Shown: positions 1-64,000 of the stretch, one piece after another
How positions within the stretch are numbered: position 1 is the first letter of the stretch
Layout of the letters: the number at the start of each line of letters is the position of its first letter
Made by a program: the position numbers and the translations under genes
The notes under the pieces: generated by a model
The model's input: the letters and a program-made list of their open reading frames with translations, nothing else
Databases searched by the model: none
Told to the model about the DNA's origin: nothing
NCBI RefSeq assembly: GCF_039555335.1
Contig: NC_092628.1
Location: forward strand, 34,928,965 to 34,992,964
DNA from: Amphiura filiformis
Lineage: Eukaryota > Echinodermata > Ophiuroidea > Amphilepidida > Amphiuridae
Length of the DNA: 64,000 nt
Reading direction: 5' to 3'

Positions 1-2
1 CA

Positions 3-932
3 AATGCTAATGATCTGAAGAGACATGTATTTCTTGTACATAATGTTGATGAAACCACTGTGGAACCTAAACCAGAACGGAAGCCTGCTATATCAAGTGG
101 AGGAAACAAGGTCTATCCCTGTGTGTTGTGTAGAAAGAACTTTTCAAGCAGTTCCAATCGATCTAGACATTTTCGAATATTTCACAAAGGTAAGAAGTCG
201 CTGCCAGTGCTGCCATCATTCACACCAAAACCAGTTTCTAAAGCAGCTTCTAAACCAGCCGCAAAACCAACAGCAACACCAGCAGCAACCACTTATGTTG
301 ATCGTGCTACTAAGAGATACTATTGCATACCATGTAACAGGAGTTACAGTAGCAGTGGTAATTTATCCAAGCACAGGCGAATTCATCATGGTCAGAAGCT
401 AAAGGTCACATCACCCCAAAAACCCATGAATCTAACCACATCTCCTGGGTTCTCTAAACCTATCCAAGATGTGCAATCATCCATGCGGTCTGTAGTAGGC
501 TTTAGAAAGTACACTTGTCATTTGTGTAGCAAAACATTCAGCAACAGTGGGAACTTGGCAAGACACAAACGGTTGTTTCATAACCAGAGGTCTAGTATGG
601 GGAATGTTTTAGGCAAGTTACTGCATGGAAAGCAGGTTGCCGCACAGCAGAGAAGTCAGATTTCACGAGTGACTCCTCAACAACAACCCAAATCACCGAT
701 ACCATCTCCTGTAAAGTTGCCTGTGGTACAACAACACAAACCAGCTTTATCACCTAGATCAAAAGGTGGCAAGTTTGCTTGTAACATGTGTGATAGGTCA
801 TTCACACAAAGTACAAATTTGTCAAGGCACAAGCGAAACTTTCATGGTGTGAAACCTAGAGTGCCATATCCTGCAGAAAAACAAGTGGTTGTAAGAAGAA
901 AGAGAAACCGGAGAGTGGAGGTGGTGGAGTGA
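3..932 (+). CDS. C2H2 poly-zinc-finger protein, N-terminal visible part (5' partial)
   Basis: The frame is open from the window edge, so the true start lies upstream; the GTG at 60 is not a start. The first visible residues (ANDLKRHVFLVH) are the tail of a zinc finger cut by the edge. Four complete C2H2 fingers follow, beginning YPCVLC (about 114), YYCIPC (about 321), YTCHLC (about 510) and FACNMC (about 774). Each has the C-x2-C-x12-H-x3/4-H spacing, and they are separated by long Ser/Pro/Lys/Gln-rich linkers rather than TGEKP linkers. Such arrays bind DNA in the nucleus; the target cannot be told from the sequence. The frame stops at TGA 930-932, but the same protein evidently continues in another frame (next entry). 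The switch falls between a frame-2 stop at 857 and this TGA, near a run of five A at 877-881. No splice signals of sensible size explain it. Confidence 0.85.
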   Translation, partial: NANDLKRHVFLVHNVDETTVEPKPERKPAISSGGNKVYPCVLCRKNFSSSSNRSRHFRIFHKGKKSLPVLPSFTPKPVSKAASKPAAKPTATPAATTYVDRATKRYYCIPCNRSYSSSGNLSKHRRIHHGQKLKVTSPQKPMNLTTSPGFSKPIQDVQSSMRSVVGFRKYTCHLCSKTFSNSGNLARHKRLFHNQRSSMGNVLGKLLHGKQVAAQQRSQISRVTPQQQPKSPIPSPVKLPVVQQHKPALSPRSKGGKFACNMCDRSFTQSTNLSRHKRNFHGVKPRVPYPAEKQVVVRRKRNRRVEVVE

Positions 933-2605
933 AGTTTGGATGCTTGTACTGTCATGAGATGTTTTCTCTTAAGTCAGCTTTGATTGAGCATCAAGCAACT
1001 CACACAACCAAATCATCGTTCATGTGTCAACACTGTGATGCGACATTTGTTGATAGTAGCGCACTCGTTGCCCATGAGAAGCAACACTTGGAAGTGGACA
1101 AAAGTATGGAATGTCGATTCTGTGGTCAAACATTCACCAACCGAGGAGGACTGACGATGCACGAGAGGGCACACAAAGGGGACAAGCGATACCAATGTCG
1201 TCAGTGCTTCAAAACTTTTTTCAACAAAGCAGGGCTAATGTCACATGAAAGATGTCATGCTGGAGATAGTCATGGTGTCAGCGAGGAAGAGTCTCCAAAA
1301 CGTAGTCGAAGCAGCAGTGTCAGCAGCAGCAACAGCACCAAGCAGTACACTCCAAGCCCTCCACACGAGAGTGCTACCAGCATCATAAAACTCAATGAAT
1401 TTACAAATGACATTGCAAGACCACATTCTTGTGAATGGTGTGACAAGCGATTTTTGACTACGACTGATTTAAAGCGCCACATCAGGACACACACAGGAGA
1501 ACAACCCTATCCTTGTCCACTGTGTCCAAAACGATTCTCGCAGAGTCAGAATCTGAAGAAGCATCTCTTTGTAATCCACAAGCAAGGCATGCCATTGGCC
1601 TCGTGGAATCTAAGCGACACCCAGATGACTGCAGCACCAGCTATGCCCATACTTACTCCAGAAAAAGCTGTCCCGGAAAGAGTTGGAAAAGGTGGCTACA
1701 AATGCAGGTACTGTAGTAAAGTATGCAGTGCACTTCAGTACTTAATGCAGCACGAAAAAGTTCACACTGGGGGTGCACCACAATTGGGGAAGAATAGAAA
1801 GAAAACGCCAGTGAAGATGTCGTTCAAGTTGCCAGCAAAAGGGTCAACAACAGAGTCAAGTTCATCAAGTCCATCAAGTAGTAGGCCTAATGGGCAGGGA
1901 AGGCGCTACCATTGTTCAATGTGTTCCAAATCATTCGGGTCATCGGGTGACCTCACACGTCACATCAGGACCCACACAGGAGAGAAACCATTTGAATGTG
2001 AACTATGCCACAAACTGTTCTCACGTAATCATCATCTCAAGCTACACCGGGAATCTGCACATACCCAAGAAGAGTTTGTCACTGTGACTCCAACAGAACC
2101 AGAACCAGAGATGGAAGAGTCCGAGGATGCTTACCCTGAATTGGATATTCACATCAAGTCTGAGCCGCTGTCAGATGGAGAGGAAGAAGAAGATCATGAA
2201 AGTCAACCAGAATATCCTGTGCTGGATGCATACCCTGACCCAGCTGCAGATGATAATATGTTAGTAGACAATTCTGATGAAGTCGATCATGGCTACAATA
2301 ATATGGATGAAGCCGACTATGTAAATCAGCATGGAGAAATGATGGAAGAAGATATGGAAGCGCCACCAATTATCCCGAGATATTTGGAAACAAGTCAGTC
2401 GTTTGATGAAGAGGACGATATGGGTAGTGAAGGTAAACAGTGTCAGTTCTGTAGCAAATCTTTCATTACCATACAGGATTTGATGCGACATGAAGTTACA
2501 CATACAGGCAAGGAGCAGTATATGTGTGGTGTATGTAACACAACATTCTCCAGTGAGGACAATTTGATATCACATAGTTTGATTCATAGTAAAGAATCAG
2601 ACTAA
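887..2605 (+). CDS. C2H2 poly-zinc-finger protein, C-terminal part of the same gene
   Basis: This continues the preceding entry in the -1 frame; the frame is open from 860, after a stop at 857. The GTG at 929 is unlikely to be a start, because a finger begins three codons later and the upstream codons in this frame read as a natural linker (KKKEKPESGGG). Eleven C2H2 fingers can be read, starting FGCLYC, FMCQHC, MECRFC, YQCRQC, HSCEWC, YPCPLC, YKCRYC, YHCSMC, FECELC, KQCQFC and YMCGVC. Two pairs (HSCEWC/YPCPLC and YHCSMC/FECELC) are joined by canonical HTGE-type linkers and are the likeliest tandem DNA readers. One finger (YKCRYC) has Cys where a Phe is usual. Fingers 9 and 10 are separated by about 130 residues of Glu/Asp-rich sequence containing IKSEP, a sumoylation-type motif. 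The frame ends at TAA 2603-2605. The family is certain; orthology is not assignable. Confidence 0.88.
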   Translation, partial: GCKKKEKPESGGGGVKFGCLYCHEMFSLKSALIEHQATHTTKSSFMCQHCDATFVDSSALVAHEKQHLEVDKSMECRFCGQTFTNRGGLTMHERAHKGDKRYQCRQCFKTFFNKAGLMSHERCHAGDSHGVSEEESPKRSRSSSVSSSNSTKQYTPSPPHESATSIIKLNEFTNDIARPHSCEWCDKRFLTTTDLKRHIRTHTGEQPYPCPLCPKRFSQSQNLKKHLFVIHKQGMPLASWNLSDTQMTAAPAMPILTPEKAVPERVGKGGYKCRYCSKVCSALQYLMQHEKVHTGGAPQLGKNRKKTPVKMSFKLPAKGSTTESSSSSPSSSRPNGQGRRYHCSMCSKSFGSSGDLTRHIRTHTGEKPFECELCHKLFSRNHHLKLHRESAHTQEEFVTVTPTEPEPEMEESEDAYPELDIHIKSEPLSDGEEEEDHESQPEYPVLDAYPDPAADDNMLVDNSDEVDHGYNNMDEADYVNQHGEMMEEDMEAPPIIPRYLETSQSFDEEDDMGSEGKQCQFCSKSFITIQDLMRHEVTHTGKEQYMCGVCNTTFSSEDNLISHSLIHSKESD

Positions 2606-3790
2606 AATCAGTAAGAAGCAACTTTTGGTTGGTGTTCATTTGGACTTTCTAAAAATTTTCCTAAAACTTTGAATTTTCATGTTTAACTTACTCTGCACTG
2701 ACTTGACAATGAATTTGTAATTTTAGGCATATTGTACCATACATATTGACTCGTTAAAATAAAAACACATTTGGGATTAAGGTTTTTCAGGCCACCTATG
2801 GGAAACAACTTTGTTGTTGTTGTTTGGCTAATAGACAAAATTAAATTAAGTTGGCATTTCTGAGGTAAATTTCAACATTACAGTTGTGTAGCATCATTGT
2901 GGCATGAGGAGGTATATGTGTCCATCCACTCCCTAATGGAATGACTATGACATTGATAATCATTGTGTGAAACTTTGAATATCATATTTAAAAAGCAAAA
3001 ATGTAATCAATATAGTCGAAAGTAACAACTTGGTTGTATACACCATGAAACAAGCAACATTTTTTACAATAATAATGAAATTTCCTGTTGTTAAAACAAC
3101 ACACATGCTGTTAATTCATGATTGTTACCACATTATTCTGTCTCAAGTACATACATATTTCAAATGCGTCAAACCTAGTGCTTTGCACAGCCATATTATG
3201 CTACATAATTATGTCATGATATCAAGCAAAATCAGTCGGAACTCGGACAAAGGAAATATTTCCTTTTGTTTCCTGTTGTTTTGGAAACTCTTTAATTGTT
3301 CAAACCTTTGAAACTGGTTGTTCATTTTTAATGGGGTTTTCTGCAAAATCCAGCTTTGTAAATATTTTTTTACTATCCTATAACAAACTGAAAATTTAAT
3401 ATTTCCAAGTTGAGACTGATTTTGCTTGATCGCATCACATATGGTGTTGATAGAAAGAGGCCTGCATGATTCTTTGTACTGTACTTTCAATCTGGATATG
3501 GATGTTGGAATAAGTAAGAAGCTTGTAACAAGTTTCATAGTACACTGTACACTGTATGTATAATGAAATTGATCACAATCCTGTAATAGCAAAGGGATTA
3601 TTTAGCCTGAATTTAAAAGAAGCGTTTTAATTAGTTTAGTCCTAGATCACCCACACCTTACTATTTGACAAAGGACACATTCCAGGGAGGATATATGAAC
3701 AACATCAAACAATAAAAAGTCTTTTATCATGTATTGTACTGGCCACCCGCCTGTTCAACAGTCTGAGCATACATTGATATTTTTTCATTG
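2606..3790. other. Gene 1 3' flank / UTR, no gene seen
   Basis: AT-rich sequence without credible coding potential. Short open frames on both strands here lack domains, codon bias or splice signals. Part is presumably the 3' UTR of the zinc-finger gene. Confidence 0.5.
2758..2763 (+). terminator. Candidate poly(A) signal of the zinc-finger gene
   Basis: AATAAA lies about 150 bp after the stop codon in AT-rich sequence. It is the first such hexamer downstream; a longer 3' UTR cannot be excluded. Confidence 0.35.
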
Positions 3791-3794
3791 TGTT

Positions 3795-3872
3795 TTGCCC
3801 CTTGAGCGTCTTCATGATGACATTGTACGCTATATAAATTGTCATTAGTATTAGTATTATTTGTACAAATCA
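3795..3872 (+). mobile_element. LINE/SINE-type 3' tail
   Basis: The segment runs from TTGAGCGTCTTCATGATGAC through GTACGCTATATAAATTGTC to an imperfect ATT repeat (AGTATTAGTATTATT). A '...CGCTATATAAAT...' block followed by short-period ATT tails is characteristic of 3' ends of L2/CR1-type LINEs and their SINE partners in many animals. No coding part is attached, so this is a 5'-truncated copy. Confidence 0.5.
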
Positions 3873-4630
3873 TGTCTTAGCCAACATTTGCTATGTTTTT
3901 ATGTGGCGCATACTATTTATTTCAATTTGTACTCAAATATTTTACTGAAGACAGAACAGAAACATACATTGTATTAACACTCTCAAACTTGGGATACCTG
4001 TTTTGTCTTGTCTCTGAAATCAGGAAACATTGCAAATAACAATATTGAATATAGTAATGAGATTGCTAAATTTAATCTTGAAAAACAGTTGTATAAGTAA
4101 CTTGACATGTTATCACGTTAGGGCCAGAGTAATGGAAGACACATTCGTCTACGACCGAATTTGAGATTTTTTGATATTTATCAACACTAAGATGTATTCT
4201 TTCACTTGAAACTGATAAAATACAACTTGCTAATATTTATTTGTCTCTTGGCTTGATTTCTTTCACTCTTTTCAACTCTAAAAAGTCACATGGCTCAAGA
4301 CAGCTTAGTAAATTGGCGGAAATAATGAGTCAGAAATGCTTGAATGCAAAATATTGTGATTCTGCAGCAGCGATTCAGCGTCAGCGTGACGCAAGCGCAA
4401 CTCTGCGCGTATGTCCAACGCAGTCAAGGCGCATTCGGTATGTTGTTAACGCCAGCAAATGTGGTGTAAACAAAACAAAAATTTGCAGTCAAAATGCCAC
4501 TTAGATTTTTAATTATTTTGAATTTTGGCGCACTGAAAGCAGAGATTATAGATTCATTGGTGCAAAAGATGCATATTTAGACCATGCACCAGATACAGCT
4601 TTTACAAGTGTGAAAGTCTTACCGTTTTAA
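3873..4630. other. Intergenic, nothing recognised
   Basis: Mostly AT-rich, with a short GC-richer patch at about 4365-4465 (several GCG/CGC). An 87-codon open frame crosses it but shows no domain and is treated as chance. Confidence 0.4.
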
Positions 4631-4639
4631 AATTTAAGG

Positions 4640-5110
4640 ACGTTTTGTGCATAATTTTGACATTTTTTACTAAAACGTCGATTTCTCAGAGTTCACTTTT
4701 GACAATATTGCGCGATTTTTGTGACAAGATAACTCGAAAAATATGCAAGCAAAGGGTAAACTTTTTGCACTATCCTTTAGAGTACATCAAAGTCTAGGGA
4801 AGGTTTTTCATTTTTTCAAAATATTTGTTTTAAACAAAAATATACACCATTATGTGCAATTTTTAGCTTAATAATGTGACAAAATGGCTTTTTTTTCACG
4901 CTTTTTTTCAATATTTGAAAAAAGAGACTTAATTTCAAAAAATAAAAAACCTTCCCTAAGTTCATGTCTCTTCTTCATGAAAAGCTAACTGAATTTTTTT
5001 ATCTCGAACGGATTTTTTCTAAGTTGTCACAAAAAAATTGGGGTAAAAAGTGAATTTTGTGATTTTTTCAAAAACTTGAGATTTTTGAACAAATCTGACG
5101 TCACCATGGG
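4640..5110. mobile_element. Degenerate foldback element
   Basis: The segment around GTCTAGGGAAGGTTTTTCAT (about 4791-4811) recurs inverted as AAAAAACCTTCCCTAAG (about 4946-4962). Outer blocks such as TTTTTGTGACAAGATA (4715-4730) have inverted counterparts near TTGTCACAAAAAAATT (5025-5040). The pattern is a decayed inverted repeat without coding capacity. Confidence 0.45.
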
Positions 5111-5164
5111 ATTCCTTGACTCATTTCCTTTCCAAAAATGTATAGTTTTATATACTTTGGACAT

Positions 5165-6600
5165 ACAATTCAGAAATAATGAAGCTCGAAAAGGTCCATG
5201 TTCTCTCCCATTACTCTGCCCTTAAAATGTGTTGGTGTATGATACATGGTTCTTCTTTCCCCTGTAATTTGACATGGTTAAAATGGGGTTTCTGTTGTAA
5301 ACATAAGTTGACAAACTTGGTTGGACGCATTCTAAGCATAAAACTGATTGTAAGTTGTACAGTAATAAAGAATAAATTTGTAAAAATTCACAGTACTATA
5401 AATAAGTGAAGCCTTAGTTGAATTGATGCCAAAATGCAGGTCATAGATGTTAGGTGTTGCAATACTTGTACAGTTTGAGTTGAATCATATATATATATAT
5501 TGATGCATTTGTAGATTTTTACTTTCTCTTCTAGTGTGTGTTTTTGTGTTCAGCTTGTAGACCCAAATCTGATATAGTTGTGTTAGTGCTAAAATTACTT
5601 AAACTTTGTTTTATTGTGCATTTATAATGTAGTATGGTGTGAACTATTTGTTTGCAAAGGTAATACTTGTTGGTCAAGATGGTCAATCAGAAAGACTGTT
5701 TTGAATCAACCATGTAAGAAAAAGATGTTTGACAATCATGTACAAGCGATTTATTGTGCTATGTATCTTAACCATTTACTGCTAACCAGGCAGATCACCT
5801 GCCAGATGTGGAGTCTGAATCCAACTTGGGTATGCACAGATATTTGTGTCGAGCATACTACGTAAAGACCACATGCTTACGGCGTAAACACTGCTTTTGA
5901 GATTGATGAATCAATACTGGCAAGGTCAAGGTTTGGTCATGTAGGTCGCATGATCGTGTTATTCCAATGGCACAGAAGGTACATCCTCTCATGATCGAGC
6001 ATTAGATATTTTGCCTATAATAGGTGTGTCAGTTTGCATGTAATTTTGCAATTATTCCAACGGCAAATCTCCAGCAGATTTTTGCTGGTGTTAAAGTACA
6101 CATATCTCTGAATATATGATACACTTATTTACACACTCATAATATTGCATCAATTTAAGTCTTAATAAAAGATGTGTATACATACGAATAGCGAGATCAG
6201 AGGGGAATACATCCTCATTTTATATTGGACTTGCCAATCTCATAGAATAATGTTGAATTGTAACATATGTGCACCAGGTGTGTAGGCCTACATCTGACCA
6301 GACCTATTCATGGTTTGCAATTATTTCACTTTTCAATAAAACTCTTAAAACAATTTTCTTAAAATGTGTTGCACAAATTATGTGATCTCCAAATTACACC
6401 TATTCATCTGATTTACTTGTTCAAGTTGGTGAAATTAAAGTGCCTATGTGTATATCCTGTGTTAAATGAATTGAATGGCAATGCTATTTTCATACGGGGA
6501 TGGTATCAGAAGTTCACCATTATACCTTATGTAATTGTTTGCATAGTGCAATGGCTTTGTGTATTGAGGCAGGGTTGATATCTTCTGTTGTGGAATGGGT
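5165..6600. other. Intergenic, nothing recognised
   Basis: AT-rich DNA with a short (TA)n run at about 5487-5500. Small open frames (about 70-83 codons) carry no recognisable features. Confidence 0.4.
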
Positions 6601-6705
6601 TATTCCAATTAAAATCTATACACCAACTATTGAAGACATTACCTTAATTTTGAACATAGGGAGTGCATGTCTTCCATTGGGAGTGTATGGATTTCAACTG
6701 GAATA
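6601..6705. mobile_element. Short MITE, family with the copy at 42601
   Basis: The left end TATTCCAATTAAAATCTATA is inverted at the right end as ATGGATTTCAACTGGAATA. The same ends delimit a second copy at 42601-42744. At about 105 bp and without coding sequence, it is a miniature inverted-repeat element; its superfamily is not assigned. Confidence 0.6.
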
Positions 6706-6820
6706 GTCCCAATACACCAGAGGTTATTTGATGTCATATTATTTATTTGGCCTAACTTTATTACATTTGAAAGGTGATGTGAAAGCACCAAGAAACTGAA
6801 TATCATTGTCATAATTAGCA

Positions 6821-7048
6821 GGGCTGGGCCTGAACTTTTTGAGGCACTAGCCATTCGGGCTTTTAACTCTTAAAAAGTTACAAGCCTGACAAATTTTTGT
6901 CAGCCCGAATAAATAAATCGGCAGCACTGGGCTTGGGCTGGGCCTGAACTTTTTGATTCACTAGCCATTCGGGCTTTTAACTCTTAAAAAGTTACAAGCC
7001 TGACAAATTTTTGTCAGCCCGAATAAATAAATCGGCAGCACTGGGCTT
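6821..7048. repeat. Two tandem copies of a 114-bp unit
   Basis: The unit starting GGGCTGGGCCTGAACTTTTT at 6821 recurs at 6935 with almost no change. Each unit contains an internal inverted repeat: ATTCGGGCTT with AGCCCGAAT, and CTTAAAAAGTTACAAGCCTG. The close identity suggests a recent duplication. Confidence 0.85.
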
Positions 7049-7191
7049 GGGCACAGGGATAGCATTATTGCTAATCCAGAGAGAGGGTGCTTATTTGATC
7101 AATTCAGCAGCTACAATGTGAGTTGCTAATTGAAAGTTGGGGGATCGTAATCATGAATTGAACTTGCCACAACCTATGGAGGTATAAAAAG

Positions 7192-7454
7192 CCGGGGGTG
7201 GTCACTCCCATTGTGGCCTGTACACCATCCGTGATAATCAACTTTTGAAAAGCATCCTAAACAAGGATTTAACCCTTGGCTAAAATGATACCCTAAACAC
7301 GGATTTTCTTCCTTGCATCAAATTTCATACCCTAAAATTTATTTCAAACCCTAAACATGTTAATGTACGTGCGTATCGTGCCTACCCACGAAAAACTACC
7401 CTTTTTACGCGTTTTCATTATCACGGATGGTGTACACAATGGGAGTGACCCCGG
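7192..7454. mobile_element. MITE, 'GGTCACTCCCATTG' family (full copy)
   Basis: The ends are inverted repeats of about 35 bp: GTCACTCCCATTGTG and CACCATCCGTGATAAT on the left mirror ATTATCACGGATGGTG and CACAATGGGAGTGAC on the right. A second copy with the same interior starts at 63745 and runs off the window. There is no coding capacity. Several CCCTAAAC blocks occur inside. Confidence 0.8.
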
Positions 7455-8423
7455 ATAAAAAGTTGTCAAAAATTGAATACTTAATTATGTTGGGGCGGCA
7501 TGTAGGACTTATTTATGCCAATGCTATGAATGCCATATTATAACCAATTGAATTACCAATACTCTGAGTGTCAAAATGCCACATGCCTGTCAGGCTAGTG
7601 CATTCAGAATGTTACAGGTCCGAGAGCAAATGAACACGCCCCATTGGTGCGGCGCGCAGGCGTGTGTAGGAGTCCAATCATTATTAGAAATCAAAATTGT
7701 AATAGCTAGCATGCACACACAGCTTTATATACAGTGAAGCACAAAATATAGTGTAATTTTGAAATATTTATTAGGGGACTCTTTTTTGCAATGCATAAAG
7801 TGTAGAATTGGGTAGTCTGCATTCCTAATCTGGATAGGCGAGTACACTCAGAAAATATGTGAATATGCATATTTTCAGATTAGGGATTACTCTTGACTTA
7901 CAAATGTGCAGTACAGAATTTTGAAACATGAAAAGCATAGCTATAGTGGTTCAATTTTGCCAGAAGTAAATAACAACATCTCAAACACTAACAACAATTG
8001 ACACAGCCGCCTCATCAATGTGTGACGTTTATTAGAAGTTTCATTTTCAATATGAATTGTATTTTAGCCATTATGGTTCTGTAAGGAACAATAAGTAAAT
8101 CAAATCCTATAAAGTTGTTTTACAGAGGCAGTGAATGGTCAGGGGGTGCTCCAATTATATTTTCACAAGAGTGTGCCGCTGGAACTCTGAAAACCCTACC
8201 CATATTTAGTGATTTCTTGCCGAAAAAAAAAATCTGGCTGATTTGGCAGTTTTGACCAATTTTTTGAAATCGGGAACCATGTTTAGGGAATTTTTTTTCT
8301 CAAATCAGGACCCAATGTTTAGGTATTTTTCTTGTAAAACTGAGCAGCACATCCCTGTAAACCTCATATATACGTGAGTATCTCCCCTTGGAGTGAGTGT
8401 AATTGAAAAGTGTTGCTAGTTCA
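7455..8423. other. Intergenic, small inverted repeat only
   Basis: No gene seen. A small inverted repeat (TCCTAATCTG with CAGATTAGGGA, about 7827-7888) encloses CAGAAAATATG...CATATTTTC. Confidence 0.4.
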
Positions 8424-8431
8424 TTACAATT

Positions 8432-8725
8432 CAGAGGCATAACTAGGGGGGAACATGCCCCGGGCGCCACCCATAGGGGTAGTGCCAAATTGACCAATTC
8501 AGCATTGATTCTGTGCCCCTCCAAGTGATGAAAGTCAAATTTTTATTTCATTAATTGAAAGAACATTTTAAGACCGATATTCAACTTCTAGTAACCAAAA
8601 TTAATTAGTGGTAGGCCACATTAATTTGTCCAAAATTTCAATCGCGCAATTGTTTCAAGAATGGGGGGGGGGGGGCAATTATGTATCCCTAGCCCCGGGC
8701 GCCACAACCCCTAGCTATGCCACTA
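8432..8725. mobile_element. hAT-type MITE with 8-bp target duplication
   Basis: The element begins CAGAGGCATAACTAG and ends CTAGCTATGCCACTA, an inverted pair typical of hAT non-autonomous elements. It is flanked on both sides by TTACAATT (8424-8431 and 8726-8733), an exact 8-bp duplication as hAT transposase produces. No open frame of note. Confidence 0.85.
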
Positions 8726-8931
8726 TTACAATTTATATAATTTGAAATGTGAAAATTGCCTTAGCATAAAAAATGTATAAAGGAAATTATTTTTATCTGT
8801 TTTATGTATAATTATGATAGAGTGAATTTGAATTGGACAAATCTGCAGTTTTAATGCATGGAACTACATGTATCCAGTAAATGCAAAATATTATACAAAA
8901 AATGTTAATATGTCATGTTATGTAAAGGGTA

Positions 8932-9225
8932 TATAAAGGGTTCAGTAACATCCAGAAAGTGTTGACCAAAAAAATATGCAAAAACATTTTCCCAAAAATA
9001 TTTTGCAATAACATTTGGACAACGTTTGTATTGTGTTTTGTTTGTTTGGGTTTTTTAATTTTTTTTTATTTATTTAAAACGTTTTCAAAAACTGTTTTTA
9101 TAACCTTTATGCCTAAATAACCTAGCTGACATTTAAATGTTATTAAAAGGTTTTGACCACAACTAAAATGTGTTGATACACATTTATAATGTTTTAAAAA
9201 CCTGTTTGTGTTTGCTGGATGGTAG
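8932..9225. repeat. Dispersed repeat, family with 24825-25490
   Basis: The block from GGGTATATAAAGGGTTCAGT to GTGTTTGCTGGATGG is matched by 24825-25490, with shared ends and repeated AACATTT, AACGTTTT and ATGTTATTAAAA motifs. No coding sequence. Confidence 0.6.
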
Positions 9226-10790
9226 TATAGTAGTTGAACTGTAAGTTCTTATTCATATGTTCAACCAAGTCTTATCAAGTATATATGTAATAGTAGTTCT
9301 GCTGTAAATTCCTCTTATTATGGCAAATTCAATCAATTAACTCCAATTTATTTCCATTATTAAAAATCTTTACATCAAAAAGTGACAAAAAATGATAAGA
9401 AGTCTGAAAACAGAACACTCTTTTGCACCTTTATTAGTAGCTTAGATGTGCTAGCATAGCTTGCTAGTGGTCAAGCCATGTATTAAAGACAAAATTGGAC
9501 ATTTATTGGCTTATTGCAATATCTCTACTTTTACATGTAGAGAAATTAGCTACATGTATTTGAATGGGGCTTCAACTTTGTCAATACTGCTGTTTTCCTT
9601 GGTTTTGCCCAATTTTTCACTGCAGAATACCTGATTTATTCTTCACTTTATTCTGATTTATTCTTCACTTTATTCTTCACAATATATACACAATTTTTAT
9701 ATTTTTTACACTTTCGCTGCAATCACTGAAGGTTTCAAAATTGGTGAGAATTTGCAAATTTGTGAGAATCAGTTTTGAAAAAAGAAGTAACGTGCATATT
9801 GCTGGCATATCTAATCTGATTCGGGGAATAATTTATAATTATATTATTTGAAGGCAGCCATGTTATTATGGAAATTAAGAATGCCGCTCTTTGGTTAATC
9901 TTTGTAAAATTTGCATTTGTAATTTTGTGGAATTGAGAATTTGTTATACACAGAGCGATCTTTGAAAGAAAACTCAAGCATACAGGGTATGTACATTGTA
10001 TAGCGTTCGATTTACCTGGTGCGTAGCAGAGGAAAATGCTCCCCATTTTGGACAACCTGCTACACAAAAGAAATACAATGGATAATGGAACAAAAGAACA
10101 GGGTCAGACATTGTGAGTTACGGCTTTCTGGCTCTCAACCGTTGAAGTAGTTCTCATAAATTGAAATTGTAGAATTATTTTGTTCATAAATTCATATTAT
10201 ACTGTAGCTTTAAATGTATTTTGTGTTCTGTTCTGATGGTGAAAGTTGACCCATTAATGTTCCAATACAAGTTTATTTGATTGATTGTAATATTATTTCA
10301 GTACTATATTGTATCTTTCTTTGGTGGCTGTATACAATTATTGTTGATGATTACACAATATAAATAAATTTCTGGATTTAAAATGTGTTGAAAATGGTAT
10401 ATTTTGTTGGTGTTCAACTTGTTTGATGCATCTTATTATACAAGGTCAAAGCTCAAAATTACTCCAATTTGGTTAAAAGCTGAAAAGTTATCACATTTTA
10501 ATGAAAATGTTCTCAAAATCTTTATCTTTTGTATAAAACCAGACTGGTGTCTGTGTAAGCTATCTTCAGAAGATAGCTTGGTACCCAAACTATTTCTTTC
10601 AAATAAAAAATTACTGCCCATTGATGTTGACGTATTTTTCTGTGTTACCCATGAAATGTCGCACATAGTGAAAATTAATTTTCCTGAATTATCATAACAA
10701 GACCAAATTTATATTTTGAGACTATATCAAAATTGGACAAATGTTTTTATGTGTTTGATCCTATGGAGTCCACATTTTCGCTATTAACTC
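9226..10790. other. Intergenic, nothing firm
   Basis: AT-rich sequence. A 110-codon minus-strand frame at 9735-10067 has no domain or start context and is treated as noise. CTCAAAATTACTCCAATTTG near 10453 resembles the outer arm of the foldback that follows. Confidence 0.4.
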
Positions 10791-10794
10791 CAAA

Positions 10795-11410
10795 CTGATT
10801 GGCCGAAGGTAGGTCAAAATATATTTTTTTCTGAATCCTAGGTTGGTCTGAACCCTGGAATTATGAAAACTTTCGGGCCTCATAACTGCTAAATTATTAG
10901 TCTAAAGAATATAAAAGTATACATTTTAGAATGGAAATGATTTGATGAATTCATCTGTGATGTCCAATTTGGGCCAAAATGCTCATTTTTGGAGAAAATC
11001 CCAAATTTTTTCGTGCAACGTAACAAAAAAATTGTTTGGCCAAAAAATTTTTTTTATTAATTTTTAAAAACTAGATAAAAATATCTAGGGGCCGTTTTTT
11101 AATTTTTTTTAATTTTGAAACCGTTTTTTGAAACCGTTTTTGGGGATTTTTGAAACCGTTTTTTGGGATTTTCTCCAAAAAAACCGTTTTTTGGGATTTT
11201 CTCCAAAAATGAGCATTTTGGCCCAAATTGGACCTCACAGATGAATTCAGCAAGTCATTTCCAGTCTAAAAATGTATACTTTTATATTCTTTAGACTAAT
11301 AATTTAGCAGTTATGAAGCCTGAAAATTTTCCAGGGTTAAGACCACCCTTAAGGAATATTTTGGAATAGGTTTTAACCAAATCGGAACAATTTTGAGTTT
11401 TGACCCCTGT
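10795..11410. mobile_element. Foldback element with long inverted arms
   Basis: The left arm (about 10850-11010) includes AATTATTAGTCTAAAGAATA, AAAAGTATACATTTTAGAAT and CCAAAATGCTCATTTTTGGA. All recur inverted in the right arm (about 11195-11340). The centre is poly-T/A rich with short direct repeats of the CCGTTTTTTG type. No transposase is present. Confidence 0.75.
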
Positions 11411-11501
11411 GTACACTATAGACCCTGAATTTCTCGGAATGCTCGCATCCGTTATATTCTTAAATACCTCAGATGTCAATATTAAAACTTTACACTCAAA
11501 A

Positions 11502-11875
11502 CAGTGGCGTACCGTGGCCGCCCCAACCCCGGGGGGCTGAAGAAGAAACAATTTTGCCGCCCCTTCCTTTAACAGCACGAAAAGGTTGACCCAATTTTTT
11601 CACGGTCGTTTGAAAAAGTGAAGAGCAAAAAAAAAAAAAAAAAAAAAGGATTTTAGGCGCTAGCGTCCTAAAAGCAACCTTTTTCAAAATTTTGATGCAT
11701 TTTCCATTTTTTGCGCCCTTTTTTCTTTGCTAATTCATTTTACCGCCCCCTTCGTTTTTGCCGCCCCAGTTTTTGCCGCCCCTTCTTCTTCCGCCGCCCC
11801 TTCGTTTTTGCCGCCCCTACTTTGACCCCGGGGGCTGGCGCCCCAAAGCCCCCCCAAAATACGCGCATGCAAAAG
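11502..11875. mobile_element. hAT-like end with GC-rich interior
   Basis: CAGTGGCGTACCGTGG at 11502 matches the hAT-type ends seen elsewhere in the window. The interior is rich in GCCGCCCC repeats. A possible degenerate right end (TACGCGCATG) lies near 11861, but no clean 8-bp duplication was found. Confidence 0.45.
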
Positions 11876-12201
11876 CAAGCAGTTGAATAACTAGAATTTT
11901 TCCATTCCACAAATCCACCAAAAAGTTAAGCGGGGTGGGGTAACACACCCCATCGACAAAAAAGTCCAATTTTCGGAGTAAAAAAATTCAAAGAAGGTCC
12001 AAATATTAAGAAGAAAAATTAACAAAGGTGCCATTTCTGTTCCAAATAGCCCACAACGTTCATTTTAGACGGATGTAGTCCACTTTTGTCATGCAAGTGA
12101 GTTTTTGGACATTTCTCACCCCTTCCCGGTAAAATATCTTGGCTACGGACCCCTATGTCTAAATTTGATCTCTGATTCTCGGGGGATACATTCAATGTCG
12201 G

Positions 12202-12476
12202 CAGGGCCGTTCCGACCATTAGGCCAGGTAAGGCGGTCGCCTAGGGCGGCAAACGCAGAGGGGCGCAAAACGGGAATGGAGAAAAAAAGGGAAGAAAAAA
12301 TAAGGGCGGATAAAAAGAAAAATGGGAGGAAAAATAAAAAGGGGGCGAAAAGAGAAACAGAAAACAGGGCGGAAAACTGAAGAGTTTTCAAGGGGGTAAC
12401 CCCCCTTAACACTTTTTTGGTGGGGCGACAGGGAGAGGCTTTGCCTAGGGCGGCAAAATCCCTAGGAACGGCCCTG
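12202..12476. mobile_element. hAT-type MITE with perfect 8-bp target duplication
   Basis: The termini CAGGGCCGTTCC and GGAACGGCCCTG are perfect inverted repeats. The flanks are AATGTCGG at 12194-12201 and 12477-12484. The interior is A/G-rich and non-coding; the purine-rich open frames on both strands are composition artefacts. Confidence 0.88.
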
Positions 12477-12881
12477 AATGTCGGAGATGGGAGCCAGAGG
12501 AGTTAAGGAGTCAGTGGCATTTTGGAACAGAAGGGTCGAAATTGCCAATTTTAGCAGTATAGGCCTATCGAGTCATTTTTCCTGCTTTTTTGGATGTTTT
12601 ATTTATATTAAAAAAAAGGTAACAGGTTTTGATTTTGTTTCCATTTTGTTTATGGAAACAGTATTTTTGTGGGACATGAGAGCACATCAGTCATATTGAA
12701 TTCCATTCTGAATACGAGGAATGTCCTGATATCAAATAATTCGATTTTTTTTAAAATATGTGATATAAGCATAATCCCGGGCATAGGCCTAATACAAATT
12801 TTATGGCAAATTATTGATCAATATTTTTTTGTAATTTTTGATATATAACATTCCTCGAATTAATGCGTACTTAAAGTGTTA

Positions 12882-13677
12882 TAGGGTACCTGCAGGTAAT
12901 ATAGGACCATTAAGGACGTTTAGCTTATTTGTATAAAAACTAAAGAAGATATGCCCACAAGAGATTGTTATGATGAACAACCTGTCCTTTAAGATTAATA
13001 AAACAGGCAATGTTACCTTGTTTTTATGTTTGTTTGGACGCTATGACGTCAAAATGACGTCATCGTCAAGTGTCCCATATGCAGGTAATATGGGACACTG
13101 TGTTATCTCTATGGTGAAAATCAAAAAGTTCAGAAAATCACTCTTTTGTTCTAAAAACATTTTTGTTACATGATTTTGAATGTTAAATGCAAATTTCTAC
13201 AAGAAAACTCAATTTTCTAAATAGTTTTGCTTTTCGCATTGACAATGCACACAATTTCCTATGTGTCCCATATTACCTGCACCCATTCAGTTGAAAATCA
13301 GAGAAAATAATCGTTTATAAAAGGAAAGTGCCACTTGTCAGTGGAATTTTACCTGCTGATAAGCTTAACCCATCACCTAAAGATCATAAAAAATGACAAA
13401 TGCCCCCTCAGTACCAGAGATTTTGGATGTGACGTCGTTGATTTTATATCAGGCCAAAAAAACCACATAATTTTTTAGGCAATTTCACTCTTTTGGCATT
13501 GATTTCCAAGAGTTTGATACACAAACTCCAAAACTGCATTTCTAGAAGCACAATTGATGTCTCTAAACACTTAACAAATCAACTTAAAGTGTTTACCTTC
13601 TCTAAGCTACTTTTTTGTTAAAATGAAAACAGGTGTCCCATATTACCTGCTGTCCCATATTACCTGCACCTACCCTA
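12882..13677. mobile_element. TA-flanked element with GCAGGTAATATGGGAC inverted repeats
   Basis: The left end reads TAGGGTACCTGCAGGTAATA and the right end is the inverse of TAGGGTAGGTGCAGGTAATA. TA flanks both sides (12880-12881, 13678-13679), and the foldback sequence on either side is continuous once the element is removed. The motif GCAGGTAATATGGGACA recurs in both orientations at about 13081, 13263 and 13633-13666. It has a TA target and no transposase frame; Tc1/mariner-like mobilisation is inference. Boundaries are ambiguous by 2 bp because TA repeats at the ends. Confidence 0.78.
13044..13062. promoter_or_regulatory. Two TGACGTCA palindromes (CRE-like)
   Basis: TGACGTCA occurs at 13044-13051 and again at 13055-13062, inside the transposon. 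This matches the full CREB/ATF consensus. Function is unknown and it may be incidental. Confidence 0.3.
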
Positions 13678-14444
13678 TATAGGGCCTGGCTGGGAGGAAT
13701 TGAGATTGAAAATTTTGACCTTTCGCTTGACATCACTGTTTATCAACAAAGGCGAGGGACTCGTCTATCGATATGCTCGAAAGAGCCGCTACACTGTTCA
13801 ATGGCTTTCCTGTATTATATGAAATGTGGCGGGCGATTTAAATTGCACGTGCCCTTAGCAGACTATGCGTACGCACACTGCAGGGCAAAGAACAATTGAA
13901 ATTGCCATAATGCGCACGCATACTGCCGGGCAATGACGTCAGATGCCAAGTGGTCTATAGGCCTTCATTTTCCCAAAAACACCTACAGATCGAGGGCTTA
14001 CCAGACTAAGTGTGAAATGAATACAAATACCCATGACCCATTATAAATCAAGAAGGCCTATATGTCACATGATCGATACCGTAACGCAAAATAACGAAAC
14101 ATTTTAATAAAACCTAAGAAAAGACAAGAATATTGTAAAAAAACACAAAAATGTACAACATTCTCTAAAATAACGGAAAATATCAGTAGATATTCTAAGG
14201 TAACACTGAATTTCAGGAGATATTCTAAAATAATTTGTTTTTTTAAGGATACTTTGCGTTATCGATCAAGTGACATAGGGCCTTCAAGATGCAAAATGGG
14301 TGGGGGGGGGACAAAAAATACAAAAATTGAAAAAGAAGTAAATGAAAAATAATCATAATAAAATAAATTGAAATATATCAAACAAGTCCAGAAACCCTCA
14401 AATCCAACACAAAATAGAGCAATGAAAAACTTTATGACGAGTCT

Positions 14445-14505
14445 TGAACTCGCGCTCTTTGAGAGCTTGTGAGTCTGGCGCTTTGAGCCAATGTGGTTGA
14501 GACAC
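14445..14505 (-). pseudogene. Degenerate tRNA-like sequence
   Basis: On the minus strand, TGGCTCAAAGCGCCAGACTC leads to a B-box-like GAGTTCAAGACTC at tRNA-like spacing. The stems do not fold cleanly, so it is a relic or SINE head at best. Confidence 0.25.
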
Positions 14506-14532
14506 GATGTCGACGATTTGCTCAAACCCTTT

Positions 14533-15384
14533 GACCCATTCCATGTCAACTCCAGGGATGTGCACCGCAGCACCTCTTCAATTTTTTCTTTTTCTATGTG
14601 GTGGTAGATATTGATGAGAAAGTAAAATCCCGAAAATTTGAGCTTCATACTCCACTAAGTTTTCCCGTGGCATCAATTTGAAATTCAGGGGGTCAGCATA
14701 AAATATGTGTCGCAACGTGAAAGACGACGTTTGGAGGTCCATGAATGTATAAAGGGAACCCTTTACAACTTTGAAAAGTATGTATATCCTGCGGTACTTT
14801 TTTGTGTAGAATTCAAATCTGGCATCAGAAAACTTGTAAATCCTTTACTTTAAAAGACATAGGGCCCTCAAAATGCAACTTGGATATTGGATAAGAGCAA
14901 TGTCCTACCAGGGCTCTGACTGGCAAAAAAAATGGACAATAAAATTTTTACTTTCGGAGTTCTGACCCCCCGAAGTTGGTCCTGGTCAGTGGACGAAGTT
15001 GCATTTTGAGGGCCCTATATCTGTTAAAGTAAAGGAGTGACAAGTTTTCTGATGCCAGATTTGAATTCTACACAAAAAAAGTACCCCAGGATACATACTT
15101 GTTAAAGTTCAAGTGTAGGGGGTTCCCTTTATAGGCCTACATTTATAGCTATTTATGGACCTCAAAACGTCGTCTTTCCCCGCGTCTTTCGCGTTGCGAC
15201 ATCGACACATTTTTTACGCTGACCCCCCTAAATTTCAAATTGATTCCACGGGAAAACGAAATGGAGTATGAAGCTCAAATTTTCAGGATTTTACTTTCTC
15301 ATCAATATCTACAACCACACAGAAAAAAGAAAAAATTGAAGAGGTGCTGCGGTGCACATCCCTGGAGTTGACATGGAATGGGTC
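14533..15384. mobile_element. Foldback element, about 350-bp inverted arms
   Basis: The left arm begins GACCCATTCCATGTCAACTC and the right arm ends GAGTTGACATGGAATGGGTC, perfect inverse ends. The similarity continues inward through GTGCACCGCAGCACCTCTTC, TACTTTCTCATCAA, TTTGAATTCTACACAAAAAA and GCATTTTGAGGGCCCTAT. No coding capacity; open frames repeated on both sides merely reflect the palindrome. Confidence 0.85.
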
Positions 15385-16665
15385 CTTTACACCTTTATGG
15401 ATGGCGCTTTTCATATTTCTTCATGTATGCACAGGCGGTGATGGAAGCGATATTGCCAATTTTGACGGCGCCATTGAATTAACACTTCATGAAATCTTTA
15501 CAAACAATTCTAAATTTGTTATGTGGTGTCAAAGCAAAATTATCTTACTCTAAAACCGTCGGGGTTCGACAAAGTACCCCACTGTAAGTATGTTAATTTT
15601 CCATTTGTAATTGCTAACCGTGTTTGGAATGGGGTGGTCAGCCCTGTATCGGCTTCGCCAGCCTCGTACGTCACGTGTTGCGTGACCTATGCCGCCTGAT
15701 ATGCAGGCGACACGTTCCCATTTGACTTCCATTCTGTAATACCAATATGGCCAATGGTGACTAAATGCGCTATTTGCCTTATCTTGAATGTCTTTCATAT
15801 TAAGAACTATGCTACATTTTAATTTGCACGGTGCGCAAAAAGTAGATTTTCCCCGGGAGGTTTTCCTGCCGGGGAGGGCCAAATCCAACGAGGGGTCTTG
15901 AACACAAGAAAGGCGGCACTTTCCCTAGCTACGGTCGCGGTAGTAGGCCTACGTAGGCCTAGTTTTATGATCATTTAGTTCTGTTGAAATTCGCGGACTG
16001 AGCGTGCGGCCTTTAAAAGGCTCAAATCTTTGCAATTTCCCGGGTCCCCCTACCTCAGACATATGACTCTGGTCGTTATTAGACTTTTATTTTTGACCTG
16101 AATTTTGGCCGTATGAATTTAAATCCATTGAAGGGCGCTGCCAACACGCAAGTTCCCCGGCCCGGCCCCTTGAATCCCTTAAAGGCCCTTTCAGTGACCC
16201 CAGTGAAAGTGCAACAAAATTGATATTGTTCATAAATTATCTGAAAGTGAAGGATAAGTCATTAAAATTGTCATTAGGTATTCTTGAAATGAAAAAAAAA
16301 TGGCAAAAATGATGAACTTCAGCAGTAGGCCTATTGAAAAAGCTGAGACCCCATGCGTCTGTGAATTTACGGGCCACTTTTTACAGTGTAGGCCTACTGT
16401 CAGTATACAAATTACAGATTCATGTAAATGGCCTTATTTTGTTTTAAATACACAGCTTGCAGGCTATGTTATAATGTAGCACATCTATGACATGACAATC
16501 ATTGTAGGCCTACCAAAATCTCCTTCGATGATTTTTTCGATCGTCGGGATGAGCAAATCACTGAATGGGCCTTTTTTGTCAAAGAGCTTTTATAAACACA
16601 GAGTGGCAATAGATTACGTACTGCTTTGTTCCTTTAATGCCGATTTGATTTTCCGACAGGCTATT
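15385..16665. other. Intergenic, rich in TAGGCCTA
   Basis: No gene seen. TAGGCCTA occurs at 15944, 15954, 16326, 16389 and 16505. The minus-strand frame at 15550-15888 has no recognisable feature. Confidence 0.4.
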
Positions 16666-16668
16666 CAT

Positions 16669-16806
16669 AAAAGTGGTAACGCATATTTAAAAACGGCACT
16701 TCTGCACTGCTTTCTGCTTCTTACTAAGATCGTCAATAACTCCCTCTTTTCTGGCTGCTTTCCTGCTGAACTACGTAGGGCTACCATCACGCCTGTGCTA
16801 AAAAAG
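16669..16806 (+). mobile_element. Fragment of a non-LTR retrotransposon reverse transcriptase
   Basis: The plus-strand translation includes LTKIVNNSLFSGCFP followed by ELRRATITPVLKK. This matches the N-terminal reverse-transcriptase signature of CR1/Jockey-type LINEs (…I-x-N-x-S-L-x-x-G-x-F-P…K-x-A-x-x-x-P-x-x-K-K). Only about 45 residues are recognisable and no catalytic YxDD box follows, so it is a dead scrap. The call rests on recalled family patterns, not a search. Confidence 0.6.
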
Positions 16807-16872
16807 GTGTCCCTTGTATGAAAAGACGTGTTTTTTTTCCCAAGAACAAGAGATGGAATTCCATGGGAGAAG

Positions 16873-17520
16873 ATACTGTAAACTTTAAGCAGAATGATGA
16901 CACTGTATAAATTTCAAGGAAAAATATTGACACTGTAAACTTCAAGCAGAATGGGGACACTGTAGACTTCAAGCAGAAAGACACTGTAGACTTCAAGCAG
17001 AAAGACACTGTGGACTTCAAGCAGAAAGACACCGTAGACTTCAAGCAAAAAGACACTGTAGAGGCTTCAAGCAGAAAGACACTGTAGACTTCAAGCAGAA
17101 AGACACTGTGGACTTGAAGCAGAAAGACACTGTAGACTTCAAGCAGAAAGACACCGTAGACTTCAAGCAGAAAGACACTGTGGACTTCAAGCAGAAAGAC
17201 ACCGTAGACTTCAAACATAATAAATGAGGGGGCAGGAATCCAGCACCTTTTGGCGACAAAAGAAGTGTATGGTACAAATGCGCGCGTTTTTTAAGGTTAA
17301 AATGACCAGATATGAGGTTAATTAATAACTCTCAGAAGTAGGCCTACTTTAACTTTTTCATTTTGGGGGGCAAACAGGGGGAAAGGGTTCAAAATGGGGG
17401 GGGCTCCAGCACCCGCTGCCCCCCCGCTGGTTACGCCACTGACTTCAAGCAGAAAGACACTGTACTCTTCAAGCAGAAAGACACTGTAGACTTCAAGCAG
17501 AATGATGACACTGATGTAGA
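16873..17520. repeat. 24-bp minisatellite, interrupted
   Basis: The unit CTTCAAGCAGAAAGACACTG plus TAGA repeats about 14 times up to 17214 and about three more times from 17441. Units differ by single bases (GTAGAC, GTGGAC, CCGTAGAC), and edge units contain AGAATGATGACACTG variants. Because 24 is a multiple of 3, open frames encoding CLKSTVSF repeats arise on the minus strand; these are not genes. Confidence 0.9.
17215..17440. mobile_element. hAT-like insertion inside the minisatellite
   Basis: The right end GTTACGCCACT is hAT-type, and the interior (ATCCAGCACCTTTTGGCGAC, GGTACAAATGCGCGCG) is shared with elements at 57121 and 62037. GACTTCAA borders both sides but is also part of every minisatellite unit, so it does not prove a target duplication. 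The left terminus is not recognisable. Confidence 0.6.
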
Positions 17521-18041
17521 CGGCACACCTGCAATTTAAATGCGCGCAACCCACACAAGTTAGCGACTTGCGGAAAACCACCCTGCTGACTAAACATTCA
17601 GAAGGTTCAGAAGGATTAAGGCAAAATGTATAACACTTTGGGTTGGTAAACTGTTCTTTCTTAGGCCTACTGTTAATAGTGTTTCCTTATGTTTTTAGAC
17701 TATAGGCCTATAGGGCCTATGGATTTCAGTCAGATGTTTAGAAATCAGTGAACACCATATATCACTGACCAATGTTCAGAAATTTGACACATGATGTTTA
17801 GCTTCTTTCAGCTGCTTTCTCAGTATCATGAATAAATGATAGTGTTAAGGGATCTGGAATGAGCGTTTTGAGCGTTTCGACAGTATTTTTGTGGGACATG
17901 AGAGCACATCAGACATATCGAATTGCATTCTGAATACGAAGAATGTCTTTCTGATATCAAATAATTTTCATTTTTTGAAATTCGCGATATAATACAAATT
18001 TTATGACAAATTATTAAAATTTGATATTTTCACATTTGATA

Positions 18042-20269
18042 CAGACTTGACATTTAGTATGGAATATTTTTTCCGCAAAATTCCAAGACTGGTCTGGAAG
18101 GGGTCTGCATAAACCGCACGGGCTAAATATTAATTGGGGTGTGTAAAAGATGCTGTAAAATAATTGTTTGATAGAAAATGTGCTTTCCATGAGTTTACAT
18201 TATGGTGCTCATAATGTAGCAAATTTGCCTAAAATGGCGGATTTAGTGAGGCTGAATTTGAGCTTTGTGGGGAATATAACTTTATGCAACATTGTTCTGT
18301 TATTATCAAATTTATAGGCAGTGGCGTAACTTTGGTTCCGGGTGCCCGGGGGCGAAAGTAGATCGGGTGCCCCTGACCAAGGGCGGGACCAAGTGTGTGC
18401 ATGGTGCAAAGCAGTACAGTAGCCAGTGGGGCAGAGTGCCCTCCCCCACCCCGGACAAAATATGAAAGAGAAAAGTGCTCTTCCGACAAAAAATGAAAGA
18501 GAAAATCGGGAAGGCAAAGGAAAAGAAGCCCGTTTTCCACCAAAATTCATCCCGATCATCATGATCATGGGCCAAAATTGAAAAGAAAATTGTGCGCTAT
18601 ACTCGCGCTCACAATGTCCCTATTAGGCTCTTTTCACCCAGATCGTGGGCCAAAATAACGTAAAATACAAAACATTTTTCTTTCCAGGATCTGTGTCCAA
18701 ATAAAGCCTTTTTAGGATGATCAAAGACTTCATATGTACATACTCTCTCTAAAAAAACTGGTATAATTATGTATAATTCCCGGGTCAAAATTATGCAAGC
18801 GCGAAATTGTTTTCGTTTTTGCCCTCGAAAATATTACCCCCCTCCCCCCCCCCCGCCCAAGAAAGCTAGCTATGCCCCTGATTGAAAGCCATATATATAT
18901 ACCTACCGAATAACTTAATAATAGTGTTTCCGATCAAATTAATTTCATGTTTCAATGAACTTCATGTTAACACAAAAATGTTTTCATCTTCTCCAATGGC
19001 TTTACTGTTGAAGATTCGTCACTAGCTGCAGTGACGTAGCTAGAGGTTGTGACCCCCGGAGGCAAGAGAACATAATACCCTAGTCTCGCGGCCAGACTGT
19101 ATGTGGCTATGTTAGGAGGATCGACGAGTGTCAGACCGACGCAAACTGGCTGTGTAGGAGACTAATAATACCCCTCTTCCTAATACAATTGCGCGTGGCC
19201 GCGCGAAATGTCAGGCTTAAATACCACTAATTTGGTATAGGCCCTAATTAAGTTTAGTTTCGGTCTTTCAAATGACAACTTATGGTGCACTGCGCGAAAA
19301 TTTTGTGTTGAGGAGGGCACCCAAATGAAGATTAATTCTCTCTATGGTGGGGAAAGGTGTCCACTTCATTCCTATAATAAAGTATTATCGTGTCGAAATG
19401 GTATCCAGGCCTGGCCAGGGTGCCCCTTAGCCCGGGTGCCCGGGGGCGCGGCCCCCCAGAGCCCATAGGAGTTACGCCACTGTTTATAGGGGTCTGAGGT
19501 GATATTTCCTTAACTTCGTCAGCAATTGGCATTCATCACAGCTGAAATACACTTGCAATGTACCAATTTTTTAAACATGGAAAGTTTGAATGGCCTCCCT
19601 GAGGTCAAATGTTGAACTTATGGTACAAAACAACTGCGTGGATTCTTGGTTGTCCAATGAGCTCACGCTGTTTAGTTTAGGGCTGAAAAAGATAACCACA
19701 AATTTTCTGGGGGGTTGACCGATAATTTTCATGTCAAAAAAGGGGGGGGCTGAAATTTTCGAGGTCTGTAAAGGCCGGGGAGGCCCTGAAAATTTTTTTG
19801 CGATAAAATGTTTTGCATCAGGCCGGCCTTACAACTTGTGAACGGTCCCTAAGTTTATAATATGAAAGCCACAGGGGCCATTTAAACTTTCTGAGTGCGA
19901 ACCACTTTTCAGAGCCATATTTTTTTAAAGCTCCTTCCAGGCTTTCAAAACTGGTAGATTGCAACTGCATTTCAGTTCTGACGAACAATTGGTATTTGGG
20001 TTCAGTAAATATCACCTTAAACCTCAATAAATTCGAAATTTACCCCCCACAAAAATCAAATTCAGTCTCCTTAAATCCGCCATTAGGCTGATTAACTATA
20101 TTATGAGCGCCATAATGTAAAATGGAAAGCACATTTTCTGTCAAGCAAGTACTTTACACCATCTCCCGACACACGGCCCAATAATATTTACCCCGTGCGC
20201 CATGCAGACCCCTTCCAAACCAGTCATGGAATTTTGCGAAAAAATATTCCATACTAAATGTCAAGTCTG
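18042..20269. mobile_element. 2.2-kb DNA transposon with ~230-bp inverted ends, 4-bp GATA duplication
   Basis: The ends CAGACTTGACATTTAGTATG and CATACTAAATGTCAAGTCTG are perfect inverted repeats. Similarity continues inward (GGAATATTTTTTC…, TGTGCTTTCCAT…, ATGGCGGATTTA…) for roughly 230 bp. GATA flanks both sides (18038-18041, 20270-20273). No transposase is evident; the middle is occupied by a hAT element. Superfamily is not assigned; several have 4-bp duplications. Confidence 0.85.
18319..19482. mobile_element. hAT-type element nested at the third level
   Basis: The termini CAGTGGCGTAACT and AGTTACGCCACTG are perfect inverted repeats. The perfect 8-bp duplication TTTATAGG lies at 18311-18318 and 19483-19490. 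CCGGGTGCCCGGGGGCG occurs near both ends in inverted orientation. Internally there are more hAT-like ends (GCTATGCCCCTG near 18880, CAGTGACGTAGCTAG near 19029), suggesting further decayed insertions. No intact transposase. Confidence 0.88.
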
Positions 20270-20762
20270 GATATAACAGTCCTCGCCAAAGTAAATTTTA
20301 TAAATCTAATGATGTATTCTTAAAGTGTATGTAGCTGGGAGGAAAAGCCGACGATCAATTGAAAATTTTGACCTTTCATATTGAAGATAGGCCTATGGAT
20401 TTTTCCCCCAAAGACCTATTTTTTTTTGGTGTTTTGGGGAAAAATCTATATCTTCAATACGAAAGGTCAAAATTTTCAATTGATCGTCGGCTTTTCATCC
20501 CACCTAGGCCTACATGTATAATTGTAGCCTACATACACTTTAAGTATAAATCATCACATAAAGTTTACCTCGAGTACAAATATCAAACTAAAATATCAAT
20601 TTTTAATCATTTGCCATAAAATGTGTATTACATTGCGAATTTCAAAAAATCTAAATTATTTGATATCAGAAGGACATTCTTTGTATTCAAAACGCAATTC
20701 GACATGTCTGTTGTGCTCAATGTCCCACAATAAATACTGTCAAAACGTTCATATTCAAGATT

Positions 20763-21870
20763 ATTTTATTGTTCAAACCTTACTAATACAAGGTACAGAA
20801 CTGAGCAGAACATAAGCACTTAACATAAAATTTCAGTACGGCACAACAATTTCAGTTATTACAACAAAATACAGAACAAAATTTTACATAATATAAAAAT
20901 AAACATACGCAATAAAATAGATTGGATTTGTACAAAATTATGATATATGTATAATTTAATTTTTATGACCCTTTTTTGCTTCCGTATGGCGACAAGCTGC
21001 GGCATTTAATGGCACACAAGCTGTTTGTAAAGATAAAGATGGCGGATTGCTGACACGGGGCCTGGAAATTCACTAGACAAAGAAATAGAAACTAGGGATA
21101 TTTTAGTAGGTATCTTCGGATTTGTTACAATAATCATGAACTAAATGTATTTAGGTATATTTCGTTTCTAAAAGTGACGAACTTTTAGCTCCTTTTCCCC
21201 CGGAATTTGTGTGTTTTAAGACCCCTAGTTCTTGAGTTATAACTGTCTTAGCATGTGTAAACTTGTATACCTGCATGCCTGATCTCATACCAATGCCTAG
21301 ACTGGGAACTCAGTCCTCAATGATAGTCAGTCATTTATCTTTTGGTCGTTATATGACTATCATTTGAGGATTGAGTTGTTACCATACATATTCCGAGGTG
21401 CAGTTTCAGACAATAGCTTGGGATTTTTGGGGCAGAGGTTATCTATTGAAATTTGAATCCTTTCATGACCACTGAAGCATAGTCACGTCTGCCAAGGACA
21501 CTCGGCACGAATTGAAAGACCATGTCCCTTTCGACAAAAGAATGCATGCATGTGAAAGGTCATACGACACCAATTTGGTGTTGTTATGCACCTCGAAATA
21601 TGTACCTTAAAGTCTGTGTCTGACCAATACCTTGTGTATTGGTACATGATTCGGCGAGTATATATCAGCAATAGCGAATAAATGGTCATTTTTTACTCTG
21701 TTCAAAACATCACATGTACACCAAATACAGCCCCCGAAATGGTTTACTTTTAGCAAGCCTTAACTCCGAAACAGTTTAGTCAAAGTTAAAAATGCGATCC
21801 CCAACCCTTTGCTTACCTTTGGACGAATTTGTTGTAATCTCCGCTAGCTACGTGTTGAAAAATGTCTGGT
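20763..21870. other. Intergenic with a 70-bp hairpin
   Basis: No gene seen. 21307-21376 is an inverted repeat (AACTCAGTCCTCAATGATAG against CTATCATTTGAGGATTGAGTT). AAAGATGGCGGATTGC near 21036 resembles a YY1-type motif without supporting context. Confidence 0.4.
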
Positions 21871-21876
21871 ACTTAC

Positions 21877-22145
21877 CCGGTACAAACACAAAAATGACCA
21901 CATCGCTTCAGTCCTGGTATGAATATTTCTTCCGTAATCCAATGGTTCCAACGTGGGCCTGTTGTACGTTGTGCACACGTCACGCATATATTACGGCATG
22001 GCAGCAAACAGGTTGCGCTGTCCTCTGACCCTGACTGTTCATCACGTAGACAGACCGTGACCTGGGTACATGTACAAAGCAGGGGATGTGACTGCGAGCC
22101 GCCATTTTGACACGCGGTATCTACTCTACGTTTTATATCAAACAA
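21877..22145 (-). other. CpG-richer patch, possible 5' exon on the minus strand
   Basis: About 270 bp clearly richer in CpG than its surroundings. Read on the minus strand it contains AAAATGGCGGCTCGCAG (a Kozak-like or YY1-like ATGGCGGC) and a 90-codon open frame. It ends in GGTAAGTACC, a good splice-donor match (GT at 21875-21876). No acceptor or downstream exon could be matched and the protein is unrecognised. It may be an unannotated promoter or first exon, or chance. Confidence 0.2.
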
Positions 22146-22779
22146 TTTTCGATAACGGATTTCTACTAGGATTTCAATTTTTACTAATGAAGGTGCATGT
22201 AGTTTTGAGGAATAACACAGGATGTTTTGAGTTTTATTTCAACTGGTGGTGTAGGAAGGTGAGTGAATTTGTGAATGAGGCCGGGGTATGAGATTTTCTT
22301 GTTTCAACGATCCGATAGTAGGATACTAAACGTAGGCTAAAAATGTCTATTGCGTCATTCATTCGCCATGTTTACATGAAAACATTAGCTGCTGCGAGGT
22401 CAGTGTCGTTCAATTCGTTACCTAAATTCCTTTCAGGATATTCTGATTTCACTTGTTTATAATGTGTACGAACGTCCTCCATACAAACTCAAAAGTATAA
22501 ATGCAAGGTGTTATTGCTGACAATAGAAACATTGTTGCAACGTCATTAAAAACAGGTATGTGCTACAGACGTACTTTCGCTGAAACGTGATACAGGCTAG
22601 TAAGGCAGTCTGTGTAACTTGCATGCTTGCTTGTAATATAATGTAAGCATTGAGACACAAGCGGCTAGGGGACCTTGAGGGGTAACCTTGTCAATCAAAT
22701 ACTTCATCTATTGTGTCCAATATTTAATCCGATAAGTGATCGATGTATATCGATAAAAGTAGGTCAAGATCAGCCCTCG

Positions 22780-23755
22780 AATTAAGGATCTGAAGGGGCA
22801 CGGCAACTTTTTTAGGGCAAGTGAATTTTCACTGAAAAGGTAAGGCAGCACGGCAATTTGTAATATTTCAAAAGGGCATCAAAAGGGCATCAAGGCAACT
22901 GTTGAAAATTTGAGAAGGGCACCAAGGCAATTTTTCAAAAGCAAATGGATGCATTGCATTACCGTCAGCTGAATTTGACACCAAAGTAAAATTCGACTCT
23001 CAACTTTACACTAAAACTAACCTGATTGCTTAAAAAACCTGCTTTATAATACAGTTTAATTTACTTAAATTTTGCGATCCCTAGTTCTGAGCTGCAAAAC
23101 TGACTCTAAATGTGATGAAACAGCTGTAACTTTGGTAATAATATTGATCAAATTCGCCGGGATAAAAACTATTTCGTGCAAACATATCTAGAGATGGGCT
23201 CACATGTACAAGATAAGACGATACCGGAAGGGTATCGCCATCGGTTTGCAATGGGAAGTCAATGTTTGATAATCGAGAGAACAATTGATTTGCCCAGCGC
23301 TCAGATTTTGTTTACGACACGAGGTCGAGGAAGCTATAGTTACTAACAGCGTTTCTGATTGGTCGATAGTACATGTATGTTGAAGGTATTTCTCTGACCA
23401 ATCGAGAAAATGAAGTCAGATTTCTAGTAACCAGATAATGTATAAGCCGATGTGATTGGCTGAATATGTAAGCTTACGTAGGGGTAATGAATATTAATTC
23501 ACAACAAACTATTGTGTATACTGTGATTGATAGCTGGGTTACGATGCTCAAAATAGCGATCGTGTTCAAGATTTTCGATTTAATTTTCCACAATTTTGCT
23601 GGGATTTAACCAGAACTTGTTAATGATTTTATAATGAAGGGGCATGGCTGGCCGGCTAGGGCACCCACGGCAACTTCATTTAGGGGCACGGCAAGTGACT
23701 GCCGTCGGTAAAGGACATATTTTGAGGGCATTGCGGCAATGGGGGTGGGCAAGAT
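22780..23755. repeat. Decayed repeat with GGGCACGGCAA motifs at both ends
   Basis: GGGGCACGGCAACTT at about 22795 and related GGGCA-CGGCAA blocks to 22945 reappear at about 23640-23750 (GGCACGGCAAGTGAC). About 690 bp of different sequence separates them. That middle contains three CCAAT/ATTGG boxes (about 23357, 23398, 23455). It looks like one repeat split by another sequence; no clean termini were found. Confidence 0.35.
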
Positions 23756-23795
23756 CATGGAATTAAGCTACGGCGGTGCGCTTTCATACTTTTAT

Positions 23796-24740
23796 TAGGT
23801 ATCCCAGGCAAACCTTAGTTTAGGTATGCTAGGTGAATTCAAATTTGCCATCAAACTGCATCATTTTATATATCAAATTAAAGCTCTTGAGTAAACAAAG
23901 CCAAAACTGAAAACCTTTTTTTCATAGCACTTTCGTAGCAAAGTTACATCTGGTCAAAGATTGACTTTCATCAAAAAGATTCAGCTAGCAAAATTCCCCA
24001 AAAGCGGCATTTTGAGGGGTGTTTCTAGATCTTAGTCTCATTATGATAGCAGCTTTTTAAATGGAACTGCTATCAAAATCCTCTAAAATTCCATGTGCGA
24101 TTGTCTTATCACCATAAAAATCATATATTTGGGTCAAGTGAAGTATAGAAAACATATTTATGTAGGTTTCCTTCTTGACCAGTTGTTTTAAATTTCTATG
24201 TAAATATGCATTGACATTGTCGGTGAATTTGGTTGACTAGCAAATGTGTTAACTAAGGTTTGCCTGGGATACCTACTTAGTTAACACATTTGCTTGTCAG
24301 CGAAATTCGCCGAGACCGGGGCCCAAACACAACGCATATTTACATAGAAATTTGAATTTTTTTCGAGGATAGGTCGGTGAAGGAAACCTACATAAATATG
24401 TTTTCTATACTTCACTTGACCCAAATATATGATTTTTATGGTGATAATCAAGTCGCACATGGAATTTTAGAGGATTTTGATAGCAGTTCCATTAAAAAAA
24501 GTTGCTATCGCCATGAGACTAAGATCTAGAAACACCCCTAAATGCCGTTTTGGGGAATTTTGCTAAGAGAATCTTTTTGATGAAAGTCAATCTTTGACAA
24601 GATGTAACTTTGTTACGGAAAGTGCTATGACAAAAATGTTTTCAGTTTTGGCTTTCTTTACTCAAGGGCTTTAATTTGATATGTAAAATGATGCAGTTTG
24701 ATGGCAAATTTGAATTCACCTAGCATACCTACTTTTATGA
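23796..24740. mobile_element. Near-1-kb palindromic foldback element
   Basis: The left arm (about 23815-24265) and right arm (about 24270-24730) are inverse over about 450 bp. Examples are GTGAATTCAAATTTGCCATC with GATGGCAAATTTGAATTCAC, and TCACTTGACCCAAATATATG inverse to CATATATTTGGGTCAAGTGA. GTATCCCAGGCAAACCTTAG at the left edge recurs inverted near the centre (24252-24274). Arms differ by scattered substitutions and small indels. No coding sequence. Confidence 0.88.
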
Positions 24741-24824
24741 GGTGATTCAGCCAGGTACCTGGATTCAGCACTCAACAACAAGTTGTCATGACTTAATTTA
24801 TTCTTTATGATTACGATTTAAAAA

Positions 24825-25490
24825 AATATATATAAACGGGTTATATAAAGGGTATGTGAATAAAACTTTTTCATAACATTCAAAAACATTTTTTGATAAC
24901 TTACTGCAAATATTCTCAAACATATCATTATTTAAAAGGGCATTTCGTGATCCACATGCCAGCCTCATCCCCCACTTTTCTCAAAAAAGTTGAGATTTTT
25001 ATATCACTGGAAACCTCTGGCTACATAATGTTTATGTACAAAATATTTCGTTTAGCAAAGATATCGTGAAATTTGAATTTCGTTCTGGTGCACCAGAACG
25101 AAATTACAACGTATTGTCTATGGAGCAGTGTAATACACATAATCATGCATAACTCGCAAACGCAATATCGGAATCAACTGAAATTTTGGGAATATGCTTT
25201 TTTCGTGGATATGTACTGAAAAATGTCATAAAAAGAGGATGCTAGGATCACGAAATACTCCTTTAAGTGGTGACAAAATATTTGGCAAAAAATGTTTGCA
25301 GAAAATATTTCAATAACATTTTGAAAACATTAAAAAACTATTTTTGTAGTGTGTTTCCATACAAAACGTTTTAAAATGTTTTTATGACCTTTATTTAACC
25401 CGACATTTAATGTTATTAAAACGTTTTTACCAAAACCAAAACCCAAAAATATACATGTAGGCCTAACCTGTTTTGTGTTTGCTGGGATGG
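24825..25490. repeat. Dispersed repeat (family of 8932) interrupted by a MITE
   Basis: The ends GGTTATATAAAGGGTATGTG and TTGTGTTTGCTGGGATGG match the copy at 8932-9225. The centre is interrupted by the TTAA-flanked element at 24936-25262. Confidence 0.6.
24936..25262. mobile_element. TTAA-flanked MITE with 28-bp perfect central palindrome
   Basis: Left end AAGGGCATTTCGTGATCC and right end GGATCACGAAATACTCCT are inverted. TTAA lies immediately outside on both sides (24932-24935, 25263-25266), as for piggyBac- or Kolobok-type insertions. At 25077-25104, ATTTCGTTCTGGTG followed by its exact reverse complement forms a perfect 28-bp palindrome. It sits within the 24825-25490 repeat, so it is the younger insertion. 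Confidence 0.82.
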
Positions 25491-26820
25491 CCTTTCAGAC
25501 CTTCAGATTAAAATGTAGATTACTTGCTAGCTTTATATTATAAATGGTCAATGATTTAATATAAAAGTTATTATTATTATCATTATTTATAACATTGTGA
25601 TGATTTTTCATTATTATTATAAATTTTATTTCATCATTTCAAATTGTAATATTTTATAATTATTAAAATTTTATTCCATGTAGATTTATGCGCCCACGTT
25701 AAACTTGGTCAATTTCGCACAGTGGTCCTCTGGGGATAATTGCCTATCGATTGGATTGATCATGGATAGGCCTATGAACGTATTGGTGATGTCATAAGCT
25801 TAACTTTGGTGGACAATAGAATAACCATTGATTGACAAGGTTACCCCTGCACTGCGTCCCCTAGCCGCTTGTATTGAGACGCCATACAATTTAAAAATTT
25901 AGCACAATTTGGAATATTTTAGATAGCCAACCCCATTCTGTTAGTAGATCTGCGAGACACCCCATTGGAAATTCCTATTTTTTTCATCTCAAATTTTTTT
26001 CATCTCAACACGATCACAGTCTCTAAAATGACAGTTCCATCCATTCTATTACCGTATGTAAATCATAAATATGAGTGCTACTATTAGGGCAACTCTAATA
26101 AAGTTCATGAGCTGGATCAAAATACCAGGACTAAATTAACCAAAAGTTGTAAAGGCTTATGCATCTGCCTTTAGCACTATTTTAGGACACAATTGTCATC
26201 GTTGTGTTCATTTTAGGATTGAAATCATTGCAATTTTTTTGCCCGCGCGCGCGCATTAGTCCTGGTAATGTTCTTTCAGTAGCAGATCAGCAGGACGATT
26301 TGGAAATTTTGCATCCTGGCTCTGTAACACCGGTACATCCCCCTTAGAATTTTAGCATTGAAATGGCAAATTTTCTGTGCGCAATTTATCAAAGTTTCGT
26401 TCGCTTAGTTTCCGGCTAAAGGATTTCTGGGGACAGCTTGGAAAAACTTGGGTTACGGATGTGGGGGAGGGGTGTATCTGAGTAGGGTGGCAATCATGTT
26501 GTGCAGGTGACAGCAAAAGGTAAATCAGGCCACCAACAAAATTTATTTCTCAACCCCCCACCCCCCCCCCCCAAGAAAATGGTCTAGTGATGGCCCTGCT
26601 GACATGCTGAACAAGTGGACATCACATCATATTATGTGCTAGCAGTGGTCTATAGGTCTCGCTTAAGGATACAAATTACAACTACCTTGTGCAATTTCAC
26701 TAATGTTTATTGTATTATGCGATGCCTTTACCCTATATTTGGCAACTCAATTTTAGTATTATATTGTATTTTTAATGTATTTTATATGCTTATAATTATG
26801 TACTGTGTAATTTTAGTTCT
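25491..26820. other. Intergenic, AT-rich
   Basis: No gene seen. (ATT)n-like low-complexity DNA lies at about 25560-25680, a GCGCGCGCGC run near 26243 and a poly-C patch near 26555-26573. Confidence 0.4.
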
Positions 26821-26824
26821 TTTA

Positions 26825-26948
26825 TTTTGGTGTGTGTATAAGGGCCCCCATCCAGTGGGTCTGCGTGCCTGTTCGGGGTTGCCCTTTTGCACCACACACA
26901 GCATTTTGATATTTTGTGCAATAAAGATATTAAACTAAACTAAACTAG
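26825..26948 (+). mobile_element. 3' end of a non-LTR retrotransposon
   Basis: A GC-richer block (CCTGTTCGGGGTTGCCC) is followed by TTTTGTGCAATAAAGATATT and an AAACT-type repeated tail (AAACTAAACTAAACTAG). An AATAAA directly before a short-period tail is typical of LINE 3' ends. The copy is 5' truncated and non-coding. Confidence 0.5.
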
Positions 26949-28330
26949 ACTTAGCTGTGGTCTAAGACCACAAACACAGCCGTGTTGTAACCCCTTAATG
27001 ACCTTTGACCCCAAAATATATGAAAATCCCATAGACATTGGCCAATGTCAACGTATGTGTGCACGTGGCATCACTTTGCCATGTTTATTTGTGGCAGAAG
27101 GGGCAGTTTGAAGGTTTTTTGTCTCAGACCGGAAGTGACCCATTAATGACCTTTTACCCCAAATAAAAAAATACCACATATACACTGAGTAACATCAATT
27201 CATGAGTGAATGTACCGTCTCTGTGCTATAATTTTCTTGGCTGATAAAGTTTTTGAAGTTATTTCGTTTTATACCGGAAGTGACCCCTTAATGACCTTTG
27301 ACCCCAAATCTGTGTACACCCCATAGACACTGGGTAATAACAATGCACGTGTGCAAGTGGCATCACTGTCCTCGTAATTTGTGGGAGAAGATGCATTTTA
27401 AAGGTATTTCGTTTTATACCGAAAAGTGACCCATTAATGAACTGTGACCAAAAATAAAAAAATACCATATATAAATTGGGTAAACACAAATCATGTGTGA
27501 ACATACCATCACTCTCCTATGTTTTTCTTAGCTAATAAAATTTTTTGAAGATATTTCGATTTATACCGGAAGTGACCCCTTAATGATCTTTGACCCCAAA
27601 TCTGTGTACACCACATTGACACTAGGTAATAATAATGCATGTGTGCAAGTGGTGTCACTGTCCTACGTAATTTGTGGGAGAAGATGCATTTTAAAGGTAT
27701 TTCGTTTTAGACCACGAACACAGCCGTGTTGTAACCCCTTAATGACCTTTGACCCCAAAATATATGAAAATCCCATAGACATTGGCTAATGTCAACGTAT
27801 GTGTGCACGTGGCATCACTTTGCCATGTTTATTTGTGGCAGAAGGGGCAGTTTGAAGGTTTTTTGTCTCAGACCGGAAGTGACCCCTTAATGACCTTTGA
27901 CCCCTTAATGACCTTTTGACCCCAAATAAAAAAAATACCACATATACATTGGGTAACTGCAACTCATATGTGAACATACCGTTACTGTTCTATGTTTTCC
28001 TTAGCTAATAATTTTTTTTGAAGGTATTCCGTTTTATACCGGAAGTGACCCCTTAATGACCTTTGACCCCAAATCTGTGTACACCATATAGACACTGGGA
28101 AATTACAATGCATGTGTGCAAGTGGCGTCACTGTCCTACGTAATTTGTAGGAGAAGATGCATTTTGAGTTGAAATCACGTTTTTGATTCCTATGACCCCT
28201 GCGTGACCTTTGACCCCACGAGTTTCATGTGACATGTAGGGGCACGGTCAATGATCATTGTGACCAAGTAAGGTCAAAATCGATGTAGGCATGTGAGTGC
28301 TAGAGCAAATGAAATGGTTGACAGAAAGAA

Positions 28331-30240
28331 CTAGACGACCAGCCATGCCGCGACATGGCACACAAGACGGCCCGAAAATGGATTTTCAACTTTTTGACCT
28401 TAAACTTTGACCATTTGGGCCGAGGCTATTATAGACTTCCCCACCATTAATGGTGCATCACTGTAGCATATAGGGGCTTAATCCGTCTTCCATAGGCTGA
28501 GATATAGCCACTTTTCCGTAATTAAAAAAAAAAATTGGCAAATTTGACGTTTTGACCCCCTTAATGACCTTTGACCCCAATATAAAAAAAAACCTCATCT
28601 ACACCGAGAAAATGCATTGTTACAGTTTAAATTTAAAAAATCTACTATGCTTAGTTATGGAGATAAAAATTCTTGAAGTTATTTAGCTTAAAACCGGAAA
28701 TGACGCCTAAATGACCTTTGACCAAAAAATAAAAATACCGTGCATACATCGGGTAACACTAATAATGCATATATGAAGTTTATGTCACTCTACGTTTTGA
28801 GATAAAAAAAATAAAAATATTTGATTATTTTTGGTTTTTGACCGAAGCGACCCTTAATGACCTTTGACCCCAAAACTGTAGACACCTTAAAGACCCTGGT
28901 TGGTAGCAATGCATGTGTGCTAATGGCAACACTCTGCTATGTAATTTGTAAAAACAGTGATTTTTTGAATATTTTTAGCTTTCAGACCGGAAATGACCCC
29001 CTTAATGACCTTTGACCCCTTATCTGTGAACACCCTATAGACACCGACCAAAGTCAAGTCACATGACCTAAGCATGTCACCATCACATGTTATTTGTGGA
29101 AGAAGATACATTTTATAGTAAAAATCGCATTTTGACCCCTGTGACCAGGTCAAAGGTCAGATGCAAGTCAAAGTCATATGACCTGTGCGGGCAAGGTAAG
29201 TGGTTATCCTTACCAAGTTTAGTCACAATCCATCAACCAACGACTGAGCTATAGGCACGAACGTGGTGACAGAAAGAAGAAAGAACTAGACGACCAGCCA
29301 TGCCGCGACATGGCACACAAGACGGCCCGGAAATAGATTTTCAACTTTTTGACCTTGAACTTTGACCATTTGGACCGAGGCTATTATAGACTTCCCCCAC
29401 CATTAATGGTGCATCATTGTAGCATATAGGGGCTTAATCCGTCTTCCATAGGCTGAGATATATCCACTTTTCTGTAATTAAAAAAAAAAATGGGCAAATT
29501 TGACGTTTTAACCACCTTAGTGACCTTTGACCCCAATATAAAAAAAAAAACATCTACACCGAGAAAATGCATTGTTACAGTTCAAATTTAAAAAATCTAC
29601 TATGCTTAGTTATAAATGGAGATAAAAATTCTTGAAGTTATTTAGCTTAAAACCGGAAATGACGTCTAAATGACCTTTGACCAAAAAAATAAAAATACCG
29701 TGCATACATCGGGTAACACTAATGCATATATGAAGTTTATGTCACTCTACATTTTGAGATAAAAAAAATAAAAATATTTGATGATTTTTGGTTTTTGACC
29801 GGAAGTGACCCCAAAACTGTAGACACCTTAAAGACCCTGGTTGGTAGCAATGCATGTGCTAATGGCAACACTCTGCTATGTAATTTGTAAAAACAGTGAT
29901 TTTTTGAATATTTTTAGCTTTCAGACCGGAAATGACCCCCTTAATGATCTTTGACCCCTTATCTGTGAACACCCTATAGACACCGACCAAAGTCAAGTCA
30001 CATGACCTAAGCATGTCACCATCACATGTTATTTGTGGAAGAAGATACATTTTATAGTAAAATCGCATTTTAGCCATTGTGAGCAGGTCAAAGGTCAAAT
30101 GGAGTTCAATGTCATGTAACATGTGGGGACATGGTCAGTGGTGTTTGTGACCAGGCATGGTCAAAATCGGTCAAAGCATACCAGAGATAGGGCGAAACGT
30201 GGCGAATCACGCAAAATGTCACGTTTTGCTAAGAAAAAGC
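28331..30240. repeat. ~955-bp higher-order tandem duplication inside the DR1 array
   Basis: CTAGACGACCAGCCATGCCG at 28331 recurs at 29286. The following sequence runs in parallel (CATTAATGGTGCATCA, CATATAGGGGCTTAATCCGT, CACCATCACATGTTATTTGT) with one small internal deletion in the second copy near 29810. The head of each unit holds the palindromic GCCATGCCGCGACATGGC. Confidence 0.85.
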
Positions 30241-30403
30241 AAAAAAAATCACGTTTTTGACCATTGCAGCTAGGTCAAAGGTCACAGCCAGGTCAAAGTC
30301 AAATGGAAGTTTTGGAGTAGCCCAGTGGTCATTTGGGTCAAGTATGGTTGAAATCTGCCAATGCCTTGCGGAGCTAGAGGCACGAACGTGGTTGACAGAA
30401 AGA

Positions 30404-30569
30404 AAGATCCCAAGCAAGACAGGACAAGACAGGCGCAGCTGCGCGCCGTCTTGTAAAGATCCCAAGCAAGACAGGACAAGACGGCGCAGCTGCGCGCCAT
30501 CTTGTAAGAAAGAAAGAAGAAGAACCTGTAAGAAAAAAGACACAGCCGTGACTAACGTCACGGCTGTGT
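30404..30569. repeat. Tandem 54-bp hairpin units and terminal 12-bp-stem hairpin
   Basis: AGATCCCAAGCAAGACAGGA occurs at about 30404 and 30458, each followed by a hairpin around GGCGCAGCTGCGCGCC. At 30540-30569 ACACAGCCGTGA and TCACGGCTGTGT form a perfect 12-bp stem around a 6-nt loop, marking the right end of the array. Confidence 0.8.
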
Positions 30570-31271
30570 AATCAAACATGATGTCAATTTAAGTCCAAAT
30601 TTAATGTCAAGTTTTATATTTTATAAATCATGATTTTGAAGGTAAAATATAGTGGTTGTCCAGGGGATACGTACGTAGCTCAATATGTTTGTCCTCAGTG
30701 ATTTTTGGACAAGAGGATAAGTGCTTATTTTTCGAACACTTAAAGAAGATTCAATTCGGTCTTAAATTGAGGCTAATTCATTCTAAATTACTCATGTTTT
30801 TATCCTGTTTTAAAATAATTTCTAATTATATTTTTATGACGGTTGTCATGCAATGTGCCAAGGATGGTTGTGGATTAGGGGGAGATGGATTAGGGGGAGG
30901 GAATATCATAAATTTGATCTAAAACCCCAATTAAAAATTTGAATCCGGTAAAAAAATGTCTAAATGAACTCCCAGACATCTAAACCAAGTACCGGTAAAT
31001 AAATATAAAAAAATGTGAAAAAAGAGGGGGGGGGGGATTAAATACCCCCTACTTTGTGACTGTTTATGCCTGTACTCGCTCACTTTTTAACTGATTTTCA
31101 AAAATAAAAAGGTGTCAAAATGCTCAGGAGGATGAACCATTTCAAATGAGACGTGTAGGTAAAATGTTTGAAACATTTCACCTTTTTACTACCCCAGTTT
31201 CCGATACAGGGCCTATTATGTTTTGATGAGTCCAAGTGTGTAAAAATATTGGATCCAAAACATAATAATGA

Positions 31272-31411
31272 TAAAATTGGATGCTTTACGGCTACCCAAT
31301 ATTTATTGGTCTCGCTATGAGTTTTAAAATATTGGACTCAACTACGTCTCATCCAATATTTTAAAACTCATAGCTCGACCAGTAAATATGGGCTCAATCG
31401 ATCCAATTTTA
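31272..31411. mobile_element. Small foldback upstream of gene 2
   Basis: TAAAATTGGAT...CGCTATGAGTTTTAAAATAT is inverted as ATATTTTAAAACTCATAGC...ATCCAATTTTA. The arms are about 60 bp with a short centre. It lies about 110 bp upstream of the gene 2 start codon. Confidence 0.75.
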
Positions 31412-31519
31412 CATCAGACTTGTGTTATGAACCTGGTATTTTAACTGATATTTCCTGTGTCTGTGTTGAATAATTTATTACTACAGTTGAATTGAGTTGT
31501 TGATAACAGACTGCAAACA

Positions 31520-31573
31520 TGCCAAGAAGAAGTGCCAAAAGTAGAGCCAGGCAAATGAGTAACCAGAAGAAGG
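31520..31573 (+). CDS. Gene 2 coding exon 1 (acidic/Lys-rich zinc-finger protein)
   Basis: ATG at 31520 opens 18 codons (MPRRSAKSRARQMSNQKK), a strongly basic N-terminus. These run straight into GTAAGT at 31574, a consensus donor. The exon is an exact multiple of three (phase 0), and the proposed acceptor TTTTTGCAG (to 35188) opens a long frame in the same phase, which supports the pairing. Upstream TTATTACTACAG (to 31486) could be an acceptor, implying a non-coding 5' exon further upstream; no TATA box is seen. This exon is too short to be found as an open frame and is inferred from frame and splice-site agreement. Confidence 0.7.
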
Positions 31574-34500
31574 TAAGTTTTTGATCTTTTAAAATAATAC
31601 AAAGTTCAAAGTTGTATTTTTTATTGATAAATAATGATATGTGACCAGCTCCAACAAAACCTGGAACAAGCCGCCAGGCATGTTTTTGAGGTATAGGCCT
31701 TTAAAGATGACATTCCCATAAAAAAAAAATCAAATTTTGGAATTTTTAATTTCATGGTATTTGACCTTGGGACTGAGTGGACTTTCAAATCTTTGAAAGT
31801 ACTTATTAAAAGGAGGTTTATTTAATCAATAATTGACAGTTGAACTATGATAATCCCTATTCAATCATGTGTAAAGCAGGAAACTACGGTAATTAGCACA
31901 TTGCTCAAATTAGCAGTTCAGCAAAAATATCAAGGTATCATTTACAAAATGATCCATATCAATTGATGCTATGTATATAATTTTGGTATCATTTTGAAGC
32001 TTATTGTCCCGTGCTTACATTTTTATTCAAATCATGGAATGTCAAAAATGTGACTTGTTCCTGGCTTTGTCAGATATTAGAAATACTTTGACCAAGTTTC
32101 AAGACAAAAGTATGCAAAATAAAAGTACCCTGAACATTTATGCATGGATTTTTAGCAAAATATTGGCAAAAATTATCTGTTAATGAGCTTCTCCAGTCAG
32201 TTTAGCTCATTAACTTGATTGATTATTGATAAAAACAATAAGATATAAATTGATATATTTTGAAAACCGTATGTCCAATATTTCCAAATTTTGAGTTGTA
32301 TTGCTCCAGTGGTTTTGATATGTATGAGAAGCAAAAATTTGTAAAACAATACCCCATAGGATAGTACATGCACTTCCGGTGTGGTTACCACAAATCACTA
32401 CGTTTTTGTTCGTACCATTTAAATAAAAATATCTTGGGCTTTAAATTTCACTTGGATAATGAGAAAAATATTAGCTTGCTTCTGATACCAAAATCTCAAT
32501 TTTGATGAAGAAAAATAATGGATGGATAAGGCTGTCAATTGGGTGAAGGACCTTTAACCAATATCCCCATCCTAGAGATGTTTTGTTTCTTATGATTAGA
32601 CTAGAGGAGCAATTTGAGATATTGCATGTTGGATTGGTTACAATTGTTGGCCACCATCTTGTTTCCAATACTTACGTTTAACAACCTAAAAACAAAGAAT
32701 CAAGCGGATATAATTTGCTTTTAACAGACATTCTACACAGACTAGGCCTATTGTATATTCATAACCTACCTACACTGCAAGATTCTCATCTGTGTGACGC
32801 CGATGTCACATCAATGTCACTCCATCGGAAACTACACCTCGGTTTTCCATATCGCCGGTCCGAAATAGCCGGGTAGCCAGCCGCCTAGGTTTCTACATCG
32901 TGACTACGCAGCGCGGTAACCTCCCAGGAAAGTCACACCGGTGTGACTACGCGACTGGGCCTGGGTGCTCAGTACCGGGGTTCTGGGTTGCCGGTTTTGC
33001 TTTTATTGCCATATTTTTTATATTCTCTTGATTTATTCAAATAATATTCTTTATTTCTTGCTTTTTTTAAGGGATTAGGGAGGGGGAAATTGCAAACTGA
33101 ACTTTTAAAATAATATTAGATGAATAAAATAAATTTGTTAGTAAAAGAAATAAACATGATAAGTAAACAAAGTATAATTCAATAAACTAATATGATGAAT
33201 AAAATACATTTTTGTTAATTGGTGGTTATTTGAATAACTAAATAAATAAAAATTAAGAAATAAATAAACAGGAAGAAACCAATAAACGAAGAATGGAAGA
33301 AACAAAGAAACACTTCGAAAGAAAACAACTTGAGAAAAATTGCAAATAAAGAAGTTAAAAGTAGGAAAATTATAAGAGGCATGTAGGCCTATTGATGATT
33401 TAAAATATTAAATGTGTAAAATAAATTAATAATTATAACAATAATAATTCATAATATTTATGTGATAATAAATAAGACATAATTTCAAACAAACACTGCA
33501 ATAGGCCTATATTGATGTGACACCGATTTAAAGGCATAATTTGATAACGTAAAAAATCAACATGAAAAACGAATCAAACTAATAGGCCTATAAAAACAAC
33601 ATTTTGAAAAACAGAAAAAGAAAAAAGAAAATTGCACAAGCCAAAGTTTTTACGGCAGTAGAAGTAGTAGGCCTATATTCAGAAAAGTGGCAAGAAGACA
33701 AACAAAATGCATGATAGGCCTATAAGCAATTTTAAATATAACAGAAAAATTCTTGCTTCAAAATACCTAAGTGAATTTTTGGCAAATTAAAATGTATAAA
33801 TTGAAAATTCCAGGCCTATAGGCCTACTTTAAACTTGAAAACGAAACAAACTAATGAGCCAAGTAAATCAAACAATAATCAATGCGAACTTCGGCTGAAA
33901 ACAAAATTTAAACTCTTTAAAACATTTAAAAAAACAATAAGCCTATGTAGGCCTATTTATAACATTATCATGGAAAATATGAAAAATAGGCTAAAATTGA
34001 TTGCAAAACATGCCATCCAACCATTCAAGTAAACAAAACAATGATATAAGTTCTGTGGGAAAACAAATAAACACAATAAAAACAAACAAATTAATAAACC
34101 AAGATCAACACACACAGTTGATGAGATTATAAACATGCAGCATAAAGAATCAAAATTAGGCCTATATAAAAGAGAACAATTAAATTATAAACAAAACAAA
34201 ATGAATCGAAAGTCTCAAAATTGAGATATTATAGAGAATGCAAAGCAAGATAAAAACAAACAAACAAACAAAAACAGACGGCAGAACAGCTAGCCATGGA
34301 CCCACTACGTACAGCATGCATCAATCAATCAATTAATATTATAAAAACCAACTCATTCCATTCATGAGCGTATTATGACATGCAGTAAACAAGCATGTTG
34401 CGCGTATTTACCATCATCAGCGCGTATAAGCGCGCGTACCCGGAGTGCTCGAACTCATAACAAGGTACGGTCAACGAACTTTTGGCGGCGTAGTCACCTT

Positions 34501-35188
34501 GAAGTTGACCGACTGGGTACCGAGCAGGCAGCGCATAGGCGCTGGTTACGGAAGTGACTTTGATGTGACTACAAGATGTGGACCACTGTCGGAATCTAGT
34601 CAGTGGTGTACATCATGAGTCGCCGCGCGCATCGAGCAGGTAACACATCGGAGGCTAGCAGTTGTAGTCACTGCGTGATTGGCGGTGGTGACTGCAGAGA
34701 TCCAGTGCAATGTAGTCACTCTGCCGCCAGGAATTTTGCAGTGTACACTAAGTGAGTAAATATACAGCTTGGATAAAGAAAAATGAGGATCACCAGGGGA
34801 AGCACCAGTCCAGAGACCCAAATAATTTTTGCTGAAGAAGAGAGTTTTACCCAACCGTCTCCTTAATTGATCAAATCTTCAGTTCCCCCGATGGACAATT
34901 CTCCATTACTGACAATTTGCCCTGCACTAAAGGTGGGGGTCATGTCCTTCCCATTTATTTGTCACTGGCCATCCGTTCTGGTTAAGGATGGTGATGCTGG
35001 ACACAAGTTATGATATTGCAAAAGTATTATCATAAGTTAACCATATGACACAAAGCAAGGGTTTTTCTATTACAATATATCAATTGCAGTGATGTCCATT
35101 TTCATGATTGCCTGTTGAAAAGACCCAAGGAACCATAATTATAATATCAAATGTGATCTGAAAACATTTCCCAATTGTATTTTTGCAG
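31574..35188 (+). other. Intron 1 of gene 2
   Basis: GTAAGT...TTTTTGCAG boundaries. The 3.6-kb intron holds a transposon with CACTGCAA ends (32771-34745), which itself encloses AT-rich low-complexity DNA and nine TAGGCCTA copies. Another AG four bases downstream would break the frame, favouring 35188. Confidence 0.65.
32771..34745. mobile_element. ~2-kb intronic DNA transposon with GTGACTAC subterminal repeats
   Basis: TACACTGCAAGATTC at the left mirrors GAATTTTGCAGTGTA at the right; TA on each side may be the target duplication. Both GC-rich edges contain GTGACTAC or its complement (32900, 32943, 34490, 34565, 34664, 34712), plausible transposase-binding repeats. The middle is A/T-rich with AAAT/AAAC strings. 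No transposase frame is seen, so it is non-autonomous or dead. Confidence 0.65.
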
Positions 35189-36742
35189 GCAGGTACATAC
35201 AAATCACTCAATGATGATTCAGATGACTCAGATGTGGTAGCTCTTTCTTCTGATGAGGAAGTTCCCAACAGTATCATTGAAAAGAAGACAGATAAGAACA
35301 GCAGGTTACAAAAGACGTCTTTGGGGTCTCGCAGGCAACATGCCCCTGTTAAGTATACTGAGGATCTGGATGAATCTGAAGAAAGTGAAGAAGAAGCACC
35401 AAAAACAAAGCAACGTAAGAAACCTGCCAACTCATCTCATTCTGAATCTGGATTGGAGTCTTCAGATGTGGATGGAAACAAAGATTCTGACGATGATGAT
35501 GATTTTGAAAGTATACCATCAAAGGCAAAGAGGTCCAAACAGAGCAAATCATCAGCTGTGAAGTCAAGAAATGTCAGGAAAGTTTCTGAGTCATCAGAAT
35601 TGGAAGTTGAAGAAGAAAAAGTTGATAATAAAAAGAACAAGAATGGTAATATTGACAGTGATGAACATAGTGAGGATAACAAAAAGAAATCGAGTAGTGA
35701 AAGTGAAAGTGAAGAGATTGAAGAAGTAAAACCAAAACCAAAAAAGAAACCAACTAGACCTGCAAAGAAGCAAACACCGCCTAAGAAAATATCACCAGAT
35801 GAGGTTGCATATACATCATCTGGTCGACGCAGAAAGGTGGTCAGTTATGTGGAGAAAGACTCTGGCTCCTCTGAAGATGAAGATGATGATGATTATGAAA
35901 GTAAATCATCAAGGGCAAAAAGGTCCAAACAAAGCAGATCATCAGCTGTGAAGTCAAGAAATGTCAGGAAAACTTCTGAATCATCAGAATTTGAAGTTGA
36001 AGAAGTCGAGGAAAAAGTTGATGATAAAAAGAATAAGGGTGATAATGTTGATAATGATGAACTATTTTATGAGATAGAGGAAGAAACAAAGAAGCCTGCT
36101 AGGCGCAAACCAGCTGCAAAGAAGGCTGCTGCTAAAAAACCATCTGCTCGAAAAACTAACAGGTGGTCTTCAGACTCTGATGATGATGATGATGAAGATT
36201 TTGAAAGTAAACCATCAAGAGCAAAGAGGTCCAAACAGATAAAGTCATCAGCTGCGAAGTCAAGAAATGTCAGGAAAGCTTCTGAATCATCAGAATTGGA
36301 AGTTGAAGAAGAAGAACAAGTTGACAATAAAAAGAATAAGGATGATAATATTGACAATGATGAAATATTCTACGAGATAGAGGAAGAAACAAAGAAGCCT
36401 GCAAGGCGCAAACCAGCTGCAAAAAAGGCGGCTGCGAAGGAACCATCTGCTCGAAAAACTAGCAACTCTGGTTCATCAAAAGCAAGTAAAAAAGCACTTG
36501 ATTCCGAGTCAGATGAAGAAAGCTATGATGATAAAAATAAAAAAGATAAAGAAGAGGAATCAGATGAAATTGAGGACATTCCTAAAACAAAAAAACAATC
36601 AACTGCCCAGAAGAACAGTACAGTACCAGAGAAAGAGGCTGTTGATTTGAAAACTTTGTATTCTAGAGCTACAAGTGGCAGGCGTAGAACAACTGTCATC
36701 AATTATGCAGAAGAGAAGTTATCTGCATCTTCTCGAAAAAAA
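35189..36742 (+). CDS. Gene 2 exon 2, N-terminal segment: acidic/basic repeats with R-x-V-x-Y motifs
   Basis: From the acceptor at 35188 the frame reads AGTYKSLNDDSDDSDVV... for about 518 codons. It is highly charged. Blocks of Ser/Asp/Glu alternate with Lys/Arg, and three copies of a repeat centred on AKRSKQ-x-KSSA-x-KSRNVRK lie near 35530, 35915 and 36220. Two copies of YEIEEETKKPARRKPAAKKA lie near 36070 and 36370. Motifs RRQHAPVKYTEDLD, GRRRKVVSYVEKDS and GRRRTTVINYAEEK resemble the R-x-V-x-Y start of NUCKS1 and RAD51AP1, chromatin/DNA-repair proteins; this is resemblance by eye only. The frame fails at 36736-36743, a run of eight A; with seven, the reading passes smoothly into the next segment. 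Likely nuclear. Confidence 0.8.
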
Positions 36743-37985
36743 AGAAGAGGAGGTTATCGATCTAAGTTCAGATGAAGAGGAAGAGGAAAAGCCTAGATCT
36801 AGAGGGAGAAAACCTCCACCAAAGTCGGCATCATCGAAAAGAGGTACTAAAAGAAGTTTAGAGGAGGAGGAGACTCGAGCAAGAAGTCAGCGCTCTTCAG
36901 CCAGGTCATCAAAAAGAACACGATATCAAGAATCTGAATCAGAAGAAATTAGTGAATCCTCTGAGGAAGAGTTGGTGAAAAAGAAGCAACCAGCTAGGAA
37001 AGCTCCTAGTACGGGTAAACAAAAAGGAAAAAAAGTTGAGTCCGAGTCAGAAGAAGAAGAGTCGGAAGATGAATCCTCGGAGGAAGAGAAGGTGAAAAAG
37101 AAGCAACCAGCTAGGAAAGCTCCTAGTAGGGGTAAACAAAAAGGAAAAAAAGTTGATTCCGAGTCAGAAGAAGAGTCAGAAGATGAATCCTCGGAGGAAG
37201 AGAAGGTGAAAAAGAAGCAACCAGCTAGGAAAGCTCCTAGTAGGGGTAAACAAAAAGGAAAAAAAGTTGATTCCGAGTCAGAAGAAGAGTCAGAAGATGA
37301 ATCCTCAGAGGAAGAAAAGGTGAAAAAGAAGCAACCAGCTAGGAAAGCTCCTAGTAGGGGTAAACAAAAAGGAAAAAAAGTTGAGTCTGAGTCAGAAGAA
37401 GAGTGGGAAGATGATGATGAGGAAGAGGAGAAAACAAGGAATAAACCTGCCAAGAAACCAACCTCAAGGTCAAGGAAATACCAGGAGTCAGAAGATGAAG
37501 AAGATGAGAAAGAAGATGGAGAAAAGGAGGACGACAATCAACTTTCTTTGAGAGGAGGTCGGGAGCGATTATTAAGGAACAAAATGACTCCAAAATTAAT
37601 TCTTGAGAAAGCTAAGATTCCATCAAAGGCACAGAAAGAAGAAGAATCACCGCCACCAATTCCAGAAATGGAAGAAGCAAGTTCAAGTGATGAGGAAGAA
37701 GCTACAAAGGCATGTAGGTATTGCTCCAAGAAATATGTGACAGCATATGATTTGAAACGACATGAAGAGACACACAAAAAGCAATTAAAATTTGTCTGTG
37801 AGATATGCAATCAGGCCTTTGCAAAGAAGGATAACTTGAAGTCACATTCTCGTATTCATTCCAAAGCCATCTATAAGTGTCATAGATGTAGTATGAGCTT
37901 CAATCAGCAGGCCAAACTTCTTCATCACTTAACCAGCTTTATCCATAAGAAGAAGAAACCTAAACCTGTGCCAAGTGTAGAGAAG
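36740..37985 (+). CDS. Gene 2 exon 2, middle segment: tandem KKKQPARKAP repeats and three C2H2 fingers
   Basis: After the A-run the protein continues EEEVIDLSSDEEEEEKPRSR. VIDLSSDEE resembles a SUMO-interacting motif. Four tandem units of about 38 residues (KKKQPARKAPSRGKQKGKKV followed by SESEEESEDESSEEE) lie at about 36975-37410, nearly identical in DNA. Three C2H2 fingers then follow: ACRYC (about 37709), FVCEIC (about 37790) and YKCHRC (about 37872). The first two have C-x2-C-x12-H-x3-H spacing; the third is a longer variant ending HHLTSFIH. Fingers at the end of a long disordered acidic protein suggest a chromatin-tethered DNA-binding role (inference). The frame stops at TAG after 38024, but the true frame changes near 37983-37989. 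Confidence 0.82.
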
Positions 37986-38554
37986 AAAATGCCAAAGAAA
38001 ATGATGCAGAGGGAAAAGAAAATGTAGAGGATAAAAAGAATGAAGCTCAGGATAAAGATAACGATGTTCAAGATAAACAAAATGATGTTCATGATGATGA
38101 AAATGATGTTGATGATAATGAAAATGATGGTCAGGATAAAGAAAATGGTGTAAAGGATAAGAAAAATGATGTAAAGGATAAAGAAAATGGTGTAAAGGAT
38201 AAGAAAAATGATGTAGAGGATAAAGAAAGTGATGTGGAGGAAAAGGAAAGTGATGCGGAGGAAAAGGAAAGCGATGCCGAGGAAAAGGAAAGTGATGCCG
38301 AGGAACAGAAAAGTGACGCTAAGGAAAAGAAAAGTGACGCTAAGGAAAAGAAAAGTAACGCTAAGGAAAAGAAAAGTGACGCTAAGGAAAAGAAAAGTGG
38401 TGCTAAGGAAAAGAAAAGTGGTGCTAAGGAAGAGGAAAGTGATGATGAGGAAGAGGAAAGTGATGGAGATGAAAATGAAAGCGATGAAGATGAAAATGAA
38501 AGCGATGGAGAAGAAAACGAAGGAAGTGACACAGAGGAAGAGGAGGATACATAA
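37986..38554 (+). CDS. Gene 2 exon 2, C-terminal acidic/lysine heptad tail
   Basis: In the -1 frame the sequence reads NAKENDAEGKENVEDKKNEA and continues open to TAA 38552-38554. It consists of short degenerate repeats: DKxND-V units of about 10 residues to about 38220, then seven-residue E/KEKxSDA units (21 bp in DNA) to about 38420, ending in a Glu/Asp-rich stretch. The shift lies between a stop in this frame at 37961 and the TAG at 38025, next to the short A-run in AGAAGAAAATGCC; one more A joins the segments. The ATG-like position at 38234 is not a real start. Long minus-strand frames here are composition mirrors. Confidence 0.75.
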
Positions 38555-38955
38555 GCATAACATCATTTATGTAATTAAGTACTTGTAAGTGTTCTTGCCA
38601 GTTTATATTGTATTACAATAATAATTTGTTACTTGTTATCATGGCTTGAAATAATGTCAAAAATAATTTCATGAGTCGTTTTGGCTTTGAAGCATGTTGT
38701 TGACTGATAGGTTTTGGACTGGAAATGGAAACTGTATCCCAGTAACTGGATAGTTATGTTTTTGAAGTCTGTTTATGACACTGACCATTAACACCTACAT
38801 GTACCACTGGTGCCTATAGGCAGTGGTTTAATCAGACAGACTTCTTTGATCACAGGTATCTACCAGCATCTACTTGTTTTGTTTTGATAGTACAAGTTTC
38901 TATAAATCTAAAAATATGACAAAATGTAAATGTGCAAAAAGATATAGGTAGCCTT
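38555..38955 (+). other. Gene 2 3' UTR / flank
   Basis: AT-rich sequence after the stop, with AATAATAATT near 38617 but no clear AATAAA in the first 400 bp. The poly(A) site is not located. Confidence 0.4.
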
Positions 38956-39458
38956 ACTTGTTTTACACATATGGACCATATTATAGCGTCACAACGTGTT
39001 CAGTCACAATGGTTCATTATGTAAAAAAAGAAGCTGTTTTAAACAGTCTTAAAAGTTGCATCTGAGTCCATAGGAGTCAACTCACAAACAATACAGTTGG
39101 CCAGGTCTATTCATGTGTTAAAGAAAGAAAACCTGATTGCTATGGACTCATGTGCAACTTCAGGGTCAGAATTTCGGTGAGAATTCAAGAATTGGTTCTC
39201 GCAAAGATTCTCATTTACAGATTTGCGTGAATCAAAGTTGATTCTTGCAAACGTGTGTAGTTTACACAGAAGTTGATTAGCAAGAATCAAATGATTCCCG
39301 CAAATTTATTCTGCAAGAATCAAGATTGATTCTTGCACTGTGAAATGAAATGAAATTCTGACCATGCAACTTTTAAAACAGTCTCTTTTCTTACACAATT
39401 AACCATTGTGACTGAATGCAATGATGTGTAACACTATAAATTGGTGTAAAACAAATAG
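38956..39458. mobile_element. Foldback with ~100-bp inverted ends
   Basis: The left arm (CTTGTTTTACACATATGG, CAGTCACAATGGTTCATTAT, TTAAAAGTTGCAT) recurs inverted at the right (TGCAACTTTTAAAACAGT, TAACCATTGTGACTGAATGC, GGTGTAAAACA). The interior is rich in imperfect AGAATCAA/TTGATTCT repeats, with a related sequence at about 43334-43460. Confidence 0.78.
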
Positions 39459-40385
39459 GGCTATACATACCTTTTCGCATCCTTACATTTCGTAAAATAT
39501 TTTCGACTTATTTTAAATGTATTAGGGGGGACTGATAAGTTTTGGACCCTATAGCAGGGTATATAGCTGATACCACATTAAAATGCTTGTGAAGAAAACC
39601 CTACACAGTTTTTGCAATGTGGAGAGCTCTTGTGGTACAGCAAACCACCTGAAGTAAGCAAACAAAGGTCCATCACTTGAACCCTACAAAGGCTTTGCAA
39701 TATTTGTCAACTGAAATTTATACTGATTCACTGATTTGTACAAAAACACACATCATTCATGCATTTATGATTATGTATAACTACTGGTAGTACCGAACTG
39801 TATGCACACCATACTAATGATCCATGATGTTATGAGCCGTTGCCAACTGTAAGCAAAACAAAGTATATGCTACAAGTTACTGGTTACAGTGGGGATGTTT
39901 CTTGTCTCAAATCTGTTCATCAGAGTTTAAATGAGTTGAATTCAGTGTCTAACAAATTGACTAAATTGATATAGTGAAATTGTCAATACGCTTTCTGTGA
40001 GTAATACATGTCTGTGGTGTAAATCACATGTGGTTATTGAATAGTTTTGATGCAAAATATGATGTATGAAAGGATGGATGCCTTGTGTATTTTGTATTAA
40101 TATTGCTATTTTATGGAATGAGATAACTTATTTACACAAGGAAATTGAAATCTTAATTTGAAAATGTTTGTGACTCATCCAGCTTCACTAGGTGACCCGT
40201 TCTGGCTGCTGGTTGGTGGTAGTGAAGTCAGGTGGATATGCTTGGTAATGGCTAATTAGGCGGCTCCAATTAGCATGAGTATGGTATTGAAAGTTGACTT
40301 ACAAGTGATCATTAAAATGACTAAAATATAAAATAGTACTATGGTATTTTGCTGTAAGCCTGTGATGAGAGCTTATTTGTGTGAT
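39459..40385. other. Intergenic, nothing recognised
   Basis: AT-rich, no credible coding or repeat structure seen. Confidence 0.4.
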
Positions 40386-41033
40386 GTTAAGGGATCTGAA
40401 ATGAGTGTTTCGACAGTATTTTTTATGGAACATGAGAGCACCTCAGACATATCGAATTGCATTCTGAATACTGAAGCATGTCTTTCTGATATCAAATAAT
40501 TTTCATTTTTGAAAATCACGATATAATACAAATTTTATGACAAATTATAAAAATTTGATATCTTTCAAATTTTTGATATATAACAGTCCTCGAAGTAAAT
40601 TTTATAAATCTAATGATATATTCTTAAAGTGTATGAAGCTGGGAGGAAAAGCCGACGATCAATTGAAAATTTTGACCTTTCATATTGAAGATACTTTTTC
40701 CCAAAAGACCTAATTTTTTTTTGTGTTTTGGGAAAAAAATCCATATCTTCAATGCGAAAGGTCAAAATTTTCAATTGATCGTCGGCTTTTCATCCCACCT
40801 ACATATACATTAAGTATAAATCATCAGATTTATAAAGTTTACTTCGAGTACTGTTAAATATCAAAAATATCAATTTTTATGATTTGCCATAAAATGTGTA
40901 TTACATTGCAAATTTCAAAAAATCTAAATTATTTGATATTAGAATGACATTCTTCGTATTCAGAATGCAATTCGATATGTCTGATATGCTCTAATGTCCC
41001 ACAATAAATACTGTCCAAACCCCTTCCCTTAAC
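40386..41033. mobile_element. Intact 'GTTAAGGGA' foldback, ~310-bp arms
   Basis: It begins GTTAAGGGATCTGAAATGAG and ends CCCCTTCCCTTAAC. The arms are inverse almost to the centre (GATCAATTGAAAATTTTGAC against GTCAAAATTTTCAATTGATC; TCTTCAATGCGAAAGG near the loop). It serves as the reference for broken copies at 12655-13760 and 17844-20762. No coding sequence and no clear target duplication. Confidence 0.9.
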
Positions 41034-41458
41034 AAAGCACCTCAGAAGCATAGTATGTATGCTTTATGTGTCATATGCGTTGCTAATTGTGCCACCATAC
41101 ACGTCTTATGAGTTGTGCCTTGTCAACATCGTGGAAGTATGCTCTTGTCAAAGGTTTACAGCAATTTATTGATAACAACAGACAAAATAAGACAGCTGTA
41201 GCTATATATATCCTGTTGAACACATGATTTCTTCATCACATTGTTTTCAGTTTTCATACTGAGCACTTGGAATCGGTTAGAGATAAGCTCAGAATTATGG
41301 TCCAGGGAGAGTAAGAGCAGAGATATGGGTAGGTAGAGTTGTAGATGTATTGAGAATTGACAAACTGTTGACACAAAATTAAAAGGGTCTAGGTTGAGCA
41401 CACTAAACGGTATGAATTTTTACGTATTAGTAGTTTGAATTTCAACCTTCATCATGAA
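41034..41458. other. Intergenic, nothing recognised
   Basis: No supported feature; the 81-codon minus-strand frame lacks recognisable content. Confidence 0.35.
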
Positions 41459-41849
41459 GCTCCCATGGCCAAGTGGTTAAGGCACAGGTCTTGAAAACCC
41501 AGGGCTGTCAACTCTCACGCATTGGCCGTGAGTCTCACGCATTGGGTCACTTTCTCACGCCAAGGTAGTATAATCTCACGCCAAGGTAGTAAAGCGCACA
41601 CAAAAAGCTGGAAAATGAGTAAAATCTCACGCATCGTCATGAATAATTTGTTGCTGCTCCTACCCCCCCCCCCCCCACCCCCCACCCCGCTTTTCACATT
41701 CTCGAGCGCCGTGGCTCGAAATAATCATGGTACAAAATGAACATTGGAGTCGGCAAATCCCGGTACGTCTCTGTCTCACGCCAAGCAATTCCAAAAAGTT
41801 GACAGCCCTGTGTAAACCTCAGATCCTGGGTTCATTTCCCAGGCAGAAT
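41459..41849 (+). pseudogene. tRNA-Ser(UGA)-like sequence split by a hAT MITE
   Basis: The left half GCTCCCATGGCCAAGTGG carries a good A box (TGGCCAAGTGG, 41466-41476) and an anticodon stem-loop AGGT-CTTGAAA-ACC with anticodon TGA. The right half has a B box GGTTCATTTCC (41829-41839) in a CTGGG/CCCAG T stem. The element at 41500-41810 sits in the anticodon arm. The acceptor 3' side (GCAGAAT) does not pair with GCTCCCA and a long variable arm is missing, so this was already a tRNA pseudogene or tRNA-derived SINE before, or decayed since. Confidence 0.6.
41500..41810. mobile_element. hAT-type MITE inserted in the tRNA-like sequence
   Basis: The ends CAGGGCTGTCAACT and AGTTGACAGCCCTG are inverted. 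The flanks TGAAAACC (41492-41499) and TGTAAACC (41811-41818) agree at 7 of 8 bases. The interior repeats CTCACGC several times and has a poly-C patch. Confidence 0.85.
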
Positions 41850-42600
41850 CACTTTTTCTATTGTATCCTTTATTATTTGGGATGGTGAATCTGGTGAAAA
41901 AAAGTTACTGATGTTGGAAAAAATGATTTTCAGACAGGCTACATAACAATTTGAGAATTTTGTTTTGTGATTTTGATATCAGAGCCAGTAAAATTAAGAA
42001 GCTACATTGCATAACTTAACATGGAAAAACATTGGCATGATAGACTGGAACTAATATAGTAAACACATTTGATTTGATTTGATTGCATTCAGTGTATGTC
42101 CAGCACTCTGCCTGAGGTGAAGCAATTTTTACATGAAGGTATAATGTATTATTTGACCTGATAAATGAGCAACAAATTACAAGGTTTTGTAAAATGATGT
42201 TTAGGTGCTAAATTTAATGAAATACTCAGGATTCAAACACTCAAAATTTATTAATGCAACTCGAGAACAACTTGTCTGAAATCCATCGTCCATACATTAT
42301 CCTGATTTCAGAATCGGGTCATATTATACTGGTACCATGAAAGTGATCATTGCGGAGCCCTGTCATTTTGAGCACTTTGTCAATTTGGAACTATGTAACT
42401 TGTTTGTAAATTCTTTTTGTTAAGTCTTCTTACAAACTTACATAGATCTATGTATAGATGAAAGCAAACTTATTTGCGTGTTTTAACTTTCTCAGTAGTC
42501 ATGTTGACCCCTGCAAAAATTTTCACTTTAACAGACTATGAAGAATGAAGAAATTCTTTATAAAATGAATGTGAAACAGCAAATATTCAAAGCACTTGCA
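41850..42600. other. Intergenic, nothing recognised
   Basis: A short (TTGAT)n-like tract near 42068-42084 could be a retrotransposon tail; otherwise nothing. Confidence 0.35.
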
Positions 42601-42744
42601 TATTCCAGTTGAATTCCATACATGTAGAAGACAAATTTCAAATGTGGTAACCCATTTAGGTAACCCCATTTGAAATTCACACTCCATGTGTGGGCAATTA
42701 AGGTCATGTCTAACAGAGGGGGTCTATAGATTTCAACTGGAATA
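42601..42744. mobile_element. Short MITE, family with the copy at 6601
   Basis: TATTCCAGTTGAATTCCATA at the left and CTATAGATTTCAACTGGAATA at the right are inverted and match the ends of 6601-6705. An internal inverted repeat (AATTTCAAATGTGG with CCCATTTGAAATT) lies at about 42635-42678. Confidence 0.7.
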
Positions 42745-42915
42745 GCTCATTTTGTATGTCAACTTTTGTTTCAATTTTTGTATGGTCACAAGTTACATGT
42801 ATGTACATATTTGTTTAATATCACATCAAATATGTGTGCATGTTATGGTAAATCTCATGAAGTATTATTATGGTGTCGTAAGATTGTTTATCCATGTATT
42901 TCATCTCAATTTGTT

Positions 42916-43318
42916 GGGGGGGCACTCAACTTTAGCGATGCGATGACAGGTATGTGCCGACCAGCTTTAGGAAGTATGTGACTTATCGTCTATAAATGTT
43001 GTTAAAAAAGGTGGGGTCATTGGGTATAAACAAATGAAAAAGGTGGTAATTGGGTATAAAATTCAGAAAAAGGTGGTCATTTGATAAAATATTTTATGAA
43101 CAAAATCCTAGTTTGTTTCCAAATTTACAAATTTGCTGAGAATGTGACAGATTCTGCATTATTTTATGACATTTTGATGACAATTCTAGAGAAAGGGGGC
43201 TATTGGGTAGCCGAACCTGAAAAAAAAAAGCAGGACTTGTCATTGGGTATATTTGACTTCAAAAAAGGGGGCTTATTGACAGGCACATACTTGTCACTTG
43301 AAAAGTTGCCCCCCCCCC
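42916..43318. mobile_element. MITE with ~40-bp GC-rich inverted ends
   Basis: GGGGGGCACTCAACTTT and GATGACAGGTATGTGCC at the left mirror GGCACATACTTGTCACTTG and AAAGTTGCCCCCC at the right. The interior repeats GGTGGTCATTGGGTATAAA-like units. The 94-codon frame here is within the repeat and not a gene. Confidence 0.7.
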
Positions 43319-43848
43319 TGGTATTTATTTCAGGGTTAGAATTTCAGCAAAAATCTGCAAGTTGATTCTCACAAAGGTCTTGGTAAAAAGATTTGTGTAC
43401 CGTACATCAAAACTAATTCTCATAATCAAAGCTTTGTAAGAATCAAAATTGATTTTATGTGATGAAATTCTACACCTGGCTTTTAATACTTTGATTTTCA
43501 CTAGATATTTGCATTGTGCATATTTGTAATGGTATTGTTAAAAAAGGAGAATGCTCAAAATATTTTTAAGAAATGAAAAGTGGAAATGAATAAGTGTTAA
43601 GGTAAAAAACAATGTACATATCTTGAATTGATAAAGTTAAATAGTGAAACCAGTGAAAGTTTGATTTGATCAATGATTTTATATTTCAAATGTTCCCTCC
43701 ATTTAAGATTACTTTATAATGATTATATGAGCAAAATGTTAGACTTTGCTTATAGTTATTAGATTAGACATTGGTGCTCAAACTAATGTGTGATTTTTGT
43801 CACTGGTTTGACGACCATTACTAGATATTTGGGTATACATACAGATTA

Positions 43849-44158
43849 GTGTCGGCAGAAGCATTAAAATTTAGTGGGGGTCAGGGATGCATATATGTAA
43901 TTTTGTTTCGGTTTAACTGAGACTTTCTCCAAGCACGCAAAACATTTCAATTTCAGACAATTGTAGCCCCAAAAGAGGTGTATATTGTTACTTTGTGGGC
44001 CAGTATGCACAAAGCATTCAAAATTTGGTGAATTGGGCCCGAAACACGTAATGTTTTGTATTAAAAGGCAAACATTTCTGTTATGAGTTTTAGGGAGGGG
44101 GATGTCTTCCCCTTGCAAAAATTTAAGGGGAAGTGTCCACCCCGCTTCTGCCGCCTAC
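43849..44158. mobile_element. Possible element with GGCAGAAGC ends
   Basis: GTCGGCAGAAGC near 43851 and GCTTCTGCCGCC near 44144 are inverted at a MITE-like distance. No convincing target duplication. Confidence 0.4.
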
Positions 44159-46118
44159 GATATAGATATATTGACTATTCCCATCGATGAAATAGGAAGC
44201 AACGATTAAATCAGCATATTTTATTTATAAATTATCTAAAAATGGGGTGTCTTGTTTTGTAAAAAGTTGCATCTAGGTGGACTGGGCAAGTTTTGGAAAT
44301 GAACTCTTCATTTGGCAAAAAGTAATGATTTCACAATAATCTCAGGTAGCATTTAACAAAAAGCAAATAATGTGAATGTTATGTTGGAAAATCCAATCAT
44401 TTTAAAGGTACAGTGAACACTTGTTACACAAAATGATAATGCAAAGTGATTTTGAAAGTTCCAAGTTTATCTGTCTGTATGTATACATTAACAAACCTCC
44501 CAACACAAACCAAAATCAGCAGCCTTGGCAAGATTGTGTTAACAAGTTTGCACTGTACTTTGTTAGTTCACCTTTACATTACCTTACTAAATCTAAGCAT
44601 TTACTTCACAATGAAGAATGAACCCCTTTATTGTGATGAATTCCCTAAAAGATAATGACATCATTATTTTCAGACATAACCTTTTTCAAGAATTTCTTAT
44701 TTTCATTAAAAGTGAGCCCAACAAGTCACATGTCTTGCTTGTTTGTAAATACATGTACTATATTTTGTCATTGATTAATACACATACAGCGGAAGTGTAT
44801 GTGAAGTCCAATCATGATAACTGCATGGACTCCGCCCACCCTCTTAATATGACAATGAAAAACAACTCCCCATTTTGGATTACAAAATTTATATATTTTT
44901 GTATAATATTTGTGTTTGTGAAAATGGTTGTAAATAGTTCTATTATGCAAAGAATATCTTTGCTGATATTTTAGTGTTGTTTGTAGGTTTATACTGTGCA
45001 TGTAGATTTGAAAATGTGTATCAGGTTGTATTTGTGACAAAAGTCTTGTATCATTAATGTGGCATATTTGTCTTAAAATTTCTTGTTTTTCTCATTTGTG
45101 AAAATTGACGCATGCCAGTTCCATGGAAAGAAAGGGGTATTCCTAGTTTGACTGGAAAGTACACATAGCTGCATGGGATGGGAACAAGAAATTCTCTAAA
45201 ATAAATGTAGTACAAACATTTTCACTTTCACAGTAATTTTGTGGAATTTGCTTGAATTGTGAAATGTATTCCATAGATAGTTTAATGACAAAATGTCCTG
45301 TTTGATACAGCTGATCATTTTCAATTGAATTCAGTCACAAGACTTTATGATGGAGATCATGTGATCCATATGAGCCTATTTTATTTCAATAATTTGGTTG
45401 TCATATTTTTGTAGCATCATTCAACACAGTCATGGTCCCATTAGCTAGGCTGGGCTTCCATGCAAAATGGGGTAATCATGTTTAATTTGCAAATAATATT
45501 GAATATTGAAGTAACATGATTTGTCATCACAACTTTTTAACTGTCCTATACATGTAATGTACATATTTTGTTGAATAAGATGACATGTCGTTCGCTCTAT
45601 GTAGCACAATATTGTAACAAGTTTTGTTTTGGTACAGACCCAGACTGAGTTTGGAAAAACAAAAAACATGAAATAGGAATAACAGTGTATATTTGTCAAA
45701 TTGTTGATTGTAGCATCATGGAATGGGTTTTTTAGGAGAATGGTGTTTTCAGCATTCACTGATGTATATTTCAACATGTAAGAGGCGAGACTGATAACAT
45801 CATATATGACATTAACACAGTAATACAGAGTACCTGGAAAATGGTATGAATAAATGGAGAAAAAGATGACAAACCAAGAAAGACCAAATGAATTTATAAT
45901 TGTAGGACCATACAAATGTGTTACTGCTACCAGTGGTCTTTGTAATGTCATTGACATCGGACAAGGCTTGCTTTTCATGCTTGAATGTGTTTTTTATCAA
46001 TGTAAAATTATTGTAGTAGGATAAAATAAAAGCTTAAGCAGTTGTTTGCATTACACCAACTAGTAGCAAATCTAGGTGAGGAAATTTAGGAGGAGGATCT
46101 TGAATGTGATTACTTTCT
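44159..46118. other. Intergenic, nothing recognised
   Basis: AT-rich. Frames of 90-177 codons on either strand (for example 45445-45978 minus) show no domain, start context or splice pattern and are treated as chance. Confidence 0.4.
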
Positions 46119-46711
46119 ATTCCAGAAAAATACAGAACTAATTTTTTGGATTAAAAAATATTATCCAGTTTTGCCAAATGAAACATAGCTTAATCCTAAT
46201 CCTTTAGGTAGTCCTAACTGGCAATAAAAGTCCAATTTTAATATTTGGTCAATTTTTGGAAATAAGGGCCAAAAACATGCGTTTTTAGGTTGTTTTTCGA
46301 CCTTTTTCGTATTCTGTGACAATCAGGCCCAAAGACTTGAACAAAGACTACAAAATGTAATTTCAAGTTATGCATTCTAATATTTGGAAAACACATTTTC
46401 CAATCTTTTTCATAACCAATTAGCAAAAATAACATGTGATATTAAAATTATGAGCCAACGCTTAGCCTATACTCAAAATTTTGAATGCTTAGACTTGTGC
46501 CAAGTCTTACACTTTTGTCACTACAATTGTAAGAAAACATGCAAAATTGCATGTTTTTGGTCCATTTTCCTCAAATTGACCAAATATTGAAATTTGACTT
46601 TTATTGCCAGTTAGGACTAACTAAAGGATTAGGATTTAGCTATGTTTCATTTGGCAAAACAGGATAATTTTTTTTTAATTCCAAAAACTTAGTGCTGTAT
46701 TTTTCTGGAAT
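46119..46711. mobile_element. Foldback, ~180-bp arms, family with 63262
   Basis: ATTCCAGAAAAATACAGAAC at the left and GTGCTGTATTTTTCTGGAAT at the right are inverse. Similarity continues through TTTTGCCAAATGAAACATAG, AATCCTTTAGGTAGTCCTAA and CTGGCAATAAAAGTC. A related half-copy lies at 63262-63430. Confidence 0.82.
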
Positions 46712-47330
46712 ATGGTGTAGGTACCCATGCTTATAAAGTGCAACCTGGTCAATACAAAATTGTCAGAGCCTCAGATTTTACTTTGTGTTAAAAGCAATTT
46801 GTGTTATCAGTTCATTAGTGTATAAAGATGTGTACTTGGGACCATTCAAATGCATCAGGTTTTGTGTTAACGAGGTTCCACAATGCCAATAATGGAGAGC
46901 TAGTTGAAAGAATGCAATTGACAACTTGACACAAAGTCAAAGAATAAATGTCAAATTTACCATTCAGATATTTTTATGATTTCTAACACAAACACTTGCG
47001 TGTGTTGATATTTCCCTGAAATTCATAACTTACCAATGTTACCATAATTTTATGACAAAATTTCATATTTACATATTGTTAAATTCACACTATAACCTCA
47101 ATTCATGAAAATAAAACCTTTGCAAAAATGATCATTTATAAAGTAAAGTACGCTGTTGGTACCACAATGGAAAGTTCTCTTTTATTTTATTCTTTAGTAG
47201 TTTTCATGGTCATCTTGACAATGATATCCTGTAAGCAGGCATTATATAAAGTTGTTGAAACATTTATATAGCACCACAATTGTACAATTTTACTGTTACG
47301 TTGGCACTTCTTGATTTCTTTTTAATTAAT
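46712..47330. other. Intergenic, nothing recognised
   Basis: AT-rich, no supported features. Confidence 0.35.
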
Positions 47331-47331
47331 T

Positions 47332-47592
47332 CCATTTTGCTTGACAAACCAAGTGAATTTTTATGCACTATAATATTTCATCCTTCACAATGGAGGACTT
47401 CATCAGATACGACTGATATGGTCATCTGATCCGCTTTCCCAGGAAACTGGTTTCCGGTTCTTCACAAGTCTCTTTTCCAGTCTTTAATAAAAAGATGATC
47501 GTAGACGTGACTTCTCTGGTCACGGTTTCCGATGTGAAGGACTGAAATATTGAAGTGAGTAAAATTCACTTTGTTTTGTCAAGCAAAATAGA
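47332..47592. mobile_element. MITE with ~55-bp inverted ends
   Basis: ATTTTGCTTGACAAACCAAG and TAATATTTCATCCTTCACA at the left mirror TGTGAAGGACTGAAATATTG and TTTGTTTTGTCAAGCAAAAT at the right. The interior is slightly GC-richer and non-coding. Confidence 0.75.
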
Positions 47593-48925
47593 AATATTTG
47601 TTCAATGGTTCAATGATTTCTTTTTGTTGTAAGTTTCAATTGTAACACATTGGATGTGTTGAACTATTCTTTTCTATGACCGACTTAACTGTTTTATGTC
47701 TGGTAATTAAGAGGCTCATTATTAGAGCCCCAGGAGCCCCCTCCCCATGAGCATGGGTACCTCATCTCTACTTTTACTAATAACCCCTTTACACTTTGGT
47801 GTTGGTAAAGGTATGTGCTGGATCAAAACTGAATAGGCAGAAGTCTTGCAATTTGAACAAAAAGACCTGCTCAAACTTGAAGCAAATGCACCCTGGGCAG
47901 TGTTTACTTCTGTCCATTGATTCATACCAATTTGGCACTGACCAAGTATATTTAAAAAAGGAAAGGTGTATTTACTTTGGTAGTAAATTTATAAACAAAA
48001 GGGTGTACTGCTGAAATTGTTTTAAAAAACCGGGGTTTTCACACAATAATAGGGTTATAGAGGCCAATTTTTACAAAACAATGTAAATGTGAAAGCTAAA
48101 CTGTATCTAAAATTAGAGCAAGTTGATGAAATAAATCATGTGGATTAAACTTAAGTGTTTATGTATTGTATGTATTTTAGTTTGTCCTAAGGGAAACCTT
48201 ATGCCAGCAAGTTTTCAGCATGATGCAATGTATTTTGCCAAGTTCTACCAATTTGCATGAAAAAAGAGAGCATTTTTAAAAAGTGACATCCTTGGGATAT
48301 TCCCTCCTTCAGGGTGATTCCCACTGGCTATTGTAACAGGCTCATTACAGTGTGACAGATCAACACTCACTGGCCATCCTCATATTTATCATGTTTTTAG
48401 AGAAAAGTCTTCCTAGTATGTTATATTTGAAATGCTCTCTTGTCTCATTCAAATTGGTGTAAGTTGGGGGCAATAAAGTTGCAAAATATTTGAATGATAT
48501 GCCTATTGAGTGGCACCTATGAAATTATAGGCCTAATTTGAAATAATTTTATCATGTTTTGAGGTCAACTATTCATTAACCGAAAAGAAAGAATGGAATA
48601 AATCTTTGGTGTACCAAAAAGGAAACCAAATCATTTCTATAGTCTTAGAAGTCGCATAAAATGATCCCTCTGTGATCAACTAAGAGGCAAAACAATAAAC
48701 CAATAATCAAATCCAAGATTTAAAACCTTAGATCTTTGTGAATTTATAATCGGTGAAGTTGAAAAAGTATTGAACCACTTACCCTTAGCTACTACGTTAG
48801 TGTCACCTGAACAACCTTTACTAGATGCATTACGTGTAGTCCTTAAGTTTGATGTGTGGCTGACTCATTTTAAGGTTGTCAAAATTGTTCTAATTTCTCC
48901 CTGGAGGGGGCACACACATATAAAG
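47593..48925. other. Intergenic, nothing recognised
   Basis: No supported features. Confidence 0.35.
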
Positions 48926-49160
48926 GTGGTACGTATCCCGAACGGGTATATGCGGCGGTCAAGGTTCCCTTTTTCAAGCTCTCCGGCAGTTCCTCAAGAC
49001 TTTCATTTAGATCATGCTCCAGTTCTTCAAACTTCTCTTGACAAGCTGTTATCTCAAATTAGGATTTTTTTAGCTCAACAGCATATAATTTGGCCCAATT
49101 TTCGTTGACTGGACCCCCCCCCCCATGTTGAAATTTCAGTTCATCAAGCCAATATTTTGC
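48926..49160. repeat. Dispersed repeat shared with 52478-52695
   Basis: AGGTGGTACG, GCGGCGGTCAAGG, CATCATGCTCCAGTTC-like and ATAATTTGGCCCAATTTT blocks occur in the same order at both sites. The 112-codon frame overlapping this copy is not conserved in the other and is not a gene. Confidence 0.65.
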
Positions 49161-49310
49161 AATTTTACCCTATTTGGGCCCAAATATGGGTGTTTTACGG
49201 GCTAAAGAGGAAGATGCACTAGGCAATTTTGAGGACCCCCAAAATCTGGGGGGGCTGGGCCCATCTGGCCCTGCGAACAGTGATGTCTGTTATCCATGAT
49301 ATACCCACAC

Positions 49311-49557
49311 AGTGCCGTAGCCAGGTTTTTGGAACTTGGGAGGTCGGGGGGCAAACTTGTGAATGTACCGATCGAACAATGGAAATATTTTTGCTGGCGG
49401 AAGTTGTAAATTGTTGACCCCATTCCCCAGTGCGCAAACAATCTAAACGAAATTATCAATATTGTTGACCCTAATTTTTTTTTCACCAACATTAAGGCGC
49501 ATCGTGTACCGACGGCCCAAGATGTACCGACGGCCCTGGCTATAATACCCCACTGTT
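49311..49557. mobile_element. Possible hAT-like fragment
   Basis: CAGTGCCGTAGCCAGG at 49311 and CCTGGCTATAATACCCCACTG at 49537-49557 look like degenerate inverted hAT ends. No 8-bp duplication found. Confidence 0.35.
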
Positions 49558-50711
49558 AACTGACATAAGAGTTCTAAACTGTCAGAAGTCACATCCTAAC
49601 CATATAGCTCCATATCTTTGTGTTAAATAAATAAATGTTTTGATAAGTGATTTCATATTGATATCCTACTGACGAAAGGGGAAAGGTCGATGTGTGCGTC
49701 TGTATTTTGTGTTCGTTGGGGTTAATAGCTGTTGTTTATGGCCGATATCATAATAGACCTGCAAATACCGACTGATTATACAGAATTGTTTGACAGAACT
49801 AGAAACAGCTTTGTGAGAAAGAGCACAAGAGCGACAGTGCAAGTCATGTTCATCATGGTCATGATCAACAGAAATGTTTTATATAATTATATTTGCAGGT
49901 AAGATATTGCAATCACTTTTTCTATTATAATGATTTGATTTATGAGGAAAAAAGAATAGCTGGCTGGCAGACTGATCAGCCAGGATTGGTGGTTTGAGGT
50001 TCAAGTCCGTAAGACCCCGACCCCGGATGATGATTGTGACAAACCTGGTCACAAACATGTTGACACTACACATGTGTAGCAGTGTTGTAGTCGAGTCCTC
50101 ATCATCCGAGTCCGAGTCCTTGGTGTCCGAGTCCCAAGTCCGAGTCCCTGCCAATTTCTGATGTCCGAGTCCGAGTCCTCAATGTTCGAGTCCGAGTCCT
50201 TATGTATCAAATTCAAGCCCCGGGGTTTTCACCAATACCTTATCAACCTAGGCCTATACTTAACCAGAATTTTAGTTCTATATTATTTAGTTCTAAATAC
50301 ATAATGTGCTAGTCCTACCTAGCATGCTTAGTATTGTTTTGTGGCTGTGCAATAATTATGCGGAGCCCGGGAAGGGTGTAATTGCAAAAAATGCTTATCC
50401 CCTCTCAGCGGAGCCTGCCAAAAATCGCTTGCCCCGCCCCCCGGCCTGCCAAAAATCTTCGCACATGCCATTTCTTGCTGATTTTGGGGGGATCCCAATT
50501 TACAAACTTTAAATGGTTTAGATAATTATGTCATGTATGTTGCGAGCGTAGCGAGCAGGGAAATTTGCATTATGTAGGCCTAAGCGTTTCTGTTCTGTTT
50601 TCTAAGTCTTTTTAGAGCGTTTTGAAAGGTGCCCCATAGGAATATGTGCCAAAAATTGTTTGTTCCCCCCTCTCGGCTTGCCAAAAATTGCTTCCACCCT
50701 CCCTTTCAATC

Positions 50712-52254
50712 GGTAAAATTTTGGGGACTGCTCTATAATCCGAAGGTTCTTTAATCCGAAAGTCCTTTAGTCCGAAGGTTCGCTAGTCCGAACACGTACG
50801 TGTTCATAGCATTCGCTAGTCCGAATTTTAAAAGAGGTTCTCTACTCCGAAAAAAAATTGAAGAGGTTCTTTATTCCGACGGTTCTTTATTTCGAAGGTT
50901 CTATAGTCCGAATTTTAAAAACGGTTCTCTAGTCCGAATATGAAAATAGTCTCTATAGTCCGAATTTAAAAAGGGTTCTATAGTCCGAATATAGAAATAG
51001 GCTCTATAGTCCGAATTTTAAAAAGGGTTCTATAGTCCGAATATAGAAACAGGCTCTATAATCCGAATTCCAAAAAAGGTTCTCTATTCCGAAATTGCAA
51101 AACGGTTCTATAGTCCGAAACGGATACCGTGTCCGAATCAGTAAAAAGGTTCTATAGTCCGAATTTTAAAAACATTAACATAACTTTTAGCTAGATACGA
51201 CTAAAGCAGAGTTTATGGTAAACGAGATGACTCTACTGCTAAAATAGCGTACACCACCAAATCACGATGTAATGTAGATGGATTCCAGTAAAAACAAAAA
51301 TCTTTTTAGAGATATTTTGGCCTTTCTGTGGAAAAAAGAGAGGCATGTTATAGCTTAAATAAAATGAGACCTACACATGAACTTGGATCGCCCAAAAAGT
51401 TGCATAACACAATTTTTGAATAAAGTAGGTCCTCGGAATGACAAATGCCAATAAACGGGTTTTCAGGGTAGAGAACGGGTCGAAAATGATGATGTTTTAA
51501 TCACAAGACTACCCGTACATTGAAACATTTTACACCCCGGGCACCTCCAAATCGCAAGATAAAACTATACTTTAAATATTCTGTATAATTTGATTAAATG
51601 ACTAAAATTTGTTAAAATGAAAAAGCCGCAGCATTTACATGGTGGGATGGCGCTATGAAAATTTAAACTCGACAATGCCTGAATACATCGTAGAGTATTA
51701 CTAGTATATAATATTATAATGGAATGAAAAATAGATAAAATGACATAACGGGAAATATCCAGAGAAACCAACCATGTTGAACAGCAGCGGATTTGTATTT
51801 AACAATTGATGATTTGACACTGAAACAAATGATAAAAATAAAATTCGGACTATAGAACCCGTTTACCAATTCGGACTAAATAGCACGGTATCCGTTTCGG
51901 AGTATAGAACCGTTTTGCAATTTCGGACTAGAGAACCTTTTTTCAAATTCGGATTAGAGAACCTATTTCTATATTCGGACCAGAGAACCTTTTGTTAAAT
52001 TCGGACTATAGAGCCTATTTTCATATTCGGACTAGAGAACCGTTTTTAAAATTCGGATTAAAGAACCTCTTTTAATATTCGGATTAGGGAACTTTTTTTA
52101 AAATTCGAACTATAGGCCTAGAACCTTCGAAATAAAGAACCGTCGGAATAAAGAACCTTCGTAATAAAGAACCGTCGGATTAAAGAACCTTCGGACTGAA
52201 GAACCATCGGAATAAAGAACCGTCGGACTATAGAGCTTCCACCAAAATTTTACC
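50712..52254. mobile_element. Foldback whose arms are minisatellite arrays
   Basis: GGTAAAATTTTGG at 50712 is inverted at 52242-52254. From 50745 to 51170 a unit like GGTTCTATAGTCCGAATTTT repeats about 18-20 times at 20-25-bp spacing. From 51843 to 52235 its reverse complement (AATTCGGACTATAGAACC) repeats about as often. The central 670 bp is single-copy and non-coding. The two arms can pair over roughly 400 bp in many registers. Confidence 0.88.
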
Positions 52255-52477
52255 TTCCCCCCATGCTCATAATTTTTGCTCAGCCCTTTAGGTAGCATAC
52301 CCTGGAAACAGAGTATAATCACAGACTTACAGTAACTTATTAGGCTTGTGTTTTAGAGAGGCAAAAGATGCAATATTACAATCAAAATATGACGTCACTA
52401 CTAAACCCCAGGTGCCAAACGAAGAGGTGTTGGATCCGGCTGTAGGCCTATGCATTAGGCCTAATATTTCTGTGATG

Positions 52478-52695
52478 TAAAGGTGGTACGGGTATGTGCG
52501 GCGGTCAAGGGTCCCTTGATACATTTGCATCATGCTCCAGTTCATTGAGCCTATAAACACTCTGAAACTTTTAGCTCTTAAGCTCAAATTTGGAAACATT
52601 TTGAATTTGTTAATTAGCTCCAAAGCCTATAATTTGGCCCAATTTTAGTTCACAGACCTCCACAAAAATGTTGAAATTTCAGGCCACTATTTTGC
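52478..52695. repeat. Second copy of the 48926 dispersed repeat
   Basis: Same order of blocks as at 48926-49160, shorter in the first third (GGTACGGGTATGTGCGGCGG, CATCATGCTCCAGTTCATTG, ATAATTTGGCCCAATTTTAG). Confidence 0.65.
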
Positions 52696-53500
52696 CACCA
52701 AATCAGTTCTTCCCAAAGTTCGGTGCCACACATCCTTACCAAAATTTAACTTTGAGTGCCCAGAGTATTATTATTATTCATGTACATTCTAGACTTGCGT
52801 CTAACAAAGCAGTCATGTCAATGATTAAAATCGATTTAACCAATTAAAAATATAACTGAAAGCAATCTTGCTTTTTGGTTGTACTTTTATTTACAAACTG
52901 AATTTATTTGCAAGCAAAATTATTTAAATGTATCACATGATGTGATCATTGATCAGGCATAAGAAGTTTGCAATGAACAAAAAAAAGACCTAAAAAGACC
53001 CTATTTTGCCGGACTCGAGGAGGACTCGAAGCCGAGTCCCTGAGTCCTTGGGGTCCGAGTCCGAGTCCAAGTCCTTAGCTTCCGAGTCCAAGTCCGAGTC
53101 CGAGTCCTTGAAAAAAGGACTCGAGTCCGAGTCCGAGTCCCGAGTCCTCCAACACTGCTAGATAGCAGCAATAACTTTTTGGCCAAAGACAGCATTACAG
53201 GCATTGTCCTTACAAATACTTCTCCTGGAGTCACCTGAATTCACTTATACAGCCTGTCTCCAAAAAAAATTGTGCAAGAGACAAGCGCCCTCTTTGGCAA
53301 TTAGAAAATACCGTTGTGACATAATGCTTACATCAACGTCACGGGCGCAGTATTAGCTCTCAAATGCTGTTTGTTCTGTTCAATTTGCTTGTTCCAATTT
53401 CGAGATATGTTTATTTAACAACGAAAGGGTAAAATCACAATTGTGCCACTTTTACTAGGGAAGAGAGCTGTACATGTAAATCCATTACTGGTCGATCACG

Positions 53501-53712
53501 ATAGAATTTCAGTCTTTAAAACTTAGACTCCGTGGAGCAAGCGTTAACATTGCTACCCAAGCAGCCTGGGGTCTGGGACTTAGTCTCCGGACCAAGTAAG
53601 GTGCCAAATTCGGCAGCCGATGAAATGGGCCGGTATACGTTTGGAGAAGTCTTAGAATTTGATTTGGGTTACAAAATACGGTATACGTATTATGGTTAAG
53701 GTTTGGGATTAA
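53501..53712. repeat. Direct repeat, copy 1 (copy 2 at 55191)
   Basis: GATAGAATTTCAGTCTTTAA, GAGCAAGCGTTAACATTGCT and GGTTACAAAATACGGTATAC are matched in order and orientation at 55191-55345. The copies are 1.7 kb apart. Lack of sharp ends argues against LTRs. Confidence 0.65.
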
Positions 53713-54186
53713 TGCTGTTAATATGTTCAAACAAATCATTTCAAACAAATGTCATGTATTTCTGACGACTAAATCACTACTCTTTGGAAATACAGCGTCA
53801 TTTTAAGCAACTTATAGACTATGCTATGCACATAACGCACTGTAGAATACATGAAGTGGCCATACCCTTATCATAATGTGGTGAAAAATCAAATAATGTT
53901 ATGTGAGTGCCAAGATAAGCCCCCCTCCCCCGATCAATGTTGAGTCCAATGTTGAGTCCTTTTTTGGTCACGCGCGCCTAGTATAGTGACATCAACATTG
54001 ATTGTTGGGGAAGGGGGAGGATTGAGGTGTTTGGAAAAAAATATAGACTTGACACCAAAGAAACCTTCATTTCATCACGTTAAAAATTACGGAAATAAGG
54101 CCATAACATAGTGTACGTTTTCCATAAGTGTTCTAACACATTTGTACACACAAAGTAAATAAGATAATTTTTGTTATAATGAGTGA

Positions 54187-54242
54187 CAAATAAATAAATA
54201 GATAAATAAATAAATAAATGAATGAATGAAGGAAGGAAGGAA
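54187..54242. repeat. AAAT/GAAT/GGAA microsatellite
   Basis: A run of AAATAAATAGATAAATAAAT grading into GAATGAATGAAGGAAGGAAGG. Confidence 0.9.
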
Positions 54243-54597
54243 TAATTGATACCAAATTTGAAACCGTGGAAGTTTCTATCATTAATTTCGAAATTTAGAG
54301 ACTGGTCACTTTAAAATCTTAAAACCATATTTTGTGCCCTGTTTAAGTTTACTATTCATGACTGTAACAGTCAAAAAGGTAAATTGGAAATGTGTGAATT
54401 ATTGTTTTCACCAACAATTATTCCATAGAAGAAAATAAAAGTAAACGCAACATCTCTTGATTAGAAAACAAAAAAAAATAAACCCGTGCATACTTGTTTT
54501 GTTTTATAATTTTAAAGAATGCGGTCTACCTCAATTGAAGTAACGGAGTAAGAAAAAGAAATAAAAGAGAAAAAAGAAAGAAAAAAATAACAGCATT

Positions 54598-54662
54598 ACA
54601 TGGATTCGAACTTATGATCTTCGTGTGAGAAGCGGGTGAACTAACCATGAGCCCCTGGGGAA
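54598..54662 (-). pseudogene. tRNA-Val(CAC)-like relic
   Basis: On the minus strand GGCTCATGGTTAGTTCACCC leads to CTTC-TCACAC-GAAG (anticodon region CAC) and an intact B-box-like AGTTCGAATCCA. The acceptor stem does not pair and the A box is poor; a pseudogene or SINE head. Confidence 0.35.
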
Positions 54663-54986
54663 GCTTATAATCGCAATCGATTTCAGTGTATTTAATGCTC
54701 TGTCCATGCTACTGTATTGTGTTAAAACCCATGGTTTTTTCCTATTTTGCTGCATTTATCTCACTTTTTTTTAAAAATATGCACGGTTACATTACACATC
54801 TTTGTGTCTGCGATATGTATATAGGTAATTATATCTCCATAAGCCAAATTAGTACGGTCTACCATGGTGTAAAATAAATAGATATTACCTTTTGAAGTTA
54901 TATTATGTTGGTAGACCGTTATTGCGTCATTAATTATTGTTATCCTTATTATAAATAAATTCGCATGACTACCAACAGTTCTGCTA

Positions 54987-55052
54987 CAGTGTAGTGGTTA
55001 GGTTTCTGACTTGTGATCACGAGGTCTAGAGTTCGTGTCTCGTTATTGCCGA
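54987..55052 (+). pseudogene. tRNA-like relic
   Basis: TGTAGTGGTTAGGTTTC resembles a D arm and A box; AGTTCGTGTCTCG is a B-box-like T arm; TTGTGAT lies where an anticodon loop would be. The stems are weak. Confidence 0.3.
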
Positions 55053-55190
55053 TTTTTTGGCTTTTAAATTCTGCTCTGTATCCCTTTTATAAATTTCAGA
55101 TGACACCTAAGACTGTGGAATTTATGGATTCATATTTTTTTCAGTTATGATCAATCGGTGGGATTAGAAATTACTTTAATGGGCGTTCTC

Positions 55191-55345
55191 GATAGAATTT
55201 CATTTATAAATACTTAGACTCTGTAGAGCAAGCGTTAACATGGCTACCCATACGTTTTTAGAGGTCTTTAGGTGTATAATTTAGAATTTTGATTTGGGGT
55301 TACAAAATAGGGTATACGTATTAGGGTTAGGATTTTCTATTAGAG
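55191..55345. repeat. Direct repeat, copy 2
   Basis: See copy 1 at 53501. This copy reads GAGCAAGCGTTAACATGGCT and TACAAAATAGGGTATACGTA. Confidence 0.65.
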
Positions 55346-56555
55346 TTAGAAATATGTTTTGGGGTTAGGATTTGAAATAAGAGTTAGACCTACCATGGTT
55401 ACAGTTCCAAAACGGAGGGATCGTAAGGCCTCCTATATAGATATATCTTTACAAGCTGTTGCGGCGACTGAGGGCTATATCACAATTTCATGTATCACCA
55501 GAACCGGGGATCAGAAGTGTATCAGAAGATAGGAAAAAATGCTAAGTCCGCAAAGACTGAAAAGTTATCGAGATCAACCTGTATGACGGTGACAGCCTAT
55601 TTGCCTACATTCATACATTTTGTGTGATATGTTTCCGCTTTTATTTTTTTGTTTTATTTTTTTATAAATCTTATCAAGCATATTAAAAAAAAAAAAAAAA
55701 ACGATTTTAAGAAATTTGAGAAAAATGCAGTTTTGTGATTTTTATTGCAAAAACGACCATTTTTTAAAGATATTTTTGTTTTGATTCGTTTGTGAAATTT
55801 GAAACTCTTATGACTTTCATAATAGGAGATCAGGAATGTCCCTGAGTATGTTGACTGAGTTAATAAAGTTTGACAATGACCATGATCAAAATCGCCATAC
55901 TAGGATCCACAGCATGCTCATCTATCAGGGGAACAGTTCTTAAACCCCAACACATTTGTACATTCATTGAATGACCTTAGAAGATTTGAGTACAAAAACT
56001 CATATTCTGCAACTTGAGGTCAAATTTTGCACTATGATTATGTAATTGAGGTTATTGGACTATGTCATTGGGATGAGGCTCTTGTGGGCCATAGTGTTTT
56101 ATACGAAGTCAGATTTTGCAATTCGGAACAAAATATTTCAATTGAATTTTAAACAAATGCGAATTTTAAGCTGTTGAAATCACAAATGGAAACAACTTAT
56201 TTTCGTTCGAGTATATACATAAGATATAATATGCATAGAAACGTTCGAAAAAATCGCTTTCCAGCACTTCTAAGAAAATAATATTTCAAAACTACTTACT
56301 GTATGGTTCGTATAATATATAAGAATCCAAATATTACATTCTATGACCATTCTTTGACAAGTGATTTTTGGTTTATTGCCTAATAACTATTATCATCTAT
56401 TAATAATTATTTGAATGCCAATCTCCCCCTCCCTACCTACGAATAGGCCTACACGCGGTCATCATTTCTGACCGATTTCATTTTGGCATATATATAGGCC
56501 TAACCGATTTCTCTTTGGCATATATATTAACGTGTTTTTTTTGGCCTCTTGATTT
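55346..56555. other. Intergenic, nothing recognised
   Basis: A poly-A tract lies at about 55684-55701; no gene seen. Confidence 0.4.
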
Positions 56556-56762
56556 TCGATATTGATTTTTGATACTCGATAACCAATTCTTTATCAATAA
56601 TCAATAATCATTTGATCCTCCTCTACCCCTCCCCATATACAACCAACCTAGCTATTAGCCATTTCATTTTCCAGTATGTCGTTGCATTTAAGTTATCAAC
56701 ATCGATTAATATTGATACTTGATTGATCGATTATCGATTATTGATAATCGATTATCAATTAC
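56556..56762. repeat. Cluster of ATCGAT / TTGATAATCGAT motifs
   Basis: Short self-complementary blocks (TTGATTTTTGATACTCGATA, GATCGATTATCGATTATTG, ATAATCGATTATCAATTA) crowd this interval and its right end can fold on itself. Function unknown. Confidence 0.6.
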
Positions 56763-57120
56763 CCTAACTCCTCCCTGCCCCCCCCACACACAAGGAAATT
56801 GTGCTGACAAATGCAAGCCCCATGATGCTACAACAAAGCATTTTGTATAGTTTTTTAAGGTTGGGCCCTACTAGATAGAGTACTAGAGTATTTGCACTGA
56901 TGCAAAGTACAATGTACATAAATAATGTACTTTCTATGATATAGGGGCCTATTTTAATGAAATGAACACTGTCCATGACATTATGCTTTTGGCATTTTGC
57001 ATTAATATTTTTATTTATTTACTCCAGTCCTAATAATGTTATATGAATTTGTTTGGAATAATTTCCATGAGGAAGTTTTTTGCAAACAGGGGTTTTATAG
57101 AAGTTTCAGAGGGAAGTTCT

Positions 57121-58177
57121 CAGGGGCGGCGCCAGGGTATTTTGATAGGGGGGCAAAACAATTGTGGAATTTGTATGCAGCGCGACAGCACTGGCCGTCG
57201 CGCTTGCGCGACGCAGGGGGGTGTCTGAGGGGGGATGTGCCCCCCTCAGAATTTAGAAAATTTTCAAAATGAAAGCACGAATGAAGCCATTTGATGCACC
57301 ATTTTCACCCTTTTTAGGGTTATTTATTTATTTTCTAACCGCATATTTTTCGGGATTTCATTCACGGGCCCGACTTTCAGCCTGCTGGTTTTAGGCATGG
57401 ACCTACTCAATTAGTAAATCCAGCACCTTTTGGCAACAAAATAAGTTCGTGGTACAAATGTGCACGAAGTGAAATATGGTGGAAACGTTAAATAAAGTCG
57501 CGCGAAGCGCGAAAAAATTTGGCACTTTTTAGGCTAAAATCCTCAAATATGAGGTTACTTTGGTCAGAAACCCACATAGGCGTCAACATTGGGGAATGAT
57601 TGTATGGACCATCTGGGGGGATTTATACCCCACACCTCGGGTCAGATCTACGCCTCTGGTCGCAACGCGGTGTATGTTAAGTCAATTGCATTGTATATAA
57701 ATTGGCATGATAAAATGATATGAATGGGGGGTGTCTTGAGATTGGAAATATTTCAAATTGAAAGCCACAATCAAGAGCATAGGCGGGAGGTAGTCGCCCC
57801 CTATGATCACTAAAAGCCGAAAAGGTCCACTTTGCGAGCGTAGCGAGCGAAAAAACCCCAGTTTTTTATGCTTTTTCAGTCAGAAAAGGACAAACTTTTA
57901 TGGGGGAAATTTGCCGAAAATGGGCCCAAAATATAAAAACCAATAACTTTAAAACCACGTAGGTCAGCATTCCAAAAGGGTCAAGATGTCCGAAGGGGGG
58001 GACACTCCTTCTAACCATGGCCAGGAGGGAATGGCTCCTTTTCTTCTTTTCCTCCTTTTTTTCTCCCTCCCTTTTCTCTCCTTCTTCTCTTTCTCTTTTC
58101 CTTCCTTTTACCTCTTTTTGAAAATCATAGGGGGCAATTGCCCCCCCTTGCTCCCCCCCCCCGTGGCGCCGCCCCTG
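57121..58177. mobile_element. 1.06-kb hAT-type element with 8-bp target duplication
   Basis: The termini CAGGGGCGGCGCCA and TGGCGCCGCCCCTG (with one extra G) are inverted. The flanks GAAGTTCT (57113-57120) and GAAGTACT (58178-58185) match at 7 of 8 bases. The interior contains ATCCAGCACCTTTTGGCAAC and GCGCGAAGCGCGAAAAA, shared with the insertions at 17215 and 62037, and GCGAGCGTAGCGAGCG. No intact transposase; C/T-rich frames are composition artefacts. Confidence 0.88.
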
Positions 58178-58185
58178 GAAGTACT

Positions 58186-59884
58186 CATTGCTTGAACATC
58201 GGCAAGTTTATTTTGCATAACAGAAAGGGCATACAACTGCATATTTTAATACAAAATGGGATTTGGCTTTGCAGACTGAAAAGGATGAGGGGAGTTATTC
58301 ATCCCTATATGAGATACTATTGAGCCAAAATGATCTCATCTCCTATGGCAAAGTTCAATTACCTCCATTCAATAGAATATAGCTCAAAGTTGACCTCCAA
58401 TTAGAGAGTATGGAATTTTTTACCCAACAGACTCAAAGGTCATTCTATGGGTATACAAATATATTGGATTTAAAGAACTGTGTACTGGAAGATGTTATTA
58501 TGTTATGTGACTTGACTTGTGGTATATTAATTGTTTTAACAAACATGTTTCACCCCTGTCCCAAGGATGTCTGTGTTTATATTTATCATTTCAGAATGTC
58601 ATAAATATGTATCAATTGAGGAAATGTCTGATAGTGGGAAAAGAAAGGTGTTGTGTTGCACACTTTTGGAGTTAGTCAATTACCGAGGTCAATTAGACAT
58701 GAAATTGTAGAAGTTCAAGTTTAAAATGTTTTGTATTGCCCGCCTGCCTGGTAATACAGTAATACTAGTCTGATATAATTGGTTTATGCAGTTTTATGCA
58801 CATTTTGTTATGCAAAATTAACTTGCAGTCAAGCCTATAGTGAATTGTACATTCAGTCTATAGGCCTACCGGTCTATCATGAATCATGATATCATCAATA
58901 ATGTATGTTCAGAAATGGGTGTTTGAAAATAATATTTTGTAGAGTGTCAAAGCATATTGATATGTAGAAGCTAGTGGAAATGGGTCAAAATGTGCCTTAT
59001 AAATGGAAATGGGTCCAACTATTTACCAAATGGAAATTGGTGCAAACAAAGGTAATTTGAGTACCTATGGTGGGAAATGACCTGAAATAATTATTATAAT
59101 AATTATGAATTTATGATGACGATGATAAAGTTTTGTCACCTTTAAGGTTATTACCGGGGGTTATTAATTTTAAACTGTTGTGATTTGGTAGTTCACAGCA
59201 TCTTACGAATGGTAGTGAGCTTTGGCAAAAATTGCATTGCTCAATTCATTCCGAGCGTATAGAAGAATTAAAATATCACAGATATACTTTTATAGGTGCT
59301 GCGGTTCTTGAGTCACGTTGTGAAGAGGGCTGAAACAACAACACTTTTGTAAAACGTACATAACTAATTAACAACAATAAATTAAGCAAGTTTGCAGAGT
59401 ATACGATTTGTAGAATGAACTTTTGCAAAACATCAAGGTGTTAATTTTCAATAATATATTGATCTAGATAATGAAAATCGATTTTTTTTAGGTTGCTTCG
59501 ACCAACAATACCTCGTCTACCTTTAATAGGCAGAGTAAAAATTGTTCTTTCTGGTAAGTAAGCCCCCTCTAATGAAAACCTTCCAAAAGTGTTTCTTTTA
59601 TATTAGGGAGGCTATAAAGCATCTCAACTTCCTAGACATCTTAAAAAAATTATATAACTCAATTAAAAATAAAATAAATAAAATTGAAGCAACCTTAAAA
59701 AAGGAAGCGGTAGGGGACGAGAAACATGTTTTAGTTTTATTCGGCTTTATACTGACTGATATATGAACATTTTATTTAAAAGTTGATTAGTTGAATATAT
59801 ATATGAACTGACCACAAAAAAAGGTCCATTGTCTTCCCCGGGTGTTCCGGGGAGAGCGGGAACTCCCACTTGGGAGGTGACGTG
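58186..59884. other. Intergenic, nothing recognised
   Basis: No supported gene. Small frames lack features. Confidence 0.4.
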
Positions 59885-59886
59885 TA

Positions 59887-60824
59887 GGGGAGACTGGGGT
59901 AATTGTGGCCCGGGGTTAATGTGGCCCCTTTGTCTTTATCAGGGTGTCTTTATACTAAGCATTGGTCTAGGTGACTTAACTTTGTATTGTATGAAAGAGT
60001 GGTCTTTATGTTACTGTTTGGTGAACAAATTTTTATGAGGGGGTCTAATTAGTGGAGCGACATCGCTTTAAAAAGTCCACTTTTTATTCATAGGGGTGGT
60101 ACTTATTGGCTGTATCACTGACTATTTTGTATGTGTTTGACATGAAAGGTAATCATAACAGTAAAAAAAATTGTTTATTTAATGAGCTAAATTTGCATAT
60201 TATGTAATACCCGGCTTGGGGTAAATGTGGCTCAGTTCATGTCTTATGCAAATTACTTGCATCTGACCCCCCCTAAAAAAGCTATTTTTGGTCATTAATC
60301 TGTTATAATGTTAATCAAATTAGCCATTTGGGGGTCATTATTGAAACGAAAAAGACATATTTAGTAAGTTTTCAAGTCAAAACAAGGAAGTGTAATGAAC
60401 AGTCAGATCCGGCCGCAGTTTCGGCATTCAAAAATTAGCATAATAACAAGTATGTTACAAAATGTCTTAAAACGCCTTTTTTTCTGGAAAATAAACCAGT
60501 TCAAATTGCCTAGAATCATTGCAATGACTATAAAACATGTTATTAATAGTTATCAGGAAGAACTGGATTCACAATACTCTTTAAATTCTTTATTTTGTTC
60601 GGGGGCCACAATTACCCCAACGCTTGGGGGTAATTGTGGCCCGTAAACTAATTAACAATATGTTAATTATTATGCAAATTGTAATATATTTTCCAATTAT
60701 ATTTATCACATTATTATAGGTACCCATTGCCTCTATCCACTCATGTAGAAATTTAACTGGAGTTCATACTCAAGAATTAGATGGTAAAAAAGAAAAAGGG
60801 GGCCACAATTACCCCAGTTTCCCC
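59887..60824. mobile_element. TA-flanked element with GGGG...CCCC ends and GGGGTAATTGTGGCC repeats
   Basis: The left end GGGGAGACTGGGGTAATTGT and right end ACAATTACCCCAGTTTCCCC are near-perfect inverted repeats, flanked by TA at 59885-59886 and 60825-60826. The terminal motif recurs internally (GGGGTAAATGTGGC near 60218; paired inverted copies at 60603-60644). The TA target suggests a Tc1/mariner-like or similar transposase in trans. No transposase frame. The layout resembles the element at 12882-13677. Confidence 0.82.
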
Positions 60825-60826
60825 TA

Positions 60827-62028
60827 TGTATTTGTAGAGCTGTTAAGACCCTTTTTTCAGCATCGCTGTCACCTAGACTACCCCGTAGTCCACTTGCCCA
60901 TTCTGCATATACTTTGGATATTGTATTTAAGCTTAAAACTCTGATTTAATTAATGTGTGCACAATTGATAGATTTTCACATCTGATCTTTTCCCTACACC
61001 CTCTGTTTGTTAGCTCCCCAAGTGGACTACTGACATTGGATTGCGGTTTTCATGCTTAACACGGCTGTCTATGAGCTTCTATGGATGAGATTGTCGGTAA
61101 TCTGGCCTACTAAAATTGGCCATGATGTAATGCATCTTTAAATGGATCTGGCTTGTGATTGGTCGCCCAGATCTCGTTATGGTTTAAATCCTCCGGGTAC
61201 CTATCATTACCATTTAACTACATGGTACACAAGTATGCCGCCATTGTGTTATGTAACTGTATGAACGTGTCAATAAGTGCATGAGCGCGTATTGTATTTG
61301 CTTGCGGTTAAATTTGATTGATAAACAAGTATGATTGACAGTGTGAGTGTTAGGGACTTTGCCCGCTCAAAATCCCGTTTAAAATTCAAAGTCCATAGTC
61401 TATTTTAAACCTGAAATTTCGCGATTAATAAACTGGCAGATTTTAAAATCAGAATTGTTCAGTGAAGTGCCAATACAATTATGACATTATGATATGTTGC
61501 ATTCAATAATATAAGCCTAGTACGTACACTTTACTTTTACTGTCACTAATATAATTATATAAACTTTTTTCATAACAATTTTATACTAGTATATAATTTG
61601 ATGTAATAAATATCAGTATAATTTCGAGTTCAACTGAATGCTTTCATCATGATTAACATTAATAACCTGCTTAATGGCATAGTCTACGCTGTCACCCAAA
61701 GACCCCATATATTGTTATGAGCACATCATGCTTTGTCACCCAAAGGCCATTAGGGGACCCTAGTTTCCATTTGATCTGTCACCCAAAGAACCTTTATTAT
61801 AACAGCAACAAGTCATCTATCAACTAGAAATTCAAACTCACATACCATAGGGAATTTCCATAACCTGACCACCTTTTTATGCAGCAATCTGTATTTAGCC
61901 ATTTAAAAAAAGCAAAAAAAAAAAAAGCAAAAAAAAAAAGAAAAAAAAGCGCAGTGATTTATATTGCGCTACGCACAGGCACAACGCCTAGACGTTGATC
62001 CACAAGCCTCAGCACACTTTACAGGTTG
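60827..62028. other. Intergenic with small repeats
   Basis: GTAGTCCACTTG (60888) and CAAGTGGACTAC (61019) form an inverted pair. GTCACCCAAAG occurs at about 61691, 61735 and 61780. A poly-A/AG tract lies at 61905-61950. No gene seen. Confidence 0.4.
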
Positions 62029-62036
62029 TCGCTGAC

Positions 62037-62387
62037 CAGTGGCGTAGATTTCTTTTTGACATTGGGGGGGGGGGGGGGAGTTGGAAAAAATTCAAGTATA
62101 GTCAATCCAGTACCTTTTAGCGACAGAAGAAGATGATGGTACAAATGCGCGCGAAGCGCGTGAAAAATATTGCTATTTTAAAGCTAAAATGATGAAATAT
62201 GGTGTAAAAGTAGAATAAATGCCCGCGAAGCGCGCGAAATTTTGCACTTTTGGGGCAAATATGAGGTTAATTTGGGCAGAAACCCATTATCAGGCGTCAA
62301 CATTGGGGGGGATGATTGTATGGACCATCCCCCTGACAAAAATATTGGGGGATTTATCACCCCCATCCCCCGGGATCTACGCCTATG
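62037..62387. mobile_element. hAT-type MITE with perfect 8-bp target duplication
   Basis: It starts CAGTGGCGTAGATTTC and ends GGGATCTACGCCTATG. TCGCTGAC flanks both sides (62029-62036, 62388-62395). The interior shares ATCCAGTACCTTTTAGCGAC and CGCGAAGCGCG blocks with 57121-58177 and 17215-17440. Confidence 0.85.
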
Positions 62388-62395
62388 TCGCTGAC

Positions 62396-63260
62396 CACTA
62401 TGGCCCCACATCATTCCACAAACCATTAAACAACAAATCAGGGACTTTACTGCTTCAAGAGCGCACACCATAGACATTCCACAAATAACCATTGCAACGA
62501 TCACTCAGCCCCCCCCCCCGAGTTCGTACGGTTACAACGAGACAAATTAGCAGTGAGTTCCTTGTCCAGGGAATTTCAAGCTAACTCAATTTTTCCACGT
62601 GAGCGTACTACACTCTCAGAAAAAAGGTGCTACTTAGAACCTTTTTTGTCCTCTATGTAGAACCCTAAGCAGTAATAAGGTTCTAAAAAGTAGGCCTGGG
62701 AACATGCTAATTCATTCATTCAGGGACTCATCACAAAGTTAAGAAAAGTAAAACGTAGTGTTAACCCATTTTGGTACTAAAAATCATTTTCTTGGATAAA
62801 AACCTTTTTTCTGTTCTACTAAGAACGTCAATTTTACGTCAAATTTTAATTTAGTTATCCTCTATTCAAAATGTTGAAATTATATTAGTAATAACTGTGG
62901 GAAGGGTTGCTGTCCATTTTAAGTTGAAATAACATTGTAAAATGAAAGAAACCCCACTGGTTATTTTGGCCATTTAATATGCAGTTCTATGGGAGGACAC
63001 ATTATTATGATAATATGTCGAACTTTGCTCTGTTGACCTACAATTTAAGGCAACAAATTTGGCCGATTCCATTTAGGTGCAAGTTGGGACATGTGTTAAC
63101 ATTACAAATATGCAAAAAAATCAGGTTTGAAAAAAATTAACAAATTTTTTGTTATTATAAGATCGTACATTATGGCTTTAATGACCCATTTTTTGACAAA
63201 AATCGCCATAGACCCCTAATGTCGTACTCCGGTGTTGGCACAGGTAAATGGGAAATCCGT
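62396..63260. other. Intergenic, possible decayed MITE end
   Basis: CTCTCAGAAAAAAGGTGCTA followed by repeated TAGAACC blocks (62609-62690) resembles a MITE edge, but no right end was found. Confidence 0.3.
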
Positions 63261-63261
63261 A

Positions 63262-63430
63262 AGTTATTTTCAACTGGCAATAAAAGTCAAATTTCAATAC
63301 TTTTGCAATTTGAGGGAAAATTGGCCAAAAACATGCAATTTTGCACAATTTCTTACAATTTTTGCACTCAAAAAATCAAAGACTTGGCCCTTGGAAGTCT
63401 ATGCATTCAAAATTTTGAGTATAGGCTATG
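63262..63430. mobile_element. Half-copy of the 46119 foldback family
   Basis: AACTGGCAATAAAAGTCAAA, CCAAAAACATGCAATTTTGC and CATTCAAAATTTTGAGTATA match one arm of 46119-46711, inverted relative to it. Confidence 0.65.
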
Positions 63431-63744
63431 ATTTTTGTTAACAAATTATTTTTTTCATCATACCACAAGCCTATACGTTCACTAAAAAGATAGTGCCACA
63501 AGCCAGCACTTAATTGGATAGTAGGACTGACTCATTGAATCCCAACAACATGGATGTTCGGCCATTTACAATTATTGATTTTGAGTTTACTGTTTCCCGT
63601 CCGCATCACAAATGCTGTGGTGCTGGGCTGTGACCACTCGTTTCAAAATAAGAAAATAATATGTAATTAATAAGTTTTACCTCATGCCTTTTAAAGATCT
63701 TAAACAGTAAACTAAGAATTAATTGTGAAAGGCCTTCCCGGGGG

Positions 63745-64000
63745 GGGGGGGGGTCACTCCCATTGGGGCCTGTACCCCATCCGCGGTAATCAACTTTTGA
63801 AAAGCACCCTAAACAAGGATTTAACCCTTGGCTAAAACAATACCCTAAACAGGGATTTTATTCCTTGCATCAAATTTCATACCCTAAATTTCATTTCCGC
63901 GTATTAGCAATTGCAATTTTGCTACCTTTTTTTCCCAATATTTCATGTTTTTTACACCCTAAACGCGTTACGCGCGTATCGTGCTTACCCACGAAAAACT
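63745..64000. mobile_element. MITE, 'GGTCACTCCCATTG' family (cut by window edge)
   Basis: The left end and interior match 7192-7454 (GGTCACTCCCATTG, AAGGATTTAACCCTTGGCTA, TTCCTTGCATCAAATTTCAT, TATCGTGC-TACCCACGAAAA). An extra 50 bp or so lies in the middle. The right inverted end lies beyond the window. Confidence 0.8.

Follow-up and report, generated by a model that had tools for sequence, protein, structure and literature searches.

A palindromic octamer iterated at TA in a 64-kb window of probable animal DNA, possibly the excision footprint of a TA-specific transposon

Introduction

TACATGTA is the footprint of Tc1/Tc3 elements, as left by Tc1 in C. elegans, and follows for CA...TG ends the same rule that is considered here for GG...CC ends; heterogeneous end-joining variants around a main form are expected of Tc1/mariner-type excision footprints. 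Excision of Sleeping Beauty leaves three-base overhangs (PMC7827188). A second point of comparison is HIP1 (GCGATCGC), the highly iterated palindrome of cyanobacteria, for which densities of about 1 per 1000 nucleotides are discussed, together with one-off neighbours in many genomes, a methyltransferase link and a debated origin (PMC4390886).

Here, we describe TAGGCCTA, an exact 8-letter palindrome, in a 64-kb window, that is, the whole stretch of DNA analysed. With moderate confidence, we propose that it arose repeatedly by gain of GGCCTA at TA, with R-TA-Y sites preferred, most likely via cut-and-paste transposition. The proposal draws on the octamer count, the all-or-nothing form, the flank preference, the absence from aligned repeat copies and the nearby TA-flanked GG...CC elements, all read from the DNA itself. 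No description of TAGGCCTA as a genomic repeat was found in the literature searched, among the matches listed and judged by titles and abstract openings.

Abundance and distribution of the octamer

The first-pass annotation had listed 34 exact copies of TAGGCCTA; all 34 coordinates are exact, and a further copy at 1882 brings the number to 35, or about 1 per 1.8 kb:

1882..1889, TAGGCCTA in the C2H2 zinc-finger ORF 860-2605, read as S-S-R-P-N-G
6283..6290, isolated TAGGCCTA, context GTAGGCCTAC
12560..12567, TAGGCCTA, context ATAGGCCTAT
12784..12791, TAGGCCTA at the right-hand edge of a 24-base difference from four aligned repeat arms without the octamer
15132..15139, TAGGCCTA inside a 16-base stretch by which the two arms of the foldback repeat 14533-15384 differ
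15944..15961, two TAGGCCTA in TAGGCCTACGTAGGCCTA, an 18-base perfect palindrome
16326..17710, six TAGGCCTA, starting at 16326, 16389, 16505, 17339, 17662 and 17703
20388..20395, TAGGCCTA, the cleanest of the cases, GAAGA-TAGGCC-TATGGA here and GAAGA-TAT(A/G)GA in two further arms
20505..20512, TAGGCCTA opening a 25-base difference, CCTA[GGCCTACATGTATAATTGTAGCCTA], missing in three arms; TA in common with TACATGTA at 20511
25458..25465, TAGGCCTA with a TA in common with TACATGTA at 25452
25767..25774, TAGGCCTA, context ATAGGCCTAT
32743..34164, nine TAGGCCTA, the densest group, in an AT-rich stretch, starting at 32743, 33384, 33502, 33583, 33668, 33715, 33819, 33948 and 34157
48528..50582, three TAGGCCTA, starting at 48528, 50249 and 50575
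52113..52120, TAGGCCTA in a 26/52-base minisatellite, absent from five aligned stretches; alignment ambiguous
52443..52463, two TAGGCCTA in TAGGCCTATGCATTAGGCCTA
56444..56502, two TAGGCCTA, the second, as judged by eye, separating two tandem ACCGATTTC...GGCATATATAT units
58861..58868, TAGGCCTA, the last copy in the window

Counts that fit composition had been named in advance as an argument against an insertional origin. Composition does not explain the number found: 100 dinucleotide shuffles gave a mean of 0.56 copies and at most 3, against 35 observed (a roughly sixty-fold excess), and Markov models of orders 0-3 predict 0.5-1.2 in the window. Orders 4, 5 and 6 predict 5.4, 17.8 and 31 because their long sub-words are mostly themselves copies of TAGGCCTA. 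Among palindromic 8-mers in the window the octamer ranks first, the runners-up being TTTTAAAA and AAAATTTT with 21 apiece. When the 16 palindromes of the form TA-XYyx-TA are compared, GGCC (35 versus 0.51 expected) and CATG (13 versus 1.4) are most raised and TATATATA is third (9 versus 1.7, or 3.5 at order 2), while TATTAATA, the word predicted from the window's TT...AA-ended TA elements, shows no excess (3 versus 3.3).

The spread is very uneven, with no copy in 34165-48527. The initial statement that no copy lies in a coding exon fails for the copy at 1882, which it had overlooked, inside ORF 860-2605; the 34 listed sites are all outside the zinc-finger ORFs (34 of 35 overall). A 6-base gain there would preserve the reading frame. 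A scan for three closely spaced octamers returned 11 IMG/VR and 27 bacterial or archaeal stretches, each with 3-9 copies arranged in tandem or at close spacing. Within the window itself, neither an Rfam scan nor a tRNA scan gave a match.

Candidate donor elements and target flanks

These sites are best read as the footprints, probably young, of a TA-specific cut-and-paste transposon that has excised. A Tc1/mariner-like transposase would insert an element with GG...CC ends and the TA would be duplicated; on later excision, each 5' strand would be cut two bases within the element, and the resulting pair of GG 3' overhangs would be filled in and sealed by end joining, leaving TA-GG-CC-TA. The donor type that the first-pass annotation had envisaged, TA-GG...CC-TA with terminal inverted repeats, has candidates in the same window:

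59885..60826, candidate donor type, a 942-base element with TA flanks and the terminal inverted repeat GGGGARACTGGGGTAATTGTGGCC, target G-TA-T
12882..13677, candidate donor type, a 796-base element with TA (or TATA) flanks and the terminal inverted repeat GGGTAssTGCAGGTAATATrGGAC, target A-TA-T
23821..24731, weaker candidate, a foldback element with TA-GGTATGCTAGGTGAATTC ends within a complex palindrome, target T-TA-C

The first two are TA-flanked, carry GG...CC inverted ends and both occupy R-TA-Y targets; if excised with a 2-base stagger, they would leave TAGGCCTA, and they or their relatives would be the donors. The window holds the pattern expected of a Tc1/mariner-type footprint, two TAs around a few bases that match element ends (TA-GGCC-TA 35 times), along with TA-flanked GG...CC elements. 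The ends of these two elements mismatch at 1/24 and 3/24 positions, so that at least the second looks older than young scars would be, and 35 scars are many for two or three resident GG elements, a ratio that counts against the footprint reading. The longest ORFs overlapping them encode 92 aa (59885-60826) and 90 aa (12882-13677, extending beyond the element end). No transposase gene was found in the six window ORFs scanned against Pfam (three zinc fingers, three without a match); a PDB search with one window ORF returned zinc-finger proteins. Pattern scans of IMG/VR for the ends of both donor-type elements gave no match, which is weak evidence from a virus collection; a pattern built on the GACCTTTGACCCC repeat of the window had no match there either. 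The inverted repeat at 7221-7434 was considered as a TA element with CA...TG ends and rejected, as it runs on past the TA after a 5-base gap and is poorly bounded.

R-TA-Y flanks on both sides occur at 21 of the 35 sites, compared with 26.4% of TAs (P 5e-5). The outward base is a pyrimidine at 55 of 70 half-sites versus 51% (P 3e-6; T 30, C 25, A 10, G 5), a preference made less striking by the 62% Y (n=76) next to GCCTA elsewhere in the window. These flanks do not suit two other candidates: telomere-like fusion (TTAGG/CCTAA; TTAGGCCTAA does not match), since outward A is found at only 10/70 half-sites and T/C dominate, and a ZFX-type AGGCCTAG binding site, since G adjoins only 5/70.

Two octamers share a TA with TACATGTA (20505 and 25458; 0.19 expected, P 0.016), as serial insertion would give; no TA is shared with a second GGCCTA, GGGCCTA, GCCTA or CCTA among the 35 sites. 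Growth by chains of TA-bounded words was rejected, given that TA density within 30 bases of the octamer is not raised (4.97 versus 4.84) and that the only shared TAs are these two, both with TACATGTA. Spatial exclusion between TACATGTA and TAGGCCTA was likewise set aside, being suggestive only (P 0.09), with 8-kb bins uncorrelated.

Uniformity and partial forms

The octamer is an all-or-nothing word: the 24 words one mismatch away from it occur at background level (19 versus 15-20 expected), as do GGCCTA, AGGCCT and GCCTA outside it in the window. Partial scars are not enriched in the window, whether TAGGCTA/TAGCCTA (6 versus 4.5 expected) or TAGGTA/TACCTA (27 versus 24.3). The 9-mers TAGGGCCTA/TAGGCCCTA, initially read as imprecise scars, are slightly raised in the window (2 versus 0.23), but too few to carry weight. 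End-joining variants around the main form are otherwise at background level, a lack that is unexpected under end joining, for which partial forms would be expected. The absent decay halo means that the scars would have to be young, with divergence of at most about 3-5%, in a test that is only moderately discriminating as judged on six comparison 8-mers: TAGTCCGA and TGACCCCT have a clear halo and AGACACTG a slight one, whereas GACCTTTG, CTTCAAGC and TACATGTA have none. We know of no excision footprints so dense and uniform, so that another TA-targeted insertion process may apply instead.

One such process, which we hold to be a tentative and less likely alternative, is direct insertion of six bases at TA without a transposon: a filled-in break at TA would gain two Gs per 3' end (template-independently or templated by an enzyme) and be sealed, or a tiny palindromic duplex or hairpin would be inserted. 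The uniform product without an excess of partial forms fits fixed chemistry better than variable end joining, donor-type elements are few relative to 35 sites, some of the paired octamers make up compound palindromes (15944, 52443) and the 25-base gain at 20505 resembles a tiny inverted-repeat insert, TAGGCCTACA...TGTAGCCTA. However, the transposase model predicts both the R-TA-Y preference and the presence of GG...CC/TA elements, and we know of no precedent for template-independent addition that would place exactly two Gs on either side on every occasion.

Uniformity also bears on a motif made or kept by selection or biased repair in the manner of HIP1, in which point changes would create the octamer and a binding protein, methylation or repair would keep it. 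Such maintenance would produce a sharp peak without a decay halo, and an exact palindromic 8-mer at about 1 per 1.8 kb resembles HIP1. We nevertheless consider it improbable, as it is gaps rather than point changes that set the testable sites apart from their copies (52113 being ambiguous), 34 of 35 sites are outside the zinc-finger ORFs and the spread is so uneven. One-off words, at background here, are described as common in many HIP1 genomes (PMC4390886).

Gain versus loss in repeat copies

Five of the 35 sites (12784, 15132, 20388, 20505 and 52113) lie in repeats alignable within the window; the other 30 have no copy at E 1e-3. The octamer is absent from every aligned copy at all five (four arms at 12784, three each at 20388 and 20505, one at 15132 and five minisatellite alignments at 52113), which makes gain at TA the simpler reading and supports it at the 5/35 sites where it is testable.

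The first-pass annotation had gone further, proposing from four of these sites that TA became TAGGCCTA each time. At 20388 the difference is a clean 6 bases relative to two of the three aligned arms, with a 10-base gap in the third. At 20505 and 15132 the aligned arms do lack the octamer, but the differences span 25 and 16 bases, not 6. The stretches aligned at 52113 lack it as well, but TATAGAGCCTA forms among the neighbouring minisatellite units make the case ambiguous. A fifth case at 12784, absent from the earlier list, shows a 24-base difference; by eye, its gap can be positioned to let the extra bases end in GGCCTA. Copies without the octamer are found at 5/5 sites, but a clean 6-base difference from a single TA is seen at 20388 only, so that the earlier wording claims too much; that three of five differences exceed 6 bases and one is ambiguous counts against the footprint reading. 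Small indels listed in the octamer-bearing repeats are mostly 2-4 bases.

The reverse direction, in which old repeats carried the octamer from the start and lone TA forms arose by deletion, is very improbable. Five sites do lie in repeats, and at 15132, with its single other arm, the change could run either way; but no aligned copy at the testable sites also carries TAGGCCTA, as a repeat word decaying to TA would, and 30 of 35 sites have no alignable copy, so the octamer does not look ancestral, a possibility raised at the outset as a check. Equally improbable is an origin in base composition, in a low-complexity array or in faulty assembly, to which the strong clustering (8 gaps below 100 bases versus 1.84 by chance) might point, given that shuffles and low-order Markov models rule out chance at about 0.5-1 expected copies and that merging close sites leaves 27 separate loci with differing flanks.

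Significance and comparison with known systems

If the sites are scars, TAGGCCTA would record transposon departures at high density, one every 1.8 kb or so here, and would be invisible to similarity-based repeat annotation, and past cut-and-paste activity could be dated and mapped by counting one exact word. If they are not, an animal genome would harbour a hitherto unknown mechanism for inserting one fixed sequence of six bases at TA. More speculatively, and as a rather unlikely extension, the octamer may come from a dedicated and very active process of TA-specific insertion in the animal germ line, with GGCCTA as a fixed unit, R-TA-Y sites and fast turnover: an iterated palindrome of eukaryotes, spreading by insertion, not point mutation, its new TAs serving as further targets. 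Either reading can be tested by genome-wide counts and filled/empty comparisons between individuals.

Among known systems, TAGGCCTA resembles HIP1 in being an exact palindromic 8-mer, but lacks the one-mismatch halo, is seen in what looks like animal DNA and has gains that look like insertions. Non-autonomous, MITE-like elements such as 59885-60826 share the TA flanks and GG...CC ends, and their excision with a 2-base stagger would give the octamer; they are 0.8-0.9 kb long, whereas TAGGCCTA has nothing between GG and CC. Tc1/mariner footprints have in common with it the TA target, the duplicated TA and the few element-end bases left between the TAs, and are likewise palindromic when the element ends are inverted repeats. 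They differ from TAGGCCTA in that the bases here are GG/CC and a single exact form, its partial variants not in excess, recurs about once per 1.8 kb.

Abundance and sharpness of the octamer

The eight-letter palindrome TAGGCCTA (the octamer), parsed as TA plus GGCCTA, occurs 35 times in the window, at all 34 positions that the first-pass annotation had read as possible transposon excision scars and additionally at 1882. The excess claimed there holds: 100 shuffles of the window sequence gave a mean of 0.56 copies and a maximum of 3, and Markov models of orders 1-3 predict 0.51 to 1.18; the 5.4 to 31 predicted by orders 4-6 reflects the octamer itself, whose copies supply most of the longer sub-words. 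Merging sites less than 100 bases apart leaves 27 loci. The spread is very uneven, with nine copies within 1.6 kb at 32701-34300, a single copy in 2606-12500, and an octamer-free stretch of about 14 kb at 34165-48527 (largest-gap P 0.026), which spans the second zinc-finger gene region and sequence beyond. The window is probably animal DNA and contains the following reading frames:

3-929: C2H2 zinc-finger ORF
860-2602: C2H2 zinc-finger ORF
36651-38024: C2H2 zinc-finger ORF

The coding region at 3-932 and 860-2605 lies in two overlapping frames, which may mean a frameshift, an intron or a misassembly near 860-930. The window is also rich in foldback and tandem repeats; a TTAATGACCTTTGACCCC-rich tandem array at 26990-30174 repeats with a period of 146/292 bases and includes large blocks that nearly duplicate one another (84% over 1.2 kb), and the minisatellite at 50732-52232 has TTCGGACTATAGAACC-like units laid out as a large inverted repeat.

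The octamer behaves as all or nothing. Its 24 one-mismatch words total 19 (14.8-20.4 expected); away from the octamer, GGCCTA, AGGCCT and GCCTA occur 13, 10 and 76 times in the window (15.6, 9.1 and 68.6 expected), and among the 16 kinds of NN-GGCC-nn palindrome the TA form has 35 copies and the remaining 15 have 0 to 4 each. If copies were born exact and decayed neutrally, the absent halo (excess of one-mismatch neighbours) would cap mean divergence at about 3-5% (one-sided 95% bound), a bound that is supporting rather than decisive, since among six comparison words halos were clear in two, slight in one and absent in three. The next most raised TA-XYyx-TA word in the window, TACATGTA, has 13 copies against 1.4-2.0 expected (8865, 9532, 9551, 20511, 22067, 23370, 25452, 38796, 42619, 42794, 44750, 45549, 53471), likewise without a decay halo, and 10 of these have no TAGGCCTA within 1.5 kb (P 0.09).

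Probable gain in repeats, and target preference

Comparing the window with itself by BLAST (E up to 1e-3) yielded an alignable second copy for 5 of the 35 sites and none for the other 30, and at all five the octamer is absent from every aligned copy (arm):

20388: three arms; clean 6-base gap in two, 10-base gap in the third
20505: three arms; 25-base gap
12784: four arms; 24-base gap, by eye placeable with extra bases ending in GGCCTA
15132: one arm; 16-base gap
52113: minisatellite units; alignment ambiguous, as TATAGAGCCTA-bearing units are also present

With several concordant copies each, 20388, 20505 and 12784 are most simply read as gains. The 6-base conversion of TA to octamer, previously proposed for 20388, 20505, 15132 and 52113, is thus matched by a clean 6-base difference only at the first, against two of three arms. 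The extra bases at 20505 (TAGGCCTACA...TGTAGCCTA) form a small inverted repeat, so that this gain may reflect one insertion instead of several. Among small insertions listed from the self-alignments, where indels are mostly of 2-4 bases, GGCCTA was the sole 6-base insert found at two places.

Comparison arms for three sites come from a foldback family (40407-41020, 17843-20757, 12658-12863) with TTAAGGG-like ends by eye. Adjoining the 15132 octamer, ATTTAT-AGCT-ATTTAT at 15141-15156 resembles, by eye, a 6-base duplication around AGCT. The foldback at 7194-7460 carries a 5-base GGCC-containing gain in its left arm (TTGT-GGCCT-GTAC versus TTGTGTAC in the right); GGCCTG also stands at that point in its second copy at 63746-63897, which makes the gain common to both copies, in contrast to those of TAGGCCTA.

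Over 70 octamer half-sites, the base outside TA is C in 25, T in 30, A in 10 and G in 5, and purine-TA-pyrimidine (R-TA-Y) holds on both flanks at 21/35 sites, against 26.4% of the 4,798 TAs in the window (P 5e-5). An outward pyrimidine follows 25-58% of the control palindromes TACATGTA, TACGTA, TATATA, TAGCTA and TAAATTTA and 65% of the non-palindromic TACCTA; against the strictest control, GCCTA outside octamers (62%, n=76), the excess at octamers (79%) is therefore smaller.

Candidate donor elements and origin of the octamers

Scanning the window for inverted repeats with TA at both boundaries returned two well-bounded GG...CC-ended elements, listed first:

59885-60826: candidate donor; end positions paired 17/18, outward 1/10; ends GGGGARACTGGGGTAATTGTGGCC; target G-TA-T
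12882-13677: candidate donor; paired 16/18, outward 2/10; target A-TA-T
23821-24731: third candidate, inside a complex palindrome; target T-TA-C
21385-21604: TA-flanked CA...TG-ended inverted repeat; loose (15/18 paired, 4/10 outward)

The two ends mismatch at 1/24 positions in 59885-60826 and at 3/24 in 12882-13677; both elements have R-TA-Y targets, share by eye a GGTAAT core in their ends, and overlap ORFs of at most 92 and 90 aa, respectively. A further CA...TG repeat, 7221-7434, was rejected, as it extends beyond its TA.

In published descriptions, the footprint of a cut-and-paste element consists of two copies of the target flanking a few bases of the element. For Sleeping Beauty, PMC7827188 describes the donor site left by excision as carrying 3' overhangs of three bases. 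Excision with a 2-base version of such overhangs, from an element with GG...CC ends, would yield exactly TAGGCCTA. Such a model matches the word, its palindromy, the target and the neighbouring elements, and leaves unexplained the absent partial scars, the 35 scars against two or three elements, and the uneven spread. Because of these gaps, we see an even chance that the octamers are excision footprints of a TA-specific cut-and-paste transposon, and keep direct insertion at TA, in itself rather improbable, as the main rival. A simple rule of 2-base scars from every TA element has TATTAATA against it: this word, which TT...AA elements with TA flanks (for example 46118-46712) would be predicted to leave, is not raised in the window (3 versus 3.3 expected).

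Relation to known systems

No account of TAGGCCTA as a genomic repeat was found among the matches listed from open-licence PubMed Central papers, as judged by titles and abstract starts. Among named phenomena, those that come closest are the footprints of Tc1/mariner elements and HIP1, an iterated cyanobacterial palindrome. HIP1 differs in that, according to PMC4390886, its one-off neighbours occur in many genomes, whereas the one-mismatch words of the octamer are at background here.
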